The notes beneath the pieces are model-generated. The model saw nothing but the letters and a program-made list of their open reading frames with translations. It was not told the origin of the DNA and did no database searches. The position numbers were made by a program, and so were the translations under genes. A stretch of DNA of 64,000 nucleotides from the NCBI RefSeq assembly GCF_032118995.1, contig NC_092649.1, forward strand, positions 21,389,832 to 21,453,831. Direction: 5' to 3'. This DNA is from Asterias amurensis. Taxonomy: Eukaryota > Echinodermata > Asteroidea > Forcipulatida > Asteriidae. This document shows, piece by piece, positions 1 to 64,000 of this stretch (position 1 is its first letter; each line of letters starts with the position of its first letter).

Positions 1-299
1 AAGCACCAGGCTCAAGCTTGACCGACACTAGAAACACTTTGCTCTCTGCGTCTCTGTAATGAGGCATTACATTAGATGAGGATTAATGGGGTTAATAATA
101 ATACATAATAGTGATACTAATAATAATAATAATTGATTGAACTTATATTGCGCTCTCTCCAGCACCAGCCTGTTAGAGAGCGCATAACAAAATCAATTCT
201 AGTAAGAAACTTAAAATTATGAAAATTAATCCAATCAAATCCTTAACAAGCTTAATGAGGAATACTTGGTGAAAAGAACATGCATATGGCACGAGGATA

Positions 300-700
300 A
301 AAGTATAATCAGAGTGTGCTACCAACAATAACTAACGAAACAGAAACATGGACAACAACAAAACTTATACAGCATAAACTCTGTACAGCTGAAGAGCAAA
401 GGAGAGACGAATGCTACATATCTCAATTAAAGACAGGATTGAATAATTATAATTACGAAAGAAAACTGGAGTAAGAGACATACTGACAATAAAACAAGCT
501 AAATGGAGATGGACTGAACACACTGCCCGAAAAAATGACAGTAGATGGAAAACAAGAATAACGGATGGCAACCAAGGACAGGGAAAGGGAACAGAGGTAG
601 ACAGAGAAGAAGATGGAGAGATGACATCAGGGTAAATGCAGGAACAACATGGACTAGAACTTAAAGAAAAACAAATGAGAAAAACAAATGAGAAAAACAA
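300..700 (+). mobile_element. LINE reverse-transcriptase C-terminal remnant
   Basis: In shifting plus-strand frames this reads IKQAKWRWTEHTARKNDSRW and then GRQRRRWRDDIRVNAGTTW, the (K/R)WxWxGHxAR...GRPxxRWxDDI...AGxxWxR pattern at the end of many animal non-LTR reverse transcriptases. It is short and frame-broken. The subfamily cannot be told. It lies in or beyond an intron of the VIT-VWA gene, antisense to it. Confidence 0.6.
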
Positions 701-906
701 ATGAATCACAGTGGATTGGGACCCAGACATGTCTTTAAAAAAAAATTATAGTTTTTGTTAATGCTTTTACTGAACATATCTAATAGTACTTTTTAAATAA
801 AAAACAATATTTGAAATCACACCGAAATTGACATTTCATTATCAAGCCTCTTCAATCATACGGGGAATCTTCATTTATTGTTATTATGAGCTTTGAAATA
901 TCTTAC

Positions 907-1017
907 AGTTCTGTAATGAAGGCACCACCCTGTGAGATTTCTAAGTTGCCACGATGTAATGTGATATTCTGACTCTTCTCGTTTGCTACACCGTAGTACG
1001 TCTTGCCATCCACAGTC
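907..1017 (-). CDS. Unit 3 VIT exon b
   Basis: 111-bp phase 2-2 exon reading TVDGKTYYGVANEKSQNITL and ending GGAFITEL before GTAAGA. Same length as unit 1 exon b and the same DGKTY motif. The gene continues beyond the left edge. Confidence 0.75.
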
Positions 1018-4000
1018 CTATGGCAAAACAAATTGAAAGTCCTCATCAGTAACATAAATATGCGATGTGTGTTGGTCTCAGGACTATTGAATCCATGGTT
1101 ATCTGATGTTTCTTCTCTGAAGGCACTGGCCTGTTGGGAGTTACCCAAAATGATTGTTAGCATAACAAATTTCTTGTTATTGAGCAATGGAGAGTGCTTT
1201 TGATAGTAGAAATCATTGTTAGAAACGTCTCCCTCTGAAGTAGTATAGTTTTTGAGAAAGAGGTAAAATACTTATCTTCAAGTACGCGCTAATCCTCCAA
1301 TCAGATTCGCAGAATGTTGTGGTGATAAAAACCTATATTGCACGGCTAATATCACTACCTGCGTCTTGTGTGTTCTATGGTCATGCGCCGAGTTTGCTTG
1401 AAGATAAATACATTATCACACGCGCGCTCGTGGAAATACGGAAAAATATAGCGCGTCTTTGTCCCATATCCAACTCGGCCTTCGGCCTTGTTGGATATGG
1501 GACGCAGAAGCGCTACATTTTTCCGTATTCCACTCTCGTTAGTGTGATAACTTATAATGTCTGAAGCACGCAAATTGGTGCATCAAAGGTTGGTCTGTCA
1601 TTATTATCTCGCAACTTCAATGACCAATAGAGTCCAAATTTGTACAGGTTTGTTGTTTCATGCATATGTTGAGATACACCAAGTGAGAATACTGGTCTTT
1701 GACAATTACCAAATGTGTCCAATGCTATTTAAAGTTGTGTTTAGCGTTGATGAATAAAAATGATCTGAAGAGAGAACACTAGAGGTCTAAAATTACACAA
1801 CACCAGTCGTATTCAGAGATTTGTCTCACATTGTGTTGGAGATGATGGGCCATCATTGCATCATATTTCAATAAATCAATGGCCAATGGTACTTTCAATA
1901 GTACTATAGTAGGCCTAAATTGGGGGTCGAATTAGATGAAAATAGAAGATCGTCACAAGGGGAGAATCAGAAAAATGTGAAGTCCTCAATATTTTGTATA
2001 TCTATGCTAATACTTATCAAAGCCATTCAGCATCTGGACAAGGTGAGAAGGCAATGAAGAAATTTCAGTTTTAGATGTGGGAGGAAAATCACAGAGAATC
2101 ATCCCAGGGGACACCCACGCAGTCCGATAGGGACTGAAAACCCGATCCACAAAAGGCGAGGCAAGACACCACTACACCAACCCGACTCCCTAAACTTGAC
2201 CAATTCAAGAACCAACTCAGCAGTAGTGCAGTTAATTACGATCCTATAAGCTAAAGTACACCTAGATAATTTTCTATACCTTCCGTCCAGGTAGTAGTTA
2301 AAAGGCAGGACAGTTCTTTACAGAACTGAGAAGTCTCCCGAACATCCGATAAATCTAATCCGAGGAAGTAAAATAAGAAAGACCAGTCTCTAAGAACAAA
2401 CTCTACCTGGCAAGTAGATACACACATGGTGTTACCGCAAATATATATTGATATCCCACCATGCAATGCCTCAAATCATACATATATACTTCTTTGTTAT
2501 TTAGTTTAAAACTAATATACATACAAAGTAAAGTTAGTGACGTATGCTGGTAGTGGAATCTTCTGTCTAAATACAGCCCAACCAGCTTGGCTTCCAGTAT
2601 TCTCCAATGTAGAACTGATGGTGGTCGTAGCAAATCTCAGTACAATGTCAGAGTCAATGTTTAAACTCTTTATTTCAATGCCATCCTGTAACACAAAATG
2701 AAATCAATTATGAGTTGAGCAAAATAAAACCAACAACTTTCATCATGTTCATACACATTGTTATGCACAAAACCAAACGCCATCCTGTAACACTACAGTT
2801 TATCACACAAGCGAGTGGATTACGAAAAATATATATTGCTTCTGCGTCCCTTATCCAACGAGACCAAAAACGTATTTATCTTCAACCAAATTTGGCCCGA
2901 AGTTAGAATACACAAGACGCAAGGTGTGATATGGTCCATGCAATATGGGTTTATATCACACTCCTTGTTGCCATGGATCGACCAATCAGAATCAAGGATT
3001 CAAGCCTACTTGAAGATAAAAAATGTAAAAAAGTTTGGGTTGAACAAAATAAAATCTACAACTTCACAACTTTCAAACACATCATTATGCAAACAAACAA
3101 AACTGTTTGCTTCTATACTTGCAATTCTGATGCTAAAACACTGTACAGTATAATAAGAAGTTGTTATAACTTTGGCTTACTGTTGGAGCAAGAGTTGTGC
3201 TTCGCAATCGTCTTATTAATATTCAATATTGGACTGATTTGTAATTCAAATTCTTCCAATAAACTGTTTGTTATAACTCAGTTATTTACTCACCGAACTC
3301 TGCGTAGCCACATTGAGGGGATCGTCATGAACCACTACTGGAGGTTGCACTAGAATCCAAACACAAAACATCTCTTATAGACAGTTAAAACATGCGCCTA
3401 ATTATGTAGATGTGTGTGTTATAAAAGATTCAATCATCAGACAGAGATTTGTGAGGCTTTTAAGCCTTGTAATATATTTGTGATCATATATATTCACCTG
3501 TTTAGAAATTGAAACCAGTCTCAGAGAGTGTACCAGTACCGTTAAAAGCCGTATGCTCTGGTGTGAGCAATTTTGTTGCGCTTAGCTACTTTTTGACTGT
3601 ATAAAAGCAGCTCTATGAAATTGGGTCATGGTATCATTATTCAATAATTGGTTAATCAATCACATGAAAACAAGTATAAGAAAAGTGAGTGCAGAATATA
3701 TAAAGAAGATGTAAGCCTGACTGCTGGACTGTACCTGGTATTTCTTCGAGTAGACCTCGTAGTATATCCATAGTTGTTCCTGTATGTATGATGGAAGGTG
3801 GTTGTACGTCAATTCTTGACTGGCCTCGACTCGTCAGAGACAATGGAGTTAACGGAGTCACAAAATTATAACTGCAACAAATTTTAATCACAAAAAAATT
3901 TAAAACACATTTTTAGTCCATTTGCTATCACAATCAACATTTTGATTCTTGGGTCGAATGATAATTTATCATCGTCATAGAAACCAAATTTTGCGTAGTT

Positions 4001-7000
4001 GGGCGAAGGTAAAGTTTAAATTCATAAAATCATTTTCCCACTATATAAATTACTGCTAATGAATCTTGAGCATAATTTTCCAAACTCTGTTATTTCGTTT
4101 ATTTCTTTATCTAAAGGCACGAGACTTATTACTTAATAATTATCAGCCTGAAAACTTACTTGATTGACGAGCAACGGACAGCTGTTGATAGTATAAAACA
4201 TTATGAGTGAAGTAACATAAATGGTGTTTGAAGCTTTGCATAGTGTGAAGAATAATAAGAAGTAACTATGAATACAAAATAGTAAAAAGAGATGTAGAAC
4301 CATCTCTTTTGAGGAAGTGTTGGCGCGGAAACATAGCTTTTTTACATAGAAGTAATTTCTCACTAAAAAAATAAAACTTCAGGCCTGAAGCCTTTTAGTG
4401 GGCATCTGAAAGCACAACACATTATTTATGCAACAATGGTGTTTTTAATTGAGCCCAAATTTGCACAGGTTTGTTACTTTATGATTACTTATGTTGAGAT
4501 ACACCAAGTGAGAATAATGGTCTTTGACAATTACCAAAGGTGTCAAGTGTCTTTAAAGCGTTGTTTGTCTGACAGAAATAAAACACTTTTCTAACAACCG
4601 AGTATTTTCTTACCTTATAGCCAGTTCAGCAATTCTATCAGCTAGTGTCTGGCGTATTGTAGCATCTTCAGTGATGGCATATTGATTAATCAAGTCTTGG
4701 AAGGTTTTGATTGCCCATATTCTCTGCACAACATCAGTTACTGTATGATCGCTATTCAGTTCTGGTCGAGTAATCTGCATTAGAAAACATAACGGTAGTG
4801 GGTAAGTATATTGTTTAATGATTTGGGGTTTAACAAAGACAAATTGAACAGAGTGGGACTCGAACCAGCAACCTCCGGATAAACGTACCGGCGCTCTACC
4901 AACTGAGCTATCTATCCCTGTGTTGGCGATTCCCTATTTTGTCAACATCTTTGTTCGGGATGCCAGTCAGAAACCATACAACCATTTACTGCCAGGGATC
5001 ACACCCAAAATATGATCCGACCTGAGAAGCGGCAGGCAGGGAATCACTTTAAGGGGATGCGACTTTTTGTTTCAGATATCAAATATTATTAACCACAAGG
5101 GATACTGACTGGGTATATTGTTAATAACTTTTGTAACCCACGTTTCAGACAGCGGCGGAAGAGTTGCGCCAAACAATACATTAGGAGCGACTCTAGGTCG
5201 ACACAAACAAACTTTGGTTTCAGACAGGCAAACTTAACATTGGCTCGAATCATGACAAGATCAACGTCTGAAACCAAGGCGATCCTTCTTTCAACTTCTA
5301 GCGCGTCCAGTGCCCTATAGCTGTTTCAGGCATTAAACTTTTACATGTAGGCCTACTTAATTCAGAAGTTGGTTTGTCTCGACTCTGGAGCGCCTGTCTG
5401 AAACGGGTGTATACATTCTCTTGTTGGTGTGTTTAAAGTGACCTAATGCTTACTCTGATATCTTGCCTACTGTTTCCTTGATACGCCTGTCCCATTGCAG
5501 TCTGTCCAGTCACGCTGCCTTGTAACATATTGGATGTTGGACGATCAACCACCTTCCCAGCAACTGATACTTCCGACCCCTCAAAGTAGAACGGGAATGT
5601 CCATCGAGTCAGATCCTCAGGGTTAGAAACCCCCGGCTCGTACTCAAAGTCCACGTCAAAGATAACCGGGCGCGATACGTCAAAATAGGCGTTTTGTAGC
5701 TGTTTGCTAGCATCGGCTGTTTCGTAGATCCTTCTCGCGGAGCCTTGATTCTGAAGAGCCAGTTGTATAAGTAAATCAAAGGATACATTACGTCCGAACC
5801 CAAGGGAAAACAGTGCATGTTTTCCGTTGATAGCTTGAGTAATAGCTTGGATGAGTTCCCTATGGTCTGTGATACCAATCGTTGGTTGACCGTCAGACAA
5901 GACGTACATCATGGATAGGATCTGGTCATTGTCGCTGGTAAACCGCGATTGGAGATCCAGTAAAGCGTCTGCTTGTAACACGGCATCACCCAGATTAGTT
6001 TCTGAAACAAATTCAATATAATTCATAACATACATGTATTTATATGACATGACAGCTTCAGACTTGAAGTCGAATAGTTTTTTAAAGATTATTTAAAGGA
6101 AAACGCTACCTTGGATTGGTCGAGTTGGTCTTTGAAAAGTGTTCGTAACCATTTGTTATAAAATGCATACATGGTTAGAAAGATGTTTTAAAAGTAGAAT
6201 ACAATGATCCACACACATTTGCCTCGAAATTGCGTGGTTTTCCTCTTGCTTTGCAAACTAACACGGTCGGCCATAAATTTTGACTCCCATAAATGGCCGA
6301 CCGTGTTTGTCAACGAGGTAAAAGGAAAACCACGCAATTTCGAGTCATACTTTGTGTGGATCATTATATTCTACTTTTAAAACATCTTTCTAATCATATG
6401 CATTTTATAACAAATGGTTACAAACGCTTTTCAAAGACCAACTCGACCAATCCAATGCAAAATACGGATGGTCTATGGGTCTTCGAGACACGTCTTACTA
6501 CAATTTGTTATTACTTATACCAAATTGCCGCATTTGCATTGTTGCAAGGTTCAAAGAAGTTTTAGAAATAATTGCGAGTTTGAATTGAATTAGATTGAAT
6601 TGTCTTAAAAAGTATGAATACGATTGGTTTTGACTATGGAAATTAATGGCAATTTAACTTACGGGACATGAAGAAGTAGGCCTTGTACAGCACTTTTGGA
6701 TAGTTTAAATGCATTTTGAGGAATATTTCACTTCGAAGTATGGTTATGGCAAAAGATATCACTTTTGTCCCCAAAACTGATATAAGAAGCATTACTGCGG
6801 TAACGCTTCTCAGATTGTGTATTCTTATGGGGATTATTCTTCCTGCGTGGACATATTCACTACGGAGTTTCGGCGATATCTCAAAAACGCATTCACCTTT
6901 TGAACTGATATTTTCACAGATTAGTGTACGACTACATTCGTCCTAGACTAGATTGATACAATCGAAAAACCAAAATGTATACACTGACTCTAAGGCCCAA

Positions 7001-10000
7001 TACATGTATGTCACATGAGGCAATCTACAGGCAACCAGTTACAGGCAACCTCTAAGAAGAAAAGACATTGGATCACATTTCAATGTACACATAGTATTCT
7101 TGGGGTTATTATTCATGTGCTGCTAGCATACACTGCAGTTGGTTGCCTCCAAGTTACCAGTAGAAGTTTCCTCGTGAGAGAAGGCCCAAAAGGTAAAGAA
7201 CTGGCAGCCGATTTCACGAAATGCTAGGATTAATCCGATCCTAAGTTAGGATGAGTAACTTTTCCTAATTAAGGATGAGTTCAATGCGTCCTGACGCCTA
7301 TAGATACAGAACTTAACTCGTCCTACATGAAGTCCTAAGATTAACTGCTAAGTTAGGAAGAGTTTGGTGAAATCGACAACTGGCACAGTAAGGTAATACG
7401 AAACCCTTAAAACTGGCAACACAACACTTTACCTCCTTGGTCTATAAGACCATCTACAAATGTTTTAGCAGCTTCGATGTTCCTTCGTGAAGCCGTTACC
7501 AGTGCATTGCGTCTCCAGTATTGAACATCGTCTGAGAATACCAGGATATTAAATCGATCGTTGGGTCCCAGATCATCAAGAATAATCTTAAGAGCTTCTT
7601 TAACTTGACGTAGTTTAGTTCCGGCCATGGAGCTACTGATGTCAATGACAAATACAACCTGTTTATCGGCATGCTCGAAGTTACTCGGTGAAAAGAAGTG
7701 CACAAAATGGTCATCATCCACCTGTATACACAATGTAAACCAGTTGATGGTTATTCATTCCAAACATTTGTACAGAACTTCAAAACAATACTTTGGCTAC
7801 TAAGCCCGATTCATATACTTCTTACGACTTTTTGACGTCACAAATTCGCATTGAATAGTTTTGAGACATTCGCAGCGAAACCGGAGCTATGACCTCAACA
7901 CTCTAAGTATTCATGTTCGCAGAAAGTGTGAACTGGACTTAGGTCATTTGAAGCACTTTGACAAATCTTCAAACAATACTTCTGCTAACCCTGGTTCATA
8001 TACTTTCTTTGAATACAAATGCTATACGAATGTTGACATCACTGTTTACGCAGCGAATGTTTCGCAAAAAATAAGTCAACTAACGCAAATTTATTCTTTG
8101 CGAGTTTGTGAAGTAAGAAATCTATCGCATTCGCAGTAAGTATGAACCAGGCTTAACTTAAATAGAAAAAAGTGTTTATTTACATCTCCCGTAAGACCTT
8201 GCTTGGGGAAGAACCGACAGTACATTATTTACCTCCGTGTAACTACCATCAGCAGAATGCCTGACGTCATAGGTTAGAACCATATCACCAGCCAAACCAT
8301 CCGATGTATAGGCTAGCTGCTCATTTGCTGATGGTGAATAGCGCATATGCGCCCTATAATCACTTGAACGTCTCACCTTAAATTAAAAAAGAAAAATTTA
8401 AAAAAGTTTTTGTTGCCGAGTATGGTTGGAAAAAGTTGTGTTATTATACCAATCACCGCCTTGCTCCAACATGAAGTTGAAAGATACAAGACGCTTAAAT
8501 GCACTGAACACCTTAAGCAACTGTCAAAGACCAGTATTCTCACTTGATGTATCCCAACATGCTTTCAGATACCTAATAAAATGCTTCAGGCCTGATGTGT
8601 TTTATTATTTGAGTGAGAAATAACCTCAAGAACTTCTTAACTTCGGAGGGAGCCGTTTCTCACAATGTTTTAACTATCAGTTAAGCTCTCCATTGCTCAG
8701 TACCATAGTTTTAATGCTAACAGTTTGTTTGAGAAATTAACTAATTAGAAGCTTTCTTCTACCGTTATCTTCAAACTGTGTAAATCTAATGTCAATCTGT
8801 TGACTGTTTGTTTTGTGTTAGAAAAAAGTACTTATACACTTGAAACAAAATGTACTTGTTAGAATGGTGTTAATACTCTCCAAATAACCACTGTGATTGA
8901 TGATGTGGGTTATCTATTGAAGCAAATACACCTTTGTAACCCTTTTTTCAGCACACTTCACTCTCATTCTAGGTATAGGAAAAAAGCACAAAAAAAACTA
9001 ACCGTTGGCACCTCTATCCCTCCACCAAGTATACAAAGGTTTCTGGGCGTACGGTTAGCGCAGCTACACCTAGAAGTGGCTGTGCGACATCACTACTTCT
9101 ACTATAAAATTTCAAACAAATTTCTATGTATGGATGTCAGTATATATATGAGCCTCAGTTACTTTTTCACTACGTTTAGATTATCTCTAGTTTAGGCATT
9201 TTTCCAAATTAAGCTGTTTTGCCGTACGGTGGGCTATACATCTTACCCTGATTTACTAAATATTACCTGGAAGTCTCGCTGTGTACCATCCGATGTACGT
9301 GGGTAATACCTGAGAGCCACATCACCTAAACCCTGTGGTTCAGTTATGTACATATCAACCTGTAGGTCGTCAACCACCTTCAAAATAAAAAAAAACATTA
9401 ATATCATGAACGTAATGGTATGCTTAGAGAACTTTTAACAATGTTCAAGTCACTACTGTCGTCATCGTTCCTTTGAAGGCACTGCCGTCGATTTCACCAA
9501 ACTTTTCCTACCTTAGGATTCCGTATCGTAGGGACGCAATGGACCCATCCTAAGTTAGGCTGAGTTACTCGTCCTCTAGCAATTCGTGAAATAGGCTGCT
9601 GGACCCCTTTGGTAATTGTCAAAAACCAGTCTTCTCATTTGAAGTATCTCAACATAAGCGTAAAATAACAAGCCTGTGAAAATATGGGCTCAATTGGTCT
9701 TCGAAGTTGTAAGAGAATAACGAAAGAAAAAACACCCTTGTTTCACAAATGTTTGTGCTTTCAGATGCCCAATAAAAGGCTCCAGGCTTGAAGTCTTTCG
9801 TTATCTCAGTGAGAAATTACCTCTTTTGAAAAAAAAACTACGTTATTTCGGAAGGAGCCGTTTCTCACAATGTTTTATACTATCAACAGCTCCCCATTAC
9901 TCGATACCAAGTAAGTTTTTATGCTAAAAAATATTTAAGTTATAACCAATAGTGTCCACTGCCTTTAAAGCATTTAAAAGTGTCTTTAACATTACCAAAG

Positions 10001-13000
10001 AGCAATCGACTGTTCCTTGCTGTATGGTACAATATAACAAACCGCGAAGATAAACCAGCACTATTAAGATGTCCATAATGGAGTGGGAAAAGTCAGCCAT
10101 AGTGCAGAAAACAGCTTGATTAAATAATTGAATCATTGGTTTATGGTTTATTATGTTATAAAATATCATTGCAGCATACTGCTAAATTTGCGAGATAATT
10201 CCAATTAATATTGATCGTTATTATCACCTGTCCAGGCCAGAGATTAACTCGGTGTTCAAAGACTCCACTTCGTCTCTCAAGAAGCTCATCATAGGTCAGG
10301 TCAAAGTTGACTGAAGATTGTGGAGCAACATCCGCAACTCGCATAGTGAACGTATCTTTGGTTGGATCCCTAGTGGGTGTAAGATTATAAAGCATTAGAA
10401 CTTGTACAAACAGAAGCAAATTGCCGCAATATGAATGAAAAGAATCTCTTATTGTCTACTTTCACGATAAATCCAAACGTATAGTGTACGTACTCGATAA
10501 GTTAAGACTTGTCGTGACCGTACACGATACCTTATTTGTGAACGAGTCTAAACTTATAGTGTACGTACACTATATGCTTGGATTTATCGTGTACATACAA
10601 CGATAATCATATATAAGTTTTCATGTACGTACACAGTCACTTATCCTGTACGTACATCATAAGAGAGAGACTTTTTTATTCATGTTGCGGCAATATGCTT
10701 CCGTACATTTTTGTGCTCAATACAGAAATAGTTTACTTTAGAAAAATCAGGTTACCAGACCAAGTAATAACACTTTTCAAGAATTGCTCGGAAGCAATAG
10801 ATGGTATATCCTGGTTTGATGCACAAATAGTTATCCCGAGTTGTCTGTGGTTGACTATATTTTGTGAATAATAGGCCAGATGCCACTGTATAATGTTAGT
10901 TTAAATACACGCCATAAAGCAAAACACCAAAAGGAAGTAATCGCAATGCAATGACCCTGAGTTTCGCTTGCATACTTTCAAAAGCAATATATCGCACTTG
11001 GTCAATTAAAACAAAATAAATCACACTTGGAAACAACTTGGTAAATCGTATGACTCTTAGGCCATGTCCGAAACGGCAACTTCGGCTACAGCTACAGCTA
11101 GATCGCATGCGTCTGCCTATTCTTCAACACTGGTAGACGCACTGATCTAGACGTAGCTGTAGCCGAAGCCGTCGTTTCGGACACGGCCTTAGAGCGCCAT
11201 GGTTTCATCAGCAGAGCCAATGAAAATGTTTTGTTATAGTTCGTCTGTCTGAAATCAAAATTTATTTGTGTCGACCTAGAGTCGCTGGTTTGGTGGGACT
11301 CTGGCACCTCTGTCTGAAATGGGTGTTACCAACTAATAGCAGAAACGTTAATTATCACCCCTGCTGAAATGATGTGTAAACTGAAGTAAAATTAAATATA
11401 GACCGTTTTAGAATGTAGTTCAACTAGGAAGTGATGCAACGTGGCACCTGACTATACATAAGCTTTGAAATAAATAAAGGTTTTGTGACTAATTTTTTAT
11501 TTACACAGTTTGGAAAAATAAAATACACAGGTTGAAATGTGACTTTTACCTTTTTGTTACCAGTGCAATCTGTTGGCCGTTTGAAGGGAATATTTGCTGC
11601 CACTCAGAATCGCGGATATCACCCACTTTCCCTGTATATGTACGTCCATCTATTTCACTGCATCACAATGGTAAATAAGAAACAGCAACATTCATGATGT
11701 TAGATTACCTTAGCACCAAGTCGGATATTAAAATTTACAAATCGCATTTCATTTGTTTCTTAAAACGCTTCTTTTTAAATTCACTGTCACACTGAACACT
11801 AATTACTAATTACTCAAGATGTTAGCATAACAAATTTCTTGGTAACGAGAAATGGAGAGCTGTTGGTGGTACTTAATATTGTGAGAAACGGCTCTCTCTG
11901 AAGTAACATAGTTTTTGAGAAAGAGGTAATTTCTCACTAAAATATTTAAAAGACTTCCGGCCTGAAGCCCTTTTTTGTCATCTGAAAGCACACAAATAAA
12001 TTTGTGCAAGAAGGGTGCTGTTCTTTCATTATTCTTTTGCAACTTCGATGATCAATGGAGTCAAAAATTTTCTCAGATTTGTCATACTATACTTAATTAA
12101 TTTTGGTTGTTACCCATACACCAATGTGTGTTAGCACTGTATACTCAGTACTTTCCAAAGCATATTAAGAATTACATTCTATACTATGTTTGGGATACAC
12201 CAAGGGACAATTACCGAAGGGGTTCAGTGCCTTTAATAGCTACCTACAATAACAATTTCAGCAAACTTGTTTGTGATATGTATAACAAATTGTCCCTTCT
12301 AAATCAAACACACAATGTTTAAACAGCTACTTGAGCAGAATGTTTTTAACGGAAATGCTATTTAACTTGTTTTTAATACAGTTGTTCACCACTTAAATGT
12401 AATATTGATGTTTGTACACTTCTGCATTAATCATAATTATTGATAACAAATTCAGGCCCCCAACCTCAAAGTTTTGAAAGAAAAAACACTTCTGTCGTTG
12501 ATGGCGCGCGTCAAAATGACAATGCTTTGACGTCATGTGTGGGAGTTTGCTTTGTTATACTTCCACGCTGTAACAAAGAGGCTACATAAATTGGAGCTCC
12601 CAACAATGACTTGACATGAGTGATAACATAACAGAGCTTTTCGCAAATCTTTTCAGAAAATTGCTGGATAAAAAAGTATTCGAAATGATTGTGTTTTTTT
12701 ACACAAGTAAAATCTATTTATAGTCATAATTTTATGACTCAATTTCCTTATTGATTAAAAACATTTCAAATGAAACTCAGCGAAGTTCACGACTTGACAT
12801 TTTTGTTCAAGCTGGTTTTTTTTACAACTTGATATATTATTTGTTACTTACACTTTAAAGTCTGAGATGAATGCACCTGGTGGAATGAGGAATGTGAATG
12901 GGATATCCTGATGCGCTTCACCCCTGTTGATTAATTCCCCAACTAAATTGGTTTGTGCATAACGATCAGTGATTCTGGATTCTATATGAAGTCGATGAAG

Positions 13001-16000
13001 GTCAATCTCTTGCACAGGCTCCTGGAGGAATATAACAGAAGAATTGTTATGACGTCACACCAAACTCGGCGTGTGATCATGGCCTAGCGGTTAAGAGCAT
13101 CGGACTCAATGTCTGGTGTTTCTGATCAGCAGAGTATGGGTTTTAATCTAAGTTCTTCAGCAAGACACTTAACCATGACGCTCCGTCCTTCGAATAAGGC
13201 AAAAGACTGTGTGTGATGTGTTGGGCACGTAAAATAACCCATTGCTTTTACCATAAAGAAAAGGGATTCTCCCGGTATTCCTGGTTGGATTGGCAGCATA
13301 TTAATGCACCACAGCTTCTTGTAAACCATCACCTAATGCTATGTAAAATTAATAGGTCTCATAATTCAAAAACATAGCCCCACATACCTTGCAAGAAAAT
13401 ATTGTTGAAGCGCCTTGAGTTTCACTGAGTGACGGATATAAGCGCTATATCAGAAGCCACTACAGTTATTAAAAACGGAACAGTTTACAAATCACACGAG
13501 CAGATATTGGGTCCAATCAACTGAAATTATTGACAGTCTCTAAAAGGTAATAGAGGCGTCCTCCAAAATTTGCATTAAAATAAAATATATTCAAATCTAA
13601 GAATCAATTTTGACTTGCCTTAAAATCATAATAATGAGGTTTAGTTGCACGTTACGCGAGCAAATACATGAGCGTGAACGTAAAACTATTGTATTGTTTC
13701 TAGGTGACGTCACCACTTTGGGCTTATTGCATGCTCACGTGTGACGTCTGCGCGCACGTACATACTGACGTGAAAAATGGTAACTTCACATATGCTTAAA
13801 ACGTGAGATTTTAACAACACAATTTTCTAACATTGCTCCCGGAAAAGTGCAGCCAAACCTCCCTAATGACTTACATATGTACATATCCTGGCACCTATAC
13901 CATACGTGTTACTATACGTCTGGGTGCTAGGCTGCTCGTAGGCTGCTCCACTAATGCCCCATTGTAGAGTAGGCGGTACGGAGCCCGCACCTCCTCGTCG
14001 GCTACCAGACTGGGGTGAAATCGTCATGGACATCAATGGAGTCAAGAGGTTAAATTGCCGAGATAGCTGCACGGCCCTGTTGACAATGACCTTTTGTTCT
14101 TGAGGATCGTTAGAGACTGTGTACTCATTAAAGAGCTGTGCTAGAGTAATGAATGCCGCAGTACGCTCAGTGGATTCCTCCGGAGAGAATCTCGAGTTAG
14201 AGTAAGTAGTCGTCTGCAACCGAAAATAAAATAAAAATGATTCAATGATTAGCCTCTCACTCTATTACAAATATAATTTGGTTTGAGAGTCACTAGTCAA
14301 TATTAGCTCCCCACAAGGTATTGGAAGCTGACAAACTAGTTCCTGGGTGTGTACTTGATCATGTGCATTCACCATGCGCGCTTGGTAAATTGCAAAGATA
14401 GGACCTGGCACATGATGAACTCGACTCTAGGTCATGAATATGTATGAGGTATAGATAGCTCAGTTGGTAGAGCACCGGCACTTTAAACCGGAGGTTGTTG
14501 GTTCAAATCCCGCTCTAGTCAATTGTTCTTTGTTTATCCCAAAATCATTTAAAAAATGTACCCAGTCAGTTTCCCTTGTGGATTATTATTTGATATCTGA
14601 TATAAAAAGTCGCATCCCCTTAAGGTGATCCCCTGTCTGCCGCTTCCCAGGTTGTATCGTTACCTGGGTGTCATCCCTGGCTACACGGCAGTTTGTATAT
14701 CAAGCATAAAACAACGGACTTACTTCAGTAATGGGGACATGTTCAACAATGTCCACTTTGCCATCAGCACTAATAGCAGTAATCCTGATTGGTAGATTAG
14801 CGGCAAGAAGGTTAGCCAATCGACCACTGATCGCAAACTCAGATCCTTCAAAGTAGTTCTGGAAAGTTCTTTTCGTCAACGAGTCCTGGTCGACACTATC
14901 CCCAAGATACTCAATAGCGATGTTTGCGAGAAGAGGTGTAGCTACCTCATCATATACACCTGAAACAAACCACAAAATGTTAAAAACACTGTGAGCTACG
15001 GAAGCGTATTGCAGCCACATGAATAAAAACTCTTTTTTATTGTGTACGTTCATGTAACTTAACCTGACATACACAATAAGTTTTGGACTTATCGTGTACG
15101 TAGATTTGTTTGTTTCATGAGGTGGCAATACGATTTCGTAAGCAGTCAGTAAGCCACATGAATAAAAACAATTCTTTCTTATTGTGTGCCTACACGCAAC
15201 TTAATGTGTACGTACACAGTAAGTTTTAGACCTATCGTGTACGTAGATTTGTTTGTATTCATGAGGTGGCAATATGCTTCCGTAAGCAGTGAGTAAGCAT
15301 TACATAACTCACACATATAGATTCTTGTCATTTGATTAGTGGAACAAGCCTTGCGTGGCGTCCTCTATTTTACTTCCACAACCATCATATATGTAAATGA
15401 ATATAGGATGGTATATCAAATTTAAAGCAAATAGGGCTTCTCTCAGCGTTGTTCCCAAAACATTTGATCCCGTTCGTTTGATCAAAAGGCAAGGTTTTGT
15501 CACGGCGGACAAGGTTGGTGCGTTGGGTGCGTTCGTTTAGCTCCCCGGGGTTTGCCCCAGTGGTTTTTTTTTTTTTTTTCCAGGACGAACGTGGGTAATT
15601 ATCTGCACACGTTCGTCCTGGAAATAAAAAAACGCCACACATCGGGGTCGACCCAGGGAAACTAAACGAACGCACCCTATATTACCTCCTAAAAAACTAC
15701 TTTACTTCAGCCCTCACAATGTTTTATAATTATATCAACAGCTCTACATTTTTCGTTTACTAAGTACGTTTTTATGTTAATAATTATTTTGAGTAATTAC
15801 TTAAAGTGTCTTGTGCATTTAAATAAGCTTACCAACAAGCTGATCAGCAACAGGATAATTGCGGAAAATCTTTCGAGCCACGCCGTTATTTGCAAGAGCA
15901 AGACGGGCCAGGAAGTTGAAGTCGACATCCCCAGCTCCAAAACCCAGAGTTACAACTGAGCATCTTCCACGGTTACTATTCTGAACATTCCTCTCGATGG

Positions 16001-19000
16001 TTCGATGGTCAATGACTCCTTTCGTTGGATCACCATCAGTTAATACAAAGAGAATACAGATACCGGGGTTCTCGGCTGATATGGGTTCCATAGCACCAGC
16101 TAGACGGAGTTGGTTTAATCCATCAATCATTGCATCATTTAAGTTGGTACCTTAATAAGAGAAAACAAAATAAATAGGTCACAATCAAAAATTATAGTTT
16201 TTTGTCAAAAGAGATATGTTATTTTACGACAAAATCAAAGACTTGAGAATTTGAAAAGTTTTGTCGACACCCAATTTCAAACAAACTATAGCGATTTTTG
16301 GGGTAGAAATCAATAACCCTTTATCTATGGCAGTGTCACTTTAAAGACACTGGACACTATTGGTAATTGTCAAAGACCAGTCTTCTCACTTGGTGTATCT
16401 CATCAACATATGCACAAAAACTACATGTGAAAATTTGGACTCAATTGGCCACCGAAGTTGCGAGATATTAATGGAAGAAAAAACGCCCTTCGTCACACTA
16501 AGTTGTGTGCTTTTATATGCTTGATTTCTAGACATCACGCGTACTGTCTAGAAATCAATTCAAATATTTTACTGAGAAATTACTTCATTCTCAAAAACTA
16601 CGTTTCTCACAATTTCTCACAATGTTTCAGACTACCAACAGCTATCCTTGTAAGTTGTTATGCTAACAATTATTTTGAGTATGTACCAGTACCTCTATAC
16701 TCATCATGAGTAATAAATTCTACGTGATGTAGGCATAAAAAAATAAGGACTCATTTCGTTATTAAATTGAGAGGTGGGCGAATAAAAAAGGTCTCCGTTT
16801 ATGCAACAAGAGTTGGCAAGAGCTGAAACGAACACGTTGCCTTGGATCGGTCGAGTTAGTCAATGAAGCACCTTGTAAAATCATTAAGTTTTAGAATTCA
16901 CCACCTACATGTAATACACCATCTTTATGTCTCTCTGAAAGTTGGTACACTGTATACTCAGCGCCTTGACTACCTTATTTGTAGATGCGCTTATATTATT
17001 ATGTAGTATATTATTTCATTTATTTCCAGTAGTATAATAATTAGGATTTTGTGTCATTATTTTGTGTATTATGCAAATAAATGTTCCATATATCCATCTT
17101 CCAATGAGTGCATCCCTTAGTAGGAGTAATAGTGGTACATGGGTGCAAAAGTGCTGTTGGTCACAGGAACAAATATTAATAAAATATGTGCTACGGACTG
17201 TAAAAGGTGCAGTAAAAAGATGTTTGTATGATGTGTGGTAGACTATCGCAGGGTGAGTTGATTCAGGCGGCTCAGGAAGATCTCCAGAGACTGAGCTCAA
17301 ACCATGAGAATGAAAATTGAGTTGAATTTAGTTGAGTTGTGATATTACAGTGATGAGAATAAGCAAATTGATGCAAGGGAAGAAGGACTGTGTGTTCCAT
17401 TGCAAGCTAGCCTTCACATAGCAACAGCATCTTATTTTATATAATATTACACAGCTGATTGCACAGCTCTATTGTGTGTGTTTTATCTCCAGGCGCATGC
17501 ACACATACTCAATCGATGTCATAAAAAAAATTAATTTACATTTGCCGTTAAAATGTTAATGATAATGAAACTATTGACCTTTATTAGAATTTTCTTTCAT
17601 CAGCATGATAATTAAAACACTAGGGCCTATAGTGATTCCTGGTAACAGCCTTCAACAACAATTGTGTTCATCCTTAAAAGCCCAATCACCGTACAAATTA
17701 CCAGTAGCCGTTAACGAGGGGCACTCATTGTTCCCTTGGGACACTTCTGAATATAGTAATACATAATATGCTAATTTAAATGGCAAGGGAGACAACTAAG
17801 CCACCGAGTATCATTTGAAATTTTAGATTCTATCAATTTACAGCAAGATTCTCAAAAATGTTCAGCAAACTCAATCGATGGGAAAGCGATTGAAAGAAAT
17901 CAGACTACATGTATGAAGGTTTTGGGACTATTAAAGGAGTAAGCTATGTACATGTAGGCGATATGTGGTCACGTTCAACGATGAAGGATGAGACCAGCCA
18001 GCCTGGGGCCAACCGTCAATGTCACCAAACTCTTCTTAAGTTAGGATTAGGACGAGTCCCACACAGCCTTACCTTAAGGAACATGTACAGAATTGGTTTT
18101 TGCTAACAAAACAGTTGCAGGCAGTGTAAATGCTTTATGTAATTCACCATCTACATATACAGTCTAGTGGTAAGACATCTGCTTAAGCAATGCAAAGTGG
18201 ATCCTGGGTTCAAATCCCACCTGAGTGATTTGCCTGTGGATTGTTTTCACTGAACTTGGGAAAATTCCTAGTATATAGTGCTTAGTACACATCGGTTTAA
18301 GGGTAGAAAACAAATTATATACATGTGTCTATGTGATATATAGTTATTCCTAATTTAGGTAAATTAATAACTGTCTAAAGTCAACTCAAGTCAACAGATG
18401 AAGATTTGTTGGAATATACAAACGGCAAAATGTTGCCTCCATAGGAGACTAGCTTTTTATTACAACTAAACCTGTTATGGAATAATTTGCCAACAATTTG
18501 AAAATGATCATTTGAAAATGATCTTTTACGCTTACTATAAACCTGTTTAAAACTCCAACTCAAAGAATTCCTTTTTAGATACCTAATTTTTTTAATATTA
18601 TTTGACGTTATAGTTTGTTATCGTTAAGAAATGGTTCTTACTGAAGTAAGAAATTAGCAAGATGTTTTTCTTACTCTGAAACTTCTTATAAGAAATGTGT
18701 TTTATACTATCAACAGTTCTCCATTGTTCGTTTACCAAGTAAGGTTTTATGCTAACAATTGTTTTGAGTATTTACCAATAGTGTCCAGTGCCTTTAATTA
18801 AACTATTGTTGCTACTAAATCCCGAGTGCCATCTACTCTAGATGAACAATCCTCATTTTCTCTTGTCCACACCTTGCTTGAGTAGCAAATAACTAATTAT
18901 AATCTGGACAGAAACAGAATACTTTATTTTTGTTGCTATTAATGACAATGTTGCGCCTCATCAGTCTGATTAGTTCAGGTCTCCTTGTTTGTTTGTCCCG

Positions 19001-22000
19001 TTGGCAACGCAACCAGTTGGCTATTGTCGGTCAAATTTGATTCACCTGAACACTTCTCAACAATATCCAACCATTGCAGTACATGTTAAGTATAGAATCA
19101 CTAGAACTGTGTGTAACATGACAACGAAGAATAAAGATAACCAGCGAGCCGAGTTGTGACCTTTCAGATGTTGATCTGTTCATCAGTAAACGAGGACAAG
19201 TTGTGCAAACATTAAGTTACTGAAAACCACAGTTGAAGAGTGTGATAATAATGTTGCTTCAAAGTATGAATACCGTTCTGTTTCATCTCTTAATATTGAT
19301 GACAATGCAAAGCATTATCGTCCTCTCCTCTTGTCCCACTGGCTGGGTAAAATGGCGTCAGTCTTGTTACATCTTACTGCCTGACAAGATGAACTGGATG
19401 CAAGCCGAGGCGGCATGCAAGCGACCAGGGAGCAACCTCATAGTGCCTGATTCAAAAGATGAAAACGACTTCATCTTTGAGTGGGCAGTGAAAGGGAAAA
19501 TGGGGATGTGGATCGACTGCACAGATGCTGCTCAAGAAGGAGTTTGGCTGTGTGCAGGTGAGCCTCCAAAATTTACCAACTGGGAACAAGACAACCCAAG
19601 CAGCAAAAACGACTTCAACTGTGCCGGAATGAGGAAGGCACATGGCTTTTGGTCTGATAATAGAGAATGCCAGAAGCGTAGATCAGCCGTATGTAAGATG
19701 CCGTTCCCTATCGAGCCAATCTACCACACCCTGCTAGGTCCCGATGGGCGTGTCTCTCAATACTGCCCCCTCAATCACGTCATCCACAACCTGGCAGTAA
19801 AGGGTGTGATTGCTTGTGGCTGGGCGTGTACATCAGATCCTCGTTGCCGCTCCTTTAATGTTTGGCAGAGCAGCAAGAAAGAGAAGAAATGTCAACTCAA
19901 CAACGTCACCTTTCTTGAGGACGATCACACTGACTCCAAGGATGTTGAGGGTTGTGTCTACTTTGAACTTTGAACTTTGCACTTTGCACTTTGAATTTTG
20001 CACTTTGAACTTTGAACTTTGAACATTAATTTTAGTAATGCACCGTGGTCCCTTTCCCATCCTTAATCAAACTGACAAACAAACCATTCAGTAAACAACT
20101 AGACAATCTAGAAGAGATATTCATCGCGATGTTTGAATTTGCATTTTGGAAGGATACATGCCTCATATATTGATAATGAGAGAATTGACTAGAGTGGGAC
20201 TCGAACCAACCACCTCCGGATAAACGTACCGGCGCTCTACCAACTGAGCTATTATAGCCCTATGTTGGCGGTCTCCCTATTATGTCAATATCTTTGTTCG
20301 GGTTGATTTCTTAGACTTTCTTTGTTTATTTAAAAAGTCATGTAGTAGACCTTGCAAGTCTTGCGGCTTTTTTGACAACCTATAATATAGATTAGAGCAT
20401 TCATTGCGAAGTCTGAATGTGCGTTATGGAAGGATACATGTCTCATCGGTAAACTTTGAGAGACTTTGTACAGGAAAGTCTACTTTGTATGCATACATGT
20501 ATGTGTTTTTGTAAGTTTCAGTACTTTGTTTGTGTATTTAAAAGGTCATGTAGTAGCCCTGCAAAACTTTGCGCGTAAGGTTTTTGAAACTCGTTGGTCC
20601 CACGTACATTGCTTTAACACTTGGAGGAAACAAACTCACGCATTTTATGGGTCACAATGATCGAATACGCGCAAGATTTACTTAGTTTATACAATTTATG
20701 GCAATGATGGCTTGCTTTTGTAAATAAATATACTTACAAATTTATGTATTTGAAAAAATCTGCACTTTTATAGGAAGGTTACCATGGAATTTCATCAACA
20801 GATATAAGCTTATTCCTAGCATTTTAACACTTTCAAACATGAGTCTAAATTACTGCAGTTGTAGTTCAGACCTAGATTACTAGGGTTCGTATTTTTTTCA
20901 CAAAATTGGTTCAAGATCACAATTAATATGAAAGGTCACGATGACCTACTTAACAACATTTATGTTTGACAATAGATTTTAATTGAGCATTCATTTCTCA
21001 TTATTTTAATACCAAATTTGCATAGGCCCTATATGTGATGAAAAATAACATGGTTGTTACATATTTTTACCAAAAGGGTGGTATTTTTCTCCAACTCTAA
21101 AAACGTTATTTTTAGCTTCTGCTCTGACTAAGTGGTAAGTTGGGATCGGGCTAAACATTAGGATCTACAAGCAAAGAAACTTTCATCACCCCTTGAGCCC
21201 AACCTTGTGCTATTTCTTTCTGTTTACCCAACCTATGTTATTAAAGGCAGTGGACACTATTGGTAATTGTCAAAGACTAGCCTTCACAGTTGGTGTATCT
21301 CAACATATGCATAAAATAACAAACCTGTAAAAATTTGAGCTCAATCGGTCATCGGACTTGCGAGATAATAATGAAAGAAAAAACACTCTTGTCACCACAG
21401 TTGTGTGCGATTAGATGGTTAATTTCAAGACCTCAAGTTCTAAATCTGAGGTCTTGAAATTCGTGGAAAATCACTTCTTTCTCGAAAACTATGGCACTTC
21501 AGAGGGAGCCGTTTCTGACAATGTTTTATACCATCAACCTCTCCCCATTACTAGTCACCAAGAAAGGTTTTATGCTAATAATTATTTTGAGTTATAACCA
21601 ATAGTGTCCACTGCCTTTAATGTTATATGGGTGTTTGGTTTGGGTTCAAGAGGTGTACTTGTTTGGGACTCACTCTTACAAGCTTTGCTTCTTAGTGAGC
21701 CCCCTGCAGTATCATAAAAGTGTATTTATTTCCTCTTGGCGTAACTGTATTATTCAGTACATGTTTATATTATTGCCTGTTTTACAACGTTTCTGTGGAA
21801 ACAATAAACCTAACCAACCTTATAACCATGGACACCTCCTTCTTACATAACTCAGTGTTTCCTGGTACCATATATCTTTGTTTTTCTGTTATTTTTTTCT
21901 GGTAAATCTGAGCTGCAGTGAACCATTTGATTATAGCCCATCAGAGTTCTTCTTTTAAGATCCTTCAGTCTGATTCAAATTTCATTCTGTTCATTGACCA

Positions 22001-25000
22001 TGTCATTGTCTGTTGGGCTATTGTTCACATTTGCTCCTTATATATAAAAAAACAAACCAAAAAACAAACATCGGAAGACATGAGGTATAATAGTTTGCTG
22101 GTCTGACATGGAATGACACTGTGAATGTGCATGAAAGCTTGTCAATTTTAATAAACACAACACAACGCAAACACTGTTTAGCTTACCTGCTAAATCCTTC
22201 AATGACAGAATGTGATTCTTGGCCAGGTGGATATTCCGAAGAGACGCTTCCACCATTTCATCTTCGCGCCAATGATAAACCTGATCAATATGAAACATAG
22301 TAAATGTCTTGTAAGTACTGGGCCGGCCATATTGGATGGCAGATTTTGGATTTATTTGTAAAATTTGGGCGTGATTTCTTGTCATTGTGACACGTATAAT
22401 AAGTGATGTTTGAAGGATGAAAATAAGCTATAGATATTAAATTTGCGGGTACAACCATGTTATAATTCTCATTTGAGGGAGTGTTGGTTACTCAAAACAA
22501 TTTATTATAAAGAGTGAAAGCTAAAGTTTGAGATCAATCGCCATCTGGGTCACTAGAAAATTGTAAAAAACGTGACATTTTGCATGACATCGATTTAAAA
22601 GAAAATAACTAAAAGGTTCACTGCCCAGGAAAAAATTCCCATTGAAAAAAATCAATGGGGTTTAATGGGATCCCATTGAAAATTTGAATGGGATTAACGG
22701 GATACAATGGGATTGGGGTGGAATTTGGGACATATTCAACCGGATCTAATGGGATCCACAGGGGATCCCATTGAATCCCATTGAAACAATGGGATCCCAT
22801 TGAATCCCATTCAAAATATCAATGGGACTCAATGGGAATTTTTTCCTGGGTGAGTGATAAACTCCAAACGGAAAATTAGTTTTATTTATTTTTCATCAAA
22901 TATGACATTTCAGACAGAAATATTTTAAGGGATATTTTCTTCTATCATCATTTGATCATGTAAGTTTTAAATTCCCCAACGTTTACAACCCCATCGTTTT
23001 TGTACACACATGGCAGTACCATTTGAGCAGGGTTGATGATGATAAGCTGTACGCTGTGCATACACTGTACCTGTCTGCATTACCGTAGGTTTCCGATGGT
23101 CAGCAAGCTGTTTAGCAAATCCAGTAGTGTCTATGACATAGTGTATGGTAACCTCCTAGCCAGGGACAGATTGGTCACCCCAACACCGCCCGGTATCACT
23201 CAGTCATGACATAGTGGGATCACCACTTAAAACAATCCTCATAGGATTCTGTACCAGCTGCACCACCATTCAAAACCATATGGGGAACCAAACTATGTGC
23301 ACAGCTATCACACCAGTCAAAACCATTCACTTGAATGGTTTTAATTGCTGTATCAACTTGTTACAAAAAAGGCAACAATTGTAGGAGGGTTAATTGTAAG
23401 ATCAAAATAGTCATTCAAACCACAAATGGTTATTGTACAGGATTCCTGATCTCAAGGGACTTACCTCATCGGAGAATGTAATGATGTTGAAATGGTCATT
23501 TGACCTCATCTGGTCCATGATGGTCAATAGAGCTTGTTTGGTTTGGTTCAGTTTTTTTCCATACATAGATCCACTCACGTCAATAACAAAAGCCACTGTT
23601 TTACGAATTGGTTCCAGACCACCGGGAGAGAAATGATGAACAAAAACGTCTCCGAATTTCTGTTTGTGGTCAAAAGGTCAAACAATAGTAGATCAACAGA
23701 GACATTTACAAAGTCACACAATTTTAATTGACGTCAAATGCATGGGATTGGAGGCATTGCATGGTGAGGTATCGTTGTACAATTGTTGCAAGCTGTGGCG
23801 GGCTCTATGGCGTTTTGTACAACCAAGGGGGAAAATGGCACCCGAGGTGAAGCCGAGGGTGCTATTTTTCCCAGAGGGTGTATAAAACCCATGGACCCCA
23901 ATCACAGCGTGCAACAATTGTTTTGTTATACCTTGGTAACATGATCATTCCTCTTCTCGAAGTTTTGTTGTCATCTTTAAACATTAATAACGAAAAGGGT
24001 GCAAAGTTTACAGAACGCAGCTGTTTCGTACTAAGCGCTGAAAATCGACCAACGGTGGGAACGATCAAGGTAATGTACTTCGGTTAACATCACTCATGTT
24101 ACCCGCTGCGCTGTGCAGCCGTGGTACATGCGTTTTGGTTGCACGCCACGTGATTGGTTCTCCACCAATCAAACTTCACAGCTTGTTACTGAGGTATAAT
24201 ACATTTGTAGACAATGCTCTTTAGATAACTTGTCTTGCTTTAACATCAGGAGTCTCCTGACGATGACTAGAAGAGCAAGCTAGTCGAAACTAAGGACTCA
24301 CTCCGTGGTAGTGAAGTTAATAATGAGATGTCCCCACGATTAGCTAATAAACCAAAAGTAGTACAATTAAATAGTCCACTCCGCCGTCCTACCCCAGCCC
24401 AGGTGGTGGTTAAAAGCAGGACAGTTCTTTCAACTGAGATGTCTTGCGAATTCCAAAAATCTACTCCGTGGTTGTAGAATATAAAGCACGACAATTAATT
24501 TACCTGCAGCCTACTACACAAAACTTTACGCAACTTGCGCCATAAACGTTGCGCAAGTGGACTTACGCAGTTGCATTGACATCTCTGAAAAAAACAATCA
24601 TTTCAATTCCAATTTTATTCAATGCACATATTTTTCATGTTGACAATGCCAATTAAACAGCAGTTGAAAAAAAAAATTAGTAATTATAAAGAGATCGATG
24701 CCACAAAATTCAACAATAAAAAGCATTAGTTTTGTGGATCTATTTGTAGTTAATCTACATACCTGAACATGCCCCACATCGTAATCGTGCTCAATATCGT
24801 ATCGTAATATCAAATCCCCGTTGATTCCAGATAAACGATCCCCAATTCTCTGCTGTTCCTGTTCATTTGGGAAGAACTCCATACGAACACGCTTATCTCC
24901 CTGCTTCCGTATGTAGTCTTCAAGCGATGTATAGGAGCTTGTTAATCCGTAGAGTCCGCCACCACTACTTGACGAGCTACTGCTACCACCATTAAGCTGG

Positions 25001-28000
25001 ACTATTCCACTTTCTACTTTACTGATACCCTGTGGCTCACTGATATAAGCCATGATGCGTAGATCCCTCACAACCTAAAAAAGATAACAAATAATTGATG
25101 AAAGTTAGTTTGATATTGTGGTTTTCTAGTCATATATGGGAGCGCGTTAATCCGTAGAGTCCGCCACCACTGCTAGATGAGCTACTGCTACCACCATTAA
25201 ACTGGACAATTCCACTTTCTACTTTACTGATACCCTGTGGCTCACTGATATAAGCCATGATGCGTAGATCCCTCACAACCTAAAAAGGATAACAAATAAT
25301 TGACGACAGTTATAAGGTGTTCCTGGCTGTGGCTGCTGTATGCGCCCGCAGCACCTTGTAAACCCTTATAAGGTGCTAAATAATTGGGTCTCAGAATTCA
25401 TCACTACAATAACCTATCTTTCTGAAAGTTTGTATATACCCAGCGCCTTGAGTATGTGCACTATATAAGACTTTGTTATTTATTATTATTTACTCCAAAA
25501 TAACAACTGTATAAAGCACATTTGAGAGACAGCTCCGGGCTTAGTTTACCTGTTGTGGGTTAATACTGATCTTCTGTGTGTACCAGCCTTGAATTCGTTC
25601 CAGTAGTTCCTGATAATTGACCATCACATCTACTGTATCACCGGGAGCTACACTCACTGACACCATGAAGGTGTTTCGATCCGGATCCCTGTTTAGAAAA
25701 TATCATCAAACTAGTTACATTTCGCAAAAAAAAAATAATAACACAGTACAAATAGCCGCACTGTAACTACTATACTTTATTTCTATAAAAAAAAACAGGC
25801 AAAACACTCTGTTGGGGATTCGAACCCACAAGGTGTGCATTGTAGAGCAGATATCCAACCAATAGACCCTAATTAGCTAGCATTGTAGCTAGAGGCAGTT
25901 CGGATCCTAAAAACGGCTAATAATTCAGTTGGGATTCGAACCCATGACCTTTGCATTTCTGAGCAAATAAATGTAATTCCAGTAGACCAAAAGAATTAGC
26001 GAGGGAGCTACAAGTAGTACATTAATTGTTGCAGCAGGTACCCATTTTTGCAACGGGGATATGGAGTATAAACCCTTACACAGATAAAGCACTCTTTCCT
26101 GATTTGTTGTGGAAAAAAACATCCACAGGCAAATCACTCAGGTGGGACTCGAACTCATGACTGTCGCATTGCTGTAGAGCAGGTTTCTTATCACTACATG
26201 TACAACATTGATGCAACAAACTTGTCAATTTTTATAAAAGGAACATGCGGTCTTTGAAACGCATTTGAAACTGTTTGTTATGATTGCATATGGTTAGTAA
26301 GATATTTTAAAAGTAAAATAATATAATCCACACAAACATTCTCAAAATTGCACGGCTTTCCTTTTTTGTCCTGAGGCAAAATATTGACTCCATAAAATGG
26401 CCAGCCTTGTTAGTTCAAGACATAAAAGGAAAACCGTGCAATTTCAAGTGACACTTGTTTGGAACATCATATTTTACTTTGAAAATATCTTTCTAACCAA
26501 TGCATTTCATAACTAAAAGTTTCAAACGCTTTTCAAAGACCAACTCGACCGATCCAAGGCAATGTGTTCCCTTAATGTATGCCTTATTGATATACAAAAG
26601 TATAGCGCAATTGGGTGAAAATGACTTACAGTGCAGTAATTCGTCCACTTGATAACCCACCAGAAGCATCAAATGTATTCTCATCTTCACCTTCACATTT
26701 ATCTCGAGGTGAACCTATATAGGTTACACCATTGACATCCCTGAAAATATAACACTCACTGTTATAATACTTATGCCACAGTGTTTACAAAGAGTCTGAC
26801 CTTGTGCATTCCAGGGCATTTCCTGGCAGGTACAAAGTTAAATTATGAGAAATGTTAAATGATTGTTAAAATGTTAGATTTGGTGTTTGACCTTTTGATA
26901 ATCAATTATTTACGACTCTGGCTGCCCCCATCCATAAGCTTTTGAGACCAATGATGGGCACAAAGGGGCATCATGGGTTCAATGGGTTAGATTTCGAAGG
27001 TCTTCCCATTTCTCATAAAACAAAGATGAGTAAAAGTAGTAGCAGCTTCGTTCTTAAACTGGGGTAACCTGAAAGTATACTATTACATTAATTATGGGTG
27101 CAATTGGGTTTCAAAGACCAGTCTTCTCACTTGGTGTACCTCAACCTATGCATACAATAATAAACCGGTGAAAATTTGAAATCAATGGAAGGAAAAGTTG
27201 TGTGCTTTCAGATGCCTTGAATTTAAGACGTCAGCTGAGGTATCAAATTCAATTCAAATAAAATGTGAGATATAACTTCTCTCTCGATATCTGTTACTTC
27301 AGAGGGAGCCGTTTCTCACAATGTTTTATAAACCAACAGCTCTCTAAGGCTTGTTACCAAGTAAGTTGTTATGCCAACAATTATGTTGAGTAATAACTAA
27401 TTGTGTCCAGGGCCTTTAAACAGAAGGTACACGTTTGGAAATTGTCAAAGACCTGACTTCTCACTTTGTGTATCCCAACATAAGCTTAAAATAACAAGCA
27501 TGTAAAAATTTGAGCTAAATTGGTCATCAAAGTTGCCAGAAAATGATGAGAGAAAAAAAACATCCTTGTTGGACGAATTTGGACAAATTTGTGTGCTAAT
27601 TTCAGCTAGGAATAAAAGACTTCTGGCTACAAGTCTCTCATTATTTTAGTAATAAATTACCTCTTTCTCAAAAATTATGCTACTTCAAAGGTAGCCGTTT
27701 CTCACAATGTTTTATACCATCAATAGCTCTCCAATGCTCGTTACCAAGTCAGTTTTTAAGTTAATATTTGTTTTGAGTAATTACCAAACTTGTACCTTCC
27801 CTTTAAATTCAACTTCGGCCATCGGGGAAAATGTGGAAATAGAGGGGAGGGGCTACCCCAGGTTGCCGCTGTATAATTGCTCGAAGGAATTAACAAGTGA
27901 CTTACAGAGTGAAGTTAGCGATGTATGCACTCAGAGGTAACTGCAGTACAAAGTCCAATGGCTGAGGTGATGACCCACGGTTGTAGATGCGACTTCTTAT

Positions 28001-31000
28001 TGTCGTGCTGGCAAACCTCAATAAAATCTTAGTCTCCACTTGAAACAGTTGTACATCGTTTCCTCTCTAAAAAACGTATATTGTTTAGTGATGTAGTAAA
28101 CATGTTGTCAACATAACGGTAGAAAGAACGATTGACAAATAAAAGAATAAAGTCAGCCAAGCATGCCAGTGGCTGGACTGTGCGAGCGAGCCAGCCACAA
28201 GGCAGTCTTGAGTCAGCATGCAAGCAGTATGTCCCCTGCACTTTCTTAAGCCGGGACTCAAGATTCACCCTATAGCTAACGCTATACAATAATTGGAAAC
28301 ATTTAAACACTCCTATAAGAAACCTCCGTTCTACAAAGACACCCTTAATAGCCACCAAAGCGTATGGTCAACAAAGTTTTCAGTTTGCGGCACCTCACTG
28401 TATGGAACAATATCTCCCTCTTCACATCTAACAAGCTACCACTATCTCAAGTTTCAAGACTCTTCTCAAAACATTTTTTGGATAATTAATCTATCATTTA
28501 TTCTTTTGTTCCTCTGCTGCGCCCTTAGACTAGAGACTTTATTTTGGAGGTTAGGTGCTATAGAATTAGAAAAGCAGTTGTTATTAATGTTAATTAATGT
28601 AGAGACACAAGAAGGAGAGCCGGTCCTCTATTGTCTAATTAACAAAGGACAAACATTCGCCAAAATAAATACATACAATAAAATAATAACTGCAAAGCTA
28701 AAAAAAGACGGCTTCTCCTGTAGCCTGTACAGGTTTATTTTCTTCAACCCGTTAGTAGTTGCGATAACATAACCCTCCTGATCTTCGCTGCGGGAGGAGG
28801 GTTTCGTTATCGCAACAACTACCCATATACCACAAAATATACAGTAAATGCAAACTTGAGCTTGTTGAGCCACATTAATAAGAAACCTTACTAGGGGCTA
28901 CTACTATACACCAAGTTACACAAAGGACAACTGCAATCACATAGTTTTGGGTTCAAATCTAAGCCAAGCTAACCGCTGATTTTACATTGACTATCTAGCT
29001 AGAGTAGTTGTCGTCTAGTTGCTTGCTTTGAAAATTTATTAAGTGATTTGTGCAACTTATTAAAAAAATACGGTGTTTGGTTGGACGTAACGTGATGATG
29101 TAGTTAAAAAACAGTGAACAATAAATATGACTTTTTATACAGTGTGTTGTTACTTTATAGTTAAACTTGTTTGCGTGAGATTGGCATCAGGTTTTATTTT
29201 GCCCACTTATGGAAGCCCTTAAAAAATTTGGCTCACCCGGTGTGGCGGTTTCAACTTTCCGATGTGTTCAGTTTTCCGATTGACCAAATACGGTAGCATT
29301 ACGTCATGCTATGCCTGCGCACAGCAAGCGAAAGTAGTCCATTTTTAGTGTCGTATTGAGTCGGTCGTTACCCTCCGGTAGCTGTCATGGCGGCGTCCAC
29401 GAGTCGAGTACAACTAGCGGTAAACGCGTGGATCGTATGAATTATGAGTTGTTTTTTATGCAAGCAGAGTGTGACCTGCCTAAGTTGTACCCATGAATAC
29501 ATGTAAAGATGGGGCAAGAGATTATGTGACTACACAGAAAAGAATCGTAATATATAAACAATGTGGGGTCACTGCTGAGAGAAGTACGTTACTCGCCAGC
29601 GTACTCGCGGCGGTATCTGAGAGGTCACCTGGAAAACTGAACACGCCGGAAAGCTAAAACCGTTCGAACAACGTGATGATATTTCTGACTACGTCGCCCG
29701 GAAAACTGAACACGGCGGAAGACTGAAACCGCCACACCTGCCTGCACTGGATGCTGTACACAGATTTGATAATCAACACCGCCCTCTTTTGTTGGACAAA
29801 AGAGAGCGCTGCTGGAATTTCCTCAAAAACATTCGCGCCACTATGATTTTTACAAATTTTAAACGTTGTTTTATTGTAAATGTAATACCCGATGACGTAA
29901 TTATGATAGGCCTGTGATGTCTTGATACTAAGGTTCAACTAACTGTTACAAATCATATGTTGGTGATAAGGTTTTTCAAATAATTATTTTTGATAAATAT
30001 CGAGTGCTTTGCACCGCGAATTGTCGGAACGAACTCGTGACGTCACTGAAATGCCTATTTATATCCATTTGTGGGAGTTTGCTGAGTTCCCCATTGAGAT
30101 CATTCAAACTAACAAACAAACAAACAAACAAACAAACAAACAAACAAACAAACAATGCACTGTCGGAGCGTGCTCAAAGAAAGGTCACAAAAAGGTCAAA
30201 AATCAGGGCTCCAGGCTCCTAGCCCACACACCGCACACGCGATGCGCGCCTCCTGTCAATACACACAAGTGACACGGCATGGTCTAGTACTACACGTCTA
30301 CGCATTAATCATTAATGTATTGTACCATTAATTTAATGGTACAATACAAATAATCCGATCAAAGTAGGGTCCTAGAAATCACAATAATTCGGATAAACTG
30401 AGGGTTTAAACACAAAACAATACTCACAAGTGGCTCTTTGAGCTTATCTCTTCCAAATGAATAGCTTTTGGAGCATGGCCAGAGCCATGCTCCCTATACA
30501 AACAGAGAGAAATCTGGACCAAATAAGACAAGTGTCAAGACGAAGAAGGTGAAGAAAACAAACGTGATTGTCACGTGACAATCCAAAAGTAAACTTTTGT
30601 ACAAGTTCAACACTGAGGGCGCATGTGGGAAAACAATACGCTTTCACGGATAGCCAGAGTATGATAAGAAAAACAAAATTGCAAGCAGGTGTCTCTGGGA
30701 AATCTGTTTAATCATTGCCTTTTGAGAGTGACGTCTACATGTATTGTGTGCAAATGTTATTGTGAGATATGAATTAAACATCTCTGTCAAAGTGAGTACA
30801 ATCATAAGGCACGTCCAAGATAAAGAAGAAGAAGAAGAAAAAAAAAAAAAAAAACAGTTGATCGTCCGGTTTTGTTTTTTTAAAAGAGAAGGATGAGGAT
30901 CAGATTTTTTTTTAGTTTATTTCTTTTTGAAGGTGGCCGCCAAGCATTTTAATTCAAACAGGCCACTAATGTTATAAAAATTTGTGCTTTAAAAAAAAAA

Positions 31001-34000
31001 AAACTTTTTGTTTGTAAAAAAAGATTTCTTTATATTGCGGCCTTAAAGGGTTTATGTACTATTTCCTCACAAAAAAAACAATGTTCACAAATTTACATTA
31101 CTTACACAGTTTGAAAATTATGATAGTAGAAAGCTTCCCTTGAAATTTTACTTACTGGGGTGATTCAGTTTTTACCTGCTAAAATAATTTAGGTCTCTTG
31201 AGACGAACGTTGTTTTGTGACTTGTTTTACTAATTTCTTAAAAACTACACAACTTCAGTTAGTAATATTTGAAGGGAAGCTTTCCACTATTATTATCTTC
31301 AACCCCTGTAGGTTTAATATTATAAATCTGTGGACATTTTGAAAAAGTACCCGAATCCTTTAAAAAGGGAGGGCGATCAACGTTTAACTTTAAATATTAT
31401 GCTCAACATTAAAACATTGTTTTGTATTGCTTGAGCCTAAATGGTGCATGAAATTGAAACAAAAACCCATACTCACTCCATAATATGCTTGCCTTTTGAC
31501 TCGGAACGGATTAGTCGACGCAAATGTCTGGAAATAATATAAAGACCTAGAGGTTATAATCTGGAGAAAACGTTAATCTTGTTACAACAGATGTTAAATT
31601 AATTTGCATCGGGGATACAAAATATTCGTTTTGTTTTTGTTTTACCCACACACCGATGTGTGTTAGCACATACTCAATCCTGTCTCGATAGTCTGAAAAT
31701 TTCAAATGGGACAGTGTGACTAAATAGCAAGTCGTTGTACCAGACTTTATTCAAACTCGCAAATGGCTTATTACCCAACGTGTCCAGTGCCCTTAAACAT
31801 GCTTAACACTTTTGGTCATTACTCAAAATAATTATTACTATTAGCATAAAACCTTACTTGCTAATGAGTAATGGGGAGAGGATGATAGTATAAAACATTG
31901 TGAGAAACGGCTCCCTCTGAAGTGACGTAGTTTTCGAGAAACAAGTAATCATTCCCACGAATTTGATAGCGAGACCTTAAATTTAGAATTAAAGGTCTCG
32001 AAATCAAGCATCTTGAAAGCACACAACTTTGTGTGGGGACAAAGGTTTTTTCTTTTTCCATTGTTATCTCGCAACTTCGACGACTAGTTGAGCTCAATTT
32101 TTCACTGGTTCATATAAATTCGTTATGATATAAAGTAGAGATACACGACGTGAGAAGATTATTAAAGTCTTTCACAATTTCAAAAGGTGTCCAGTGCCTT
32201 TAAAGACAGTGGACACTATTAGTAATTGTCAAAGACTAGTCTTCACAGAAAATTTGAGCTCAATCGGTCGTCCAATTTACGAGCAAATAATGAAAGAAAA
32301 AAAAAAAACTTGTGTCACGAAGTTGTGCGCGTTCAGATGCTTGAACTTGAGGTCTCGAAATCAAAATTCGTGGAAAATTACTTCTTTCTCGAAAACTACG
32401 TCACTTCAGAGGGAGCTGTTTCTCACAATGTTTTATACCATCAACCTCTCCCCATTCATTACTCGTAATCAAGTAAGGTTTTATGATGATAATTATTTTG
32501 AGTAATTACCAATAGTGTCCAGTGCCTTTAAAGTTTGAATGACACTGATTTGCTAGCGACATGTGTACATCATCAAGCTACACTTGATGCCCTTCAACCT
32601 GGACGACCTATTCCCGGTAATGGGGAACCATGTTGTGCATAACCCATATCTGTCGATAATAAGGGTTTAATAAAAGCAACTTTATTTTGGGTTTTGCTTT
32701 CAGTCAGAATGGAATGATGGCAACGCAGTTGGTTTGGCTTCCTCTACAAACAGTCAACAAGCCTGCTGAGCAATCTATCCCTTTTCGAAACAATTTTAAA
32801 ACATTAATGCAAGTTATGATTTCACGGAAAGGGACAGCATCGGAGGCTGAAACTAATTGTAAAGATGAGTCTGATTCTAGTAAGTTTTACGAGATAATTT
32901 TGATATAAATTTTAAATAGGGCCTGGCCTAGCTAGGTTAAAAGATTCCAGAGAGAGTTACATGCTTTCATGCTAAAATGCTGAAGGAAATAAATGTAAGT
33001 TTGAATGAAAAAATGAAAGAATATCGAGGAACTGCATACAAACATTTAATCTGCCACTGATTAGTGATAGTTAAGTGAACACTTAAAAAAAAGTAGGACA
33101 GTTCTTTTCAGAACTGAGAAGTTTCCCGAATTCCGAAAATCTACTCCTTGGTAGGGAAAGAACCAAATCTACCTGGCAAGTAGATATACACATGGTGTTA
33201 GCGCAACTGCAAACCAAATTATGTGTTGTTATACCTAACCACCCAATTTCTAGAATTCCAGATGTTGTACCTATATAGTCATTGGTATATGCACAAGTTT
33301 TTCCACATGTTTTTTAAAAAGCATTATCTGTCAATCTTATCAGAGAAGATTATATTTAAAGGAACACGTTGCCTTGGATCGGTCGAGTTGGTCTATTAAA
33401 AGCGTTTGAAACCGTTTGTTATGAAATTAAATGCATATGGTTAAAAAGATGTTTTAAAAGTAGAATATAATGATCCACACAAGTATCACTCGAAACTGTA
33501 CGGTTTTCCTTTTACGTCGCGAACTATCACGGTCGGTCATTTATGGGAGTCAAAATTTTGAGTCCCATAAATGGCCGACCGTGTTAGTCGACAGGGTAAA
33601 AAGAAAAACCGTGCAATTTCGAGGCATATTTGTGTAGATTATTGTATTCTACTTTTACAATATCTTTCCAACATATACATTTTACAACAAACGGTTACAG
33701 AACGATTTTCAAAGACCTACTCGACCGATCCAAGGCAACGTGTTCCTTTAACAAAAATATTGGACAGTTTTATGCCTACAGGTTGAAGTGCAACCTTGAT
33801 GTAAGTTTATCCTTATACTCTTTTATCTTTTCTTATTCAACATCGGCTTCTTACTATTAGTTATTGGTAAGCAAATCATTTTCAATAATTTTGTTAAAGG
33901 GCCTATTTGTTTATATTTCAAAAACAAACTAGTAGAGGTCACCTTACATCACAAGGCCGGACGGCCACTTCAAGATGAGTGTTTTACACTTATAAAGGCA

Positions 34001-37000
34001 GCGGAATCCATTGGTAGTTACTCAAAATAAGTATCATCATAAAACCTTTCTTGATTACGAGTAATGGGGCAAGGTTGATAGTACAAAACATTGTGATAAA
34101 CAGCTCCTTCTGAAGTGACGTAGCTTTCGAGAAAGAAGTAATTTTCCACTAATTTGATTTCGAGACCTCAAGTTAACTTGAGGTCTCGAAATCAAGCATC
34201 AGAAAGTACACAACTTCGTGTGACAAGGGTGTTTTTTTTTCTTTCATTATTATCTCGCAGTTTCTATTAGACCGATTGAGCTCAAATTATCACAGGTTTA
34301 TTATTTTATACATATATGTTGAGATACACCAAGTGAGAAGACTGTTCTTTGACATTTGCCAATAGTGTGGGCCAAGACCCAAAACAACTGCCATTAAGGG
34401 AGAAACGACTCCCTCTGAAGTGACGTAGTTTTCGAGAAAGAAGTAATTTTTCACTAATTTGATTTCGATACCTCAAATTTAGAATTTTGAGGTCTCGAAA
34501 TCAAGCATGTGAAAGCACACAACTTCGTGTGACCATGGTGCGACAAGGGTGTTTTTTTCTTTCATTAATATCTCGCAACCTCGACGACCGAAATTTTCAC
34601 AGGTTTTTTTCTATAACTGTGACGACTAGTGTTTGACAGTTACCAATAGTGTCCAGTACTGTCTTTAATATGCTGGATAATAATCGAACGTGTGTCATGT
34701 GACAATAAAACCCACTTCATTTTCAACGAATAATTCTTTTACTATTGCAACCTTGGTAACCGTGATACGAAAACTCGATAACAACTTCAGATGATTTCGT
34801 CTTTGAAATCCTAACAGTAATATTTGAATGGTTTTCACACGATCTCAGTGTCAGTGCTAGGTGCTCTACTCTATAGGAAGGAATTCTTGTTTTTGTTAGG
34901 TAGCCTGTAGGATAACCTTTATCGAACTTGCTACGTGAAATGTTTGCTAAGGTCGGATTCTCAGTGGGAGGCCAAGGCTAGATCACTTTGTTCACCATCA
35001 ATCAAAGAGAGAAATAAACAACATCAAGCTTTCAAGAAAGAGTTTGTCAAAACATGTAGTCTCAGTTGATTTATTCTGTTCTTGGAATTTTAAACAGCTT
35101 ACAAAGGAGCGAACAAGAAAACCATGCTAAAATACTAAATTGGTCCATCAATTGGTATTTTGATTATAACCTGCACTTTGGCTTAACAACTTTCGATTCA
35201 GTATCAAAGTAATTATGGCGCACAAAGGGAACTTTGAGTATGTACTAAAACGTTATACAAATCGTAATGTGCCTGTAGGCTAACTCGTAAATCTTTTAGA
35301 TATTTTCCCAAAATAAAAAATACCATATAGACCTATTATTCTTCACAGGACTCGGGAAAGTACCGAGTATTATGTGACGTTTGTTAAAACGAACCCGAAT
35401 ATTCTTCATTCCTGATGCTTCTGTGATAGGATTCGAACTGTACTTAGCTACGGGGCAAGCTCAGAATTCTAGTGGTAGGACATGTACTTTAGAATTGCAA
35501 AGGTAGTGGGTTCGAATTTCACCTGAGCTATATCTCTCTGGAGTTTGTCCACAATGACTCAGGGGGTACTTATGGCGCTTATACACATATCGGGCCTTTC
35601 ACCTCTGTGGACACAGGTAAGTTTGAATCATATCTCAGACCAGGGCCCAATTTCATGGCTCTGCTTACCGCTGAATTATGCGCTTACGATCACAATTCTT
35701 CGCTTACGTGCAAGCGCCGAATTTCTGCGCTAGCCTTGTATTTTTGTAGAAGCCCAAATTCGCCGCTAACCTGTGAAATACGCTTGCCGTAAGGACGGAA
35801 TTCCTTGCTTCCGTAAAGCGCCGATTATGTGCTTACGGCATGGATTGGGTTTTCAGTCCAATTGGGTTTTAGTTTTTTTTTTCCAATAGGGGTTTTCCTT
35901 GCACATCTAAAACTGAAAAAATCTTCCAATTTTCTATTCTTTGTGATACTTTCACTAATTTAGATGTTTGAGTTTAACCGTTGTCAAATCCGCTTGTGGA
36001 GTAGCATGGATGGATCAAGCGTCATGTTAAGGCACTTGACACCTTTGGTAATTATCAAATAACAGTGTTATCACTTGGTGTGTCCCAACATAGAACAACA
36101 AATCTGTGAACATTTGGACTTAAGGGTGATCGAATTTGCGAGAAAATAATATGGACAGAAAAAAAACCTTGTTATACAATATTATTTGTGTGCTTTCAGA
36201 TGCCTGAAGTCTTTATATATAGTTGAGTGAGAAACTAGCTCTTTCTCAAAAACTACGTTACTTCAGAGGGAGCCGTTTCTCACAATGGTTTGTATTATCA
36301 ACAGCTCTCCGTTGCTCGTTGAACAAGTTTGTGTGCTGATATAAGTTGAGTAATTACCAATTTAGATCTAAAATTGCAGATACGAGCATTAGAAAGTGAT
36401 AAAGAAAAGCCTGCACTCCGCCATTGAACTTCTTACCAACGAAAAGCAGCATATAAAGGAACAAGTTGCCTTGGATCGGTCGAGTTGGTCTATGAAAAGC
36501 GTATATGTAATTATCTGTTACAGAATGCATATGATTAGAAAGATATTTTGAAAGTAGAATATAATGATCCACACAAGTATCACTCGAAATTGTGTGGTTT
36601 TCCTTTTACCTCGTCGACAAACACGGTCCGCCTGTTAGGGGAGTAACATTTTTTACTCCCATAAATGGCCGACCGTGTTAGTTCGCAAAGTAAAAAGAAA
36701 ACCACGCAATTTCGAGGCAAATGTGTGTGGATCATTGTGTTCTACTTTTTAAACATCTTTCTAATCATATGCATTCTATAAAAGATGTTTATATATACGC
36801 TTGTCAAAGACCAACTCGACTGATCCAAGGCAACGTGTTCCTTTATAGGTCTACGCGCAGCCAACAACGCAATCACCGACGACTTTCGACAATTCAATGA
36901 CATGGTCACCAGTAAACAACAATAGACAGCCACAAAAAAGCCGATTCCCGGGCTATTTTTGTAGACCGATCACCAGCTTCCAATCCTATTGTTGAAATGT

Positions 37001-37701
37001 CAAATCGTTTCACCGCTTTGTCTGATGAAGCTGGATCTGTCTTTTCACTTGGTGTATCTCAACATAACGCACAAAATGAGAAGGGTTGCTTTCCGTATGG
37101 CGCCTTCACCTTTTCACTCACTTTTACATAAAGGGATATCTCATTGTGGTATATTATTTCATATCGAACGAAAAAGTGATGGGGCCATACTTGAATATTT
37201 TCCAATAAGAAACCTGTGAACAGAAATTGAACTCAATTTGGTCGTTGAAGTTGCGAGATAATAATGGAAGAAAAAAAAAACCATTGTCACACGAAGTTGT
37301 GTGTTTTAGATGCTTGATTTCTAGACCTCAAAATCAAATTCTGAGGTCTCGAAATCAAATTCATATTAGTGGAAAATTATTCCTTTCTCGAAAACTACGT
37401 TTCTAAAGAGGGGGCCGTTTCGCACAATGTTTTATACTATGAACAGCTCTCCGATTCTCGCTACCATGTAAGGCTTTGCTAATTATTATTTTGAGTAATT
37501 ACCAATATTGTCCAGTGCATGCCTTTAATAGGCCCTTATAGTCTATACCGGTAGGATAAATTCTAAAATACAGCTATCCCTTACCTTTGAATATCTGGCC
37601 TTTCGTAAAGGCCTAGCAATCCAGTCTTTCTGCGAAAGGGCATGTATACCAGATAACATCAACAGAAATAACAACGCACGATGAGTCGACGAACCAATCA
37701 T
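907..37701 (-). CDS. Tandem VIT-VWA (ITIH-like) secreted polyprotein gene, 23 exons in window, 3' end beyond left edge
   Basis: Reconstructed from splice sites and translation. Coding exons in order: 37585-37701 (signal peptide), 31477-31527 (furin site), unit 1 = 27906-28066, 26630-26740, 25550-25688, 24763-25074, 23465-23659, 22187-22280, 15833-16150, 14724-14959, 13875-14213; unit 2 = 12852-13021, 11550-11657, 10228-10369, 9267-9377, 8233-8376, 7433-7721, 5454-6001, 4614-4774, 3735-3871, 3294-3349; unit 3 start = 2525-2685, 907-1017. The exons sum to about 4.2 kb (about 1,400 residues) with no stop and matching phases at all junctions. Each full unit is a VIT domain followed by a VWA domain with a MIDAS DxSxS motif (DVSGS, DISSS), as in inter-alpha-trypsin inhibitor heavy chains, which are secreted and bind extracellular matrix. 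I see no DPH hyaluronan-coupling motif between units. Vertebrate ITIHs have a single VIT-VWA unit, so the tandem layout is unusual. Alternative: separate tandem genes wrongly joined, but no stop or new signal peptide was found between units. Confidence 0.78.
1122..1737 (-). repeat. MITE family 1 copy interrupted by a palindromic element
   Basis: Outer parts (1122-1267 and about 1590-1737) match the abundant MITE whose ends read CAGTGGACACTATTGG and whose body contains GAGACGGCTCCCTCTGAAG-like sequence. The middle (about 1268-1575) is a different element containing a long hairpin at 1428-1545. Confidence 0.6.
1428..1545. repeat. Long hairpin inside MITE insertion
   Basis: The arms GTGGAAATACGGAAAAATAT and its near-complement ATTTTTCCGTATTCCAC enclose a second pair, GTCCCATATCCAAC / GTTGGATATGGGAC, with loop TCGGCCTTCGGCCT. 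A related single arm occurs near 2805-2880. Confidence 0.7.
2525..2685 (-). CDS. Unit 3 VIT exon a
   Basis: 161-bp phase 0-2 exon after GTGTTACAG. It reads DGIEIKSLNIDSDIVLRFAT, then TTISSTLENTGSQAGW and LPAYVTNFTL, a new VIT domain start. Donor GTATGT. Same length and phases as unit 1 exon a. Confidence 0.75.
3294..3349 (-). CDS. Unit 2 short linker exon
   Basis: 56-bp phase 1-0 exon reading VQPPVVVHDDPLNVATQSS between TTCTAG and GTGAGT. It has no domain of its own and was recognised because it bridges unit 2 and the next VIT exon in frame. It lacks the DPH motif used for hyaluronan transfer in vertebrate ITIHs. Confidence 0.6.
3735..3871 (-). CDS. Unit 2 YxFVTPLT exon
   Basis: 137-bp phase 2-1 exon starting YNFVTPLTPLSLTSRGQSRI, the invariant YxFVTPLTS signature of ITIH proteins, and ending GLLEEIPG. 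Confidence 0.85.
4125..4562 (-). repeat. MITE family 1 copy
   Basis: Ends with GACAATTACCAAAGGTGTCA and TTTAAAG. The body has the family's CAGCTGTTGATAGTATAAAA and GCACAGGTTTGTTA segments. Diverged. Confidence 0.55.
4614..4774 (-). CDS. Unit 2 C-terminal helix exon
   Basis: 161-bp phase 0-2 exon reading ITRPELNSDHTVTDVVQRIW and TFQDLINQYAITEDATIRQT, then LADRIAELAI. This is the RxWAxxxIxxL-like helical region after VWA in ITIHs. Splice sites are TAATGCAG and GTAAGA. Confidence 0.85.
4835..5100 (-). repeat. tRNA-derived SINE
   Basis: Minus strand reads ATAGCTCAGTTGGTAGAGCG (A-box-like) and GGTTCGAGTCCCACTCT (B-box-like), then a TTTGTTAAACCCCAAATCATT tail. Upstream lies another copy of the body (GTCGCATCCCCTTAA). 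The same unit recurs at 14440-14700 and 20187-20310, so it is a SINE rather than a tRNA gene. Confidence 0.7.
5137..5411. repeat. MITE with TIR ACCCACGTTTCAGACAG
   Basis: The left end ACCCACGTTTCAGACAGCGG pairs with the right end CGCCTGTCTGAAACGGGTGT. A related right end occurs at about 11295-11326. No coding capacity. Confidence 0.6.
5454..6001 (-). CDS. Unit 2 VWA exon b and post-VWA region
   Basis: 548-bp phase 1-0 exon. It reads TNLGDAVLQADALLDLQSRF, MMYVLSDGQPTIGITDHREL and FSLGFGRNVSFDLLIQLALQ, then RPVIFDVDFEYEPGVSNPE and FPFYFEGSEVSVAGKVVDR, and ends RQDIR. The third MIDAS loop is SDG here against TDG in unit 1. It merges two unit 1 exons. Confidence 0.92.
6092..6466. repeat. MITE family 2 (long palindrome), nearly full
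   Basis: An about 375-bp foldback. Left arm GGATTGGTCGAGTTGGTCTT, right arm AAGACCAACTCGACCAATCC, centre TGGCCGACCGTG. Full relatives lie at 33356-33750, 36452-36846, 48380-48768 and 58439-58760. Open frames inside come from the palindrome and are not genes. Confidence 0.85.
7208..7380. repeat. MITE family 3 (GCCGATTTCAC ends)
   Basis: Left end GCCGATTTCACGAAATGCTA pairs with right end GAAGAGTTTGGTGAAATCGA, with internal CCTAAGTTAGGATGAGT repeats. Other copies: 9485-9600, 53905-53972, 61668-61832 and partial 18020-18060. Confidence 0.65.
7433..7721 (-). CDS. Unit 2 VWA exon a (MIDAS DISSS)
   Basis: 289-bp phase 0-1 exon reading VDDDHFVHFFSPSNFEHADK, then VVFVIDISSSMAGTKLRQV with the D-x-S-x-S motif, FNILVFSDDVQYWRR, and GLIDQG at the end. 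It covers what two exons encode in unit 1. Confidence 0.9.
7798..8157. repeat. MITE with TIR TAAGCCCGATTCATATACTT
   Basis: The left end is repeated internally at about 7985 (CCTGGTTCATATACTTTC) and inverted at the right end (AAGTATGAACCAGGCTTA). It contains repeated TTCGCAGCGAA-like motifs. Intronic. Confidence 0.55.
8233..8376 (-). CDS. Unit 2 linker exon b
   Basis: 144-bp phase 0-0 exon reading VRRSSDYRAHMRYSPSANEQ and LAGDMVLTYDVRHSADGSYT, corresponding to VRMEFFPNEQ...GDLILRYDIEH in unit 1. Donor GTAAAT. Confidence 0.85.
8494..8755 (+). repeat. MITE family 1, truncated
   Basis: Starts TTAAATGCACTGAACACCTT, carries CTGTCAAAGACCAGTATTCT and GGGAGCCGTTTCTCACAATG, and decays before the right end. 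Confidence 0.55.
8800..9240. other. Intron sequence, nothing recognised
   Basis: About 440 bp of A/T-rich intron between MITE remains and the VIT-VWA exon at 9267. No domain-like translation or strong repeat seen. Confidence 0.5.
9267..9377 (-). CDS. Unit 2 linker exon a
   Basis: 111-bp phase 0-0 exon reading VVDDLQVDMYITEPQGLGDV and ending TQRDFQ. It is homologous to the start of the single unit 1 linker exon (VVRDLRIMAYISEPQG). Confidence 0.85.
9471..9968 (+). repeat. MITE family 1 with nested MITE family 3 (9485-9600)
   Basis: The outer element starts TTTGAAGGCACT and ends AACCAATAGTGTCCACTGCC TTTAA. Family 3 (GCCGTCGATTTCACCAAACT to AATTCGTGAAATAGGC) has landed 14 bp inside its left end. 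This gives a relative age: family 3 was active after this copy inserted. Confidence 0.7.
10228..10369 (-). CDS. Unit 2 VIT exon c
   Basis: 142-bp phase 2-0 exon reading DPTKDTFTMRVADVAPQSSV, LTYDELLERRSGVFEHRVNL and WPGQ, the most conserved VIT segment. Acceptor ACCCACTAG, donor GTGATA. Confidence 0.9.
10415..10700. repeat. Repeat with TACGTACAC palindromes
   Basis: Flanked by TTGCCGCAATATGAATGAAA and the inverted TTCATGTTGCGGCAATATGC. The interior has many GTGTACGTAC / TATCGTGTAC motifs. Relatives, partly in tandem, lie at 15000-15300. Confidence 0.55.
11062..11191. repeat. Foldback MITE (GGCCATGTCCGAAACGGC ends)
   Basis: Left arm GGCCATGTCCGAAACGGC and CTTCGGCTACAGCTACAGCT pair with the right arm AGCTGTAGCCGAAG and TTTCGGACACGGCC. 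130 bp, little loop, no coding capacity. Confidence 0.75.
11550..11657 (-). CDS. Unit 2 VIT exon b
   Basis: 108-bp phase 2-2 exon reading EIDGRTYTGKVGDIRDSEWQ and ending ALVTK before GTAAAAG. DGRTY matches the same exon in units 1 and 3. Confidence 0.8.
11780..12237 (-). repeat. MITE family 1 with embedded SINE fragment
   Basis: Contains GAGAAACGGCTCTCTCTGAA and ends GGTTCAGTGCCTTTAA. The segment 12095-12180 (ACACCAATGTGTGTTAGCAC) resembles a SINE tail also seen at 31645. Confidence 0.5.
12240..12850. other. Intron sequence, nothing recognised
   Basis: A/T-rich spacer between the MITE and the unit 2 VIT exon. No coding or repeat signature recognised. Confidence 0.5.
12852..13021 (-). CDS. 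Unit 2 VIT exon a
   Basis: 170-bp phase 0-2 exon after TATATTCCTCCAG. It reads EPVQEIDLHRLHIESRITDR, AQTNLVGELINRGEAHQDIP and FTFLIPPGAFISDFK, a well-conserved VIT start. Donor GTAAGT. Confidence 0.88.
13071..13480 (+). repeat. tRNA-Leu-type SINE
   Basis: Starts GTGATCATGGCCTAGCGGTT (A box) and GAGCATCGGACTC, then a body and a tail reading AAGCGCTATATCAGAAGCCA, typical of deuterostome V-SINE-like elements. About 410 bp, intronic. Confidence 0.65.
13875..14213 (-). CDS. Unit 1 last exon (C-terminal helix region and linker)
   Basis: 339-bp phase 0-0 exon. It contains TERTAAFITLAQLFNEYTVS and AVQLSRQFNLLTPLMSMTIS, the region preceding the C-terminal part of ITIHs (xxYxxxTPLTS), then a glycine/serine/tyrosine-rich linker. 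It ends with a GTAAGTC donor and joins in frame to the first VIT exon of unit 2 at 12852-13021, the main evidence that the units form one protein. Confidence 0.8.
14440..14700 (+). repeat. tRNA-derived SINE
   Basis: Reads ATAGCTCAGTTGGTAGAGCA, then GGTTCAAATCCCGCTCTAGT, then the TTTATCCCAAAATCATTT and GTCGCATCCCCTTAAGG tail. Same family as 4835-5100. It ends just before the exon at 14724. Confidence 0.7.
14724..14959 (-). CDS. Unit 1 post-VWA exon
   Basis: 236-bp phase 1-0 exon reading VYDEVATPLLANIAIEYLGD and then FQNYFEGSEFAISGRLA, the conserved Y-x-E-I-x-x-P-L-L and YF-x-GSE-x-x-V-x-G segments that follow VWA in ITIH proteins. Donor GTAAGT. Confidence 0.85.
15000..15300. repeat. Tandem pair of TACGTACAC-type repeats
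   Basis: Two head-to-tail units of about 150 bp share CCACATGAATAAAAAC, ATCGTGTACGTAGATTTGTT and TCATGAGGTGGCAATA. Related to 10415-10700. Confidence 0.6.
15513..15681. repeat. Foldback element (GGGTGCGTTCGTTTAG ends)
   Basis: Arms GGGTGCGTTCGTTTAGCTCC and AAACTAAACGAACGCACCC, with an inner CCAGGACGAACGTG / CACGTTCGTCCTGG pair. A second copy is at 38034-38196. Confidence 0.8.
15833..16150 (-). CDS. Unit 1 VWA exon c
   Basis: 318-bp phase 1-1 exon starting TNLNDAMIDGLNQLRLAG. It contains ILFVLTDGDPTKGV (third MIDAS loop, TDG) and VVTLGFGAGDVDFNFLARLA, then ARKIFRNYPVADQLVG. All are classic ITIH VWA landmarks. Confidence 0.9.
16340..16695 (+). repeat. MITE family 1 copy
   Basis: Starts TTAAAGACACTGGACACTAT and follows the family consensus to GTATGTACCAGTACC. 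Inside the 6-kb intron. Confidence 0.65.
17010..18160. other. Intron sequence, little recognised
   Basis: Preceded by a SINE tail (16895-17010, CAGCGCCTTGACTACC). Contains only a short family 3 fragment at 18020-18060. No coding signal on either strand. Confidence 0.45.
18165..18300 (+). repeat. tRNA-derived SINE fragment
   Basis: Reads GTCTAGTGGTAAGACATCTG and GGGTTCAAATCCCACCTGAG, A- and B-box-like, then GATTTGCCTGTGGATTG. Antisense relatives lie at 26110-26200 and a cousin at 35455-35560. Confidence 0.6.
18620..18797 (+). repeat. MITE family 1, right half
   Basis: Ends with GTGTCCAGTGCCTTTAA and carries the CAACAGTTCTCCATTG segment. Left half absent. Confidence 0.5.
19233..19973 (+). CDS. 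Secreted C-type lectin domain + PAN/apple-like domain protein, intronless
   Basis: 246 residues in one exon. Residues about 1-32 are a signal peptide (VLFHLLILMTMQSIIVLSS). Residues about 34-155 are a C-type lectin domain: CPTGWVKWRQSCY start, WMQAEAACKRPGSNLIVP, WIDCTD, FTNWEQDNPS, and FWSDNRECQKRRSAVCKM at the end. The EPN/QPD sugar-specificity tripeptide is not present at the usual place (it reads QDNP) and WND reads WSD, so calcium-dependent sugar binding is uncertain. Residues about 177-246 have a PAN/apple-like cysteine pattern (CPLNHVIHNLAVKGVIACGW, RCRSFNVWQ, CQLNN). The gene lies wholly inside the 16151-22186 intron of the VIT-VWA gene on the opposite strand. Lack of introns suggests retroposition or a naturally single-exon family. 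The stop codon falls inside a 7-bp tandem repeat. Confidence 0.85.
   Translation: MKSVIIMLLQSMNTVLFHLLILMTMQSIIVLSSCPTGWVKWRQSCYILLPDKMNWMQAEAACKRPGSNLIVPDSKDENDFIFEWAVKGKMGMWIDCTDAAQEGVWLCAGEPPKFTNWEQDNPSSKNDFNCAGMRKAHGFWSDNRECQKRRSAVCKMPFPIEPIYHTLLGPDGRVSQYCPLNHVIHNLAVKGVIACGWACTSDPRCRSFNVWQSSKKEKKCQLNNVTFLEDDHTDSKDVEGCVYFEL
19961..20023 (+). repeat. 7-bp tandem repeat overlapping the lectin stop codon
   Basis: Nine units of CTTTGAA / CTTTGCA (63 bp). The first two units encode the last residues FEL and the TGA stop at 19971-19973. Confidence 0.85.
20187..20310 (-). repeat. tRNA-derived SINE head
   Basis: Minus strand reads ATAGCTCAGTTGGTAGAGCG and GGTTCGAGTCCCACTCTAGT, same family as 4835-5100. 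Truncated. Confidence 0.65.
20310..21240. other. Downstream flank of lectin gene, partly duplicated
   Basis: 20393-20545 repeats the flank at 20118-20185 plus 20318-20360 (shared GGAAGGATACATG and AAAAGTCATGTAGTAG). The rest shows nothing recognisable. Confidence 0.5.
21241..21620 (+). repeat. MITE family 1, full-length reference copy
   Basis: 380 bp from TTAAAGGCAGTGGACACTAT to ATAGTGTCCACTGCCTTTAA, with an internal hairpin TTTCAAGACCTCAAG / TGAGGTCTTGAAAT. A possible TGTTA target duplication flanks it. No coding capacity. Confidence 0.9.
21620..22186. other. Intron sequence, nothing recognised
   Basis: Spacer between the MITE and the unit 1 VWA exon b. Only short A/T-rich stretches seen. 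Confidence 0.4.
22187..22280 (-). CDS. Unit 1 VWA exon b
   Basis: 94-bp phase 0-1 exon reading VYHWREDEMVEASLRNIHLA and ending LKDLAG across the junction. The next exon completes AGTNLNDA, the T-containing MIDAS loop. The following intron (16151-22186) is 6 kb and hosts a lectin gene on the other strand. Confidence 0.75.
22622..22851. repeat. Foldback element rich in CCATTGAATCCCATT
   Basis: Ends CCCAGGAAAAAATTCCCATT and AATGGGAATTTTTTCCTGGG are exact inverted repeats. The 230-bp interior is made of inverted AATGGGATCCCATTGAA-type words. Confidence 0.85.
22860..23460. other. Intron sequence, nothing recognised
   Basis: Between the foldback element and the unit 1 VWA exon a. No domain-like translation. 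A small inverted pair TCAAAACCATT / AATGGTTTTAA near 23320-23342. Confidence 0.4.
23465..23659 (-). CDS. Unit 1 VWA exon a (MIDAS DVSGS)
   Basis: 195-bp phase 0-0 exon. It reads KFGDVFVHHFSPGGLEP, then TVAFVIDVSGSMYGKKLNQT, the first beta strand and metal-ion-dependent adhesion motif D-x-S-x-S of a VWA domain, and ends FNIITFSDE before GTAAG. Confidence 0.88.
23750..23935. repeat. Inverted-repeat element (GTTGTACAATTGTTGCA)
   Basis: Contains GTACAATTGTTGCAAGCTGT on the left and the inverted GCGTGCAACAATTGTTTTGT on the right, with a GCACCCGAGGTGAAGCCGAG / CTATTTTTCCC core. Intronic. Confidence 0.5.
24245..24500. repeat. Interspersed repeat (GCTAGTCGAAAC family)
   Basis: Contains GAGCAAGCTAGTCGAAACT, GTGGTTAAAAGCAGGACAGTTCTTT and AATCTACTCCGTGG. 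The same words occur at 2250-2430, 33085-33215, 52290-52395 and 55440-55560, so this is a dispersed family, possibly a LINE 3' end. Confidence 0.5.
24763..25074 (-). CDS. Unit 1 linker exon between VIT and VWA
   Basis: 312-bp phase 0-0 exon starting VVRDLRIMAYISEPQG and ending LRYDIEHDYDVGHVQ, with a serine/glycine-rich tract in the middle. It corresponds to two separate exons in unit 2 (9267-9377 and 8233-8376), so an intron was gained or lost between the units. Its first half is duplicated just upstream at 25142-25315. Confidence 0.8.
25142..25315 (-). pseudogene. Partial duplicate of the unit 1 linker exon
   Basis: Near-identical direct repeat of 24937-25110 at an offset of 205 bp. It contains the exon's acceptor and first 40 or so codons (EPQGISKVESGIVQ) plus some upstream intron. 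It breaks off in the LYGLT region, lacks an aligned donor, and reaches a TGA soon after, so it is probably not used as an exon. Confidence 0.7.
25318..25500 (+). repeat. SINE/LINE 3' tail
   Basis: Reads CAGCGCCTTGAGTATGTGCA then CTATATAAGACTTTGTTATT and a TTATTATTATTT end, like the tail at 16895-17010. Confidence 0.5.
25550..25688 (-). CDS. Unit 1 VIT exon c
   Basis: 139-bp phase 2-0 exon reading DPDRNTFMVSVSVAPGDTVD and then NYQELLERIQGWYTQKISINP. The F-x-V-x-V-x-P...Y-x-E-L-L-E-R pattern is the conserved second half of VIT domains. Confidence 0.8.
25795..26205 (-). repeat. Cluster of tRNA-like SINE fragments
   Basis: Three B-box-like stretches on the minus strand (GGGTTCGAATCCCCAAC, GGGTTCGAATCCCAACT, GAGTTCGAGTCCCACCT) at about 25810, 25935 and 26150. 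None forms a full tRNA cloverleaf by eye. Confidence 0.55.
26235..26575. repeat. MITE family 2 copy
   Basis: Right end AAGACCAACTCGACCGATCC then AAGGCAATGTGTTCCCTTAA. Internal ATGGCCAGCCTTGTTAG. The left end is diverged. It ends about 55 bp before exon 26630-26740. Confidence 0.7.
26630..26740 (-). CDS. Unit 1 VIT exon b
   Basis: 111-bp phase 2-2 exon. After the split Leu codon it reads DVNGVTYIGSPRDK, matching DGxTY in the equivalent exons of units 2 and 3. Acceptor ATATTTTCAG, donor GTAAGT. Confidence 0.72.
27090..27420 (+). repeat. MITE family 1 copy
   Basis: Carries TTCAAAGACCAGTCTTCTCA and GAGGGAGCCGTTTCTCACAA and ends TGTGTCCAGGGCCTTTAA. Directly abuts a second copy. Confidence 0.6.
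27417..27806 (+). repeat. MITE family 1 variant with AAGGTACACGTTTGG ends
   Basis: Begins CAGAAGGTACACGTTTGGAA and ends CCAAACTTGTACCTTCCCTT. A distinct TIR subtype of the same body, placed head-to-tail with the previous copy. Confidence 0.65.
27906..28066 (-). CDS. Unit 1 VIT exon a
   Basis: Phase 0 to 2 exon after TTTTTTAG, before GTAAGTC. It reads RGNDVQLFQVETKILLRFAS and continues to AYIANFTL, the first strands of a VIT domain. Same length (161 bp) and phases as the first exon of unit 3. Confidence 0.75.
28240..28530 (+). mobile_element. LINE 3' remnant
   Basis: Plus-strand translation gives VFSLRHLTVWNNISLFTSNK then LSQVSRLFSKHFL, the (R)xFSxxxPxLWNxLPxxLR...FKxxLKxxL(F) end of CR1/L2-like reverse-transcriptase ORFs. 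Broken and short. Confidence 0.5.
28530..29230. other. Intron sequence, little recognised
   Basis: Contains an inverted pair around TTGCGATAACATAACCCTCC / GGAGGGTTTCGTTATCGCAA at 28757-28820. Otherwise nothing. Confidence 0.45.
29238..29740. repeat. Element with GTGTGGCGGTTTCAA terminal inverted repeats
   Basis: Left end GTGTGGCGGTTTCAACTTTC and right end AGACTGAAACCGCCACAC are inverted repeats about 500 bp apart. Both ends repeat AACTGAACAC/CGGAAA words. Non-coding. Confidence 0.65.
30109..30154. repeat. (AAAC)n microsatellite
   Basis: Eleven or so uninterrupted AAAC units. Creates spurious open frames. Confidence 0.95.
30155..31040. other. Intron sequence, nothing recognised
   Basis: Includes a perfect palindrome ATTGTACCATTAA / TTAATGGTACAAT at 30319-30346 and a poly-A/GAA tract at 30826-30855. 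No coding signal. Confidence 0.45.
31044..31363. repeat. MITE with TTAAAGGGTTTATGTACT ends
   Basis: The left TTAAAGGGTTTATGTACTAT pairs with the right AAAAAGTACCCGAATCCTTT AA. Inner AGAAAGCTTCCCTTGAAA pairs with TTTGAAGGGAAGCTTTCC. 320 bp. It lies 110 bp from the furin-site exon. Confidence 0.7.
31477..31527 (-). CDS. VIT-VWA gene exon 2: 17-residue exon with furin site
   Basis: A 51-bp phase 0-0 exon between TTATTTCCAG and a GTGAGT donor. It reads TFASTNPFRVKRQAYYG. RVKR fits the R-x-K/R-R proprotein convertase consensus just ahead of the first VIT domain, which is where ITIH precursors also carry a propeptide. Its small size makes it less certain than the domain exons. Confidence 0.55.
31792..32533. 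repeat. Two MITE family 1 copies, inverted (31792-32204 minus, 32199-32533 plus)
   Basis: The first reads in minus orientation, ending GTGTCCAGTGCCTTTAAAG. The second starts at once with TTTAAAGACAGTGGACACTA and runs to AATAGTGTCCAGTGCCTTTA. They share the TTTAAAG junction. Confidence 0.7.
32702..32881 (+). CDS. Possible first coding exon of an unknown gene
   Basis: A CTTTCAG acceptor-like site, then ATGATGGCAACGCAG giving MMATQLVWLPLQTVNKPA and on to SEAETNCKDESDS, and a GTAAGT donor after 32880. Composition looks coding, but I recognise no domain and no further exons. It lies in the first intron region of the VIT-VWA gene on the other strand. Could equally be a transposon fragment. Confidence 0.25.
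33356..33750. repeat. MITE family 2, full-length
   Basis: TAAAGGAACACGTTGCCTTG at the left and CAAGGCAACGTGTTCCTTTA at the right, foldback throughout, centre ATGGGAGTCAAAATTTTGAG. Confidence 0.88.
33991..34677 (-). repeat. Two overlapping MITE family 1 copies, same orientation
   Basis: 33991-34373 (TAAAGGCAGCGGAATCCATT to TTTGCCAATAGTGTGG) and 34398-34677 (GAGAAACGACTCCCTCTGAA to ACCAATAGTGTCCAGTACTG). The second lacks its left end, suggesting a tandem duplication or recombination product. Confidence 0.6.
34680..35450. other. Intron sequence, nothing recognised
   Basis: No repeat or coding feature recognised on either strand. Confidence 0.4.
35455..35560 (+). repeat. tRNA-derived SINE fragment
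   Basis: TCTAGTGGTAGGACATGTAC and GGGTTCGAATTTCACCTGAG are A- and B-box-like. Confidence 0.5.
35640..35850. repeat. MITE-like repeat with GCGCTTACG motifs
   Basis: Starts GGGCCCAATTTCATGGCTCT, contains inverted TTATGCGCTTACG / CCGTAAAGCGCC words. A matching left end is at about 55803-55830. Confidence 0.45.
36027..36365 (+). repeat. MITE family 1 copy
   Basis: TTAAGGCACTTGACACCTTT at the left and GAGTAATTACCAATTTAG at the right, with the GGAGCCGTTTCTCACAATG body. Confidence 0.6.
36452..36846. repeat. MITE family 2, full-length
   Basis: TAAAGGAACAAGTTGCCTTG left, CAAGGCAACGTGTTCCTTTA right, foldback. Confidence 0.85.
37030..37530 (+). repeat. MITE family 1 with internal insertion
   Basis: Family body from TTTTCACTTGGTGTATCTCA, broken at about 37078 by 140 bp (AAGGGTTGCTTTCCGTATGG to ATATTTTCCAATAAG), and resuming at ACCTGTGAACAG to the right end near 37530. 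It stops about 55 bp before the signal-peptide exon's splice donor side. Confidence 0.55.
37585..37701 (-). CDS. VIT-VWA gene exon 1: signal peptide
   Basis: Encodes 39 residues beginning MIGSSTHRALLFLLML, a basic/polar start followed by a hydrophobic core and a likely cleavage near GIHA/LSQ. It ends AAAG before a GTAAGG donor, phase 0. The open frame runs further upstream on the minus strand, but the ATG at 37699-37701 is the one that puts the hydrophobic stretch at the N terminus, so I chose it. It is spaced 6 kb from the next recognised exon. Confidence 0.65.
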
Positions 37702-38033
37702 TTTAATCAAAACGTCAGCCAGAAAACTGAGAAATGACTTTTCAACATTGGAGAACGGTTCAAGTTTTATGTGTGTTCCGTTGCTGACTTCAACTTGACA
37801 ATGTGAAGCTGGGAGCCGCGGTGATAAAACGAGTTCTTGCCAAGAGATGATCGGGCTATGTGGAGGTCCCACCGGGTTTGCCAAACATTTACTGTTTGCA
37901 CTCAATGGACAGTGGTAAAGGCCTAAGTGCGGCTGGCAATGAAGATCTGACGTCACTCTTCGAGGCTCAACGCCAGAGACCGGCCTCCAGCCGGTGTGTA
38001 TCTTCACCTTTCACCTACACCTTTCACATAGGG

Positions 38034-38196
38034 TGCGTTCGTTTAGCTTCCATGGGTCGACCCCGTGTGTGGCGTTTTTTTTTCCAGGACGAACGTGGGT
38101 AATCATCTGCACACGTTCGTCCTGGAAAAAAAAAACACCGCCACACACCGGGGTCGACCCAGGGAGCTTCCCTGGGTCGACGAACGCACCCATAGA
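38034..38196. repeat. Foldback element (GGGTGCGTTCGTTTAG ends)
   Basis: Second copy of the 15513-15681 element. GGGTGCGTTCGTTTAGCTTC and inner CCAGGACGAACGTG / CACGTTCGTCCTGG. It lies just upstream of the VIT-VWA gene, in its presumed 5' region. Confidence 0.8.
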
Positions 38197-38199
38197 GAT

Positions 38200-39130
38200 A
38201 CGTCAAACTCTACACCAATGTTACATATTTATATTAATACATGCACACGCATGCTTATATTAAAAACATACAACAAACTTTTTAAATCATGTTTTTTATT
38301 CTGTTATTTGGCTGATATGTGACATTTCCCAATTTTGACTAATTTCGGCGGCCATCTTGGCGGCCATCTTGAATATCTATATCTCAATTGTGTTTAAGGA
38401 CCGTCTAAAAGGCACCCAAATACATGTTGTCAACTACTGGGGGGGGGGGGTGCACGCGGGGTCCCCGTACATACTCGACTATGTACTGTATACACAATAC
38501 AAACGTGTGGACACAACATGCAGATGCAAAAGTAAGCTTTCCATATCTGTGTTTTGATTGGTCCGAGGTTTGTCAGCGGGGCCCAAATCACCCCGACCAA
38601 TCAAACCACAGCTATGCAAAAGCCAGAATTGTCCAAACTGTACTTGGGACCGGTCCCAACTGATATGTGAAAGTTGGAACGCTTGGATACAGAGATCTGT
38701 CGCACACAAAGCAATTGGAACCAGTGGTGAGGAACACAACTGTAACACTCAAATTGGGACCAGTCCACAGTTGGGACAATTCTAAAGTTGGCCCGGAACA
38801 ACGTTATATGGTTTGTCTATTCATAGCACTTCACCTTTGCTCCCTTTATTTGAAACAGCCAGATGAATTCACGGGTGGCATCAAGAGTCAAGGAAAAGGA
38901 TATCGGGTTTATAAATGGATTTAATTGGAATGAAGCAATAGCTTTTTGACATTTGCCAATTATTTTCCAAGAAGCCATATGGCAACGGGTACACTTTTTC
39001 AGATTATTTGTAGCATATGGACGACATACATAATAAGTTTTATTTGTTCAAGGTTGATTTCTTAAAGTCGTTTTTAATTGTCCCTTCCTTGTATGCCGTA
39101 TAAACAATTACAGTGCCGTAGCTGATGTTT
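38200..39130. other. Upstream flank of VIT-VWA gene, no gene recognised
   Basis: Contains a G10 run at 38441-38450 and inverted words AACTGTACTTGGGACCGG / GGACCAGTCC around 38635-38770, and duplicated AATCAAACC/GGTTTGATT-like sequence. No coding signature. Confidence 0.4.
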
Positions 39131-39133
39131 GTT

Positions 39134-39500
39134 AAAGGAACATGTTGCCTTGGATCGGGCGAGTTGGTCTGTGGAACGACCTGCCTCTCACCCTTAGATC
39201 ACAACCTGACATTTCTTCATTCAAATCCAATCTCAAAACTTACCTCTTCAGTCAAGCCTACCATTAATTTTTCCCTTGGTCATATTTTAGCGCAGTGAAT
39301 AGTTTTCTAGATACCAGCGCTTTATAAGATTTATTATTATTAAAAGCGTTTGAAATCGTTCGTTATGAAATGCATATGGTTAGATAGATGTTTTAAAAGT
39401 AGAATATAATGATCCACACAAACATGTCTCGAAATTGCACGGTTTTCCTTTTGTTTTGCGAACTATAACAATGACCGACCGTGTTAGCTCGCGACGTGTT
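39134..39500. repeat. MITE family 2 with LINE tail inserted
   Basis: Left arm TTAAAGGAACATGTTGCCTT to GTCGAGTTGGTCT, then an insertion, then AAAAGCGTTTGAAATCGTTC. The right arm decays near GACCGACCGTGTTAG. Confidence 0.7.
39173..39341 (+). mobile_element. 5'-truncated LINE tail inside a MITE
   Basis: Translates to LWNDLPLTLRSQPDISSFKS and NLKTYLFSQAYH, the C-terminal signature of CR1/L2-type reverse transcriptases, followed by AGCGCTTTATAAGATTTATT and a TTATTATTATT end. Clean insertion into family 2. Confidence 0.75.
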
Positions 39501-39919
39501 AGTTCTGCTCGGCGTAGAATACGCGGACTGTAAAATAAGACATAGGGTGGTCACGATCAAAAATAGATTTCCCTCTTACTTTCATATTTCAAGGACCTTT
39601 ACACCAAACTAACAACTGGCAAATTTTTGGAAAAAAATTACGTTATTGCCTTGGCAACAGACGAATAACTATTTCAGATTGTGCCAGATTTTATGTTGCA
39701 ATGAAAAAACACTTTAGTTGGTTTTGGGGCAAGGTCAATCAAATATGAAAGTTTAAAGGAAATAGATTTTCAATTTTGTTTTTATATTTGTCATTTTACC
39801 AATTTTGCTCTTCGATAAGTATGTCTATCCAGCCAACGGTCAGCATAAGCAGCCACGAATGATGACATGAGTTCGTCTTGAAACATGACGCCAATATAAA
39901 TCACCAGTTATCCATTCAC

Positions 39920-40043
39920 TTAGACTTGTGGACAAGTCGTTAATGGTCCCACGCGGTGAGATTATCGAGTGATCTCGCGAGAGCAGCGCCACAACTCGAC
40001 TATCTCATCGTGTGGGAACATTAACGACTTGTCCACAAGTCTA
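39920..40043. repeat. hAT-like MITE with 8-bp target duplication
   Basis: About 123-bp foldback, arms TAGACTTGTGGACAAGTCGT and ACGACTTGTCCACAAGTCTA. CCATTCAC occurs on both sides (39912-39919 and 40044-40051), an 8-bp target-site duplication as made by hAT transposases. Confidence 0.8.
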
Positions 40044-40051
40044 CCATTCAC

Positions 40052-41400
40052 ATGTACGGACATGGCCACGCGTAGCCTTTCATCAAGGCCTTCGTGGTTT
40101 GAAGAGCCACGATCCCAAGCGACTGGAACGGGATACCATGCGTCTGCAGTTCCAGTCGCTCCGCTGTTTATGCCACTAAGACCTTGACAAAATGCTAGGC
40201 CACGCCCAACTCTCCGCCTATCTTCCCGGCTTCACCAAGACTTTATTTAAAGTCTGAGACTGCGGTTGTTTTCTCTGCATCAGCCACGCAGAATTCCCGG
40301 CAGATTTGCTACCACGCTATCTAACTGAGATCTAAGACTAATGACGGAGGTTTATCCACAAGAGGGCGCTGTTTCAGCCAATATTGTTTCGACTATAACA
40401 CATACTTGGATCCAAGTCTGCAATAGTCAGGATCTTTACAATATTAATTAAACTCAGACTCCAGTAAAAGCAAACAAGACACACTTTTTGAATAACTGCT
40501 GCAGTCTAATAACCAACTGACTTTATTTAATAAAAAATAACAATATGGATTATAATATAATGTGCACTTCTCCATAAAACCGACCAAGGCGCCTACAGTG
40601 TATTAAGCTATATGAGTCTATTACATCGCCACGAGGACACTTAAACGCGGATTTTGGGTTTGTCTGCCGGAGGTACCGCAATCAATTATACCTACATGAA
40701 AATGCAGATCGATCAACTGCGAATGAGAGGATAAGTTGTCACAGTTATGGGTCCAAATTATACACATAGCTCATGTATATGCATGCTATACAAAGGGAGA
40801 CTTTGGAACGCTAGGTGGCAGCAGACTTACCAGGTTAGTTTCCATAGACCTTTTCGCAAATACTGGGGCGCGCGCGTAAAGCTTGGAATTAGGTGCATTG
40901 TATGTGATGCAACCATTTGGGTCGACTTTGTCCATGAGAAGCACATTATTTGCACTTACGGAGAGCTATTTCTGTTCTCCTTATCGTTTAAGCTGCCATT
41001 GGGAGTTCATCTTTGCTGAACATTATTATTGTTCATTACATGGAAAACTATTCACAACATGTTGCCAACAACATTCAGAGAATTTGTACTTTTTTAGAAT
41101 CTGTTCACCCAGTTGGAGATTTTCCTTCGTAACTTCTTAAAGGAGAAAGGATCTCCAAGTAGCAACGATAGAAAGCCTGTTAATAGCAACTTTACAGAAA
41201 ATCATTTTTGAATTTTAGAATTTTAGTCAAAACTGTTATAAACATCGATGTGACGGATACAACCAAGGGAAATCTTCTGGTATACCAACAGTTTAAACAG
41301 TTCAAGTTAATACCTGATAATGTTCTCTATACAACATGCCCATTAGCGTCAACATGACCATTGTGTTCTTCATGTTAGTTAATTTTCTTTTCGTTATTGC
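40052..41400. other. Intergenic, no gene recognised
   Basis: Contains AACGCTAGGTGGCAGCAGAC at 40807-40826, which resembles a CTCF site, and some G/C-rich words. No supported coding sequence. Confidence 0.35.
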
Positions 41401-41541
41401 ACGACAGGTGCAGCACGCTCGTTAGAGCGTGCCATGATTACGTAAGGTTTCCTTTCACATTCTCCCTTAAAACGGGGCGTTTTCAGCTTAGCAATCACTC
41501 TCGGTAGAGCAACTTACCTCGCTTCCCACCGCAACCCGCCC

Positions 41542-41571
41542 TATCAAAAAAAAAAAAAAAAAAAAAAAAAA
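41542..41571. repeat. Poly-A tract
   Basis: About 29 A residues directly before a coding-looking stretch. Could be a retroposition tail or assembly-sensitive homopolymer. Confidence 0.9.
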
Positions 41572-41919
41572 TGCTCGGAGAAAGGATAGCGCGACCTACG
41601 TCCAACATCCTGGTCGCGTCCACGGTCCCTCCACAAGTTGGGGGTTTTACGTGGCCACTGAGCGCTGATAACTCAGCCTGGTGTTGGACGCCGAGCTTTT
41701 GTTGCACGTTTTTCAGTAGCAACACCAAATTAAGTGCATATTACACGCACTTGCTTCTATATATTCTGAAACGACAGATAATTTTCCTTATCTCTGAATT
41801 TTTGCAGACCGGCTAATTTAGCCATGTATTAGCAATTATTGCATATACATATATATAGCTTTTAGGCTATGGTACGGAGCACAACTTTTGCTGCTCTCTT
41901 TTTACTTTGTCTGTTTCAG

Positions 41920-42911
41920 ATAGATGGTTGGCACTCTCTCATTCAGCAACTGACCCGGAACTAAAGCAACTTGCCCTTGGAGCCCTACCAAAACTATTAA
42001 TGTCATCAAGAGCACACTCAACAACGATAAAATACAGCAATAGTTGGAAACGATGGGAATCATGGGCTTCATCCAAGACCGGCGTCAAATCATTTCCCGT
42101 CAACCCAACAGATTTCGCCCTATATTTGTCTTCATTTTATTCATCCGGTCATAAAACGGCAGCAGATTCTGCAGCAGCTGCTGTTGCCTGGGCACATAGC
42201 TTGGCTGGATTACCGTCACCTACAAACGATCCATTGGTCAAAACAACCATACAAGGCTACAAGAGACTCACAGCCTCTACCCCAAATCGGAAGGAACCGG
42301 TAACACCTGAAATCATGGCAAAACTTTATAATGCTCACGGTCAACCTAGTGCAGCATTAGGCGATTTACGCATCCTATTCGTATGCTTTGTCTGTTACGC
42401 AGGTTTCCTTCGTTTCAACGACATCAGTAATGTAAGACGAACGGACTGTAGTATACTCAGTGACAGTCTCGTCATACATTTATGCAAGTCAAAAACTGAT
42501 CAATACCGCCAGGGCAATAATATAACAATTGCAAGAACATTTCAGCCAACCTGTCCAGTTGTAATCACAGAACGATATTTCCAAGCAATGGGCGATCCTG
42601 ACACTTCTCTTCTACCGGTACTTCGCAGAATGACACGTTCCAAAACCGGTCTCGTTCCTACTACTCATGGGTTAAGCTACACCAGAACCAGAGAGATTGT
42701 ACTAGAAGCCCTCCGACCATTCGTTCCAGATATTCACAAGTTCGGACTCCATAGCCTGAGGTCAGGCGGTGCATCCGCAGCTTCAAAGGCCCTACTCCCA
42801 TCTCACTTAATATCCATGCACGGAAGATGGAAAACCGAAAAGGCCAGAAATGCATACATAAAAACTGATCCGCAAACACGTTTGCTCCCCTCATCTGTAC
42901 TTGGAATTTGA
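41920..42911 (+). CDS. Tyrosine recombinase (DIRS/Ngaro- or Crypton-type), open frame
   Basis: About 330 residues, uninterrupted. N-terminal SAM-like core-binding region (HSTTIKYSNSWKRWESWASS), then a catalytic domain with the expected residues in order: R in GFLRFNDISNV, K in CKSKTDQYRQG, H-x-x-R in LHSLRSGGASAA, the H/W position in MHGRWKTEKARN and Tyr in AYIKTD. The frame begins after a TTTGTCTGTTTCAG acceptor-like site with no in-frame ATG until 42000, so either a spliced upstream exon exists or translation starts there (303 residues). Such recombinases come from DIRS-like retrotransposons or Crypton DNA transposons. No reverse transcriptase is seen nearby, favouring Crypton or an isolated piece. 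The element looks whole in this part. Confidence 0.8.
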
Positions 42912-43017
42912 AATTGAATTTAATGAGATTATGTGAATAATTGGCTAGTTAAGCCGACGAGAATAATAATGAAATTTAAATTAAATGAGTTGAATTAAGT
43001 ATGTGAATGTCATGAAT

Positions 43018-43087
43018 AAATACTATGCGAGGCGAGCAGCTCCGCCATTACTCTAAATACTATGCGAGGCGAGCAGCTCCGCCATTA
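43018..43087 (+). repeat. 35-bp direct repeat after the recombinase
   Basis: TAAATACTATGCGAGGCGAG and CAGCTCCGCCATTAC occur twice in tandem about 110 bp after the recombinase stop, possibly part of the mobile element's terminus. Confidence 0.8.
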
Positions 43088-43276
43088 CAATGTTCACCAA
43101 AACATTACGTTTGTGTTGTTTTTTTTTTGTCTATTCTTTAACTTTACATGAGGTAAATTTAGAAAAGAAAATAATTTTCTAACGTAAGAATGGAGTAAGA
43201 AAGTGTCCTTTGCCATGCTATATATAGCCGCTGTTTTGGAGTAGTTGCATTTCAAGAAAAGCATTGCTTCACATTT

Positions 43277-43688
43277 ATGAGTGATGACACATCTTGTCCG
43301 GAGTCTTGGCATTACTGGGGAAACTCATGCTACAGGATCACTTAGACGACATTTCCCTGGTCTAAAGCTAGAGACGAGTGTTCTAGTGGTACCAACCTCT
43401 GATCAAGAAAATGAGTTTATATCACAATTTATTTTAACTTATGGGAGAGTATGGATCGACTGTAATGATTTAGAGGTAGAGGGGACAGTGAAGTGCAGAG
43501 AGGGTAACGAAGACGTCGCTTACAGAAACTGGTACTCTTCACAACCAAATAACCGGAACGGAGATGAAGATTGTGCGGTCTTGACTACAATGTGGGGGAG
43601 TATTAAGGGTCAATGGCATGAAGTGAACTGTTACAGCCCATTACCAGCTCTTTGCAAAATGGCTGGCAGACCAGTCTTTCACGTGTGA
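43277..43688 (+). pseudogene. C-type lectin domain pseudogene
   Basis: ATG at 43277 starts MSDDTSCPESWHYWGNSCYR, the standard start of a C-type lectin domain, but this frame hits TAG almost at once. The rest of the domain continues in another frame from about 43330 (LVVPTSDQENEFISQF, RVWIDCNDLEVEGTVKC, NWYSSQPNNRNGDEDC, GQWHEVNCYSPLPALCKM) to TGA at 43686. There is no signal peptide, and part of the first helix region is missing. Sugar motif would be QPN and WHE. A TATATATAG box-like stretch lies about 60 bp upstream. One frameshift in the sequence shown; an assembly error or missed intron is possible. Confidence 0.7.
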
Positions 43689-43699
43689 CAAACTGAACA

Positions 43700-44690
43700 C
43701 CGATTAAGCTTCGAGTCGATTGGGTAAAACATTAGGTTGTGGTTTAGTTCATTCTCTCACGGAGTCTTGTAATTTTGGTGACGAGGTTTATTTGGAAACA
43801 AGCAAGAGCTACGCATACCACATTGGGTGGTGTTCAGTCATATAAAAAACGTTTATCATGAGCGATTCGAGAAGAAAACGATTGTGTAGGACTCAGTAAA
43901 AAAAAATCTTTTTATGTTGGCTTGAAGATATTAATGTTGCGTATTACTGCAAGGCACTGGACACTATTGGTGATATACTCATCACAGTTGTTAGCATAAA
44001 AACTTACTTTAAAAGGCTTTAGGTCTGAAGCCCTTTTATGCATCTAAAAGTACTCACCAATTTGTACATTTGTTCTTTTTTTTCTTATTTTATTCTCTTG
44101 CAAATTCAATGACTGGTGTCCAAAATGCTCAGTGGTAATCCATATATTAATGAGTACTTGTACAATACGGGAAAAGAAGAAGCAGAAATTGATTTGATAG
44201 TTGGAGTGCACCTGCAAGAAACAGTTGTTAGTTCGGCAATAACAGTACGGAGAGGGAAATCTGTCTGCCGCAGTGTTATGTCAACCGTTGGGAAATTTAA
44301 CGCTGGCTGGAAGAGAATGTTTCAAAGGAGGGCGCTATCAAAAGAAGGTTGTACACAATTCGTTTTGTTTTTGTGTTTTTGTGGTTTTTTTTGTGTTTTT
44401 TTTTGTGGGGGGGGGGGGGCACCGGTCTACACTGCGTGCTAATTACTGGTCACCAGTTGCTTGCCGTTGTTGATGGACCGAGCCGAAAGGTTAATTTTGA
44501 GAGGTTTGGGTCGCAGGTTTTTGTTTTTGTTTTGCGTGGTCTGGTTGGTAATGGTTAATTTTGAAGCGTCGGGTTTGATTCTCGAGGGTTTGGGGGTTGT
44601 AAAGATTTTCAATTTTAGGATCGGGGTTAGGGTAGCCCTATATAGGACTCTTTCTCTGTACACAGGAATAGAGTCCTAACTATTGAGGCC
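43700..44690. other. Intergenic with MITE family 1 piece and G-run
   Basis: 43955-44135 is a degraded family 1 fragment (GGCACTGGACACTATTGG). A T-rich then G13 run at 44385-44420. GGTTTGGG/GGTTAGGG words at 44500-44640. No gene. Confidence 0.45.
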
Positions 44691-45232
44691 CGTTTCTGGG
44701 GCGGAGAAATTTCACAGCTTCATAACTTAAATCTTACCTGCAACAAGCCACTAATTTCAACATATTCACATTCCATGGCGGCATATATTTTTCTGCGGTG
44801 GGTTTTGGTCCTCATAAATTCCTCACAAATCCGTCATTTTCGTGAAATAATGCAGCTTCCAACGTAAACAAATTCCCGTTTCGATCGTTTTCTCACAGTG
44901 TATACATTCGCGTGCAAGACGCATGAATTCTTGGTCACCGTATCTTGACTGCACAGCTTTAACACGCAACACAATTCAAAATGTGCGCGTCGTGCGTCTT
45001 CCGTACACACGGCAGACTGTGAGAGTACGAACAAAAACGGGAATTCCTTAACGTTGGGAGCTGCATTATTTCATGAAAATAACGGATTTGTGAAGAATAT
45101 ATGACGATCAAAACCCACCGCAGAAAAACATATGCTGCCATGGAATGTGAATTTGTTGAAATTGGTGCTTTCTTGCAGTCAAGATTTGAGTTATGAAGCT
45201 GTGAAAATTTTCCGCACCAGAAATGTACCCTG
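44691..45232. repeat. Large inverted duplication (arms about 250 bp)
   Basis: The left arm (CTGGGGCGGAGAAATTTCAC, TTCCATGGCGGCATATATTT, CTGCGGTGGGTTTTG, CGTGAAATAATGCAGCTTCC) is matched in inverse order on the right (GGAGCTGCATTATTTCATGA, CAAAACCCACCGCAG, GGAATGTGAATTTG, GTGAAAATTTTCCGCACCAG). No coding capacity. Confidence 0.8.
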
Positions 45233-45385
45233 ATGTCCAGGACGTCACTGTAGTACAATTCGAAAGTGTAAGGCCGCCAGGGCTAGGGGTTAGGGTAACT
45301 ATCTGTGAGGGGTAAAGGTTGGTTAGGGTTAGTTTTAATGGTGTTGTTTTATTCAGGTGTCGTGGCAGGTTATAGAGTGGGGGTA

Positions 45386-45569
45386 AAGGCCCGGTCACAC
45401 AGGCCCCGATAACGAGAACGAAAACGATAACGATAAAAATGCACGCCCTCGATTGGTTGAATGAGCGTTGGGCGTATTCTGCGTGGAGCAATTCAACCAA
45501 TCGCGAGCGTGCATTTTTATCGTTCTCGTTTTCGTTCTCGTTATCGGGGCCTGTGTGACCGGGCCTTTA
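45386..45569. repeat. Foldback MITE (AAAGGCCCGGTCACAC ends)
   Basis: Arms AAAGGCCCGGTCACACAGGC / GCCTGTGTGACCGGGCCTTT and GATAACGAGAACGAAAACGA inverted, 184 bp. Creates antisense open frames on both strands. Confidence 0.88.
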
Positions 45570-46848
45570 CTTTGCACAAGTCATTTGAAAAGTTGAGTAA
45601 AGCACAGTTTTTTGTGCATAATGTGATTTATTTTAAGCTTGCAGTGCTGAGAAATTATTTTAAAACATAAACAACATCGATACCACATTATACTTATATT
45701 TCTACATCAACTAATTACTAGCTTCGGTTTCCAACTTTATGTTAATGTTTAAAATAAACAGTTAACCGGTTCATTATTACCTAACTAGTATTGTCGATAC
45801 AAGAAAAATGCCAAAAACAAAATTTTAATTGCACTTTATAGCGAATAACTCTAAAACAACAAACCATACTTAATTCTGCCCTATAACTTTAAGCTCTTTT
45901 TTGATTTGCAAAACAGTGACCCAAGGGGGGGGGGGCATTACCATTTCGTCCCATAACCCACTTCTCTGACAAACTTAGAAAACGTTACCATTGCATGAAA
46001 CAAAAAGATCTTATTTTGTTGAATAAGCAGCTCATTTAGAAACCGACATTACTTCATTATCTCAGTAAGTTATGAAAGCTGTTGTAAATGCAAAACCTGC
46101 AAATATTATTGAACGAGGCCTGGTTTTCAGTAATCAGCTCAACAGGGAGTACAAGGGGCTTTTTCAATAACCATTTTCTTTAATATGGCAGCCGCAGTTA
46201 TTAAAGATTTCCTTGAAATATTTATATTCATTTTGCAAAACCTTTAAATAAAAAACTTGTGAGGTTCAAAAACGACTAGAATATCTTTTTTAAATGACGT
46301 TACTACTCCGTTTCAAGAAAAAGGAAAGTTAGGGTCATGTTTTATACTGAAAACTTGATTATAAGAGTGCTTACGTTAATGGTGACGTCACTAATGGTGT
46401 CTGTGCTGGAAATGTACTAACATAACTGCCTTCTTTGTGAAACATTTTCGAAGCGATGACTTAATATTAGTTAATATTCATTAAATTATGAATTTTACTT
46501 CTACGTGTTAGTTGTTACGGGCACTATGAACAATAATATAAATATTAAGTGATTTAACCAGGAAGATAGGAAACAATTTCCATGCCAGTATTGCTCCGTT
46601 TTTAGTTGCAAGAGACACCGAGACAGATAAGCTAAATTTAATATAGTTTGATTAAAGTAACAAGATGGATACTCCATGCAACATTTTGGTATTGTTTTTA
46701 AAACAATTTTTAAGTATAGTGGCTTTGTGTTTTACAAAAGCTTACCACAAAGCGAATGAGCAGTTAACTACATACCCTATAATCCTCGTAACAAGTAGTT
46801 ATCCAAGAATATTGAGCAACCTTTCGAAGGATATACAGCACTGCATGG
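45570..46848. other. Intergenic, nothing recognised
   Basis: A/T-rich sequence with a G10 run at 45926-45935. No domain-like translation on either strand. Confidence 0.45.
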
Positions 46849-47021
46849 TTACACATGGCGCTGGCATATTAATTTGGTGTATACATCACATCCAAAATCG
46901 AACCAGCCTGAAGCAGAGCCTGCGGCGCAACCTTCGTCGCCGTCACTATTTGGCTCATCATCATCCCATCTCTTGTCCTGCACGTCAACAGTACCTTCAC
47001 CATCCAAACACACCCACGTAC
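46849..47021 (-). CDS. C-type lectin exon 2
   Basis: Starts after CTAG with TWVCLDGEGTVDVQDKRWDD, contains EPN and the last three conserved cysteines, and ends CQRHV followed by TAA. Confidence 0.82.
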
Positions 47022-49846
47022 CTAGAACAAGTAGATAACAAGTAAGTAGGATTTGAAACTTTGCATGGTGCAAATACGATATGGAAAGGTTTGCGGTAAC
47101 ACCATCTCTAATGAGTTTGGGTGGTTCTAAAAAGAACCACCTCTATTTCCCACCTTCGTGCATCACCAAGCTAATCCGCATCAACAGTACTTAAGCAGCA
47201 TAAAGTATCCACTGTACTTAAGCAGCGTACAGTATAAGAGGGTATGTTCAGACAGCGTACTAACTTAGACCCGAACCGGTCTAACTTTTACGAGCAGCGG
47301 GGGGTGGTCGTAAAAATAAAACCCCCTTGCGTTCAGACAGCACAGAGTTAAACCCGATCCGGTTTATCTTCGGTTTTAAGAGGTCAAAGTAGACGCGACC
47401 CCGTTGCTCTAACATCCGGTTTTATTCATCAGATTCACGCACCGAGTATGCCGAGATGCTGAGTGCCCCATGCCCTGGATGATCATCAGGGCATAATTAT
47501 TGGATACAAATGGCTCAATCGAACGCGGCAACAGTTTTACGGTTGGGAGTACACGGGCACTTAAAACAAACATGAACACGACTCGAATTTTCTTTTTGAA
47601 ACAAACAAAATATTGATACAAACCGTCGAGAAAACTCACCAAAATATTGTCCATATTCCATGAAACAGAACACGTTTCATTTTTGTGTTTTGTTTTATAC
47701 CACTGTTTCCGATTTAAATACTTTTAGTTTGTACTTCAATCGATTGGAAGTTGCGATCTCTCAAAAGCTGGTGCCGCGATTTTTATTCCGATTCGTTCAT
47801 AAACACAACTACACACGTGCAAGTTACGTAAATACATGTACTTTGCAGTATTTTCCCAACTTCCCAACAACAACGTGGTGATATTGCTGGCGTAGGGAAT
47901 TTCCCCTACACACAGCCTCGCGCCCACTGCAGTTCATTCTCCTAGATTGAAAGTACAGCACGCTAGTACCGGTGACAGCAATAGAAAGGCACATCCACGG
48001 GATCGGTGATGGATAACTATGGGATATCAGAGAGTGATCACTATGGGATGGCAGCGCTGTACATGTGAGAAGCATTACAAAATATGCTTCTTCTCTGCGC
48101 TCGTAGTATACGCATGAAAAACAGTTTAAATTTATTATAGGACACTCAACAAAAAAAGCTTGAAAAATATCATTTTGTTTCAGAATTTAATAAATCATGG
48201 GCGTGGGCCTGTGTTAAACTGCATACACCGATCAAGAGGGTTTCGCCAACTCGGTAAGCGGCAAGCAAGTAATATAAGTACTCGGTGCTTTTCAGCATCA
48301 GAGGCAACAGAAACCGTATACAAGCATTCCGGGTCCCGGGCGTGTGCATTGAACCACACAATGGGTCGTCCGTTGTGAGTTAAAGGAACACGTTGCCTTG
48401 GATTGGACGAGTTGGTCAAAACAAAAGCGTTTGTAACCGTTTTGTATATAATGCATATGGTTGGACAGATGTTTTAAAAGTAGAATACAATGATCCACAC
48501 AAGTTTGCCTCGAAGTTGCGTGGTTTTCCTTCTACTGTGCGAACTAACACGGTCGGCCATTTATGGGAGTCAAAATTTTGACCCCCATAAATGGCCGACG
48601 TGTTAGTCGACGAGGTAAAAGGAAAACCACGCAATTTCGAGGCATGTTTGTGTGGATCATTGTATTCTACTTTTACAACATCTTTCTACCCGTATGCATT
48701 TTATAAAAAACGGTTACAAACGCTTTTCAAAGACCAACTCGACCGATCCAAGGCAACGTGTTCCGTTAAAACCGGATGTCATTCTGTCCACACGCAGTGT
48801 TAAAAGATAAACCCGAACCGGTTTAGACTTAGACCGCCTCGCTGGACGGTTTAAGTTTTGGGGTTTAAACCCGATCCGGTCTAACTTTATTTGCGTTCAC
48901 ACGCACAAAAGTTGAACCCGAACCGGTCTAAGTGGACTTAGACCAACTTTAGTACGGCGTGTGAACGACCTCGTCCAGCTTTCTCCAGAAGACGATCAGA
49001 GCATACAGATCGAAACGTCGAGTTGAAACCAACGGTTCATTGCGGAACCAACCCAACTCATTTAGAGATAGTCATTACATGGTGTTATTATCGCAAACCT
49101 TACTATAAATTAAAAGTACAATTCTCATTACACCAATTTTGGGGGAATGGCTTCACAACTTCACGCTTTAAGGCCTTTCGTGTAACTCTGTGTTCTTCCC
49201 AGCGTTACTGGTTTTAAAGATATGTTTTACATTATGATGCAATTTTTATTGAGTTCCACTTATTTATATCTCTTACGAATAAAAACTAAGAATGTCAGTT
49301 GTTAATTTCGTTCAAGTTGATCTTTAATTACCAGACCGCTGCACTTTGGAACTTCCAGCCTGTATATTGTTTTCCACAAAGACTGTCACAGTTCAAGATG
49401 AGCGTCAACAGACATTCCCTATTCATTTAGATTGTCCCCTAATTTTATCGGCCATGTGGCATAAAATCAAGCTAATTATGAGGACTATATATTTAGCTTC
49501 ATTTCTAGAACTGTGTTTACGAACCTTCATTTTCAATGTCGTTGCAACCAATCCAGAAACTGTTCCAACTGCACATATTGAGGAGGTGTTGTATCTCTTC
49601 TTTGGACTGAGGGACAACCATCACCCCACCCAACTCAAAACAAATCTGTTTTCCCTCTTCCCATGTAACGAAGTCATCATTCATCTTATAGCATTTGTCT
49701 TGCCACTGGCTCCAAGTAGGGGGGCATTGCGGTGTCCCTCCGGTGATGGGGGCCTTCTTCCAACACCTCCCATTTACGGCAGCGTAGTTTGCCATAATTA
49801 AACCAACAACACCAAGCAGTTTGCTCGCCAACATTTTGCAAACCAT
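46849..49846 (-). CDS. Secreted C-type lectin (EPN type), two exons
   Basis: Exon 1 is 49525-49846 and exon 2 is 46849-47021, joined across a 2.5-kb intron (donor GAAG/GTTCGT, acceptor TGTTCTAG, phase 1) to give 164 residues. Start MVCKMLASKLLGVVGLIMAN is a signal peptide. The lectin domain follows: CPPTWSQWQDKCYKMNDDF, FVTWEEGKQICFELGGVMVV, FWIGCNDIENEG, TWVCLDGEG, RWDDDEPNSDGDEGC, GWFDFGCDVYTKLICQ. EPN is the mannose-type tripeptide of calcium site 2; the WND position reads WFD. The donor GTTCGT is weak, but the join restores the conserved NDxExEGxWVxxDG block exactly. Likely an extracellular recognition lectin. Confidence 0.78.
47120..47141 (-). other. Histone-mRNA-type stem-loop, isolated
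   Basis: Minus strand reads GGTTCTTTTTAGAACC followed by ACCC, which fits the metazoan histone 3' stem-loop consensus GGYYCTTYTNARRRCC at all 16 positions. The stem extends three pairs further (GGT/ACC), which is atypical. No histone reading frame lies upstream. It sits in the lectin intron and may be coincidental or a relic. Confidence 0.35.
47233..48985. repeat. Non-autonomous transposon-like region with CCGAACCGGTCTAA termini
   Basis: Left end TGTTCAGACAGCGTACTAAC, TTAGACCCGAACCGGTCTAA, CCCGATCCGGTTTA is matched in inverse order at 48768-48985 (GACCGGATCGGGTTT as complement, CCCGAACCGGTCTAAG, AGTACGGCGTGTGAACGA). No transposase seen between. A family 2 MITE is nested at its right side. 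Boundaries are uncertain; the two ends may be separate small elements. Confidence 0.45.
48380..48768. repeat. MITE family 2, full-length
   Basis: TTAAAGGAACACGTTGCCTT left and AAGGCAACGTGTTCCGTTAA right, foldback, centre GTCAAAATTTTGAC. Confidence 0.88.
49525..49846 (-). CDS. C-type lectin exon 1
   Basis: Signal peptide plus the first two-thirds of the lectin fold, through FWIGCNDIENEG. An upstream in-frame ATG exists farther 5', but it would bury the signal peptide, so the ATG at 49844-49846 is preferred. Confidence 0.8.
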
Positions 49847-50149
49847 CTCTTGACAAATTGAATTGCTGCCTGGTTTTATAACCAAAAAGGTGCAACCTTC
49901 ACAGAACGTAACCTTGCCAAGATCATTAATTGCCAATAAAACTAAGCCCACCGAGTCTCACAAAGAAACAGCGCAGCGAGTTCTTCAATAAGTGATAAAT
50001 CCATCACCAATCAATAAAAAAACTATATAAAATTTAAGAAAAGATAATCAAGCGTGTTATGGTGTTGAGTTTGCATAATAAGCTGCAAGCGATGTAATAC
50101 GAAATAGACCGATTGCGCTACACAACGTCACGTGACCTGAGTTTGGTAT

Positions 50150-50292
50150 TAAAGGCACTAGACACCATTAGTAATTGTCAAAGACCAGTCTCCTCACTTC
50201 GTGTATCTCAATATATCCACAAAATAACAAACTTGTGAAAATTTGAACTCAAGTGGTGTTTTTTCTTTCATTATTATCTCGCAACTTATACG
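50150..50292 (+). repeat. MITE family 1, left half
   Basis: TTAAAGGCACTAGACACCAT and GTCAAAGACCAGTCTCCTCA, broken off after TTATTATCTCGCAACTT. Confidence 0.6.
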
Positions 50293-50393
50293 CCATTAAA
50301 AAGGCTACCACAAAAATAATGGAGCATGGTGTTGTTCTATTCGCACTGAAGGGAGTGGAAAAACGAATACAGAAAATTACTACACTGTATTAA

Positions 50394-50530
50394 AGTCACC
50401 TGGAACAATAATTGTTTTTCTTTCAAACATAGAGTATATGCTTACGAACAATAAAACAATTTTTTTAGTAATTGTTTGTCACGATTTATATGTTTAAAAA
50501 ATATATAAAGTTGTTTGGGGGACTTGGTTT
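50394..50530 (+). repeat. Left part of the AAAGTCACCTGG MITE
   Basis: AAAGTCACCTGGAACAAT through TTATATGTTTAAAAAATATA and AAGTTGTTTGGGGG, near-identical to 50794-50928. Confidence 0.8.
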
Positions 50531-50792
50531 ATTTATGGTAGCATTTAAGTGTGAAATTCTCAGGTTTATTAGGGTAAATTTCTCTGCCAGTAACACAACT
50601 GAACAGACAACTAAACAGACAATTTTCCATTTTCCCTCAACATCTATTCCAAGTGAAAAACTGATTTTCTTAGAAAAATGAAGAATATTTAATAGTGTGA
50701 GAATTTGCCAATTTAATCCAAGGAAACCACAAATCATTATCACGTCAGTGTTTAATTTTGATATTTTTCTTGAGTTTGTATCGATTGTATAG

Positions 50793-51363
50793 TTAAAGTC
50801 ACCTGGAAAAATATTTTTTTTCGTTCAATCATAAGAGATATGCTTACGAACAATAAAACAATTTTTTTAGTAATTGTTTGTCACGATTTATATGTTTAAA
50901 AAATATATAAAGTTGTTTGGGGGGCTGACTCTGCCTACCCTTTTGTGACGTCAATCGAGGCAGACTTTGCCTGCAATGCGAATAGTAAACACACGTGCAA
51001 AGTACATGTACGTCCAAGTCGTGAGTTGGTACATTTCAAAAAGTGTTTTTCTGCATTCAGCAGCAATACACCTGGTCGGCATTGCCGGAAAAAAACAATT
51101 TTTTTTTTGGAAACGTACAAACTCACGACTTGGTCCGACATGTTCTACGCATTCATACTCTACGCATAACAGGCAAAGTCTGCCTCGATTGACGTCACGA
51201 ACAGCGCCCTCTCGGGTCGGGGTCTACTCTTAAATTTGTAAATAACATAAGAACTGATTTTTTAAAACCTTAATTAACTGTTTATTCACATTCCACACAT
51301 CAAAACACATATATTAGTGACAAAAGCTTTATTTTGAAAAAATACCACTTCCAGGTGACTTTA
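50793..51363. repeat. MITE with TTAAAGTCACCTGGAA ends, carrying a nested element
   Basis: Left TTAAAGTCACCTGGAA and right TTCCAGGTGACTTTAA are inverted repeats. Within it, 50945-51198 has its own 29-bp perfect inverted ends (GTGACGTCAATCGAGGCAGA and TCTGCCTCGATTGACGTCAC). Confidence 0.85.
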
Positions 51364-51753
51364 AGATGGGAGGGCTCGTGTGGCAATTTAATTTGTGTTC
51401 GTTTTGGTCGTTTTTTTTTCCCATTCTGTTCTGTGAAGGTTATACTTTACTTGGGTCCATTCTGATACCTCTAGCCCGTGTAATGACTTCAGGGGTTGGT
51501 AGTTATTATATTTGGGTGGTAAATTAGTCGCTGGTATTATAGGCAGTAATAGGGAGGTCACCAGAAGAAGGAGGCCGCGATGCCCTCGAACTTTGGGCCA
51601 GTGGCGAGGCAAATTAATGCTCTGATGGAAACACAAATGGAGTCCCTTTAAGAACGGGAAGTTCTTTGAAGAAGAATGGGATGATACAAGCCTACCATCT
51701 TTTATAGGCTTAAGACTTTATTTGGTTTTCATCTCTGTGGCGTTTTGAAGAAA

Positions 51754-51996
51754 TTATGTCGATCTACTGATGGCGCTCACTTTGTAGACATCGGTGCTGG
51801 ACTGTCCAGGTCGAGTGGTGGCGCTCGATATCTTCATTGCCCACATGCCTTGTACTCGCTCGGTGAACGCAAGAGCAAAGAAGGACATGGGCCCCTGAAG
51901 GGTGAAGATGACAGTGATTACGTAGGAGAAAACACGGTCCTCAAAATAACCAATGATGAAGATTCCAAACCATAGCAGACCGGTAGCTGCAAAGGT
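51754..51996 (-). CDS. Terminal exon of a family-B-like 7TM receptor (TM6-TM7 and tail)
   Basis: 243-bp phase 0 exon after TTTTATTTTCGCACAG, ending TAA. It reads TFAATGLLWFGIFIIGYFED (TM6), FSYVITVIFTLQGPMSFFAL (TM7, with the LQG motif found in adhesion/secretin receptors), then AFTERVQGMWAMKISSATTR and a short Ser/Thr tail ending YKVSAISRST. Upstream exons are not clearly found. It faces away from the somatomedin-B gene at 57.2 kb, which may be a relative. Confidence 0.7.
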   Translation of the reverse strand, partial: TFAATGLLWFGIFIIGYFEDRVFSYVITVIFTLQGPMSFFALAFTERVQGMWAMKISSATTRPGQSSTDVYKVSAISRST

Positions 51997-52097
51997 CTGT
52001 GCGAAAATAAAATAAATAATGCATTATAATTATTTAAAAATTATGTGAAATTATGTCATTCACCCGTTGTTTAACAAACCTACAACATTTTCCCAAG

Positions 52098-52257
52098 TTA
52101 AAGGAACACGTTGCCTTGGATGGGTCGAGTTGGAGCCGTTTGCATGAAATGCAAATGGTTAGATATAAATATTTAAAATTAGAATATAATGATCTACATA
52201 TAAATGCCTCGAAGTTGCATGGTTTTCCTTCTACGTCGTGAAGAAACACGTCGTGAA
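52098..52257. repeat. MITE family 2, left arm only
   Basis: TTAAAGGAACACGTTGCCTT and GGGTCGAGTTGG, then ATTAGAATATAATGATC and TTGCATGGTTTTCCTTC, ending abruptly. Confidence 0.65.
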
Positions 52258-52403
52258 GATAGGCCTACATTGTAGCCACTTTCGAGTCTATTCTCTGGCT
52301 AAAGCAAGCTAGTCGAAGCGTTGAGACCAATTTAAGAACTGGACCCTTGGTAGTGCAGTTAAAAACGATCATTCATAAATACCCCAGACAGTTTCGCTAT
52401 TCT

Positions 52404-52718
52404 ATGGTGGCCCTGAAGGGACATCGCATATCGCAAACGTGTGCGCACACGTATGCAATGTCGTGAAACAATTCGCGAATATGTGCGCACACGTATGCAA
52501 TATCGTGAAACATATATTCGCGAATTGTTTCACGACATTGCATACGAGTGCGCACATATTCGCAAATTGTTTCACGACATTGCATACGTGTGCGCACATA
52601 TTCGCGAATTGTTTCACGATATTGCATACGTGTGCGCACATATTCGCGAATTAGTTCACGACATTGCATACGTATGCGCACACGTTTGCGATATGCGATG
52701 TCCCTTCAGGGCCACCAT
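52404..52718. repeat. Foldback element built from 42-bp units
   Basis: Outer arms ATGGTGGCCCTGAAGGGACA / TGTCCCTTCAGGGCCACCAT. The right arm holds four tandem 42-bp units (ATTCGCGAATTGTTTCACGA, CATTGCATACG, GTGCGCACAT), the left arm two in inverse orientation. 42 is a multiple of three, which keeps many frames open; none is a gene. Confidence 0.9.
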
Positions 52719-52852
52719 ACTATTCCTATTAGTGGAAAGCGCGTCATGTGGGTGTGTATGAACCTTTGTTTATGACCGGTAAAAAGTGTTAATTCATGGG
52801 CGTGACCCGCGACCTTGCACCTGTTCTTTTAAGACAGTTTCTTCATTCGTAT

Positions 52853-53565
52853 AGACTGTGCAAGTCTCGCGCAGATTTGAACTTCCGGGACCATTGTGGT
52901 CCCAACCTTATGGAGTTTAACGTTGGGGAGATTTTGATTCGTCCATTACTTTAGTTTAATATAGTTTATTACCATAAAAATGACATATGTTGTTAAAAAT
53001 GTAATACTAATTAACAACATAATATGTAAAAGTAAAAATAAAGTCAACATAAAAACAAAGAAAAACCGATATTTAAACTTGACCTCAGGTCAGGTTACTT
53101 GTAAAAAATTAAGAATTTATGCCCATCTCCGATCACGAAACTTACGCAGACGCTTGTTTTGGCCGCGCGGGATGGAAAGCCTTTTCATTGGTCGCTTAGG
53201 CGTCGGCTTCCTCTTTAAAATGCGTCACGCGTTTATCTAACGCCCTTGCGACCATCGTGCGTCCGCGTATAAATAAGCTTTCAGTAGTTTCACATTCGGG
53301 CGTAGATTTACAAAAGGGGTTTAAAAACATTTAAGATCAAACAAACATCCTTGTCCCAGAGTTTTACTTTTGTCTATACATAGACTGTAATAATTGTGTA
53401 TTTGTTTAAAAAGCTAAAACTAATTTAAACAAGCTCTAATGGGTATTTTTGTTGTTCAGATTCGGCATTAAGAAAAAAATAAAGCAAAGATTTGATTCAT
53501 AAAAAAATTAAGATATTCAGTTGTCGTGTTTTCTCGCTCCGGTGCGCGCGAGACTTGCACAGTCT
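52853..53565. repeat. Element with 20-bp perfect terminal inverted repeats
   Basis: AGACTGTGCAAGTCTCGCGC at 52853 and GCGCGAGACTTGCACAGTCT at 53546-53565. The interior (713 bp) has no transposase; it contains a TATAAATAAG box-like site at 53270 with CATTGGTCG about 80 bp upstream. Confidence 0.7.
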
Positions 53566-54470
53566 ATTGTTGGTCGAGAGCAACGGCTGACACAGTTGTG
53601 CCACATCACGCGATACGCGCGACGCGCACAGCATTCCCTTATAAGGAGATGTTTACCCGAGGGCGGCGGAGGGCTTTACCATTTCATAGCTGGAGGGATG
53701 TTGTGTTGAAAGAAATCATATAACAATTATAATTTTTGTATTTATTTTACTTTTTGACCAAAAAGTGATGATGTTTTTGACCGAAAAGGTATGAATGGGA
53801 ATCAAAGTGTGTTGAATCGGTTTTCAAGTAGTGGTTTAAACCCGCCGAGGCCTGGTTCTTCATAATTTACCTCGACTTCGTCTCGGTAAAATTATCAAGA
53901 AACCAGCCGTCGATTTCACCAAACTCTTCCTAACTTAGGATTAATGTTAGGACTTTGGACGAGTTCAGGGGTGCGTTCCACTCGCGCAAACGACTCGCAA
54001 CTGTTCGCGCAAACGTTTTTTTATCTTTGAACGATTGGTGCGCGTATACGCGATGTCAATATGGCGGCGCCCTGAAATGAAGATGGCGCGCACCATACGT
54101 AGTGTTTTTTTTTTACTCTGTTTTTGCTGCAATAGTCCTCTTGTTGACATCATTACATCAACTAATTAACTTTGTTATTCCAAATCTGCATTATCATCCA
54201 CCGAAAATACAATGTAATTATGTTTGTGACAAAGAAATAATATCGATGCTTGTCCGCCATTTTAAAAACCAAAAGCGTAAGTCAATCAACTCACTAAGTT
54301 ATCGAATGAACAGGCCTTCAAAATTGTCTAATCCCTAACGTTTTTAGAGAAGGTGATGATGCATCCTTTCCTTCCGATTCAACTCATGGGAATTATTCCC
54401 CAGCCGATATCGTGACATGGACGTGTCACGTCTGGTAATCAACGCTGACGATAAGTTTATTATACAAATC
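53566..54470. other. Intergenic, no gene recognised
   Basis: Holds a MITE family 3 fragment (53905-53972, GCCGTCGATTTCACCAAACT) next to CGCGCAAACG-type words. No coding signal. Confidence 0.4.
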
Positions 54471-54605
54471 TTATAAACTTTGTCAAAACAGCAGTTTTTC
54501 TTTCGTTATATTCTTGCAAACTTCGATAACCAAATTCAGCTCGAATTTTTACATTGTCTTATGCATTTTGTTTGGATACATTAATGAGAACTGTGGTCTC
54601 TAACA
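54470..54605 (-). repeat. MITE family 1 fragment
   Basis: TTTTTCTTTCGTTATATTCT, GCAAACTTCGATAACC and GAGAACTGTGGTCTCTAACA are degraded family words. Confidence 0.45.
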
Positions 54606-54829
54606 ATAGACCCTTCCCATGAAATATGTAAATTGCACATAGCGCGTGCGCACTAACGTTTTGGTTGGCAAAATGAGGGAAAATCGCGCTGTTTTGTACT
54701 CGGCTAATGGGTGCGTGACGCACACGCGATTGCGCGTCTGCTTAGTGCACAACTCTAAGTGTTTGCCAACCAACAGGGTCTGCACGCATGCGTGAATGTA
54801 ATTAGCATATTTCATGGGAAGGGTCCATT
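54606..54829. repeat. Foldback MITE (GACCCTTCCCATGAAATATG ends)
   Basis: GACCCTTCCCATGAAATATG at the left and CATATTTCATGGGAAGGGTC at the right are exact inverted repeats. Interior GTTTTGGTTGGCAAA / TTTGCCAACCAAC. 224 bp. Confidence 0.88.
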
Positions 54830-54902
54830 ATCAAACGCACCCAGTGGAAAAACGCACCCGAAAGAAAAACTTTTCAAACCAAAAATTGTGCTTAAAACTC
54901 AC

Positions 54903-54980
54903 CTTGGGTACCACTGACACTGTTTTTACGGCCTCTTGATGAACGGCAGAAAGAAGAAAAATCACGATTACTTTGGGTAA
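54903..54980 (-). CDS. Possible preceding exon of the 7TM receptor (weak)
   Basis: Between ATGCCACAG and GTGAGT the minus strand reads LPKVIVIFLLSAVHQEAVKT and VSVVPK, a hydrophobic stretch plus a loop, phase 0 at the donor, compatible with the exon at 51754-51996. The acceptor lacks a clear pyrimidine tract. Another frame also starts with an ATG (MNPQSSPECHRF). Confidence 0.25.
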
Positions 54981-55099
54981 ACCTGTGGCATTCAGGTGAA
55001 CTTTGCGGATTCATAGCCAACAGGCTCAAGGCAAAGTTCAAAATACATTACTTTGTTTCCCCAACAGAGGGCAGCAAAGCAAACAAATATACAAAACAA

Positions 55100-56220
55100 A
55101 CTTATGAGCGAGTTACTCCGATGGTCCACTTGACCCACCCACCCCTATATTGGTTTGCAGTAACACCATGTGTATATCTACTTGCCAAGTAGCGTTTGTT
55201 CTTCTGGGACTACTACTAAAATGGAATAAATATGTGCCGGTTTTAAACACTTTGTTTAAACCTGGTTGCAGTCTGGACGCAATAACTACCCGAGCCGGAT
55301 GCGAGGGTAATTATATGCACAGGTGCAAGCTCGCGCGGACGCCCATGTTTAAACACTTCCGGCTTTGTTTATTTCATCCGTTTGAACACCCCACGTGATG
55401 TCCTCTTAATCGATCAAAATGTAGAAACTGTCTCAGGTATTTATGAATATAGCTTAGATCGTTATTAACTGTACGACCACGGAGTCAGTTCTTAAATTTG
55501 TCTCAACGTTTCGTCTAGCTTGCTGTAACCAGAGAACACACTCGAAAGTGTAGACTCGTGACGACAATGTACTCGCCTTCGGCTCGTACTATTCGTGACA
55601 TACACTTTCTCGTACATTCTCCTTCAACTAATATCGAACGGTATTCTTACAAAGTTTATGACACGAATTTTTACAAATGTTATGACACGAATGTTTAAAT
55701 GTCTTCGTTCCTGCTTCATACCTGCTGGTTCCGAATAAAATAAATGTGATTGGGTTTTAGTAAGAGTGAAATCAACGAGGGGGGATTTTACCGGTGGATC
55801 GGGGCCCATTTTGATGGCTCTGCTTACTGTAACAGATAATAGAGACCAAAGAGCTGCTCTTTAAAATGTGCCATGGACGTCAGTTTGGTAACCAACTCTT
55901 TGGTGCAAGAACATGCAGACAATGACTATGTCACCGCAATCCTTTCCATCATATCGTAATACCACCATGCAAAGTTTAAAATCCTACCCAATGACTATGT
56001 TATCAAATTTATAGCGAACATTTGTCGCTGAAATGATACCCAAAGTGAGAATTTTCCTTTGAAAACAATTATTGTTATTTATCAATTTGTTTTTATTAAC
56101 GGTTTATTAAAACGTAACTTGTAGCAAATTAATGGCTGAATTGCGTAAATTTTAGCAATAACAATTTAAAAGAATTACACACTTAAGCAAAGTTAAGCAA
56201 ATGATAATAAGAAAGTTATA
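55100..56220. other. Intergenic, dispersed-repeat fragments only
   Basis: Fragments of the GCTAGTCGAAAC / ATCTACTTGCCAAGTA family (55150-55200, 55440-55560) and a GGGCCCATTTTGATGGCTCT piece at 55800. No gene recognised. Confidence 0.45.
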
Positions 56221-56227
56221 GAGATCC

Positions 56228-56382
56228 AGGGGCCGATTTCACAGGGAGCTTAGATTGATCTTAACTGCAAACCAATCGTATAATTGGTAATTAAATTGTG
56301 ATGTCAAAGTGCAACTCACTATGGTAATACTGAACATGTTGTGTAACGATGAATTGTATTGCTTTGTGAAATCGACCCCAGT
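56228..56382. repeat. MITE with GGGCCGATTTCACA ends
   Basis: GGGGCCGATTTCACAGGGAG at the left and CTTTGTGAAATCGACCCC at the right are inverted repeats. About 155 bp, upstream of the minisatellite. Confidence 0.65.
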
Positions 56383-56506
56383 ATTCCCTTGTGCCTTTTG
56401 TCGCTCTGTAAAAGTTGGCTCTGCACACTACGCTCTTCAGCTGAGCAAACTGCGTGCTCCGGGTAGCACTACCTCGCAGAGTGGTGATGTTCCAGTGGTT
56501 GATATC

Positions 56507-57239
56507 ATTGATAGGTCTATTGTAGTTAAAGGGAGGCGGACAGAGTGACTACCAAGTACCAATACGATCGAGACAGGTCTATTGCAGTTAGAGACAGAGA
56601 TAGTGACTACCAATACGATCGAGACAGGTCTATTGCAGTTAGAGACAGAGATAGTGACTACCAATACGATCGAGACAGGTCTATTGCAGTTAGAGACAGA
56701 GATAGTGACTACCAATACGATCGAGACAGGTCTATTGCAGTTAGAGACAGAGATAGTGACTACCAATACGATCGAGACAGGTCTATTGCAGTTAGAGACA
56801 GAGATAGTGACTACCAATACGATCGAGACAGGTCTATTGCAGTTAGAGACAGAGATAGTGACTACCAATACGATCGAGACAGGTCTATTGCAGTTAGAGA
56901 CAGAGATAGTGACTACCAATACGATCGAGACAGGTCTATTGCAGTTAGAGACAGAGATAGTGACTACCAATACGATCGAGACAGGTCTATTGCAGTTAGA
57001 GACAGAGATAGTGACTACCAATACGATCGAGACAGGTCTATTGCAGTTAGAGACAGAGATAGTGACTACCAATACGATCGAGACAGGTCTATTGCAGTTA
57101 GAGGCAGAGATAGTGACTACCAAAACGATCGAGAAAGGTCTATTGCAGTTAGAGGCAGAGATAGTGACTACCAAAACGATCGAGACAGGTCTATTGCAGT
57201 TAGAGACAGAGATAGTGACTACCAATATGATCGAGACAT
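56507..57239 (+). repeat. 51-bp minisatellite, about 14 units, abutting the receptor start codon
   Basis: Unit: GACTACCAATACGATCGAGA, CAGGTCTATTGCAGTTAGAG, ACAGAGATAGT. Twelve full units plus partial units, the first (56507-56560) diverged, the middle ones identical, the last two or three with a few changes. Unit length is a multiple of three and three of six frames stay open. The array stops one or two bases before the ATG at 57241. Confidence 0.95.
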
Positions 57240-57240
57240 C

Positions 57241-57309
57241 ATGGAGGGACGCAACAGAGGTGTAGCCGCGATATTGTTGTGCATCTTTTCTGCATCACTT
57301 TTGGCACAG
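57241..57309 (+). CDS. Somatomedin-B gene exon 1 (signal peptide)
   Basis: 23 residues, ending CACAGG before GTAAGTATG, phase 1. The open frame extends upstream through the minisatellite without an ATG and reaches a stop at 56527, so the ATG at 57241 is the likely start. Confidence 0.7.
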
Positions 57310-60300
57310 GGTAAGTATGCAAAACAATTAGTAAATTGGTACTGGATAATAAAAAATTGTAATAATACGCAATTTGAATTGCTCAAAAGCTGACATGACG
57401 TATCCAGCCCAGCATTATTTGTGCCCGGCCCATGTAGTCTGCATGGGTTTGTTAAATAAATCCTTCAAAGTTTATCCGATGGTTGATTGTTAAATTAGTC
57501 CGTTCAAGTAAATGTTTTATTTTGTAAAACCCATTATATTATTCCTTGCATTGGATGTTATTTGGTTTGATGGGTTCTAGAGAATCAGAGATAAACGGAA
57601 CGGACTCACCATGTTATGATGTTCTCAAGAGGGTCGCCATGTTTGCACATGTTTATATCATCATGCGCCAACTACACGTTCACTAATGAGATGCAATGTA
57701 CAAGACAACTTGTACTTCGTGCATATAACAACGTTGGACACGTTTGGTAATTGTTCTTTTTGGTGTATCTCAACAAATGCATAAGTCGAAGTTGTAAGAG
57801 CATAATTGAAGAAAAACACCATTATCGCACAAACTGAGTGCCTTCAGGTGCCTTGAATTAGAGACCTCATCAGCTGAGGTCTCGAATTCAATTCAAATAA
57901 TTATTTTAGCGAGAATTTTTTGTTTCTTTCTCAAAAGCTACGCTACTTCAGAGGGACTCGATTTTCACATAGGTTTTTTTAAATATCAATAGCTCTGCAT
58001 TTAAAGGCAGTGGACACTATTGGTAACTACTCAAAACAACTATTAGCATATTACTTGGTAACGAGTAGTGGGGAGCTGTTGATAGTATACAACATTGCAA
58101 GAAACGGCTCCCTCAGTCCCTCTGAAGTAACGTAGGTTCGCCGAGAAAGAAGTATTTGATTTCATAATTAGGTTTTGAGGTCTCGAAATCAACCATCTAA
58201 CGCACACAACTTCGTGTGACAAGGGCGTTTTTTTCTTTTATTATTATTATCTCGCAAGTTCGATGACCGATTGAGCTCAAATTTTCACAGGTTTGTTTTG
58301 TTATGCATATGTTGAGATACACAAACGGTGAATGCTAAAGTCTTTGACAATTACCAATAGTGTCCACTGCCTTTAACAAGAAAGTTTGTTATGTTCATGA
58401 TTACGACAGATACCCTCAATTGAATTCGTCAGGGTTTATAGGAACACGTTGCCTTGGATCGGTGAAAAGCGTTTGTAACCGTTTGTTATAAAGTGCATAT
58501 ATGGTTAGAAAGATGTTGGCAAAGTAGAATACAATGCTCAACACAAACATGCCTCGAAATTGCACGGTTTTCCTTTCTCGTCGACGAACACGGTCGGCCA
58601 TTTATGGGAGTCAAATGTTTGACTCCCATAAATGGCCGACCGTGTTAGTTTGCAAAGTAAAAGGACAAACATCTTTCCAACCATATGCATTCTATAACAA
58701 ACGGTTACAAACGCTTTTTATAGACCAACTCGTCCGATCCAAGGCAACGTGTTCCTTTAAACATGTTTAAGGAATTGGGCGGTGCTCTACGTGGTTCGCT
58801 ATGCCGTTCAAAATGTATATTGATGTGAATTTGATGTGCTAATACGAGCACATCATACCAATACTTCATCAACTTCACTGGCTCCCCGTACATTTCTGAA
58901 TTCGGTTCAAAATCATCCTTCTCACGTTTTTAAGGCGCTTCATCAACTCGCCCCAATCTACACCCGGGCATGCTACAGCTTCGTAATGTCAGGCCTGGTA
59001 TACGGTCCTCAGCTCTCACACTCCACGTAAACCCATACCCCGCCTCGCTAGCTACGGGGACGGAGCTTTCCTCCAGCATTGCAACTAGTCTTTGGATCTC
59101 ACTGCCGCTTGCCATCAGAACACAAAGTAATCCTTCAATCTTCAAACGGCAGCTCAAAACACACCTCTTCAAACAAACATCTTAAACTGGACTCTTGACT
59201 TTCGGAACCGGCACCCTTGAATGGCATTAATTTTCTTTGTCAGATACTGTGCTGTATATTATTATTGTTATAGGTTTTCTCGGTCAATTTCGGAAAATGA
59301 ACAGCCAATTTAATTTTCATGCGTTCGAATAGTAGTATGAGAGGCGTATATGACCTCCTTTTTGAGAGGTGGATCATGATCCACAGGTCTTGTGGATCAT
59401 GGCTCGTTTGGGTCGTTGTAAGTAGGAGGTTGCCTGATGGGGGTGTGACGAAGACTCCCCCCCCCCTCTTTTTTACCAGCACAGACAGCAAGCGGGCATG
59501 TCAAAGTGTAAAACATCACAGTTAGACAATAAATTGTTGAGTATTAAGAACTTTTTTTTAACTAAGATCATTATAATCGAATTATATACTTTCAGACCCA
59601 AAGAACTAGTGTAAATAACACCCCTCAGTAGTCAAGAGTGTACAAGTCCAGTAGTTAGGTTGTCGTCTGCTGCGTTTTCTGATCATGTTCGAACTTGCTC
59701 TCAGTTTGCGGACCAGACACTACAAAGACCCCGAGCGGAAGGCCCAATAATACCATACGTAGCGTACGTTTCTGTACGGACTAATAGACTTACGGTGCAT
59801 ATCCAGGATATAGGTCTCTGCAAACGGTCATATTCCATCGTTCTCTACAAAGATTAAACGTTAAATAGAGCTATGGTGTCATAAAAGAATCTAATAATTA
59901 CTATCCCAATCTGTAATTGCCAGTGTACAAAAAGACCGGTGCATGGTTTACGTGAAAACCTCAATGACCCTTGATCGCGGAGCCTTATCTGGTAGTTAAT
60001 AGATGACGTCACAACTGATTGGTCTACCAGCCAAACGTGTCAGTTCTTGTTCCCCATACAGTGGAGCTATCTTTGTTTTCTATAACTCCAAGCCCACATC
60101 ATGTACCACAATCACTCGGACACGGTATTATGTTTGTGTTTACCTTTGCAAAAAGGGACTGCAGAGAAAACGAGTATACACGGAAAAACAAGATATACGT
60201 TAACAAAAACTTTATTCGGTATATAACACTACATTAACAATAACATCTACTTTAAACCTCCACAATACTTCAAACAATCATACATGGCGAAGACCCCCCA

Positions 60301-63300
60301 TTATACCAAGAACTTTGAAATCTGTCGACTGAACTGCGTTCGCATGCAAGTGATTGATTGGACCCCAGCGACCCGTACCTGCCTATTAAGGAGATAAGGT
60401 GGATGGGTTGAGATTGTTGGAAATTAGAGCAAAGACATTAATAGTAAATCTGTTTTCATGGTGTGTTTTTTTTGTGTTTTTTAATTTTTTTAATTTTATT
60501 TATTAATTTATTTAATTATAGATACTTAATTAATTAATTATGTATTTACTCATCTTATTATTATTATTTTTTGTTTTCTTCTTTTATTTTTATGTGTGGC
60601 GAGTTCACTTATTAAAACCCTCATAGTGTTTACAGTTGATAGATTATTATGCTCTAACAAATTTCCGTTGATAATACTGTTCTGTATTATTACCAAATCA
60701 AACAATACAATCTTGGGGTGTAGGATTGAAAAATCTTTCATCATTTAAACATAAGTTTAGCATTCTTTATCGAAAAATTCAGTATTTTGGATGGACGTCT
60801 CCCGCTCTCTTCCTCTTCATTTTCATAAGCACTTTCGTCTGTTGATAGATCACTATCGTCTTCTTGAAATACCTCCTCCTCCTCCTCTTCATCTTCAAAA
60901 TCGTCATCATCAGTTAATTCATCACTATCGTCTTCAAGAAACTCCTCCTCCTCCTCATCTCCTTCATTTTCATGGCCATCATCATCTGTTAGTCCATCAC
61001 TATCATCATCTTCACGGTAGTCCCCTTCATCCATCACGTCTTCATTTTCAAAATCATCATCATCTGTTGATTCATCACTATCGTCTTCATGAAGCTCCTC
61101 CCACTCCACCTCCTCGTCTTCAAAATCCTCCCCTTCTGTGGATTCGCCACTATCACCTTCGAGGAGGTCCCCCTCCTCTTCCTCCTCCTCCTCCTCCTCC
61201 TTATGATTTTGAAGATGTTTCTTCAAATTGTTTGAATTGGAAAACACCTTATCACAAATAGGACAAGCTTTCGATTGGCTTCCGATACTGGGGTGCTTGT
61301 GTGTCTTTCGGTGTCGTTTCATATTGTCGCTACGCGAAAAGCTCTTCCCACAAATCGGACACGAGACCTTTACCTGTACGGGTCTAAGCAAAGGGTTTAG
61401 ACGCTTCGACTCCATTTTTCGGAATTGACCGAGAAAACCTATATTAAGGGGGAATGATCACTTTCGGTAGAAAATTTGATATGTATGTTGATAAACGACT
61501 CCCTCTGAAGAAATGTAGTTTTTGAGAAAAGGGGAACTTCTCACTGTGAATTTGAACAAGACTATAAAGACATGAAGCCTTTTTTGGCCTTTTTGTTTGT
61601 TTCCCCCAAATATCACAATAAATAAACGAGCAAACATACAAACAAGCCTAGGTTTATACAGGGCAAGCCGTCGATTTCACCAAACTCTTCACAACTTAAG
61701 ATTAATCTTAGGACTCAGGACGAGTTCAGCTCCGTATACGAAGACCGTAGAACGCATCATGAACGCATCATAAGTTACTCGTCCTAAAAACTCGAAATAG
61801 GATTAATCCTAGCGTTTCGTCAAATCGGCCGCTGGTCTCTTTAGATTACAAATTGGTTTTAGTTTATAACAATATCGATATTGACTAAATCGACCACACA
61901 GAAGTAGGCATACAGATGAAGGTATAATTAATGCATTATTGAGTACACATAGCACAACAAATGGTTTCAATTGTAATTTAAGCTGATTTTTACAATTTGT
62001 TGGGCTATTGAGCCGTAAATATTGTAAACCGAGTGTCGATAACGAAAAGGAAAAGAAACATATTTAGGTTATTACAAGACTAGATACATTGGAAAGCATA
62101 CAAGTCCATGGTTCACTATTGGTATTTTCTTTCATTCTTGCAACTTTGACGATCAATTGAGTCCAATTTTTCACAGATTGTTATTGATTGTATATGCATA
62201 TAATAAGATATCCCAGATGAGAATATCTGGTCTTCGAATTAATGCAAATTAATCTGCATGTTTACACTTACGTTCATAAGCTTCACGTTCATATCTATCT
62301 TTGCAAATTATTTTCATGAGAGTGACAACACTTTAAGCGGACTCTGTTTTCTCCTCCCTTTTTTTCCAGATCGAAATACATACATTGTAATGGCAAACTA
62401 TTCTTTCCACAAGCCCATTTATTTGTTGACTCCTAAACACCCTGGTGTCACATATACATAATGCCTTTTTTAGGTTAGGGCGATCGTGCATTCCTAAATC
62501 AAGTTTACTTCTGTCTTATTCACAGGTTTGGAGATCGTTTTGAATGACGTCACACTGCAACTAACTCGCACCGCTTCATGTTGTGGTAGCTGCAATAACT
62601 CGTCGTATGAAACAATTGAACTAGACTGCAAATGTGAACCCTTCTGTGTCATTTATGGGGACTGTTGTTTAGATTATGCTCTCTTCTGTACTGATATCGA
62701 GACGGGGACAAGTGGAAATACTTTAGTTGGGATAGAAAATTGCACTAATGATCAAGTCAATAGCTCCTTAACAAGCGAGGGCGAGGTCTCAACTTTATAC
62801 GAAGATAAGTGCCGAGTATACGCGGAGGAAGCGACACATGAACTGGTTCAAGAGTATCTCTGTCAACTGAGGGCGCTGTGGTCACCAGTGATTCTCAAGC
62901 GAAGATCAACTCAACAAATGGCATCCATTTTTTTTTCTAATTATGGATACAACTACAAGAGGATGATACAGGATTGTAGAGTTGATGCATCAGAAGATGA
63001 ATTGCATGCCTGTCAGATGGAACGCTCAATAGACAGCGTTAAACACCTTTCTGACATGATAGCACTGCTCCCGGTAACCGCTGCGAATGGGCTACATTAT
63101 ATGAACATTCATTGCGCTTTGTGTAATGGTTACGACTACCCAAACGTCATATTTTGGCAATTTGTTTTGAGTTGCGACCAAGGCGATTTTGATTTTGGTT
63201 CCGAACTACGAAAACAAAATATTTCACTCGGGGCAGAAAGTTGTTGGATTGGGGCAATTTTCGAACCTGTCTTTCCGTGGGAGGTGGCGCCATTTCGTAC

Positions 63301-64000
63301 AAAGTTCATATCCTATCAATGCAATGACTCGCCGAACTGGGACGCGTGCCGTGCCTACTGGTTACCATATGAAGGATACGATAACATACACTGTTCGCTG
63401 TGCGTTGCGGCTAAAAGAGCGGCTTATGAAGCGGCTAGAAACGATACCCGACACTCCCCATTATATCAAAGTTACTATATTGCTGATCACTACAGAATGG
63501 GGCACAGTTCCACAGCTTTCCATTTTTCGCCATTGGAAGGTGCAGGTTTGTCAGTAGCTCGTCCTGGTCAAGTACCGAAGACGTATTTCGAGCCAACATG
63601 CGACCAAAGACAATACTATAAACAGTCGACCGGTGAGTGTCGTGACTTCTGCCCGTTCGGCCAGGTAGTTGCAGACGATGATTTCACGTGTGTTTCTCTC
63701 AGGAACCTAAGAAGCTACACCTCAAGATTTGAAACCCAAGCTCCACACGGGAGATTCACTTAAGTTTGTATCCAAACCGAACTCCCCGTTGATGATAAAG
63801 AAACGTTTTCTTCAGCTCTTTTCCGCCAGATAATGGGTGATGTTTCGGTTGACACTTCTGAACTAAAACCCGATGATTCAAATAAAATGTATCCGAATCC
63901 AAGTTGCTCTCGTAGTAAAATGCCGTACCCGTACATTTTATCTGCTATGACTCAAGTCAGCAACGCAACAAGTATCGAATCAGTGTCAGAGTTGGTCTTA
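57241..64000 (+). CDS. Somatomedin-B-like domain receptor/ectodomain gene, partial at right edge, in-frame TAA
   Basis: Exon 1 (57241-57309) encodes MEGRNRGVAAILLCIFSASL then LAQG, a signal peptide, with a GTAAGT donor. Exon 2 starts at 62526 after TGTCTTATTCACAG and joins in phase to give GLEIVLNDVTLQLTRTASC. A somatomedin-B-like knot follows (CCGSCNN, CKCEPFCVIYGDCCLDYALF C), then a cysteine-rich region with two repeats of the pattern IHCALCNGYDYPNVIFWQF / IHCSLCVAAKRAAYEA. Such ectodomains are found in large families of invertebrate 7TM receptors, whose membrane part would lie beyond the window. The frame meets TAA at 63761-63763 but stays open, in the same frame, to the window end (79 codons, coding-like). 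A nonsense allele, pseudogene, readthrough or sequencing error are all possible. Confidence 0.72.
57310..57720. other. Intron sequence, nothing recognised
   Basis: Start of the 5.2-kb intron of the somatomedin-B gene. No repeat or gene recognised. Confidence 0.4.
57722..58375. repeat. Two adjacent MITE family 1 copies (57722-58005, 58001-58375)
   Basis: The first is a degraded plus-oriented copy (TTGGACACGTTTGGTAATTG). The second is full, minus-oriented (TTTAAAGGCAGTGGACACTA to AATAGTGTCCACTGCCTTTA) with the GAGGTCTCGAAATCAACC hairpin half. Confidence 0.75.
58439..58760. repeat. MITE family 2 copy
   Basis: TAGGAACACGTTGCCTTGG left, CAAGGCAACGTGTTCCTTTA right. The left arm has lost the GTCGAGTTGG segment and the right arm is shortened. 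Confidence 0.8.
58850..59270 (+). mobile_element. LINE (CR1/L2-like) reverse-transcriptase C-terminal remnant
   Basis: Plus-strand pieces read LHQLHWLPVHF, FKIILLTF, ALHQLAPIYT, MLQLRNVRPGIRSSALTLHV and NPSIFKRQLKTHLFKQTS, the LHWLPVxxRIxFKIxxLTxKAL...FKxxLKTHLF pattern of CR1/L2 LINEs, ending near TATTATTATTGTTAT. Broken in several frames, 5'-truncated. Confidence 0.75.
59270..60740. other. Intron sequence, nothing recognised
   Basis: Contains a C-run at 59458-59466, and an A/T-rich stretch at 60470-60610. No coding signal on either strand. Confidence 0.45.
60741..61415 (-). CDS. Two-zinc-finger protein with acidic repeat tail, intronless
   Basis: 224 residues, ATG at 61413-61415, TGA at 60741-60743. 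Two C2H2 fingers at about residues 19-39 (CPICGKSFSRSDNMKRHRKT H) and 51-71 (CPICDKVFSNSNNLKKHLQN H). From residue 72 the protein is almost all Glu/Asp with five imperfect repeats of about 25 residues around EDDSDESTDDDDFENED, then a short basic end (GRRPSKILNFSIKNAKLMFK). Likely nuclear: fingers could bind DNA, the acidic tail could activate transcription or bind histones; this is inference. It has no introns and lies inside the somatomedin-B gene's intron on the opposite strand. The repeats are visible in DNA as TCATCACTATCGTCTTC words. A Pro/His-rich frame on the other strand is a shadow. Confidence 0.75.
   Translation of the reverse strand: MESKRLNPLLRPVQVKVSCPICGKSFSRSDNMKRHRKTHKHPSIGSQSKACPICDKVFSNSNNLKKHLQNHKEEEEEEEEEGDLLEGDSGESTEGEDFEDEEVEWEELHEDDSDESTDDDDFENEDVMDEGDYREDDDSDGLTDDDGHENEGDEEEEEFLEDDSDELTDDDDFEDEEEEEEVFQEDDSDLSTDESAYENEEEESGRRPSKILNFSIKNAKLMFK
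61480..61600 (-). repeat. MITE family 1 fragment
   Basis: AACGACTCCCTCTGAAGAAA and TGTAGTTTTTGAGAAAAGGG then ACATGAAGCCTTTTTTGG, just upstream of the zinc-finger gene's start. Confidence 0.5.
61668..61832. repeat. MITE family 3 copy
   Basis: GCCGTCGATTTCACCAAACT at the left and CGTTTCGTCAAATCGGCCGC at the right, with the GGATTAATCTTAGGACTCAG and GGATTAATCCTAG inner repeats. Confidence 0.7.
61840..62525. other. Intron end, one MITE fragment
   Basis: 62112-62235 holds a degraded family 1 piece (TCTTTCATTCTTGCAACTTT, CAATTTTTCACAG). The intron ends TTACTTCTGTCTTATTCACAG. Nothing else recognised. Confidence 0.45.
62526..64000 (+). CDS. Somatomedin-B gene exon 2 (ectodomain)
   Basis: Long exon open from the acceptor at 62525 to TAA at 63761, and open again to the window end in the same frame (VCIQTELPVDDKETFSSALF onward to SELVL). 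Cysteine-rich extracellular sequence with several N-x-S/T sites (NSSYE, NCTN, NSSL, NISL, NDTR). Confidence 0.75.

Follow-up and report, generated by a model that had tools for sequence, protein, structure and literature searches.

Could a single starfish gene encode several of the VIT-VWA units that ITIH proteins carry one at a time? To our knowledge, each described ITIH member has one such unit; the Pfam families themselves set no such requirement. A preliminary description of the window, the whole 64,000-nucleotide stretch analysed here (contig C2, 21389832-21453831), had proposed a tandem polyprotein with at least two complete units and one partial unit in one gene. As judged from its sequence, the gene is an ITIH homologue whose known parts stand in a new arrangement. 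The titles and abstract openings of the matches listed in our literature search included no multi-unit ITIH; the search left most subscription journals outside its scope, which makes this limited evidence.

Structure and domains of the predicted three-unit gene

The gene runs off the low end of the window, and its model was completed with 110 kb of DNA from beyond that end (assembly of 491.5 Mb in 23 contigs). Positions are given in window coordinates, negative values lying beyond the low end. We built the models manually on the basis of homology and phases, using minus-strand reading-frame homology and the inspection of splice sites; an automatic exon chain across the whole region contained many spurious small exons and served only as a guide. 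The resulting gene model, copy 1, comprises 30 minus-strand exons from 37701 to -8635 and encodes 2,154 amino acids with a lone stop at the end. A signal-peptide exon is followed by VIT-VWA units A, B and C, an ITI_HC_C domain and the stop (Table 1).

Table 1. Features of copy 1 in window coordinates (negative values lie beyond the low end of the window).
Feature	Position	Strand	Description
Exon 1	37585..37701	-	Start codon and signal peptide MIGSSTHRALLFLLMLSGIHALS; donor phase 0
Unit A	13875..28066	-	Exons A1-A9, aa 40-674; VIT, VWA with MIDAS motif DVSGS, then a part aligning to the rest of the ITIH core
Exons A1-A5	28066-27906, 26740-26630, 25688-25550, 25074-24763, 23659-23465	-	
Exons A6-A9	22280-22187, 16150-15833, 14959-14724, 14213-13875	-	
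A-B junction intron	13022..13874	-	853 bp, phase 0/0, donor GTAAGT; no AATAAA, one ATTAAA; no signal-peptide-like frame found
Unit B	3294..13021	-	Exons B1-B9 (B4 in two parts), aa 675-1296; MIDAS motif DISSS
Unit B, first five exons	13021-12852, 11657-11550, 10369-10228, 9377-9267, 8376-8233	-	
Unit B, last five exons	7721-7433, 6001-5454, 4774-4614, 3871-3735, 3349-3294	-	
B-C junction intron	2686..3293	-	608 bp, phase 0/0, donor GTGAGT; no AATAAA; signal-peptide-like frame at 2939 without suitable donor
Unit C, window part	1..2685	-	C1 2685-2525, C2 1017-907, C3 from 53
Unit C, beyond window	C3 to -85, C4 -1257..-1517, C5 -2437..-2725, C6 -4124..-4668, C7 -5505..-5883	-	
Exons C8-C10	-6852..-6950, -7361..-7729, -8412..-8635	-	ITI_HC_C and stop; end at contig C2:21381196

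The count of 23 exons given earlier for the window was matched by 22 whole exons and the first part of a 23rd that crosses the low end (53 to 1), and the boundaries 37701, 14213-13875, 13021, 3349-3294, 2685 and 907 were all reproduced, as was the single signal peptide at the far 5' end (exon 37701-37585). The multi-unit reading stood, and the count of at least two complete units and a partial one is to be amended to three complete units and one ITI_HC_C, the third unit ending outside the window. The GT-AG borders of all introns lend the model no independent support, because GT-AG was required when the exons were chosen. Some splice sites score low, for example the B8 acceptor (-0.5), the C1 donor (-1.5) and the B1 donor of a second gene of the same layout, copy 2 (-1.1). 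The signal-peptide exon is separated from the next exon by 9,518 bp in copy 1 and by 11,522 bp in copy 2.

Both VIT and VWA scored above the Pfam cut-off in all six units of the two genes (A, B, C and A', B', C'), so that the domain search proposed earlier for the spliced product returned both domains in each of its three units. ITI_HC_C was matched in C and C' alone (62.6 bits in copy 1 and 94.2 bits in copy 2, against a Pfam cut-off of 27), with no match in the first two units of either gene. Units A, B and C each align to human ITIH4 and ITIH1 over at least 560 residues, with E values from 6.3e-77 (weakest) to 4.9e-109 (best), and chance is therefore excluded; C' likewise aligns to the human ITIH1/ITIH4 core. 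The several MIDAS sites that had been suggested for one chain are present as DxSxS and DG sequence motifs, that is, as predicted metal sites, in every unit of both genes. The MIDAS residues reported for human HC1, Asp298, Ser300, Ser302 and Asp403 (PMC7170535), have their counterparts in these motifs in all six units.

How does such a chain compare with known family members? Both genes open with a signal-peptide-like exon (predicted in silico), in line with the secretion that characterizes the ITIH family; copy 1 departs from the family's single-unit form in having three VIT-VWA units. With ITIH1 and ITIH4 (PDB 6fpy, 9c4f) the starfish chain shares the core alignment of each unit, the MIDAS motif, the signal peptide and the C-terminal ITI_HC_C. 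It differs from them in combining three cores with one C-terminal domain and, in copy 1, in the missing DPHF motif.

Three further reading frames on the plus strand of the window were recorded. Within the 6 kb A6-A7 intron, opposite to the gene, lies a single-exon C-type lectin reading frame (PF00059, E 1.2e-12; 19272-19970). An open frame of 405 residues (62546-63760) has a Somatomedin B domain barely above the Pfam cut-off, and one of 350 residues (41859-42911) resembles, by eye, a tyrosine recombinase of a mobile element, with no Pfam match at E 0.001. In addition, long repeat-coded open frames occupy both strands at 56437-57393, the plus-strand one repeating every 17 residues (YDRDRSIAVRDRDSDYQ, by eye).

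One gene or several

Are units A, B and C parts of one gene, or do they belong to three neighbouring genes? We consider it highly probable that their exons form one gene and are spliced into one mRNA, mainly because there is a single C-terminal domain, the junctions are short and in phase, and the whole layout is repeated in copy 2. The 0-0 phases described earlier for the A-B (13875/13021) and B-C (3294/2685) junctions were confirmed, and all four junction introns of the two genes are phase 0/0, with lengths of 853 bp (copy 1) and 772 bp (copy 2) for A-B and of 608 and 227 bp for B-C.

A very improbable alternative would be a row of three genes that have separate promoters and signal peptides and were duplicated together as a block. 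Tandem single-unit ITIH loci do exist on the same chromosome, and a block duplication would equally yield the pairs A/A', B/B' and C/C'. However, junction introns of just 227-853 bp speak against separate genes, as does the absence of ITI_HC_C from A, B, A' and B', since this domain is present in all three single-unit loci that we modelled. The in-frame linkers are also partly conserved toward matching phase-0 donors, the linker ends being alike in both copies, where GIG..(I/V)CT lies close to the A9 donor and VAT.SS precedes the B9 donor.

Separate genes should also have signal-peptide exons of their own. We scanned for exons that open with an ATG, contain a hydrophobic stretch and a cleavage-like site, and end in a phase-0 donor. 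Both real signal exons were recovered, and the four junction introns gave no match. This agrees with the earlier observation that the chain is open, with no stop or new signal peptide between units. The scan gave 14 matches in 83,840 bp of introns, which corresponds to about 0.4 matches expected by chance in the junctions, so that the test is weak when taken alone; its sensitivity control consists of two exons, themselves picked using a similar scan, because the signal-peptide exons of the single-unit loci were not found.

When the donor was left out of the scan, 61 matches were obtained over 173,831 bases. Three of them fall in two of the four junction introns, at 2939 (copy-1 B-C) and at -43292 with an inner start at -43334 (copy-2 A-B); these would favour separate genes, but no donor above 2 accompanies any of them. 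The copy-2 B-C intron holds, by eye, a short hydrophobic ATG frame whose donor phase is wrong for C1. Furthermore, the full scan gave one match within the B7-B8 intron, at 4303-4160. Its phase excludes splicing to B8 (phase 2) and to B9 (phase 1); splicing to C1 would be possible in principle, but no equivalent turned up when copy 2 was scanned.

Alternatively, one gene might give several products, with alternative polyadenylation in the junction introns yielding one-, two- and three-unit chains. This is compatible with a single gene, and we regard it as unlikely. Read-through past the A9 donor soon meets a stop in both copies, as such a mechanism would have it, but the resulting tails are unlike, with 3 codons to the stop in one copy and 26 in the other. 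The hexamers are similarly divided: AATAAA occurs in the copy-2 A-B intron and ATTAAA in two other junction introns, yet three of the four introns lack AATAAA, and 0.74 occurrences are expected by chance in the fourth. Within 1.5 kb past the stop, copy 1 has seven AATAAA and copy 2 has none. Poly(A) signals thus do not discriminate between one transcript and separate genes.

The word polyprotein, in the sense of a chain that is later cleaved, was not supported. No RX[KR]R cleavage site was found in the linkers of either protein, and a single dibasic pair was seen, in the copy-1 A-B linker.

A second gene of the same layout and the single-unit loci

Copy 2 begins 3,888 bp past the copy-1 stop and extends from -12524 to -63091, with 29 exons encoding 2,199 amino acids: a signal peptide, units A', B' and C', and ITI_HC_C. 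The copies differ in exon number by a single intron, which lies between B3 and B4a. We rejected a single six-unit gene running through both copies, because copy 1 has a stop at -8635 and copy 2 opens with its own signal-peptide exon at -12524. Both gene models are open chains of phase-compatible exons, each with one stop. Copy 2 thus repeats both the layout and the phase-0 junctions, with ITI_HC_C once, after the third unit, and the earlier proposal of several ITIH-like units in one gene is strengthened accordingly.

In a tree of nine cores, A/A', B/B' and C/C' are each joined with a support of 100. The fork uniting A, B, C and the single-unit genes has a support of 43, too low to order the origin of A, B and C. 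On the simplest reading of these sequences, the three-unit form would be older than the gene duplication. The whole-protein comparison of the copies over 2,139 codons gave a dS of 1.87 and a dN/dS of 0.131, and the three cores gave 0.107, 0.124 and 0.130, all rough values because synonymous sites are near saturation. Taken together, the position-wise pairing of the units and a dN/dS of 0.13 at a dS of 1.9 make the three-unit form look old and selected. In the signal exon, the linkers and the ITI_HC_C part, where dS was not computable, the amino-acid identities are 23% for the signal exon, 54% for the A-B linker, 50% for the B-C linker, 36% for the C linker and 43% for the ITI_HC_C part.

Could the region instead be a degenerate or misassembled tandem array with no working gene? 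The introns are filled with repeats, and the two copies resemble each other unexpectedly closely in exons C1 and C2, as an array of this kind might show. We nevertheless consider it extremely improbable, given that both coding chains, of about 6.5 kb, are intact, that the cores have a dN/dS of 0.107-0.130 and that the MIDAS motifs are present. A recent assembly duplicate is disfavoured by the diverged introns, since those of copy 1 and copy 2 gave no alignment at a blastn E of 1e-8 except for apparent dispersed repeats.

The likeness of the two exons is confined to them. Exon C1 (2525-2685 against -52992..-53152) is 96.3% identical between the copies and exon C2 (907-1017 against -53716..-53826) 95.5%; identity in the remaining 26 exon pairs compared is 46-84%, and the intron between C1 and C2 does not align. 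Either exon-limited gene conversion or unusual constraint may account for this.

Relatives with a single unit lie elsewhere on the same contig. Genome-wide, where counts of domain matches are lower bounds, at least nine ITI_HC_C matches were found, all on contig C2, and two of them end the two genes described here. We modelled three single-unit loci, S0 at 13.915 Mb (L021), S1 at 13.926 Mb (L020) and S2 at 25.57 Mb (L024, L025), by automatic models whose 5' ends are unreliable. By Pfam, each has one VIT, one VWA and one ITI_HC_C, the last as a partial match in S1; the VIT of S2 is reported in two stretches because of spurious small exons inside that part of the model. They share similar exon phases, the VIT-VWA core and ITI_HC_C with the fused genes, and differ in their single unit, whose identity to the fused units is 30-36%. 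VIT matches were also found on contigs C5, C14 and C18, none of which has an ITI_HC_C match among the matches found. In other echinoderm work, a putative ITIH3 is reported from the coelomic fluid of Holothuria tubulosa (PMC12119288), and ITIH2/ITIH3 from regenerating gut (PMC11244903).

Three more loci at 13.945-13.991 Mb, known from matches only, have match scores that are the same as those of S1 or differ little from them. Between 13.926 and 13.991 Mb there are four ITIH loci, 17.8-18.9 kb apart, whose VIT match scores are identical or almost identical, an array that looks like a recent tandem expansion.

As to the other contigs, contig 23 was taken as the mitochondrion, because a match there spans the full COX1 profile and contains internal TGA codons. 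Contig C5 (658874-676634) bears two further COX1 copies. Their spacing of 16.4 kb is close to the length of one mitochondrial genome, which suggests either that mitochondrial DNA was inserted in tandem into the nuclear genome or that the assembly is at fault.

The DPHF motif and a possible multivalent mode of action

The DPHF motif is the site at which ITIH heavy chains are cleaved and coupled by an ester bond. It is kept in copy 2 (VDGDPHFVVNV) and in S0 and S2 (DSDPHF), and was not found in the L020 sequence of S1. In copy 1 the corresponding residues are GGGNSKLKVQ, and no DPHF occurs in any of the three frames read on the coding strand from C7 onward to the stop; this ITIH homologue should therefore not be coupled through an ester. 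Copy 2, with its VDGDPHF, could still undergo cutting and esterification to a glycosaminoglycan. A subunit of inter-alpha-inhibitor is characterized by covalent attachment either to chondroitin sulfate or, by way of TSG-6, to hyaluronan. The genome has at least one Link-domain match (PF00193), at contig C20:6091178-6091453, which is of interest with regard to hyaluronan.

What might three heads on one chain do? Human HC1 is reported to resemble an integrin beta chain, to self-associate through its MIDAS with Mg2+ (KD 35.3 uM at 1 mM) and to bind complement C3 in a MIDAS-dependent manner (PMC7170535). If the starfish chain stays in one piece, it would present three cation-dependent MIDAS heads on one polypeptide. 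Weak contacts between heavy chains, or between heavy chains and ligands, could thereby turn multivalent through avidity, and the protein might serve to cross-link matrix or to capture ligands, C3-like proteins among them. Three MIDAS heads working multivalently would be the likeliest mode of action, and we consider this functional part plausible yet somewhat doubtful. The MIDAS motifs in all six units would fit the multivalency suggested in the preliminary description, and no finding points to clotting, its other suggestion, in particular.

In inter-alpha-inhibitor, HC1 and HC2 are described as carried on the chondroitin sulfate of bikunin (PMC7170535). The predicted starfish protein would resemble it in keeping several heavy chains together in one secreted molecule, and would differ in that its units are joined by peptide and number three rather than two. 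More speculatively, and in our view with a fairly low likelihood, starfish, or echinoderms more widely, may have a peptide-fused heavy-chain trimer that does without the bikunin-chondroitin sulfate scaffold. Its two old paralogues would have parted, one remaining anchorable to a glycosaminoglycan through DPHF and the other acting as a free trivalent MIDAS adaptor, with each diverged unit taking a different ligand.

For the family as a whole, a directly encoded joined form would represent another route to a multivalent MIDAS protein, next to the vertebrate inter-alpha-inhibitor, in which a glycosaminoglycan joins the heavy chains. A single recombinant chain would let the value of multivalency be tested, and the pair of copies with and without DPHF offers a natural comparison of couplable and non-couplable forms.
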